Below are positions 1 through 23,123 of a stretch of DNA of 23,123 nt, piece by piece. Origin of the DNA: a virus; the IMG/VR virus record IMGVR_UViG_3300027710_002190, positions 1-23,123 of that record; one strand, written 5' to 3'. How positions within the stretch are numbered: the first letter of the stretch is position 1; every line of letters starts with the position of its first letter. The position numbers and the translations under genes are program-made. The notes beneath the pieces are model-generated. The model did not search any database. It was not told the DNA's origin and saw only the letters and a program-made list of their open reading frames with translations.

Positions 1-147
1 GGTCACGATGTAGAGGAATTTATAGGTGTAGTCAAACGTCACGGCGCAAGTGAAAACGTCAAGCGACTTGTTGAGGTGGCGAAGCAAGCGCCGTTTGTGT
101 CAGACATGAGCATCACTCGATGTTGTGGAACATGCGTTATTAGTTGA
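1..147 (+). CDS. C-terminal end of an unidentified upstream gene (partial)
   Basis: Frame 1 is open from the first base to TGA at 145-147, giving the last 48 residues of a protein whose start lies outside the window. The visible part is mostly charged and likely helical (EEFIGVVKRH, NVKRLVEVAK) and ends in a short cysteine-containing tail, CCGTCVIS. I do not recognise a family. The stop codon lies in the stem of a strong terminator, so transcription from the upstream unit probably ends here, just before the terminase genes. That the frame is real is inferred from the stop-plus-terminator arrangement and the lack of a better ORF on either strand. Confidence 0.5.
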   Translation, partial: GHDVEEFIGVVKRHGASENVKRLVEVAKQAPFVSDMSITRCCGTCVIS

Positions 148-167
148 GCCTTTTGGCTCATTTTTTT
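145..167 (+). terminator. Intrinsic terminator before the terminase genes
   Basis: A perfect six-base-pair stem (TGAGCC at 145-150, TTTT loop, GGCTCA at 155-160) is followed by seven T at 161-167. It overlaps the stop codon of the upstream gene and separates it from the late genes. Confidence 0.8.
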
Positions 168-174
168 GGCTATT

Positions 175-193
175 TAGGTTGACGTAGGTTGAC
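175..193 (+). repeat. 9-base direct repeat upstream of the small terminase gene
   Basis: TAGGTTGAC occurs at 175-183 and again at 185-193, a period of 10 bases, i.e. about one helical turn. It lies between the terminator and the terminase gene, so it could be a protein-binding site (terminase or late regulator). With only two copies and no further context, function is inference. Confidence 0.35.
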
Positions 194-205
194 AGGATTG
201 AGGAT

Positions 206-682
206 ATGGCGGCACTAAAAAAAGAGATAAAACTCTTTATAGTTCGCTCACTTGCCGTATTTAATACACCCACTGAAACTGCTGAGCTCGTCAACCAAGA
301 ATACGGCGTAAAAGTAACCAAGCAGCAATGTGAAAAATACGACCCAACAAAACGAGCAGGTGAGAATCTAAGCGAAGAACTTAGAATTGATTTTGAAAAA
401 ACTCGTGAAATGTTTTTGGGTAAGCCTGAGGCAATTCCAATTGCAAATTTAGCGGTGCGTCTACAGCGGTATGAAAGCCAATATCAAAAGCATGGGAAAA
501 ACCGAGTAGCAGCACTAAGTATTCTTAAACAAGCTGCTGAGGATATGGGCGGCAAGTACACCAATAAGACTGAGATTACGGGCGCAGGTGGTGGGCCATT
601 ACAAAGTGAAAATGTTACCTATGTGACTGCTACCGATGAGCAGGTAAGGCAGGCGATAGATGAACTCGAGAGCGAATATTGA
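206..682 (+). CDS. terS: Phage terminase small subunit, DUF2280 family
   Basis: The 158-residue protein matches DUF2280: the conserved start (MAALKKEIKLFIVRSLAVF), then a helix-turn-helix-like stretch around residues 20-45 that ends in the family signature QCEKYDPTKRAG, followed by helical segments to about 115. DUF2280 proteins sit directly before TerL and are taken to be the DNA-recognition subunit of the packaging motor. The start is supported by AGGA at 194-197, eight bases upstream. The C-terminal 40 residues (GAGGGPLQSE onward) look flexible and may contact the large subunit. The 3' end overlaps the TerL gene by 23 bases, which suggests coupled translation. The family call is from sequence memory; the role follows from position and family. 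Confidence 0.85.
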   Translation: MAALKKEIKLFIVRSLAVFNTPTETAELVNQEYGVKVTKQQCEKYDPTKRAGENLSEELRIDFEKTREMFLGKPEAIPIANLAVRLQRYESQYQKHGKNRVAALSILKQAAEDMGGKYTNKTEITGAGGGPLQSENVTYVTATDEQVRQAIDELESEY

Positions 683-2186
683 TCCTGTAAAAGCCAAAGC
701 TAAAAGGATTAAGTGTGAGGATGAGCACTTATTTTTCACAAGGGCATTCTTTTTGCCTCGAATGGGCTTTAAGTTTTCAGTCAATTGGCATCATGAATAT
801 ATTGCAGACAAGATTGATCAGGTCATATCGGGAAACGTTAAAAACCTTGTTATTAACGTTCCACCTGGTTCGGGTAAAACCGAACTATTAACAAACCTTA
901 TTGCCCGTGGTTTAGCTAGAAATGCTCGATCACGCTTTCTGTATTTGTCGTTTTCACAGTCTTTAGTTGAGGATGTATCTGCAACGGCGCGAAACATTGT
1001 TAAATCGGTCGATTTCCAAAGCCTATGGCCGGTCAAAATCTCAACCAGTACCGATGCTAAGTCTAGTTGGAAAACCACAGTTGATGGATACGATGCAGGG
1101 CATGTTTATTCGGCTTCGATGGGTGGGCAGGTTACAGGTCGCCGTGCGGGTACATTAGCAAATGAGGGCTTTACGGGTGCAATCATTCTTGATGACCCAT
1201 TAAAACCTGAGGATGCATTTAGTAAGTCAGCGCGTAAGAAAGCCAATCGTAAGATCCTCAATACAGTCAACTCACGGAAAGCCAAGTCAGACACACCAAT
1301 TATTCTGATCATGCAGCGTTTACACGTTGAAGATCCAACTAATTTTGTCATGACTGGAAATGTGCCTGGTGATTGGGAACAGATAAGCATTCCGGCTTTG
1401 ATCGATGATGATTACATCAACCAATTGCCTGAGCATATCCGTTGTAAAGTTCCGCGAGATGTTGAGCGTGATCAACATGGTCGTCAAAGCTACTGGCCAT
1501 TAAAAGAATCTCTTCAATCGTTACTGCAGCTTGAGAAAGGTGGCGAGGACAAAGACGGCGCTATTGTTTCTCGTTATACGTTTGCAAGCCAATACATGCA
1601 GAATCCTAAAAAGCTAGGCGGCGACCTAGTTAAGGCTGAATGGTTCCCGCGATATGAGGAATTACCAGTACTTAAGTGGCGTGGAATCTGGGCAGATACA
1701 GCACAGAAAATTAAAAAGCATAATGACTTTTCCGTATTCCTATGTGCAGGTCTTGGGTATGACAATAACCTCTACATCATTGATTTAAAGCGCGGTAAAT
1801 GGGAGGCGCCAGAATTATTAAAAGAGGCTAAGTCCTTTATTAATAAGCATAAGGAAAGCAATACCAAAATAGGCAAGCTTAGGTATATGGCAGTAGAGGA
1901 TAAGGCTAGTGGTACTGGATTAATTCAAACTATTGTTAAAGAAACGACATTGCCTATTAGGGCGATCCAGCGCGATGAGGATAAGCTCTCAAGGACTATG
2001 GACGTTATTCTGTATGTTGAAGATCGCCGTGTATGGTTGCCTGCAAACGCACCATGGCTTTTGAATTACATAGAAGAGATTGAAGGGTTGACTGCTGATT
2101 GGACACATGACCATGACGACCAATGGGACCCGACCATTGATGCAATTAATGATTCATTAGCAAGCAAGCCAACTGTATTTGATTAG
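660..2186 (+). CDS. terL: Phage terminase large subunit (packaging ATPase and nuclease)
   Basis: This 508-residue protein has the full two-domain TerL layout. The N-terminal ATPase shows Walker A VPPGSGKT at 67-74, Walker B AIILDD at 174-179 and a coupling-type MQRLH at 218-222. The C-terminal RNase H-like nuclease shows acidic residues in the expected order: D346 in GIWADT, E413/D414 in MAVEDKASG, and D490/D494 near the end (QWDPTIDAIND). It drives DNA into the procapsid and cuts it at initiation and completion. Length is normal. The start at 660 lies inside the small subunit gene and has AGG at 651-653. All key residues seem present, so the enzyme should be active. Whether it packages by cos or headful cannot be told from this alone. 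Confidence 0.95.
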   Translation: MNSRANIDPVKAKAKRIKCEDEHLFFTRAFFLPRMGFKFSVNWHHEYIADKIDQVISGNVKNLVINVPPGSGKTELLTNLIARGLARNARSRFLYLSFSQSLVEDVSATARNIVKSVDFQSLWPVKISTSTDAKSSWKTTVDGYDAGHVYSASMGGQVTGRRAGTLANEGFTGAIILDDPLKPEDAFSKSARKKANRKILNTVNSRKAKSDTPIILIMQRLHVEDPTNFVMTGNVPGDWEQISIPALIDDDYINQLPEHIRCKVPRDVERDQHGRQSYWPLKESLQSLLQLEKGGEDKDGAIVSRYTFASQYMQNPKKLGGDLVKAEWFPRYEELPVLKWRGIWADTAQKIKKHNDFSVFLCAGLGYDNNLYIIDLKRGKWEAPELLKEAKSFINKHKESNTKIGKLRYMAVEDKASGTGLIQTIVKETTLPIRAIQRDEDKLSRTMDVILYVEDRRVWLPANAPWLLNYIEEIEGLTADWTHDHDDQWDPTIDAINDSLASKPTVFD

Positions 2187-2194
2187 GAAAAATT

Positions 2195-3529
2195 ATGTCT
2201 GAGACTAAAAAGGCCGATGCGATTGGCGATGCAGGAGCTTATACAAATTTTGTTTCCAACATTGGGACTGAGCGTGACAAGGCATCACATGGGCATTTCG
2301 TTAAGAAGGTTATTCCCGATGAACAACTTGAAGCGGTCTATCAACATTGGCTTGCCAAGCGAATTGTAAACCGTCCTGCCAGTGATATGTTGCGTGCTGG
2401 ATGGTTCTATGAAGGGATTCAGGATAAAGACCTGACCAAGCTAGAAGATGCCTGTAAGCGGTTTAATTTTGACAATGTTCTATTGTCTAGTTTGGTTTTA
2501 TCTCGCTTGTACGGCGTTGCATACATTTTGCTAGGTACAGTTGATGGTGGTGATCTTGATCAGCCTTTTGACTTAAATAAGTTAGGTATTGGCCGTTTAG
2601 AGTTCTTCACCGTACTAAAGAAAAAGTACATTGAGGCAGACACCACTAAATATTTACCTCCGAGTAAAAGTGGGGGCCTCATTAAGCAACCTGAGTTTTA
2701 CAAACTCAAGCTAGATGGGCAATCGACACAACGGATCCACCACACACGTCTTATTAAATTTAGTCATGCTGATGTTGTCAATGAAGAGCCGCAGAGTGTA
2801 TTGCAAGAAGTTTATGAGGAACTGCTAGACCATGCTGCAGTTAAAAAGGGCTCGGCCAGTTTGGTCCATGAATCAAAGATTGATGTGATTAGTACACCAG
2901 GGTTGGTGGACAAAATCAGAGATGATATGAAGGCGGTAGCTGAACGATTCTTGAGTGTAGGCCTGTTAAAGAGCCTTAACGGTATGATCGTTTTAGATAA
3001 GGAAGAGGAATACGAGTCTAAGGTGTATAACTTTGCAGGTCTGCCAGACATGATGCGTGAGTTCTCTATTCAAACGTCTGGTGCAGCTGATATCCCTTAT
3101 ACCATTCTATTTGGCCAATCACCTGCAGGCATGAATGCCACGGGTGAACATGACACCCGCAACTATTACGACAGCATAGCCACAAAGCAAACATGGATGC
3201 TTAAGCCTTTTATGATGCGGCTTTTAGCTGTGATTTGTCAGGCGACTTTTGGGCGATTGATACCAGGGCTTGGTATTGTGTTCAATCCATTATGGCAGCT
3301 TGACGCTAAAGTTCGATCTGAAGTGGAAAAGGCAAATGCTGAGCGCGATGCAAAATATCTCGATATGGGTGTTATTACTGAGCCACAGATTGCACGGCAG
3401 CTTCTAATTGATGAGGTTTACTCTGTGATTGATGAGGCCCATATCAAGCAACTTGAATTAATGGTGACCTTAGATGACGACGATAATCCAGATTCTGAAA
3501 CCCCACCTGCAGGAAGCGAAGAAACGTAA
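2195..3529 (+). CDS. Phage portal protein, DUF1073 family
   Basis: This 444-residue protein follows TerL, as portals do, and has portal-family marks: an early RPASDMLRAGW segment (about 56-67), RIHHTRLIKF (180-189), a long helical crown-stem region, and MNATGEHDTRNYYD around 312-326. Portals form the dodecameric ring at the capsid vertex through which DNA enters and leaves and onto which terminase docks. The C-terminal 25 residues are acidic and proline-rich (DDDDNPDSETPP). The start is set by AGGA at 2185-2188. The last 56 bases overlap the next gene. Proteins of this family are sometimes labelled 'anti-CBASS Acb1 family' in databases; here the length and motifs fit a plain portal and I see no extra phosphodiesterase domain. 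Confidence 0.88.
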   Translation: MSETKKADAIGDAGAYTNFVSNIGTERDKASHGHFVKKVIPDEQLEAVYQHWLAKRIVNRPASDMLRAGWFYEGIQDKDLTKLEDACKRFNFDNVLLSSLVLSRLYGVAYILLGTVDGGDLDQPFDLNKLGIGRLEFFTVLKKKYIEADTTKYLPPSKSGGLIKQPEFYKLKLDGQSTQRIHHTRLIKFSHADVVNEEPQSVLQEVYEELLDHAAVKKGSASLVHESKIDVISTPGLVDKIRDDMKAVAERFLSVGLLKSLNGMIVLDKEEEYESKVYNFAGLPDMMREFSIQTSGAADIPYTILFGQSPAGMNATGEHDTRNYYDSIATKQTWMLKPFMMRLLAVICQATFGRLIPGLGIVFNPLWQLDAKVRSEVEKANAERDAKYLDMGVITEPQIARQLLIDEVYSVIDEAHIKQLELMVTLDDDDNPDSETPPAGSEET

Positions 3530-4286
3530 AAAGGGGCGTAAGGCTACCAAACTTAGAGCGGTGAAAGTAAACCGCCGAATAGAGTTTTATTACATGCGGC
3601 AATTGCTGGCCATTTCTAAATATTGCCAGGATCAGACTAAGGAATTAGTCATACCTACAGTAGGTCAGAATATTGGTGATGCTTGGTTTTCTGACATGAT
3701 TGCTGCGTTTAGAGTAAAACTTACTAAGTATGTAATCGAGATTGCTAGGCCAATTGCTCAGAAAGTTGTTGGAGATACTAGCAAAGAAGTGGACAAGCAA
3801 ATTGCTGAACATACCAAGTCAATTATCGGGGTGGACCTAACGCCGTTTTATCGTGCTGCCGATATTCAGGATGTGGTTGATGCTAATATTGAGGCGAACG
3901 TTGCTTTAATCAAATCGATACCGAGTCAATATGCTGATAAGGTTGAGGCGCTTGTACTTAATGCACTGCAGACTGGCCAAACAAATGAAGAGTTAGCAAA
4001 GGAAATTACAAAGCTTGGTCGTAGCACTGATTATCGAGCTCGTTTAATTGCCGCAGATCAGATGGGTAAGATTAATGGTCAGATCAACAAGACTCGTCAA
4101 CTATCCATGGGTGTTGAAACTTACATATGGCAAACAGCTAAAGATGAAGACGTGCGGACAGATCATCGACTCAAGCAGGGTAAGACGTTCCGTTGGGATT
4201 CACCTCCAACAGGTGGACATCCAGGTGAACCTATTCGTTGTCGTTGCACGGCGTTGCCAAATTATGAGGATATTTTAATTGGTTAG
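3474..4286 (+). CDS. Minor head protein, phage Mu F / SPP1 gp7-like
   Basis: The 270-residue protein ends in the MuF-type signature: KDEDVRTDHRLKQGKTF (223-239, with H231), then PGEPIRCRCTALP close to the C-terminus. MuF-type proteins are minor capsid components bound to the portal; in SPP1 gp7 is involved in DNA ejection. The middle (about 80-200) is helical, with an LTPFYRAADIQDVV segment. The first 30 residues are strongly basic (KKRKKGRKATK), unlike the rest, and the ATG at 3474 lacks a good ribosome site and overlaps the portal gene by 56 bases. A GTG at 3561 is a possible later start. The family call is firm; the start is not. Confidence 0.85.
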   Translation: MTTIIQILKPHLQEAKKRKKGRKATKLRAVKVNRRIEFYYMRQLLAISKYCQDQTKELVIPTVGQNIGDAWFSDMIAAFRVKLTKYVIEIARPIAQKVVGDTSKEVDKQIAEHTKSIIGVDLTPFYRAADIQDVVDANIEANVALIKSIPSQYADKVEALVLNALQTGQTNEELAKEITKLGRSTDYRARLIAADQMGKINGQINKTRQLSMGVETYIWQTAKDEDVRTDHRLKQGKTFRWDSPPTGGHPGEPIRCRCTALPNYEDILIG

Positions 4287-4323
4287 CTTATACTGTTTAA
4301 AATAATTTATAAAAAAGGGGGTA

Positions 4324-4866
4324 ATGGTGGCTGAGGGTAAAGAGAGGGATAGAGCTGAGATAAAGGAAAAAGCAGATCAATACAAAGTTTTATTTGATTT
4401 TTATAAAGCTGAATATGAGGCGCTGAGAAATGAATTTTACAAAGTAGAAGATAAGGCAGCTAAATACCTAACATCATTATCGGTGTTATCAGGAATTTTA
4501 CTAGTGTCGTTTAAGGGTGTTGTTAGTGATTTTCAACCTACCTTTTTATCTTTAGCTCAGATTTTCATTTTATGTGTGTTGGTCGTAAGCTTATCAACTT
4601 CATGGCGATTTATATTTATGGTTTTAAAGCCGGTAGATCTCAAGACTTTTCCGTACACTCAAGATGGTATTGATTATTTTAATAAGGTAGACCTAGATGT
4701 TTTTTATTATTCAATGTCGATTGAGTATGTTGGCATAATTAGTACTTATAAGATTGCGATTAGTGAGAAAACTGAGTTCTTAATCAAAGCATTTTCTGAA
4801 ATTAAATTATCAGGTTTGGCTTTGCTGCTCTTCCTTAGCTTGATTTTTGTTAGTAATGTATTCTGA
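4324..4866 (+). CDS. Three-helix membrane protein, accessory (moron-like) gene
   Basis: I cannot assign this 180-residue protein to a phage structural family. It has a charged, coiled-coil-like N-terminus (about 5-42), a motif VEDKAAKYLTSL at 41-52 leading into helix 1 (48-68), helix 2 (73-100), a soluble stretch with aromatic residues (101-158) and a last hydrophobic helix (161-179) at the C-terminus. The layout 'helix, D-K-A-x-x-L, two close membrane spans' recalls SLATT and Pycsar-type membrane effectors, although a superinfection-exclusion protein would look similar. GC is about 33% by hand count over 4321-4860, clearly below the flanking head genes, which suggests separate acquisition. 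The ribosome site AAGGGGG (4315-4321) is very close to ATG 4324, so the in-frame GTG at 4327 may be the real start. It splits the head operon. Confidence 0.75.
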   Translation: MVAEGKERDRAEIKEKADQYKVLFDFYKAEYEALRNEFYKVEDKAAKYLTSLSVLSGILLVSFKGVVSDFQPTFLSLAQIFILCVLVVSLSTSWRFIFMVLKPVDLKTFPYTQDGIDYFNKVDLDVFYYSMSIEYVGIISTYKIAISEKTEFLIKAFSEIKLSGLALLLFLSLIFVSNVF

Positions 4867-4891
4867 TCTTAATTAACATCTAAGGAAAATC

Positions 4892-4981
4892 ATGAGCAAT
4901 AGCAAACCACCTGAATATGTGCCGCCACCGCAAGCAGAACTAGTCACCAAGTCTAAAGACAAGCCGGCTAAACCGAAATAA
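4892..4981 (+). CDS. 29-residue proline/lysine-rich small protein
   Basis: ATG at 4892 follows AAGGA (4882-4886) with five bases between, and the frame runs 29 codons to TAA at 4979-4981. The peptide is rich in proline and lysine (PPEYVPPPQAE; KDKPAKPK), with no hydrophobic segment, so it is likely disordered and soluble. It lies just after the membrane protein and directly before a strong terminator, which supports it being the last gene of that transcript. No function is recognised. Confidence 0.5.
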   Translation: MSNSKPPEYVPPPQAELVTKSKDKPAKPK

Positions 4982-4996
4982 TTAGTTTTGTAAATT

Positions 4997-5020
4997 AACC
5001 CACCAGTTGGTGGGTTTTTT
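4997..5020 (+). terminator. Intrinsic terminator closing the accessory patch
   Basis: A long perfect inverted repeat (AACCCACC at 4997-5004, GGTGGGTT at 5009-5016, tight AGTT loop) runs into T at 5015-5020. It is the strongest terminator of the head region and lies after the 29-codon gene. Confidence 0.85.
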
Positions 5021-5042
5021 ATTACCCAAAGAAAGGTGATGT

Positions 5043-5168
5043 ATGTGCTGTAATAAATGCTGTGCTTGTTCCTATGTTAAAAGTTCAGGCTATCAACCCA
5101 AACCAATACCAGTTTCATCTGATTTTAAAACGTCTGCAATAGTCATTTTTCCACCAAAGAAACCTTAG
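5043..5168 (+). CDS. 41-residue cysteine-rich peptide
   Basis: ATG at 5043 is preceded by AAAGG (5032-5036) with six bases between, and the frame runs 41 codons to TAG at 5166-5168. Five of the first nine residues are cysteine (MCCNKCCAC), forming a CC-x-x-CC pattern followed by CAC; the rest is unremarkable with prolines near both the middle and the end (IFPPKKP). Such density suggests metal binding or disulfide formation, but no known family is recognised. It sits between two terminators, in a unit with only itself, so it needs either read-through or its own promoter, and I see no clear one. Confidence 0.55.
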   Translation: MCCNKCCACSYVKSSGYQPKPIPVSSDFKTSAIVIFPPKKP

Positions 5169-5171
5169 TAG

Positions 5172-5194
5172 ACCACCTTCGGGTGGTTTTTTTT
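5172..5194 (+). terminator. Intrinsic terminator with UUCG loop
   Basis: ACCACC (5172-5177), TTCG tetraloop, GGTGGT (5182-5187) and a run of T at 5187-5194. The UUCG loop is unusually stable. It comes three bases after the stop of the cysteine-rich gene and 12 bases before the protease start. Confidence 0.85.
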
Positions 5195-5205
5195 GAGCGC
5201 AATTT

Positions 5206-6408
5206 ATGAAAATAATTTATCAACTCAAAGTTGGTGACTTTGCGCCAAGCGAATCCTCACGTTCATTTACCAAAGAAGGGTATTTGAAATGCGTCAACGT
5301 TCGCTTGGCCAAAGCACCTCAGGTACGCCAGTACCAGGCATATGAGTTTCCTAATCTGGATGGTTTTACACCTGATCAGACGATTAATGTCTATACGCCA
5401 GCAGACGAGCTTTTTAAGCCTGAAACTGTCCAAAGCTTCAATGGCGTAGACGTTACTGACTACCACCCACCCAAGAATGAGATTAACGCATCTAATTGGA
5501 AGGATTACCACATTGGCTATTGTGAGAACGTGCGCCAAGAGGGTGATTACCTGGTTGGGGATTTACTCATTAAGGACAAGATCAGTATCGATCTTATTCA
5601 AAGTAATGAGCGTATCGAGATGTCACTCGGTTATGCAGCAATTTTAGTTCTTGAGCAAGGTACGGCACCAGATGGTACGCCTTATCAAGCTAAGTTTATC
5701 AATTTTTACGGCGATCACATGGCGCTGGTGAAATACGGTCGCTGCGGTGGTGATTGCCGCATCGGTGACCAAAACCAAAATCATCCAAACGAGGATAAAA
5801 CAATGGAAGTATCGGTAAACGGAATGCGTTTTGACATTGGTGATAACAAAGCCCTGGCAGATGCATTAAAGATTCAAGAAGAGCAGCTGAAGAACCTTAA
5901 AGCTGCAAAATTGAAAGTAGGTGATCAACACTTTGCGATTGGGGATGAATTAACAGCTGTTCAAGCGGTTGTGGATAAACTCCATACAGACAAAGCCACA
6001 CTTGAGCAAAAAGTTGGGGATTTGGAACGAAATCAGATTACACCTGAAAAGTTGGAACAAGCGGCTACAGAACGAGCTACGGTTATTGCTGATGCTAAAG
6101 CATTGGTGCCAACGATTAAAACTGAAGGTTGCAGCTGTGAGCAGATCAAACGTGATGTGATTGCTGCTAAAGCCGGTGATGCTTTGGTAGGTGCATTATT
6201 AGGATCTGTTTCGGTAGGTGATGCCAAGCCTGAGCAGATTGATACCGCTTTCCGTGCTCTATCTGCAGTTAAGGGTACGATACCAACCAATCCTGTAGGC
6301 GATGCATTGAATCGTCAACAACACATTAAAGCAGGTGATGGTAAACCTGCCGGTGGTGAGGGTGATGAGCAAATCTATAGCAAAGAAGATGCATACAAAA
6401 CAATCTAA
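5206..6408 (+). CDS. Head maturation protease fused to scaffold, DUF2213 family
   Basis: The 400-residue protein has two parts. Residues about 15-185 match DUF2213, thought to be a capsid maturation protease: H87 in DYHPP, S140 in EMSLGY and H171 in GDHMALV are the likely catalytic residues. From about 200 on the protein is highly charged and helical, with a coiled-coil at about 215-285 and repeated VGD/AGD turns, as expected for a scaffold that fills the procapsid and is then degraded. It lies just before the cement and capsid genes, the usual place. ATG 5206 has GAG at 5195-5197. An internal start at codon 200 may give the scaffold alone. The family call is strong; the catalytic assignment is inferred from conserved-looking positions. 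Confidence 0.85.
   Translation: MKIIYQLKVGDFAPSESSRSFTKEGYLKCVNVRLAKAPQVRQYQAYEFPNLDGFTPDQTINVYTPADELFKPETVQSFNGVDVTDYHPPKNEINASNWKDYHIGYCENVRQEGDYLVGDLLIKDKISIDLIQSNERIEMSLGYAAILVLEQGTAPDGTPYQAKFINFYGDHMALVKYGRCGGDCRIGDQNQNHPNEDKTMEVSVNGMRFDIGDNKALADALKIQEEQLKNLKAAKLKVGDQHFAIGDELTAVQAVVDKLHTDKATLEQKVGDLERNQITPEKLEQAATERATVIADAKALVPTIKTEGCSCEQIKRDVIAAKAGDALVGALLGSVSVGDAKPEQIDTAFRALSAVKGTIPTNPVGDALNRQQHIKAGDGKPAGGEGDEQIYSKEDAYKTI
5803..6408 (+). CDS. Possible nested scaffold protein from an internal in-frame start
   Basis: Codon 200 of the protease gene is ATG at 5803, preceded by GAGG at 5791-5794 with eight bases between, a good ribosome site. Starting here would give a 201-residue protein containing only the charged, coiled-coil scaffold part. 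It falls at the boundary between the protease domain and the scaffold, just as Nu3 is nested in gene C of phage lambda. The ribosome site and boundary match are visible; that it is used is inference. Confidence 0.45.
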   Translation: MEVSVNGMRFDIGDNKALADALKIQEEQLKNLKAAKLKVGDQHFAIGDELTAVQAVVDKLHTDKATLEQKVGDLERNQITPEKLEQAATERATVIADAKALVPTIKTEGCSCEQIKRDVIAAKAGDALVGALLGSVSVGDAKPEQIDTAFRALSAVKGTIPTNPVGDALNRQQHIKAGDGKPAGGEGDEQIYSKEDAYKTI

Positions 6409-6421
6409 GGGGATGTAAATC

Positions 6422-6892
6422 ATGGTTAAGCAATATGATGCGGCACCAGGTATGAAGTTTCACCTCATTGGACCAGAGGATATTTTATCTCTACCAGTTG
6501 CAGGTTCAGTCTTGCTGAATGATGGTGATGTGGTGGTTCGTAGTACAGATGGTAAAACAGTATCGTCTGTAACTGGTGCGACCAATACAAAGTTTGGAAT
6601 TATCTTACGTCATGGTGTTGGTAAGTCTGGAAAAAACAGTGCAGGAAAGGAAGCCTATCAAGCAACGGATATCGCACCAGTTATGACTATAGGTTCGATT
6701 TACGTGAAGGTAACAGCACCAGTAACAGACATCAGCGCCAAGGTATATGTCAAAACCGCCAATGGCACAGTGCCAGCGCCGCTGGGTTCTTTATCTCCAA
6801 CTGCAACAGATGGTACCGAGTTACCGAACGCATCTTGGGAAACAATTTCAAATGAGCAGGGCTTAGCCGCTGTTCGATTACGTGGGGCATAA
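6422..6892 (+). CDS. Capsid cement / decoration protein
   Basis: The 156-residue protein is rich in glycine, valine and threonine and reads as beta-strands throughout, with no membrane segment. It matches my memory of the short 'structural cement' (Gp24-like) proteins that occupy this slot between DUF2213 scaffold and DUF2184 capsid genes. Such proteins bind the outside of the expanded capsid and strengthen it against internal DNA pressure. Typical segments are an early DILSLPVAGSVLLNDGDVVV and a later VMTIGSIYVKVTAPV. The purine-rich AGGGGA just ahead supports the start. The role rests on position and composition as much as on the sequence. Confidence 0.7.
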   Translation: MVKQYDAAPGMKFHLIGPEDILSLPVAGSVLLNDGDVVVRSTDGKTVSSVTGATNTKFGIILRHGVGKSGKNSAGKEAYQATDIAPVMTIGSIYVKVTAPVTDISAKVYVKTANGTVPAPLGSLSPTATDGTELPNASWETISNEQGLAAVRLRGA

Positions 6893-6897
6893 TAATT

Positions 6898-7872
6898 ATG
6901 AGTAAATTGGCGGCAATGAAGCTACGTTTAACGCCTGTAGCTCAAATGGTTCAAGCAAATATTGGCGATGCATTTAACATTGATGCATTGGCCCAACTAT
7001 TCGTTAAGTTGGAAGAATTTAACGATATGGATCCACAGCTTCAACAAGTCATGGATTATGCAAAGTACATTCCAGTTAAAGCTGTAAGTGGCGTTTACGG
7101 CGGTGGCGAAGTCTTAACCCGTAAAAAGGGTGTTGGTATCGGTAAAGAGTATTCGGGTACGGGTAATTATATTCCTGTAGCTGAAGTTGATTATGATACC
7201 GTTTCACTACCAATCAAGGTGGGTACCATCAGTTATTGGTATTCAGTGCTTGAGTTAGAAACGGCTCAGAAGCTGAATGTTACGCTAGAGGCGGATAAGG
7301 TTCAGGCGGCACGTTTAGCAGCTGAGAAGCATTTAAGCAACATTGCTTGGTATGGTAACGAGCAAACAAATATTAAAGGCTTTCTAAATCAAACAGGGGT
7401 AACAGTTGTTACCGCTCAACATAGTTGGGCTACAGCAACAATTGAAGAGGTTTTAGGTGACTTCAATTCAAGCTTGGCCGATGCTGAAGATCAGATTGAT
7501 GGTGATGTCTCAGTACAACCAGATACTTATTTGATGGCATCAAATCAATATAAGCATCTTTCAACTCGAATCGTTCCAGATTCTGGTGGTAAAACTTTCT
7601 TGAAGTTCATTGAAGAAAATAACATTTTTGCCACCCAGAATAAGCCATTAACCATCCGTGGTTTAGGGCGTTCCAATGGCAAGGGTACGGCAGGTGCTGA
7701 CCGCTCTATCATTTACCGTCGTGATCCGTCATGCATTCAAATGAAGTGTAATGATGTGACTTTCTTGGCAGCCCAACCTGTAGGACTGGATATCAAAGTA
7801 CCTGGTCACTATAAATACCAGGGCGTATGGTTGAAGCGTGTTGACTCACTTCGTTACTTGGACCACGCATAA
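6898..7872 (+). CDS. Major capsid protein, DUF2184 family
   Basis: The 324-residue protein lies after scaffold and cement genes and has the look of an HK97-fold capsid subunit of the DUF2184 family: an N-terminal arm, an early glycine-rich turn (VYGGGEVLTRKKG, about 66-78), a long helix (LEADKVQAARLAAEKHLSNIAW, about 129-151) matching the spine region, and a C-terminal beta section ending in VWLKRVDSLRYLDHA. Hundreds of copies form the head shell. The length fits the family. The ribosome site is weak (GGGG at 6884-6887, ten bases away), which is surprising for the most abundant protein; coupling to the cement gene five bases upstream may help. Confidence 0.85.
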   Translation: MSKLAAMKLRLTPVAQMVQANIGDAFNIDALAQLFVKLEEFNDMDPQLQQVMDYAKYIPVKAVSGVYGGGEVLTRKKGVGIGKEYSGTGNYIPVAEVDYDTVSLPIKVGTISYWYSVLELETAQKLNVTLEADKVQAARLAAEKHLSNIAWYGNEQTNIKGFLNQTGVTVVTAQHSWATATIEEVLGDFNSSLADAEDQIDGDVSVQPDTYLMASNQYKHLSTRIVPDSGGKTFLKFIEENNIFATQNKPLTIRGLGRSNGKGTAGADRSIIYRRDPSCIQMKCNDVTFLAAQPVGLDIKVPGHYKYQGVWLKRVDSLRYLDHA

Positions 7873-7885
7873 GGATTAAAAGAAC

Positions 7886-8284
7886 ATGAAATATTCATAT
7901 ACGTATAGCGGCTCTCAGGCCGCTTTTGTTTTTTCTGGTCTTGCTGTTTTTCCTGCAGGTGTATCAACGTTAATAGATGCTGATATCCATAAGAAGCTTC
8001 AAGACAACAAATTTGCGCAGCATTTGATTGAGTCAGGTGAAATTGATGTTCAAGAAATTGATGTGCCAAGTGAATCTAAATCAGCTGGTAAAACAGGTGG
8101 GCGCGGTACTACTGGTAAAGGAAAGCAAAATGATGCAGCCGCAGATGCTGCTAAGGCAGCGGATGATGCACAAAAAGCCGCCTTGGAGTCAATCAAAGCT
8201 GAATTAAAAGAGCTTGAGGTTACATTTAGTGATGATGAGTCACTTGAGCAGTTACAAGCTAAATTGGCTCAAGCCAGGGAGTAA
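7886..8284 (+). CDS. Small head-tail region protein with an LEM/HeH-like C-terminus
   Basis: This 132-residue protein has three parts: a small N-terminal domain (1-55, MKYSYTYSGSQAAFVF to SGEIDVQEI), a low-complexity linker rich in G, K, A and D (about 60-95), and a C-terminal helix pair (about 100-132) whose LKELEVTFSDDESLEQLQAKL resembles HeH/LEM-type helix-extended-loop-helix modules found in other phage head-region proteins. Those modules often bind DNA or other proteins. It follows the capsid gene and precedes the DUF4054 adaptor. Its first codons form a terminator-like hairpin. Its function is unknown; the module match is a resemblance only. Confidence 0.7.
   Translation: MKYSYTYSGSQAAFVFSGLAVFPAGVSTLIDADIHKKLQDNKFAQHLIESGEIDVQEIDVPSESKSAGKTGGRGTTGKGKQNDAAADAAKAADDAQKAALESIKAELKELEVTFSDDESLEQLQAKLAQARE
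7907..7934 (+). terminator. Terminator-like hairpin inside the first codons after the capsid gene
   Basis: AGCGGC (7907-7912), six-base loop, GCCGCT (7919-7924), then TTTTGTTTTTT (7924-7934). The hairpin begins 21 bases into the coding sequence and 35 bases after the capsid stop codon. It could act as an attenuator that lets capsid mRNA outnumber the downstream connector mRNA; translating ribosomes may melt it. Confidence 0.5.
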
Positions 8285-8292
8285 GGTGTCTG

Positions 8293-8676
8293 ATGGACGT
8301 ACAAACGTTTCGCCAAAAGTTTGCCCACGATACTGCATTAGTCAACATATCAGATCCTGTCATTCGGGATGCTTTGGAAGAGGCTGAGCTGGTTGTGTCA
8401 CAGCTTGAGTTTGGCGCACTTAAAGAACGTGCTGTAGGTCTGTATGCAGCACATATTCTTAAAGTTGAAACTAACAGTAAGGGCGGTGGTGCGTTTTCAA
8501 ACGCATCCAGCATGACAATTGCTGGCCAGAGTGTGAGTTATTCACGATCGCAAAAAGAAACGTTCTTTGATCAGAGCATTTATGGTCAGCGTTACCTTGC
8601 CTTAAAAAATTCCATTCCAATTGATGATAAAGGCACAAACCCTAATCGTTTAGGTGTGGGTGCCTTTGTTGTATAG
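8293..8676 (+). CDS. Head-tail adaptor, DUF4054 family
   Basis: The 127-residue protein matches DUF4054: an N-terminal DVQTFRQKF segment (2-10), a central helix pair (about 25-62, FGALKERAVGLYAAHIL) and a C-terminal stretch with GQSVSYSRSQ (about 77-86) and a TYR-rich SIYGQRYLAL (96-105). Proteins of this family attach below the portal as the first adaptor (head completion) ring, similar in place to HK97 gp6 or SPP1 gp15. It sits in the normal position between the capsid gene and the tail-completion genes, starting eight bases after the previous stop. Confidence 0.82.
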   Translation: MDVQTFRQKFAHDTALVNISDPVIRDALEEAELVVSQLEFGALKERAVGLYAAHILKVETNSKGGGAFSNASSMTIAGQSVSYSRSQKETFFDQSIYGQRYLALKNSIPIDDKGTNPNRLGVGAFVV

Positions 8677-8686
8677 GAGAAAATAC

Positions 8687-8878
8687 ATGCGTTTTAAATA
8701 TCAAGCACCAACAGGATATAAAGCAACTACCTTAGCAATTGCTGGCCAAGATCTGGAAGTTAAAAACGGCGTTGTTGAATCACAGGATGACATCATCCGA
8801 CTTCTAAAGCCTTTAGGTTTTGAGCGATTTGTTGAAGCGGTAGAAACCAAGAAATCGGCTGCAACTGCTAAAGAGTAA
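8687..8878 (+). CDS. 63-residue phage protein of the connector cluster
   Basis: ATG at 8687 follows a strong AGGAG at 8675-8679 that overlaps the preceding stop codon, so an upstream in-frame GTG at 8654 is unlikely to be the start. The protein begins MRFKYQAPTGYKATTL, has a small beta-rich domain, then a helix (DIIRLLKPLGFERFVEAV, 29-46 region) and a charged tail. Its overall plan (short beta domain, then 'phi-x-x-phi' helix) faintly recalls the N-terminal domain of the protein at 7886-8284, which would make the two distant relatives flanking the adaptor gene. No function is recognised; position suggests a role in head-tail joining. Confidence 0.65.
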   Translation: MRFKYQAPTGYKATTLAIAGQDLEVKNGVVESQDDIIRLLKPLGFERFVEAVETKKSAATAKE

Positions 8879-8884
8879 TAGTCT

Positions 8885-9367
8885 ATGAGCGATACTCGTG
8901 TTGATGTCCACGTCAATTTTGACGATATGAATGATCGCATTAGATTTGAAATAAGACGCACGATTAACGCTCTTACTTTAAGGCTGCAGCGAACAATTCA
9001 GGAAGATATGTTGAGTGGCCAGAGGCTAAAGGTTCAATCTGGTCGCTTGCGTGGATCTGTTTCATCCAAAGTGGATGAGGATAAAGACTGGATCGAGGGT
9101 ACAGTTGGGGCCGGCGGCGCATTGGTTCCATATGCTTTTGTGCATGAGTTTGGTTTAAATGGTTCTATGGGGGTGAAGGCCCACCTACGCACGATTAAGA
9201 AAGTTTTTGGTCAACCGATATCACCGACTCAGATCAATGTACGAGCGCATTCAAGAAATGTCAGATTTAGTGAATTGCGTTTTATGCGCGATTCATTGGA
9301 TATGATTGGGCGTATTGCACCACGTAATATTGATGCCGCAATTCAAAGAGGTGTAGCAAGTGGATAG
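8885..9367 (+). CDS. Tail completion protein, HK97 gp10-like
   Basis: The 160-residue protein has the HK97 gp10 family plan: an N-terminal helix (about 15-45), LKVQSGRLRGSVSSKV (48-63) and the hallmark VPYAFVHEFG (82-91). It is basic near the end. Members link the head connector to the tail tube during assembly. It follows a DUF4054 adaptor and precedes a tail terminator, exactly the HK97-type order. The stop codon overlaps the GTG start of the next gene by eight bases, suggesting coupled translation. Confidence 0.82.
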   Translation: MSDTRVDVHVNFDDMNDRIRFEIRRTINALTLRLQRTIQEDMLSGQRLKVQSGRLRGSVSSKVDEDKDWIEGTVGAGGALVPYAFVHEFGLNGSMGVKAHLRTIKKVFGQPISPTQINVRAHSRNVRFSELRFMRDSLDMIGRIAPRNIDAAIQRGVASG

Positions 9368-9803
9368 TGAAGCAATATATCAAGCATTGTTTGATCGATT
9401 GAATACTCATGTTAACGGTGTAGTAACTATCAGTCGCCGTTTACGTCATTTTAATAACGTGCAGTCTATTGAACGTCCTGCATTGTTTATTACTCAGGGC
9501 AACCAACAAGAGGGGTCGGTAAAGGGCTTAAATGCAAAGATAGAGCTTGCTGCTGAGTTGTATCTCTATATTCATGAAGCGGATAAGAATAAACCACCTT
9601 CAGCGCAATTAAATGTATTTGTCGATCGTGTGCGTGCTGCAATTAAACCTGATTTCCCTGAAATGTGTGAATACCAGACCTTAGGGGGATTGGTTGAGCA
9701 TTGTTGGATTGACGGAACAATTGAAGTATATGAAGCGGTTGAGAATATGCTTGATGACCAGGCTATTGCAATTATTCCCGTCCGTATCCTCACAACCAAT
9801 TAA
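9360..9803 (+). CDS. Tail terminator protein
   Basis: The 147-residue protein lies between the gp10-like gene and the tail tube gene, where lambda gpU-type tail terminators are found, and has the expected size and mixed alpha/beta pattern: an N-terminal helix (SEAIYQALFDRLN, 3-15), RPALFITQGNQ (39-49), an ELAAELYLYIHEADK strand and a C-terminal strand AIAIIPVRIL. Tail terminators cap the tube when it reaches its full length and offer the surface that joins the head. The GTG start at 9360 is supported by AAGAGG at 9346-9351, eight bases upstream, and it overlaps the previous gene. Identification rests largely on position. Confidence 0.72.
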   Translation: MDSEAIYQALFDRLNTHVNGVVTISRRLRHFNNVQSIERPALFITQGNQQEGSVKGLNAKIELAAELYLYIHEADKNKPPSAQLNVFVDRVRAAIKPDFPEMCEYQTLGGLVEHCWIDGTIEVYEAVENMLDDQAIAIIPVRILTTN

Positions 9804-9820
9804 ACATAATTCATTCAATG

Positions 9821-9839
9821 ACCGCCATATGGCGGTTTT
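9821..9839 (+). terminator. Weak intrinsic terminator before the tail tube gene
   Basis: ACCGCC (9821-9826), ATAT loop, GGCGGT (9831-9836), then only four T in total before a G. The stem is good but the T run is short, so partial termination is expected. Confidence 0.5.
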
Positions 9840-9862
9840 GTCATTTTTGAGAGGTCAAAATA

Positions 9863-10630
9863 ATGGCTCAGTATTTATTCGGTGCTGGCAAGATCTTTGC
9901 CACACCAATTCAAGATGTATATGGTCAGCCGATCAGTAATCCCACACCCGTTGAAGTTGGCGTCTTACAGTCTGTTTCTGTAGATATTAGCTATGACTTA
10001 AAGGAACTCTTTGGCCGTGGCCAATTTGCTGTTGATGCAGCACGTGGTAAGGGCTCAATTAAGTGTAAAGCTAGTTTTGGTCGTATCAACGGCACATTAC
10101 TTAACTCGATTTTCTTTGGCGGTGTAATTGCCGAGGGTGGGATTGAGACAATTGCGCAAACCATTAACGGTGAAATTGTTCCAGCGGGTGGCCTTCTAAC
10201 TCCTGTGGTTCCTAATGCCGGAACGTACGTTAAGGATCTAGGTGTTACAGATTCAAAAGCGGTACCAATGAAGCGTGTCGCTAGTGCACCAACAACAGGT
10301 CAATACAGTGTTGATGCTGCAACTGGTGCGTATACATTTGCTACAGCAGACGTAGGTAAAACTGTATTTATCAGCTTTAAATACTCGGCAACCGTGGCGG
10401 GAGCTAAGCAGATCACTGTATCTAACTTGGATATGGGTTATACGCCAGAGTTCGCCGTAAACCTGCAGCGTGATTATAAGGGCAAGTTTATGGGCATGGA
10501 GTTCTTCCGGAATGTCAGTAACAAACTTGGTTTTAGTTCTAAGCAGGATGATTACGACATTCCTGAGTTTGAATTTCAACCAATGGCTGATGATCTAGGC
10601 CGCGTATTCAAAGCAACATTATCGGAGTAA
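9863..10630 (+). CDS. Tail tube (major tail) protein
   Basis: The 255-residue protein starts MAQYLFGAGKIFATP and is mostly beta, as tube subunits are. Rings of it stack to form the tail tube around the tape measure. Segments such as VDISYDLKELFGRGQFAVDAARG (about 39-61) and FAVNLQRDYKGKFMGMEFF (194-212 region) fit tube proteins of this phage group. A glycine/threonine-rich middle part (about 112-180: GTYVKDLGVT, TGAYTFATADVGKTV) reads like an inserted beta domain exposed on the tube surface. It follows the tail terminator and precedes the two chaperone frames, the usual order. AGAGG at about 9850-9854 supports the start. Confidence 0.82.
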   Translation: MAQYLFGAGKIFATPIQDVYGQPISNPTPVEVGVLQSVSVDISYDLKELFGRGQFAVDAARGKGSIKCKASFGRINGTLLNSIFFGGVIAEGGIETIAQTINGEIVPAGGLLTPVVPNAGTYVKDLGVTDSKAVPMKRVASAPTTGQYSVDAATGAYTFATADVGKTVFISFKYSATVAGAKQITVSNLDMGYTPEFAVNLQRDYKGKFMGMEFFRNVSNKLGFSSKQDDYDIPEFEFQPMADDLGRVFKATLSE

Positions 10631-10636
10631 GAGCAG

Positions 10637-10948
10637 ATGCAATTTAAACAAGTTGATAATCCACGTGGTAAAGAACTCATCATAGATGGCAAGCCACTGA
10701 TGTTTGCACCATTATCATTAGGTGCGATTGAAAAGCTGCTACCTGCTTTGCAAAGCTTTGAGCCTTCAAATGTTGGATTGGTGATCGATGTAGCGCATAA
10801 ATCACTTAAACGGAATTATCCTGATATTTCCCGTGATGATGTTGCGGATCTCATCTATATGGACCAGTTAGAAGAGGTGATAGGTGCGGTAATGTCGGTA
10901 TCTGGTTTGCAAAACAAAGAGGTTAAAGGGGAACAGCAGGGGGAATAG
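10637..10948 (+). CDS. Tail assembly chaperone, short form (lambda gpG-like)
   Basis: The 103-residue protein lies between tube and tape measure genes, where siphophages keep their tail chaperones, and has a small N-terminal beta part (VDNPRGKELIIDGKPLMFAPLS) followed by helices (IEKLLPALQ; DDVADLIYMDQLEEVIGAVMSVSG). Chaperones of this kind coat the tape measure before the tube polymerises. The reading frame ends in a G-rich stretch, and the overlapping -1 frame continues for 87 more codons, so part of the ribosomes probably make a longer form. It starts six bases after the tube stop. Confidence 0.78.
   Translation: MQFKQVDNPRGKELIIDGKPLMFAPLSLGAIEKLLPALQSFEPSNVGLVIDVAHKSLKRNYPDISRDDVADLIYMDQLEEVIGAVMSVSGLQNKEVKGEQQGE
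10939..10945 (+). other. Probable -1 frameshift site between the tail chaperone frames
   Basis: The heptamer G GGG GAA is followed at once by the stop TAG (10946-10948). After a -1 slip the P-site tRNA still reads GGG and the A-site Glu tRNA reads GGA with one G-U pair. The -1 frame is open only from 10927 onward because of TAA at 10924-10926, so the shift must fall in a window of about 20 bases, in which this is the best slippery sequence. No clear downstream pseudoknot is visible. Its use is inferred from the conserved frameshift found in this position in many long-tailed phages. Confidence 0.6.
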
Positions 10949-11208
10949 ATTGGGAGGAGTTATATACACATTTGGTGCTTACATTAGGGCGTGATTATGA
11001 TTATGTTCGAGATGAGGTCGATTTAATTAGGCTCAAAGCACTAAATGAGTATCAACGAGAATACCCTCCCACAAATATTGGTGTTCAAAGGCTTTGCCGT
11101 ATATTAGAAGCATTTATTGGAATAGAAGATAATGCCAAAATATCAGATATCACAGATGATGAAGATGATCTGATGGAAGTTCTGAATAATTTCCCTCAGG
11201 GTGGTTAA
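10945..11208 (+). CDS. Tail assembly chaperone, frameshift extension (lambda GT-like)
   Basis: This frame, -1 to the gene before it, continues as IDWEELYTHLVLTLGRDYDYVRD..., a helical domain of the kind that binds the tape measure protein in GT-type chaperones. The fused product would be about 190 residues (103 plus 87). It has no good start of its own: the nearest candidates, TTG 10972 and GTG 10975, lie 12 or more bases from GGGAGGAG (10952-10959). That purine-rich site still leaves open independent initiation. Coding strength (the whole frame is open and charged residues are well spaced) and position support the T-domain role. The C-terminus is acidic (DDEDDLMEVL). Confidence 0.7.
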   Translation: MDWEELYTHLVLTLGRDYDYVRDEVDLIRLKALNEYQREYPPTNIGVQRLCRILEAFIGIEDNAKISDITDDEDDLMEVLNNFPQGG

Positions 11209-11246
11209 GGCTACCCTGAAGTTTTGTGTGACAATGCGTAATCAGT

Positions 11247-11272
11247 TTGATAAATTATTCTTACTTTATAAT
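11247..11272 (+). promoter_or_regulatory. Possible promoter for the zinc-ribbon gene
   Basis: TATAAT at 11267-11272 is a perfect -10 box. TTGATA at 11247-11252 would serve as -35, but the spacing is only 14 bases, below the optimum. Transcription would begin around 11279, leaving an almost leaderless message before ATG 11286. It is the only perfect -10 I noticed near an accessory gene. Confidence 0.25.
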
Positions 11273-11285
11273 AACCGGTGAAATC

Positions 11286-11792
11286 ATGGCTTTAATTAAT
11301 TGTAAGGAATGTGGTGCGCAGGTTAGCACACAAGCAAAAAGCTGCCCTAGTTGTGGGGCTAAAATTAAAAAACCAACATCAATTATTACTTGGATATTTT
11401 TAGGTTTAATCGTCTTTGGAATCATTGGAGCTATGATTGGTGGTGAGAATTCTAATTCAAATTCATCAGCATCTGGGGAACCTTCTTTATCTCCAAAAGA
11501 ACAAGCGCTTAAAGATTTAGATTTTAAGTTTGATTGGAGCAAAGGGGGATTTGATAACATTATGATGATTGATATGACAATTAAAAATAATGGAAAGTCG
11601 GATATCAAAGATTTCACAGTTGAATGTGAGCATACATCGAATAGTGGAACTAAAATTGACAGCAATAAACGCCAAGTTTTTGAAATTATTAAAGCTGGTG
11701 AAACGAAGAAATTTCAAGAATTCAATATGGGCTTTATACACCAACAGGCAACATCATCAAGTTGTGGAATCACAGATTTAGTAATTATGTGA
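11286..11792 (+). CDS. Zinc-ribbon membrane protein, accessory (moron-like) gene
   Basis: ATG 11286 is the likely start because the protein then opens MALINCKECG, the usual beginning of such proteins; an upstream in-frame TTG at 11247 adds 13 unrelated residues. The 168-residue product has a four-cysteine zinc ribbon (C6, C9, C20, C23), one membrane helix (about 31-51), a serine/asparagine linker (54-66) and an outer beta domain (about 78-168) with C114 and C160, which could form a disulfide; it resembles FxLYD-type domains. Topology is probably ribbon inside, beta domain in the periplasm. GC is about 34% by hand count. It interrupts the normally tight chaperone-tape measure order and is followed by two terminators. 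Not structural, as far as can be judged; effect on the host envelope is a guess. Confidence 0.8.
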   Translation: MALINCKECGAQVSTQAKSCPSCGAKIKKPTSIITWIFLGLIVFGIIGAMIGGENSNSNSSASGEPSLSPKEQALKDLDFKFDWSKGGFDNIMMIDMTIKNNGKSDIKDFTVECEHTSNSGTKIDSNKRQVFEIIKAGETKKFQEFNMGFIHQQATSSSCGITDLVIM

Positions 11793-11812
11793 TTAATTTT
11801 TATGCAAAAAAT

Positions 11813-11834
11813 AGCACCCTAAGGTGCTCTTTTT
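11813..11834 (+). terminator. Intrinsic terminator after the zinc-ribbon gene (first of two)
   Basis: AGCACC (11813-11818), CTAA loop, GGTGCT (11823-11828), then CTTTTT to 11834. It lies 21 bases after the stop codon. Confidence 0.75.
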
Positions 11835-11858
11835 CATCATCATCTTAAACAAGTATAG

Positions 11859-11882
11859 CCGACCGTATTAGGTCGGTTTTTT
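11859..11882 (+). terminator. Intrinsic terminator before the tape measure gene (second of two)
   Basis: CCGACC (11859-11864), six-base loop, GGTCGG (11871-11876), then six T (11877-11882). It comes 25 bases after the first terminator and ends 20 bases before the tape measure start. Confidence 0.8.
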
Positions 11883-11902
11883 ATTGCCTGAGGAAAAATG
11901 GA

Positions 11903-14872
11903 ATGGCAGACAATCGTGTTGAGGTGCGTGTTGGCGCCAGAACCTCAGAACTCGAACAAGGCATGAATGATGCTGAGCAAATTGTTGAAAATGCTGCAGA
12001 CAATATTGAGGACACAGGAAGAAATATTGACTTTATACCCGATTTCTCAAGTTTTAGAAGCAGTATAGATTCAATAACTCAATTGGTCACAACAAGATTT
12101 GAAGAGGTAGGAACATCAATATCAGCAAGCTTCACTCGTAGTTTCGCGATGGTTGGGCTTGGAATAACTGCAGCTGTAGGCACAGCAATGATTGGTTTGG
12201 CAAATTTAACTAATCAGGTTGGCGAAGCATCTAAGGAGTTGGAAAATCAAGCTCGTTTGGCTAATGCGACTACTACAGAATTTCAAGAATGGGCTTTTGC
12301 CGCTAAGAAAGTATCAGTTGAGCAAGATAAGCTTTCAGATGTCATGAAGGATGTGAACGATAAGTTTGGTGACTTCATGCAGACGGGCGGCGGGGAGATG
12401 GCTGACTTCTTTGAAAAAATTGCACCAAAGGTCGGTGTTACTGCTAAAGAGTTTCAAGGCTTATCTGGTCCACAAATCCTAGAAAAATATTACCAGACGC
12501 TTCAAAAGGCGAATGTATCGCAAGCGGAAATGACATTTTATATGGAGTCTTTGGCTGATGATGCAACTTTGCTAGCACCACTACTAGAAAATAATTCAGA
12601 TAAATTAAAGGACTTCTCACAGCAAGCGCATGATCTAGGTTTAGTGATGGACGAACAGGCCATTCGTGCCACAAAAGAATTTAGTTCTGCACTTGGCATT
12701 ATTCAGGCAACAATGCAAGGTGTCTTGAATAATATGGCTGCACAGGCTGCCCCAATATTAACTGAACTTGTCAACAAGGTTCTCGATTTTGCTGCCAGGT
12801 CCAAAGAAGGAATTGATGGATCGGTTACAGCTATCATCACAATATTTGAAAACCTGCTTGGCATTGTGCAATCCGTATTTACATTGATTTCTGATATATG
12901 GAACGATTTAACAGCAGATATCGGTGATGGAGCAATTTCACAAATCAGCTTTATGGACTTAGTTTCAGGGGCAATGAAAGGATTTGCTGCCGTGGCTGTG
13001 GGCTTAAGAGTAAGTATTGAAATTGCATTTGCAGGTATTCGAGCTGTCATTGCAACAGTTTGCCAAGCTATTAACATCGCTATTAACACCGTTGTTAATG
13101 TATTCGCAGGTTTTAGAGAGTCAATACAATATGGATTAGATGTTTTAACAATAAAATTTCAAACCTTTGGGAATGTTGTTAGCAATGTACTAAGTTTTAA
13201 TTTTTCTGCTGCAAAAGTTTCATTGGTAAGTGGTTTATCACAATTGGGTTCTATAACTGATCGATACACTTCTCAGTTGCAATCCAGACTCTCAAACTTA
13301 AAAATGGGTTGGAAGGTAGGTGTAAATGGTACTGAGAATTCTTTGGAAGCAGCTGGAACATCAATCGCTAATTCAGCAACAACAGGAGGTAAGCAGTTTA
13401 AGAACTTATTCTTTAAGAACCCAACTCCAACGAGTCCAGCACCGCCACTTCAAACACCAACATTTAACTCTAATTTTGGTATTGGTACTGGCGTTAAAAA
13501 TGCAAATGGATCTTCAGCCAAGGCCAAATCTGATGCCGATGCTAAGGCTAAACAACGAGCAGCCGAACATGAGGCTAAAGCAATTGCTGATATCAGGTAT
13601 AAGTATGCATCCGAAGAAGAAAAAATAGCTTTGGATCTCAAAAAAGCTTTAGGTGAAATTGAGAAATCAAAAGCCACAGAAGCTGAAAAGGTCAAGTTCC
13701 GTATCGTGGCTGAAAAGGAGGCTAGCGATAAAACAATTGCATTGCGTGTCAAAGAGTTTGATGAGGTAAAAAAACTCCATGAACAAAGAATTGAGAATGA
13801 TCAGCAAAGTGCCCAACGCAGATACGAGATTGAAAAGGCTCAAATTCAAGCTGCATTTGATGCCAAGAAAATTTCAAATGTGCAAATGTATCAGCTAGAA
13901 AAAGAGGCTGAAGATAGATTGCGTGAATTAAAGCGCCGAGGCTTAGAGGAACGCCTTGAACTTGAAAATCAGATGAGTACCAAGTCTGGCAAGCAAGGTA
14001 ATCAGAATCAGATCCTTAATAACATTTCAAACTTAGATACTGATCAAAAAGTATCAGATACAAAGTCGATTGGTTTTATTAAAGATTCTGAAATGAAGGA
14101 CTTTGAAGATAAGTTTGGTAGTCTAACTTCTAGAATGTCTAATCTTTGGGATCAGGGTATACAGGCCATGATGAATGGCACATTAACCTGGCGTAATGCG
14201 ACCAATGCTGTTCTAACTGATATGGCAGGTTTCTTTATCCAAAAGATGGTAACAGAACCCTTAAAGCTTTATATGGCTGGACTAGCTCAGCGCTTAGCAA
14301 TCAGATTAGGTTTTATTAAAACTGAGACTGTATCAGAAAGTATGGGGCAGGCGGCTCAGACTGGCGCTACGATAGCCGGTGAAGCAGCTAGAACTAGTGC
14401 AACTGGATCGGGAGTGTTAGCGCGTCTAGCAATTCGTTCTTTTGAGGCCATCAAATCAATCATGATCAGTGCATGGCAAGCAATGGCTCAAGCATTAGCA
14501 TCTGTACCACCACCTTGGAATATTGCTTTAGGCGGTATTGCATTTGCCGGTGTTGCTGCTTTGGCAGGAAAAGTTGCATCAGCGAGAGGAGGTTATGACA
14601 TTCCTGCTGGTGTGAATCCTATGACTCAACTGCATGAAGAAGAAATGGTTTTGCCTAGACAGCATGCCAATACTATTCGCGCCTTGGGTAAAACAGTAAT
14701 GGGCGATGGATCTCTTTCACAAGCTGCATCTGCTGCTAGCAATGATCCAGGATCAATGCAACCAATTAATATCCAAGCTTGGGATACCAAGGATATTAAA
14801 CGTTTTATGAAAAAACATGGGCGCGAATTGGCGGGTGGACTGAAAGGGTATGGTCGTAACTTTGGCAGATAA
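11903..14872 (+). CDS. Tape measure protein
   Basis: The 989-residue protein is the longest in the window. It opens with a polar helical part (ARTSELEQGMNDAEQIVEN, about 12-30), then has hydrophobic stretches at about 82-104, 358-405 and 872-896, a long charged coiled-coil (about 540-690, rich in K, E, A and R) and the C-terminal KVASARGGYDIPAG...EEEMVLPRQHA pattern (about 893-925) typical of tape measures. It spans the inside of the tail tube, sets its length and on infection is released to help DNA pass the inner membrane. At about 0.15 nm per residue, a known rule, the tail would be near 150 nm. AGGA at 11891-11894 supports the start at 11903. Confidence 0.9.
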   Translation: MADNRVEVRVGARTSELEQGMNDAEQIVENAADNIEDTGRNIDFIPDFSSFRSSIDSITQLVTTRFEEVGTSISASFTRSFAMVGLGITAAVGTAMIGLANLTNQVGEASKELENQARLANATTTEFQEWAFAAKKVSVEQDKLSDVMKDVNDKFGDFMQTGGGEMADFFEKIAPKVGVTAKEFQGLSGPQILEKYYQTLQKANVSQAEMTFYMESLADDATLLAPLLENNSDKLKDFSQQAHDLGLVMDEQAIRATKEFSSALGIIQATMQGVLNNMAAQAAPILTELVNKVLDFAARSKEGIDGSVTAIITIFENLLGIVQSVFTLISDIWNDLTADIGDGAISQISFMDLVSGAMKGFAAVAVGLRVSIEIAFAGIRAVIATVCQAINIAINTVVNVFAGFRESIQYGLDVLTIKFQTFGNVVSNVLSFNFSAAKVSLVSGLSQLGSITDRYTSQLQSRLSNLKMGWKVGVNGTENSLEAAGTSIANSATTGGKQFKNLFFKNPTPTSPAPPLQTPTFNSNFGIGTGVKNANGSSAKAKSDADAKAKQRAAEHEAKAIADIRYKYASEEEKIALDLKKALGEIEKSKATEAEKVKFRIVAEKEASDKTIALRVKEFDEVKKLHEQRIENDQQSAQRRYEIEKAQIQAAFDAKKISNVQMYQLEKEAEDRLRELKRRGLEERLELENQMSTKSGKQGNQNQILNNISNLDTDQKVSDTKSIGFIKDSEMKDFEDKFGSLTSRMSNLWDQGIQAMMNGTLTWRNATNAVLTDMAGFFIQKMVTEPLKLYMAGLAQRLAIRLGFIKTETVSESMGQAAQTGATIAGEAARTSATGSGVLARLAIRSFEAIKSIMISAWQAMAQALASVPPPWNIALGGIAFAGVAALAGKVASARGGYDIPAGVNPMTQLHEEEMVLPRQHANTIRALGKTVMGDGSLSQAASAASNDPGSMQPINIQAWDTKDIKRFMKKHGRELAGGLKGYGRNFGR

Positions 14873-14881
14873 GGATTAAGC

Positions 14882-15535
14882 ATGTCGAATGAATTATTTC
14901 CAGAATTACCTGGTTTAGAGTGGGATCTGGTTAAGATCCCAACTTTTAACACCAAGATTATGACTTCGGTTAATGGGCGTGAATTGAGAGCGAGCTATCA
15001 GGCGGTGCCAAAATATGAAATCTCGTTGTCTTACGCATTCCTCCGAGAAAATAAAGGGAGAACTGAATTGCAGCAGCTTGAAGGATTCTTTTTAGAGAGA
15101 CGAGGGGCATTTGATTCGTTTTTATATAAAATGCCTGATGATAATGAGTTTAGTTGTAATTATTTAGGTGATGGTTCAACAACAACATTTCAACTTTATA
15201 AGACGATGCACAACTCAAAACTACCATTGGGAAATACGAAAGAACAAATCACTAGTGAAATTGACCCTAATATATGGAATCAAACCACAACAAAAACCAT
15301 GTGGGACTCTAATATATCAAAACCAATGTGGAACCATGCGACAGCTCAAGTTACTACTGATGGCAAATATGTACTTTCTGAGCCTTTAGATATTGGTATT
15401 GGTATAACGGTATCAGGTACTTTCTACTATCGCTGTCGATTTAAAGATGACGAGCAGCAATTTGTTAATTTCATGCATAAGCTTTGGAAGGCTGGCAAAG
15501 TTGAATTGGTTGGATCGCTAGGGAGCAAAATATGA
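14882..15535 (+). CDS. Tail tip protein, DUF2460 family (distal-tail-like)
   Basis: The 217-residue protein matches DUF2460: an N-terminal PELPGLEWDLVKIPTFNTKI (8-27), SLSYAFLREN (49-58), the FLERRGAFDSFLYKMPDDNEF segment (70-90) and a C-terminal YYRCRFKDDEQQFVNFMHKLWKAGKVELVG. Family members, including the gene transfer agent counterpart gp12, form the ring between tube and hub. It follows the tape measure, and its 3' end overlaps the DUF2163 gene by four bases. Between about 131 and 150 a local repeat (KTMWDSN / KPMWNHA) is visible, probably a loop duplication. Confidence 0.85.
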   Translation: MSNELFPELPGLEWDLVKIPTFNTKIMTSVNGRELRASYQAVPKYEISLSYAFLRENKGRTELQQLEGFFLERRGAFDSFLYKMPDDNEFSCNYLGDGSTTTFQLYKTMHNSKLPLGNTKEQITSEIDPNIWNQTTTKTMWDSNISKPMWNHATAQVTTDGKYVLSEPLDIGIGITVSGTFYYRCRFKDDEQQFVNFMHKLWKAGKVELVGSLGSKI

Positions 15536-16389
15536 GACAAGCATCACCACAGCTCATTGCATTACTTGACGCTGATCAGTTTCTAATGGCTGATTTGTAT
15601 ACCATTACCACAATTCAAGGTGATGCATATCGATATACCAATTATGATTTTGATCTTACAGTTGCTGGCCAACTATTTAGAGCAGATGGACCGATCATTG
15701 AACGTGAAGGCATTATTCAAAATTTAGGTATTGAAGTAGATAGTTTATCAGTCACGATTATGGTAAATGACGATACGCTGTTAAGTGATGTGCCAATTGT
15801 TCAGGCTTTCCATAATGGAATTCTAGATGGTGCACGTTTTAAGCTTGAACGTGTATTTATGAATATGAATACTCCAACTAATACCAGTGCTGGTGCAATC
15901 ACACTGTTTGAAGGAAGCTTGATTGAGCCTGAAATGGACCGCAATCAGATCCATGTCAATGCTGCATCTGATACGGATATTCTGAATGTAAAAATGCCAC
16001 GTAATCTTTATCAGCCTAGTTGTTTAAATACCTTGTTTGATAATGGTTGTGGCTTATTAAGTTCTGCTTATGTAGTTAATACGCAAATAGAGGCAAACAG
16101 CACATCAAGTCGCATCATTTGCACCTTAAACCAGCCTCAAGGTTGGTTTACTCAAGGCGTTGTGGAGTTTACTCAGGGTGTTAATCGCGGGATTAAGCGG
16201 ACAGTGCGTTTGCATGAATCGGGAGCATTGTTGCTTACCTTGCCACTTTTAGAAATGCCAGCAATTGGTGAGTCAATCAAAGTTTATCCTGGTTGTGATA
16301 AACGACTAGATACTTGCCAAAACCGCTTTACCAATAGAGCACGTTTTAGAGGTGCTCCGTTTGTTCCAATTCCAGAAACATCAATTTAA
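15532..16389 (+). CDS. Tail hub protein, DUF2163 family, probable iron-sulfur binder
   Basis: The 285-residue protein matches the DUF2163 / phage BR0599 family: MRQASPQLIALLDADQF at the start, GDAYRYTNYDFDLTVAGQLF near 30-48 and a C-terminal YPGCDKRLDTCQNRF...FRGAPFVPIP. It is the counterpart of gene transfer agent gp13 and fills the place of lambda gpL, both known to hold a 4Fe-4S cluster. Four cysteines lie at matching places: C164, C173, C255 and C262. The protein helps form the baseplate hub around which the central fiber assembles. ATG overlaps the previous gene by four bases (ATGA), a sign of coupled translation. Iron-sulfur binding is inferred from the cysteines and the relatives. Confidence 0.85.
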   Translation: MRQASPQLIALLDADQFLMADLYTITTIQGDAYRYTNYDFDLTVAGQLFRADGPIIEREGIIQNLGIEVDSLSVTIMVNDDTLLSDVPIVQAFHNGILDGARFKLERVFMNMNTPTNTSAGAITLFEGSLIEPEMDRNQIHVNAASDTDILNVKMPRNLYQPSCLNTLFDNGCGLLSSAYVVNTQIEANSTSSRIICTLNQPQGWFTQGVVEFTQGVNRGIKRTVRLHESGALLLTLPLLEMPAIGESIKVYPGCDKRLDTCQNRFTNRARFRGAPFVPIPETSI

Positions 16390-16408
16390 GAATTTTATAT
16401 TCAACAGA

Positions 16409-16438
16409 ATCCCTGCCTTAAACCGCAGGGATTTTTTT
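16409..16438 (+). terminator. Strong intrinsic terminator before the fiber gene
   Basis: ATCCCTGC (16409-16416), eight-base loop, GCAGGGAT (16425-16432), then T to 16438. It divides the hub genes from the fiber gene. Confidence 0.85.
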
Positions 16439-16453
16439 ATAGGAATTTCATAA

Positions 16454-19144
16454 ATGGCAGATTTACCTTTACCAAATGAATTAATAGGCTCATCCCTAAC
16501 GGAAAGTGCTTTTAAAACAGGTCTTGTTAAATTATTAACAGGTGTTAATCAGGTCGCTGCAGAGGGTAACCAATTCACAGTAGATCAAGATGAAAAAATT
16601 GAAATCAGCCGTTCGCAAAATAACAGTAAATTCAGTTTAGACCAAGTGCTGTTTAATGCTATGCCAACCGCGACAACTGGAACACCAACTGTAGTTGTTC
16701 GAAATGGAATTAAGCAATTACGGCTTGTAAGTGCAACGACGGGAGGTTCAATTATTGCTCAATGGGATTTTGATGTAGCTTTGTTCACACGTGAATTTGC
16801 TGCTTCGATTGTTGTTGAGGGTTTAACGTCTGGGTCGAATGGTCTTGTTGGTATTCAGCAGCTTAATAGTAGTAATGCAATTATTGGTTCTACATATGCT
16901 TTGACGAGTGTAACAACGGCAATTACAAAACAGACTTTTAAAATGCAATCTTCTGGCGTTGTTGCCAATTGCAAAACCGTACGATTGGTTGTAAACATGC
17001 AAACAACAACAACACGAGAAATGTATGTTCATAGCCCATTCATTGCGGATGGCACAAACGCTGAATTTATTGCGCCACGCGACACAAGGAATGAGAACTT
17101 GTTGTTATCTACTTTTATCAAGACTATCGGCAAGAACCAATTCAACAAAGCGTTGGCTGAGGATGGAAAACTGATTGGTTATCAAACAGGAGCAACTTCA
17201 GCTTTTGCAAATGGCATGGCTTTTGGTAAACAACCTGTTCAGGCTGGTGGTACTTATACCTTCTGGATGCCCTTAAGTACGTCATTCGCTTTTAAGCACA
17301 TCATTTACACCTATGATAAGTATGGTGTGTTTTTAGGGATGGATGCCTCTCAAGGTTCATCCAGTGAGTTGGTGAACTCAAATCCGCCTACCAGTATTAC
17401 TTATGCAGATGGCGACAAAACTGTAACTTTCACTATTCCAGATAATTCAAATATTGCATTCATTCAGATGATGATTGTGTACGCAGCGCACACAACAACT
17501 GATTTCAATAATTTAATTAATGGAATGCAATTGGAACTTGGTACTAAGCGCACAGACTTTGCAGCTTATGATCCGAATGGGCAGGAGATGCTGTATTTAA
17601 AATCTTCAGCTCTGCTTGATACACCGGAAAGTGGTGGAAGCACAACTGTAGTGGAGGCAGGGAACACATTCACAGTGTACATAGATGGCACCTATGCCTA
17701 TATCAGAACTCCGTTCAATGATACGTTGGATATGGTTCAATTGGTTCAATACGGAACAAATGCGAAGTGGTCGAATAATGTAATTAACCCTTACCAAATC
17801 AAAACCATCCCTAAATCGACAGCAAAAGAAAATCTTGTCACTGCCTACAATGCTGGAGCTTTGGTTGTGAGTCATGGGGATGATGCTGCACCGCTTCGCT
17901 ACAACGGGACTTATATCGGGGCCAATCATGGTGCTTTTGTTGTTCACGAAGTTACGCAAACAGCACACGGTAAAACATTTGCGGATGTGGGTTCCAAGTG
18001 GTCAAACGGCACTCGAGAATATACGTTAATGCGTATCGTGGATGCTAATAAACTGTGGTTCGTTTCTAACAATACGGGAACAGCTACGCAGTGGGTCTAT
18101 AATACAACCACACTTGCTTCAGGTACATTGACTCATGTTAGTGGCGCAACCAATACAGCAAACATTTCTGTGTCTGCTGATGCGATTACGCAGCTATTTA
18201 GTGCAGTTAATAATCATGTTAAGAAGTTAATAACAGATGGCTATAAAGAAATTTCTACATCTGGTTTCTATGATGTTGAGTCACTAGAGTTTATTGATTC
18301 ATACAACATCATGAATGTTCCGGCTATCGTGGCCTATGCGCAAGCAGGAGCAGGAACTGCAAGTGAGCGTGAATTTACTTCAAACGCTATTGATTGGGAT
18401 GTTCGTGTTCAGGTTGGCTACCGCTATGCGATAAACGGAAGTTTAACGATTAATACACAGCTTTATAAGAAGTCTGCAATTAACTTTGAATTTGCTGGAT
18501 TAACTCAGGCTCTACCATTGAGTTATTCTGGTAAGACGTTGCTTCAGTATGCTCCGAAGATGAATACCGTGACAGTTGGTGGAACGCCTTACAATTTATC
18601 TAACGTAATTGATGTAACTAGTGTAACCGCAGTGATTAATATGCTTAAAGCTGATTGGTCAGATGCAACCAATCCGCCGGATCGCATGGCTCAGGTCGTT
18701 AAGTCTGGGGCAACAAAAGAATATGGTCATGTTATTGGATATAGTCTGACGCGCGGTGATACCAAGCCAAGCATCAGAAAAGACACAACAGATGCAGGTT
18801 TCTTCAACGGCCCGACTAAAAAGATGTACCCTAAAGCATTGGTTACTAATCTTGACACTGTATCAAATACGATTGCATACCGTTCACTCTACAACCCAAA
18901 TCTACTACCAGAAGCAACGGTTTACACTTGGTATGAAGATAACGGTGAAATCTTTGTGATTCTTGATATTCATCAAAGTGCGCCAATGTTAAAACTTCCG
19001 CTTCCAGCAATGTTCAATGGTAAGTCTGCCGATGTAGTTGATAGTCATGCAAACTTCACACTACACAGTGAAATTGTGAGTGATGGTGGTCTACTTTGCT
19101 CGGTTGTGAATGGATATGCGACTGTAACAATTAAGTTGAGTTGA
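16454..19144 (+). CDS. Large fiber-like tail protein, probable receptor binding
   Basis: This 896-residue protein has no membrane helix and is built of beta-rich segments. Residues 1-60 (MADLPLPNELIGSSLTE...) look like an attachment domain. Two tandem jelly-roll-like modules follow (about 65-210 and 213-377), both ending in a similar 'GTxxxxF' line (DGTNAEFIAPRD; LGTKRTDFAAYD), like carbohydrate-binding modules in tail fibers. The rest (about 378-896) is of unknown fold and carries GANHG at 489-493 and a HGKTFADVGSKW segment just after. Probable role: binding of capsule or outer-membrane sugar. It sits between the hub (DUF2163) and the NlpC gene, an unusual place for a fiber. Whether the C-terminal half has enzymatic activity cannot be told; no SGNH or lyase motif is recognised. 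Confidence 0.7.
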   Translation: MADLPLPNELIGSSLTESAFKTGLVKLLTGVNQVAAEGNQFTVDQDEKIEISRSQNNSKFSLDQVLFNAMPTATTGTPTVVVRNGIKQLRLVSATTGGSIIAQWDFDVALFTREFAASIVVEGLTSGSNGLVGIQQLNSSNAIIGSTYALTSVTTAITKQTFKMQSSGVVANCKTVRLVVNMQTTTTREMYVHSPFIADGTNAEFIAPRDTRNENLLLSTFIKTIGKNQFNKALAEDGKLIGYQTGATSAFANGMAFGKQPVQAGGTYTFWMPLSTSFAFKHIIYTYDKYGVFLGMDASQGSSSELVNSNPPTSITYADGDKTVTFTIPDNSNIAFIQMMIVYAAHTTTDFNNLINGMQLELGTKRTDFAAYDPNGQEMLYLKSSALLDTPESGGSTTVVEAGNTFTVYIDGTYAYIRTPFNDTLDMVQLVQYGTNAKWSNNVINPYQIKTIPKSTAKENLVTAYNAGALVVSHGDDAAPLRYNGTYIGANHGAFVVHEVTQTAHGKTFADVGSKWSNGTREYTLMRIVDANKLWFVSNNTGTATQWVYNTTTLASGTLTHVSGATNTANISVSADAITQLFSAVNNHVKKLITDGYKEISTSGFYDVESLEFIDSYNIMNVPAIVAYAQAGAGTASEREFTSNAIDWDVRVQVGYRYAINGSLTINTQLYKKSAINFEFAGLTQALPLSYSGKTLLQYAPKMNTVTVGGTPYNLSNVIDVTSVTAVINMLKADWSDATNPPDRMAQVVKSGATKEYGHVIGYSLTRGDTKPSIRKDTTDAGFFNGPTKKMYPKALVTNLDTVSNTIAYRSLYNPNLLPEATVYTWYEDNGEIFVILDIHQSAPMLKLPLPAMFNGKSADVVDSHANFTLHSEIVSDGGLLCSVVNGYATVTIKLS

Positions 19145-19145
19145 T

Positions 19146-19565
19146 ATGAAAAATCTTGAAGCTGTCGCAGAAGCCATGACTTGGTTAGGAACACCATACC
19201 ATCATCAAGGGCGTGTCAAGGGTGTTGGTGTGGATTGTGGAACTTTACTTTGTGAAGTTTATGAAAAAGTGGGTTTAATTGACCACTTTGATCCACGACC
19301 ATATCCACCAGATTGGCACATGCATCAGATGGGGCAGCGCTATCTAGAGCATGTTCAAAGTGTGTGCTATGAAGTTGAAGAGCCGCAACCAGGTGATATT
19401 GTGCTTTATCATTTTGGCAAGTGCATCAGTCATGGTGCCATTGTTGTTGATTGGCCAACGGTCATTCATTCCTATATTCATTTAGGGGTTATCATCCAAG
19501 ATGGCACAAAAGGAAGTTTAGCCCGCCGTCGAGCGGGTTTTTTTCGCATGAAGAGGTTGAAATAA
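19146..19565 (+). CDS. NlpC/P60 family tail peptidase
   Basis: The 139-residue protein has the NlpC/P60 catalytic set: C31 in GVDCGTL, H96 in SHGAIV and H108 in VIHSYIH. Such enzymes cut peptide bonds in peptidoglycan stems; in the tail tip they open the cell wall locally during DNA delivery. It equals gene transfer agent gp14 and relates to the C-terminal half of lambda gpK, and lies directly before the gpJ-like gene, as expected. The C-terminus (ARRRAGFFRMKRLK) is basic, and the DNA for it also forms a terminator-like hairpin. TAA overlaps the next ATG (TAATG), so the two genes are coupled. The preceding fiber gene ends one base before its start. Confidence 0.88.
   Translation: MKNLEAVAEAMTWLGTPYHHQGRVKGVGVDCGTLLCEVYEKVGLIDHFDPRPYPPDWHMHQMGQRYLEHVQSVCYEVEEPQPGDIVLYHFGKCISHGAIVVDWPTVIHSYIHLGVIIQDGTKGSLARRRAGFFRMKRLK
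19522..19544 (+). terminator. Terminator-like hairpin inside the end of the NlpC gene
   Basis: CCCGC (19522-19526), six-base loop, GCGGG (19533-19537), then seven T (19538-19544). It lies wholly within codons for LARRRAGFF. Shape and T run are as good as those of the intergenic terminators. Confidence 0.5.
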
Positions 19566-22054
19566 TGGGTGGACTTTTTGGTGGTGCCACAATCAGCATG
19601 TCAGATACCCGCATTAATTCAATGCGGATCCAACAATCTGCTTATGGGCTTTGTCAGCCGTTGGTTTATGGTAAAACTCGTGTTGCTGCCAATATGTTTT
19701 GGTATGGTGATTTTAAAGCGATTGCACATACAACCACCACAAAATCAGGCGGCAAGGGAGGGAAAACAAAAACACAAAACACGACATATACATACAGTGC
19801 ATCTTTGATGATGGGGCTTTGTGAAAATCAAATTAAAGACATTGGTATGGTTTGGGTGGATAAGGACCAATTAGTTGATAAAGAGGAAGGTGGCATCACT
19901 TATCACCCGATTGATCAACTTGGGTTTGAATTGTTCGATGGTAACAACAATCCTATGTGGGGTTATATTTCAGGTGCTCACCCTGACCAAGCACTTAATT
20001 ACCCATTCCTAGGTTATGTTGCTGCAGCGAATTATGATCTTGGCGGTAGTGCCAGTTTGTCGAATCACAACTTTGAAGTGATTAGTAACATTACATTATC
20101 ATCAACCATTCATGATGCGAACCCTGCAGATGTGATTGAGGATTTTATAAAGAATCCGCGGTATGGTGCAGCGCCTAGCCTGAACATAGCCAATATGGAA
20201 GAGTTCAGAACCTATTGTCGTGCAGCTAATCTTTTAATTTCACCGGCACTAACAGAGCAAAGAGAAGCCTATGAAACCATCAATGAGATTGTTGAATCAG
20301 TCAATTGTGCGGTGGTGCCAAGTCCAGATGGTTTGAAAATAAAATCATTTGGTGATGCGGCATTAACAGGGCATGGTGTTACTTATACGCCAGATCTAAC
20401 ACCAGTTTATCATCTAATGGATGATGATTTTATAGGTGATGATGAGCCAGTTAAAGTGCGCCGTAGCCGTGATACAGATGCTTATAATCATGTGCAAATT
20501 GAGTACATCAATCGGTACAACCAATACAATACTGAAACTGTTGAAGCCAAGGATCAGGCAAATATTGAAATGTTCGGTTTGCGATCGGAAGATCCTAAAA
20601 AATTAACATTTTTTTGTGAGCCTAAAATTGCTCGTCATGTTGCACAGTTGCGTTTGCAGCGGTTACTTTACGTGCGTAATGAATATGAATTTCAGTTGGG
20701 ATGGAAATATTGCTTACTTGAGCCAATGGATATTGTCACCATTACGGACGAGTCGCTAGGCCTTGATCAATTTTCCGTTCGTATAACACGAGTTGAAGAA
20801 GATGAGGATGGTGTATTAACAATTACGGCTGAGGAACTGGCAGAGGGTTCGCGATCAGCTATTGAATATGACCTACAATCTTCAAATGGTTATCAAGGCG
20901 GTAATGAGGAACCAGGTGATGTGACAGCACCAGCAATTTTCGAACCGCCTTTAGATATTACAGATGGAAAGAATGAAGTGTGGGTGGCTATATCTGGTGG
21001 ATTGAATTGGGGTGGCTGTAATGTTTGGGCCAGTCTTGATAACACAACCTATGAAATGATTGGCACTATTTATGGTTCAGCGCGATATGGGCAGTTAGTT
21101 GCAGCAATTGATAATGATGACACTTCAATGCAAGTTCAATTGAATACAGCAAGTCAATTATTTAGCGGCACATTATTAGATGCACAAACTGACCAAACTA
21201 TATGCAAAGTTGGTGATGAGTATTTTAACTATCAAGATGCGACATTAAATGGATCTGGTCTTTATACATTGAGTAATGTGTTAAGAGGGCGTCTTAATGA
21301 TAGCCAGAACCATAATTCTGGTGAAAGGTTTATTCGTTTAGACCGAGCGATATTTAAACATACTTATAGTAGCAACCTCATTGGTAACATCATCTATTTG
21401 AAATTCACAAGCTTTAACGGTCTTGAGCAAAAAGAACAGACGCTTGATGAAGTCACTGCATATAGTTATACACTTAATGGTGGCAGGCTCTCTGGTATTG
21501 TTGGCTTGTCACTGCAGTCTCCATTTGTTGGTACGTCTTTCAAGGCACAATGGCAAGTTGCAATAGGTGCAGATGGTTATAAAGTTCAAATTTGGTCTAA
21601 CGGTGTAAAGTTACGTGAAGTTGAAACCACAAATACTGATTACAGCTATTCAATAGAAGAAGCAAAAGCAGATGGTGTACAGCGTTCATATACTATTCGT
21701 GTTGCAAGTAAGAGCGGTTCAAATTTAAGTACATTTGCAGAATTAAGTATCAGCAATGCTGTACCACCTGTGTTATCTAATATTTATACTGCGGCATCTT
21801 CAAGCTCAATTACGATTAATTGGGTGCCAAGTGATGTGCCTGATTTAAAAGATTATGCAGTTTGGTTAAGCAGTACAGCTAATTTTGATCCTACAGTTAT
21901 ACCACCATCTTGGACTGGTGCAGCATTAACAACAACGATAGGAGGCTTACAAGCAACAACACCATATTATATTCGTGTTGCGGCTAGAGATGTATGGAAA
22001 GATACAACTTGGAATTATTCAAATCAGATTACACAAAGTACTTCTGAATCTTAA
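19565..22054 (+). CDS. Central tail tip / host specificity protein, gpJ-like
   Basis: ATG 19565, with AGAGG at 19552-19556, gives 829 residues starting MGGLFGGATISMSDTRINSM, the normal start of this family; an earlier in-frame ATG at 19451 inside the NlpC gene would add 38 unrelated residues. The middle (about 180-440: ADVIEDFIKNPRYGA, YETINEIVESVNCAVV, KIARHVAQLRLQRLLY) matches the phage tail_3-type hub domain shared by lambda gpJ and the gene transfer agent gp15. The end carries two fibronectin type III domains (about 640-730 and 735-825). It forms the trimeric tip through which DNA leaves. There is no long fiber extension after the fibronectin domains, so receptor binding probably relies on the separate large fiber-like protein. 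Confidence 0.87.
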   Translation: MGGLFGGATISMSDTRINSMRIQQSAYGLCQPLVYGKTRVAANMFWYGDFKAIAHTTTTKSGGKGGKTKTQNTTYTYSASLMMGLCENQIKDIGMVWVDKDQLVDKEEGGITYHPIDQLGFELFDGNNNPMWGYISGAHPDQALNYPFLGYVAAANYDLGGSASLSNHNFEVISNITLSSTIHDANPADVIEDFIKNPRYGAAPSLNIANMEEFRTYCRAANLLISPALTEQREAYETINEIVESVNCAVVPSPDGLKIKSFGDAALTGHGVTYTPDLTPVYHLMDDDFIGDDEPVKVRRSRDTDAYNHVQIEYINRYNQYNTETVEAKDQANIEMFGLRSEDPKKLTFFCEPKIARHVAQLRLQRLLYVRNEYEFQLGWKYCLLEPMDIVTITDESLGLDQFSVRITRVEEDEDGVLTITAEELAEGSRSAIEYDLQSSNGYQGGNEEPGDVTAPAIFEPPLDITDGKNEVWVAISGGLNWGGCNVWASLDNTTYEMIGTIYGSARYGQLVAAIDNDDTSMQVQLNTASQLFSGTLLDAQTDQTICKVGDEYFNYQDATLNGSGLYTLSNVLRGRLNDSQNHNSGERFIRLDRAIFKHTYSSNLIGNIIYLKFTSFNGLEQKEQTLDEVTAYSYTLNGGRLSGIVGLSLQSPFVGTSFKAQWQVAIGADGYKVQIWSNGVKLREVETTNTDYSYSIEEAKADGVQRSYTIRVASKSGSNLSTFAELSISNAVPPVLSNIYTAASSSSITINWVPSDVPDLKDYAVWLSSTANFDPTVIPPSWTGAALTTTIGGLQATTPYYIRVAARDVWKDTTWNYSNQITQSTSES

Positions 22055-22079
22055 AACATAGATTATTTCTATTTAAATC

Positions 22080-22102
22080 ACCTCCTAATTAGGCGGTTTT
22101 TT
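22080..22102 (+). terminator. Intrinsic terminator after the tail tip gene
   Basis: ACCTCCT / AGGCGGT with one internal T-C mismatch and an AATT loop, then six T (22097-22102). It divides the tail genes from the lysis genes. Confidence 0.7.
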
Positions 22103-22123
22103 ATTATCTGGAGAAAAGAAAAT

Positions 22124-22519
22124 ATGGCAGAGCCAGTGAGTAGCGGTGCGGGTGCCGCAGTAGCAATCAAGATGTACGGCATGTGGTTTTTGATGGGAAT
22201 AGCTATCTTCTCAGCAACTCTCGTTTACTTAGTTGTCGTAATGACACGGATGCCGCGGACACGCAATGAATGGGTTGTGAGTCTAATTACGACGGTAGTT
22301 GGTAGCATTGCAGGTGGGGGCTTTTTAATTCAGCGGTTCGGTCTGCATGACTACATTACAACATGGGCAGGGTTGTGTGCGGTGGGGGGATTGTTCTTTG
22401 TTTCGGGTTTGCCATTCTGGGCAATCATCAGGTGGACATTTAACTATGTAAACGCACGTGAAAATGCAACGATTATTGAAGTGGTTGAAGAGCTAAAAGA
22501 CTTCAAAGATAACCTTTAA
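22124..22519 (+). CDS. Putative holin with three membrane helices
   Basis: The 131-residue protein has a short glycine/alanine-rich start (MAEPVSSGAGAAVA), three hydrophobic helices (about 17-40, 50-70 and 79-105) and a charged, helical C-terminal tail (NATIIEVVEELKDFKDN). It lies directly before the muramidase gene, which makes a holin the natural reading: it would form holes in the inner membrane at a set time and let the endolysin reach the cell wall. The topology and size fit class I holins. I do not recognise a specific family, so the call is from topology and position. Confidence 0.72.
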   Translation: MAEPVSSGAGAAVAIKMYGMWFLMGIAIFSATLVYLVVVMTRMPRTRNEWVVSLITTVVGSIAGGGFLIQRFGLHDYITTWAGLCAVGGLFFVSGLPFWAIIRWTFNYVNARENATIIEVVEELKDFKDNL

Positions 22520-22539
22520 CAAGCAGATCCAATCCAATG

Positions 22540-22560
22540 CCGCCGTTTGGCGGTTTTTTT
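22540..22560 (+). terminator. Intrinsic terminator between holin and endolysin genes
   Basis: CCGCC (22540-22544), GTTT loop, GGCGG (22549-22553), then seven T (22554-22560). It lies 20 bases after the holin stop. Confidence 0.82.
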
Positions 22561-22566
22561 ACGTCT

Positions 22567-22572
22567 AGAGGA
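22567..22572 (+). promoter_or_regulatory. Ribosome binding site that decides the endolysin start
   Basis: AGAGGA at 22567-22572 is eight bases from ATG 22581 but only two from the in-frame GTG 22575, so translation should begin at ATG. Confidence 0.7.
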
Positions 22573-22580
22573 AAGTGAAA

Positions 22581-23123
22581 ATGAATATTGAAGAATATTT
22601 AAATGAGTTGATTAAGCGTGAGGGTGGTTACGTAAACAATCCTGCTGACCGTGGCGGTGCTACAAACTTTGGTATTACTGAAGCAGTTGCTCGATCAAAT
22701 GGATTTAAGGGGAATATGAAAGATTTGCCTCTATCTACAGCAAAAGACATCTATAAGAAACAATACTGGATCTCGCCACGATTTGACCAAGTAAATGTAA
22801 TTAGTGCCGCAGTAGCTGAAGAGCTGCTCGACACAGGTGTGAATTGCGGTACTGGGTTTGCGAAGCCTCTACTTCAACGTGCATTGAATCTACTTAACAA
22901 CCAAGGTAAGGGTGGTTGGTTAGATTTAGCTATAGATGGCGTGTATGGATCCGCAACTTTGAATGCACTCAAAATCTATTTAGACAAACGTGGCAAAGAT
23001 GGGGAAAAGGTTTTAGTCCGTATTTTGAATATTATGCAAGGGCAGCGCTATATCGAAATCTGTGAACGTAACCCAACGCAGGAGCAATTCTTCTATGGAT
23101 GGATCAACAATCGAACCGCATAA
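22581..23123 (+). CDS. Endolysin, glycoside hydrolase family 108 muramidase
   Basis: The 180-residue protein opens with the GH108 signature KREGGYVNNPADRGGATNFGIT, in which E14 is the expected catalytic acid. It would cut the glycan chains of peptidoglycan (N-acetylmuramidase). Next come LPLSTAKDIYKKQYWISPRFD (50-70 region), a helical core and a C-terminal peptidoglycan-binding-type domain (from about 95: LLQRALNLLN, AIDGVYGSATLNAL) ending EQFFYGWINNRTA, as in full-length family members. There is no signal peptide, so export depends on the holin. The gene ends exactly at the last base of the window. No spanin gene is visible; it would have to lie further on. Confidence 0.9.
   Translation: MNIEEYLNELIKREGGYVNNPADRGGATNFGITEAVARSNGFKGNMKDLPLSTAKDIYKKQYWISPRFDQVNVISAAVAEELLDTGVNCGTGFAKPLLQRALNLLNNQGKGGWLDLAIDGVYGSATLNALKIYLDKRGKDGEKVLVRILNIMQGQRYIEICERNPTQEQFFYGWINNRTA

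What the first reader, a model, noticed from the sequence alone, without database searches (positions are those of the whole stretch)
4997..22560. Many intrinsic terminators within one late transcription unit
Seen: good hairpin-plus-T structures at 4997, 5172, 11813, 11859, 16409, 22080 and 22540, a weak one at 9821 and two inside genes, all in genes reading the same way with no obvious strong promoters between. Known: lambda-type phages cross such sites with an antiterminator (Q or N type). Inferred: this phage either relies on processive antitermination or uses the sites as graded attenuators to set protein amounts.
Basis: partly seen in the sequence, partly recalled or inferred. Interest (0 to 1): 0.5.

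Follow-up and report, generated by a model that had tools for sequence, protein, structure and literature searches.

The report
Terminator-studded late operon of Acinetobacter phage
The virus's single block of virion and lysis genes is crossed by about ten stop signals for transcription, and the relatives checked carry, just ahead of that block, a Q-type gene of the kind that lets RNA polymerase ignore such signals, so this looks like the familiar lambda-type late switch in an unusually dense and well conserved form.

Summary
Nine strong hairpin-plus-T sites lie on the coding strand, none on the other, against 0.1 per shuffled sequence. Hairpins end 20-46 nt before the next start codon, leaving no room for separate promoters.

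In 108 sequences (mostly Acinetobacter prophages and contigs) the sites stay at fixed junctions while their stems turn over; other junctions have almost none. Two lie inside genes; one of these shows clear synonymous constraint.

The record is truncated, so Q was sought in relatives. Of 28 longer records, 14 carry phrog_79 (Q-like) and the other 14 phrog_6172, never both. phrog_6172 has no assigned function, but its model matches lambda Q (Z 9.4; next unrelated 3.8). A terminator follows Q within 250 nt in 77 of 82 and 20 of 24 loci, behind a conserved promoter-like stretch.

Strong sites concentrate in Q-dependent late operons (18 versus 1). Q antitermination is well supported but unmeasured; attenuator use is untested. 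HK97, N15, P22 and ES18 records annotate similar sites: a new member of a known kind.

The parts
145..167 (+).
   Evidence: d=39.9; -10.1 kcal/mol
206..23123 (+). Late operon: terS-like, terL, portal, head morphogenesis, cargo slot, protease, capsid, neck, gene 9863, tape measure, tail tip, J, holin-like gene (position only), endolysin
4997..5020 (+). Intrinsic terminator closing micro-ORF 4892-4982
   Evidence: d=43.1; -13.2
5170..5194 (+). Intrinsic terminator; T run ends 11 nt before the protease start; a site in this interval in 82 of 83 loci
7907..7935 (+). In-gene terminator, 36 nt after the major capsid stop, inside gene 7886; a site at this junction in 88 of 88 loci (in-gene in 87, in the gap before the gene in L085); low synonymous diversity
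9820..9848 (+). Terminator-like site with interrupted T run before gene 9863 (tail-tube candidate); 87 of 89 loci at d>=10, 7 of 89 at d>=25
11228..11256 (+). Promoter-like site (TG-extended, 9 of 12) ahead of the moron-like gene
   Evidence: consensus match only
11286..11792 (+). Zinc-ribbon moron-like gene
11813..11834 (+). Weak, bidirectional terminator after the moron-like gene
   Evidence: (d=0.0 on +, 3.1 on -)
11857..11882 (+). Intrinsic terminator before the tape-measure gene; a site in this interval in 68 of 79 loci
   Evidence: (d=39.1)
16408..16438 (+). Intrinsic terminator after gene 15532; a site in this interval in 54 of 54 loci
   Evidence: d=36.5; -16.2
19520..19544 (+). In-gene terminator in the 3' end of the NlpC gene, before J; 48 of 48 loci; stem re-registered between loci
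22080..22102 (+). Weak terminator-like site before the holin-like gene; 8 of 9 sequences score d>=25 at this junction, this window's copy is the one that does not
   Evidence: -5.7
22539..22560 (+). Intrinsic terminator between the holin-like gene and endolysin; 8 of 8 loci
   Evidence: (d=40.4)

Best explanation
The window is most of one late transcription unit that is read by antiterminated RNA polymerase. Transcription starts at a late promoter just downstream of a Q gene, expected 1.5-3.5 kb upstream of the terS-like gene and outside this record. Q loads there, and RNA polymerase then passes a promoter-proximal terminator and the serial terminators between and inside the late genes. Unmodified polymerase (stray, host-derived or from a moron promoter) is stopped at the next site, so the terminators act as Q-dependent gates that keep virion and lysis genes off in the lysogen. 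Residual termination may also trim amounts, most plausibly after the capsid gene. Shown here: hairpins and tails, strand and junction specificity, conservation with stem turnover, Q-type genes with promoter-like sequence and tR'-like terminator in relatives, and absence of such sites in the three early-right operons tested. Inferred: that the sites terminate, that Q overrides them, that this phage itself has Q, and the gating purpose.
For: Nine strong + strand sites, none on -, 0.1 in shuffles. Fixed junctions in relatives: 82/83, 88/88, 87/89, 68/79, 54/54, 48/48, 8/9, 8/8 at d>=10; of the other 13 junctions, 11 have none, one has 16/89 weak sites and one 1/66. d>=25: 615 plus versus 33 minus in 2.05 Mb. 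Arm-swap: pairing falls from 1.00 to 0.54, 0.66 and 0.66 at three junctions and to 0.90 at a fourth. Synonymous diversity in the in-gene hairpin of 7886 is 0.069 versus 0.256, the lowest of 111 windows. Q in relatives: 14 of 28 phrog_79, the other 14 phrog_6172, none of the first 14 has phrog_6172. phrog_79 on the vB_AbaSI_5 protein, E 3.8e-37. phrog_6172 model to lambda Q, Z 9.4 and 9.2, next unrelated 3.8. Terminator within 250 nt of the Q stop in 77/82 and 20/24. In three phages the early-right operons up to Q have 0 sites in 18.9 kb, while the 1.6-1.7 kb after Q have 3, 5 and 4. Strong sites: 18 in 106.6 kb of six Q-dependent phages, 1 in 88.5 kb of five others.
Against: No termination or read-through was measured. 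Q of this very phage was not seen (record begins downstream). The phrog_79 protein is below Pfam's gathering cut-off for PF06530 (22.9 versus 26), gave no relevant PDB hit by sequence, and its model was poor with no Q hit (pLDDT 53). The phrog_6172 model is also of modest confidence (pLDDT 59) and its Foldseek E-values are not significant (best 0.027). The in-gene site in NlpC is not significantly constrained at synonymous positions (16 of 120 windows as low). T7 and Mu have a capsid-end hairpin without Q, so that site needs another reason. Many relatives are near-identical, so counts are not independent.
Confidence: 0.8

Rival explanations
1. Graded attenuators without processive antitermination: each site terminates part of the transcripts and so sets a falling gradient of mRNA along the operon.
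For: The capsid-end hairpin is shared with T7 (annotated Tphi; d=36.0) and Mu (d=14.6), and phage 186 has an annotated partial terminator tI. PMC8022706 section 24 offers partial termination as one of two roles.
Against: Eight to ten sites in series without antitermination would leave little holin and endolysin mRNA (inference); Q-type genes are present in 28 of 28 relatives tested. Late operons of phages without Q have almost no strong sites (1 in 88.5 kb).
Confidence: 0.12
2. mRNA 3'-end hairpins or stabilisers: the structures protect mRNAs from exonucleases or define processed ends rather than acting on polymerase.
For: Hairpins sit at ends of capsid and tail genes; the capsid-end one is found in several unrelated phages.
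Against: The T run is kept with the hairpin at each junction, which stabilisation alone does not need; such sites also occur within 250 nt of the Q stop, before any late virion gene.
Confidence: 0.07
3. Separate promoters after each terminator: several independent late transcription units.
For: One promoter-like site (11228-11256) precedes the moron-like gene.
Against: 20-46 nt between hairpin and start codon, filled by T run and ribosome binding site; promoter-like sites below chance; 40-bp gap in L090 holding only the terminator.
Confidence: 0.03
4. Translation elements: the U-rich tail upstream of the ribosome binding site serves ribosome (S1) binding and the hairpin isolates neighbouring genes.
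For: Tails lie directly before ribosome binding sites. The S1 role of U-rich leaders is recalled.
Against: In-gene site 7907 lies 22 nt after a start codon, not before one; tR'-like sites after Q are not tied to a gene start in many loci.
Confidence: 0.03

Closest known systems
Lambdoid late operons with intra-operon terminators (HK97, N15, P22, ES18, phage L)
   Same: Late operon with putative terminators at comparable junctions: the HK97 record lists seven on the + strand, including before the protease, after the capsid gene, before the major tail gene, before the tape measure and before J; N15 stem-loops after capsid and before gene 21; P22 stem-loop after the head gene, noted as similar in location to HK97 and lambda; ES18. 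Phage L paper: roles not known (PMC8022706 section 24).
   Different: Host genus; more strong sites per kb than any of the six in my panel (3.6 versus 0.8-2.6 per 10 kb); two sites inside coding sequence; conservation across many relatives documented here.
Lambda Q / pR' / tR' late control
   Same: Q-type gene, promoter-like stretch, then terminator; phrog_6172 protein has a lambda-Q-like predicted fold.
   Different: phrog_6172 shows almost no sequence similarity to lambda Q (hhalign probability 6.7%, a zinc-ribbon-like segment only).
Phage 21 Q (PF06530)
   Same: phrog_79 'anti-termination protein Q-like', E 3.8e-37; PF06530 E 8.8e-5. PF06530 is the Q21 family (PMC7171158 passage).
   Different: Below Pfam's gathering score; no structural match obtained; binding-site repeats not identified.
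Tn916 terminators with canT antitermination
   Same: Terminator insulates an integrated element; processive antitermination needed for expression (PMC11658703, abstract and outline).
   Different: [quoted passage not shown] here a protein gene is implicated and the sites are spread through the operon.

Membership tests
Q-type late antitermination (lambda/21 type) | Q gene at the end of the early-right operon, just before the late promoter | tested here: inconclusive
   Met in relatives: 28 of 28 longer records (14 phrog_79, 14 phrog_6172). The window's own Q would lie outside the truncated record.
Q-type late antitermination (lambda/21 type) | Terminator shortly downstream of the late promoter (tR') | tested here: inconclusive
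   Met in relatives: 77 of 82 and 20 of 24 loci within 250 nt of the Q stop; not within the window.
Q-type late antitermination (lambda/21 type) | Promoter with -10-like pause element and Q-binding element | tested here: inconclusive
   Conserved promoter-like stretches by eye (phrog_6172 type: TTGACA, TATAAG, then a TAAAAT-like sequence in many loci); features defined in PMC6606751 passages. No binding-site repeats established.
Q-type late antitermination (lambda/21 type) | Read-through of terminators depends on Q | not testable with these tools
   Needs transcription assays.
Lambda Q fold (phrog_6172 proteins) | Predicted structure matches solved lambda Q | tested here: met
   Z 9.4 (162 residues, 4.3 A) and 9.2 (130 residues, 3.4 A); the top six entries are all lambda Q, next 3.8; model pLDDT 59.
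Q21 family PF06530 (phrog_79 proteins) | Score at or above Pfam gathering cut-off | tested here: not met
   22.9 bits versus 26 for the vB_AbaSI_5 protein; the PHROG 79 match is strong, so it is called Q-like here but not filed under PF06530.
Intra-operon intrinsic terminators of lambdoid late operons | Hairpin plus T run between co-directional late genes, more than chance | tested here: met
put RNA antitermination (HK022 type) | put-type RNA near the promoter | not tested
   Only a general Rfam scan of the window was run, no hits.

The most novel reading that the evidence does not exclude
Late operons of Q-dependent temperate phages are selected to be serially gated: a fixed set of terminators at set gene junctions, placed inside coding sequence where the gap is too short, stops unmodified polymerase from expressing virion and lysis genes in the lysogen, and the same gates work with two unrelated, interchangeable Q proteins, one of them (PHROG 6172) an unrecognised lambda-Q-fold family.
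Probability: 0.45. Interest if true: 0.6.

Novelty: new member of a known kind. Interest (0 to 1): 0.4.

Why it matters
Intra-operon terminators in lambdoid late operons are noted in the literature with roles stated as unknown (PMC8022706 section 24). This family gives a cleaner case: eight fixed junctions, stems that change while pairing is kept, two in-gene sites, and a Q versus non-Q contrast. That makes the two proposed roles (gating of unmodified polymerase versus setting amounts) directly testable. It also suggests a function for PHROG 6172, listed as unknown.

Tried and rejected
Separate promoters: rejected on spacing and promoter counts. Terminators brought in by cargo genes only: rejected for the protease junction because L090 keeps the terminator with no cargo. 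Column-by-column pair counting for the NlpC site: dropped because loci use two registers of the stem; I used distinct arms and an arm-swap instead. Only called hairpins enter that test, so 'own pairing 1.00' holds by construction and only the swapped value is informative. Q21 identity of phrog_79 by structure: model too poor, no useful match. Sequence searches of PDB with both Q types: nothing relevant. NCBIfam gave nothing useful for either Q type. Rfam: no hits. phrog_127 on the 14 phrog_6172 records: 8 of 14, but that family also rang in 11 of 14 control genomes, so it was not used as evidence. Caller sensitivity: lambda's Q-S stretch gave only d=0.4 and -1.0 hits, so the caller is conservative for lambda-type sites.

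Literature: paper searches. In their listings I saw nothing on late-operon terminators or a lambda-type Q in Acinetobacter phages (119 returned 0 papers); most subscription journals are not held, so this is no proof of absence. Read: PMC8022706 (passages and section 24), PMC7171158, PMC6606751, PMC2629481 and PMC7354433 (passages), PMC11658703 (abstract and outline). The HK97/HK022 genome paper is recalled to discuss such terminators but was not seen.

Counts: the 28 records were chosen by me from the 80 loci, mostly for contig length. One search used 108 sequences (107 loci plus the window; L108 is probably unrelated); a locus entered a junction only if both genes were found and lay within 4 kb. 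In the Q/non-Q comparison the labels are recalled; 5W, vB_AbaSI_5 and the window were left out of the totals; phages within a group are related, so p=1.7e-4 is only indicative.

Full report
What the window is. It is a 23,123-base virus record holding the late genes of an Acinetobacter siphophage, in one direction from a terS-like gene to an endolysin. The closest named complete phages are 5W and vB_AbaSI_5. The record starts just upstream of the terS-like gene, so early genes and the late promoter are missing.

The observation. A terminator caller using hairpin energy and T-run score finds nine strong + strand sites, none on the other strand, and 0.1 per shuffled sequence over 20 shuffles. The tool's looser scan gave an excess in the first half (21 versus 8.4) and none in the second (9 versus 8.2), because it counts many weak sites on both strands. 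Individual folds agree: 9 of 11 sites fold at -10 kcal/mol or better; 11813 (-8.9) and 22080 (-5.7) are weaker. From hairpin end to the next start codon there are 20-46 nt, taken up by the T run and ribosome binding site.

Conservation. I mapped the window's proteins onto 107 fetched loci by tblastn and scored each junction. Sites with d>=10 were found at headmorph-protease in 82 of 83, capsid-7886 in 88 of 88, 9360-9863 in 87 of 89, 10972-tape measure in 68 of 79, 15532-NlpC interval in 54 of 54, NlpC-J in 48 of 48, J-holin in 8 of 9 and holin-lysin in 8 of 8. The remaining 13 junctions had none, except 16 of 89 weak sites at 8293-8654 and 1 of 66 after the tape measure. The 9360-9863 site is usually just below 25 (7 of 89 reach it). 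Over all 108 sequences there are 615 strong plus-strand and 33 minus-strand sites. Stems differ widely between loci while the T run is kept. Swapping arms between loci lowers pairing to 0.54-0.66 at three junctions and to 0.90 at the fourth, where only two arm pairs exist. Of 43 loci spanning terS to J, each has 6-9 sites at d>=20. Many loci are close relatives, so these are not independent counts.

Two in-gene sites. The site after the capsid gene lies inside gene 7886 in 87 of 88 loci; in L085 it lies in the gap before that gene instead. Over 69 distinct sequences its codons show synonymous diversity 0.069 against 0.256 elsewhere, the lowest of 111 windows. The site in the 3' end of NlpC is not significantly constrained by that measure (0.279 versus 0.403; 16 of 120 windows as low), but the stem exists in two registers and one locus has an A-T for G-C exchange.

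No room for promoters. Promoter-like matches are fewer than in shuffles. In L090 the head-morphogenesis stop and protease start are 40 bp apart with only a terminator between. One promoter-like site precedes the moron-like zinc-ribbon gene, which is followed by two terminators.

The antiterminator. In vB_AbaSI_5 a protein encoded upstream of the late genes matches PHROG 79, 'anti-termination protein Q-like', at 3.8e-37 and Pfam PF06530 below its cut-off. PF06530 is the phage 21 Q family (PMC7171158, passage). Of 28 longer relatives, 14 have it; the other 14 all have PHROG 6172 instead, and none of the first 14 has PHROG 6172. PHROG 6172 has no listed function and only weak similarity to Q-like families. 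Its AlphaFold2 model (pLDDT 59) has lambda Q as its top six Foldseek hits, though none below E 0.001, and VIA-align Z 9.4 and 9.2 to lambda Q with the next unrelated chain at 3.8. The phrog_79 model was too poor to test.

Late promoter region. Downstream of the Q stop there is a conserved promoter-like stretch and then a terminator within 250 nt in 77 of 82 phrog_79 loci and 20 of 24 phrog_6172 loci. The order Q, promoter with pause element, terminator is the lambda and 21 arrangement (PMC6606751, passages). In three phages the early-right operon up to Q has no site in 18.9 kb, and the 1.6-1.7 kb after Q have 3, 5 and 4: terminators become dense where Q would load. The early-left operons of two of these phages have 2 each.

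Controls. In late operons of lambda, HK97, HK022, ES18, N15 and P22 (Q-dependent; label recalled) there are 18 strong coding-strand sites in 106.6 kb and 3 on the other strand. In P2, 186, Mu, D3112 and T7 (no Q; recalled) there is 1 in 88.5 kb, T7's, and 0 on the other strand (p about 1.7e-4 if independent). HK97, N15, P22 and ES18 records already annotate such sites, and the phage L paper says their roles are not known, proposing partial termination or stopping of spurious transcription (PMC8022706, section 24 read in full). Tn916 is the nearest experimental parallel that I saw (PMC11658703, abstract and outline).

Conclusion. The late operon is very likely Q-antiterminated, with serial terminators acting as gates against unmodified polymerase; an added level-setting role is possible and best motivated for the capsid-end site. 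This is a new member of a known kind, with unusually good comparative evidence. Termination, read-through and the gating purpose remain inferences.

Noticed in passing
L194:12595-13371, L196:13501-14256, L203:11797-12528: PHROG 6172, listed as unknown function, has a lambda-Q-like predicted fold and sits at the Q position.
   Followed up: yes
L003:43207, L194:14163, L196:14669: A terminator-like hairpin inside or near a small ORF (PHROG 6740 in L003) between Q and the terS region recurs in three phages.
   Followed up: partly
window 4892-4982 and 5043-5168: Two micro-ORFs (about 29 and 41 codons, the second Cys-rich), each closed by a terminator, in a variable cargo slot.
   Followed up: no
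window 16454-19144: 896-aa tail-region protein with no PHROG match and hits in only 3 of 108 sequences, the window included.
   Followed up: no
MZ514874.1 (hit H45): A phrog_79-type Q relative is annotated as RNA polymerase sigma factor in a phage record.
   Followed up: no
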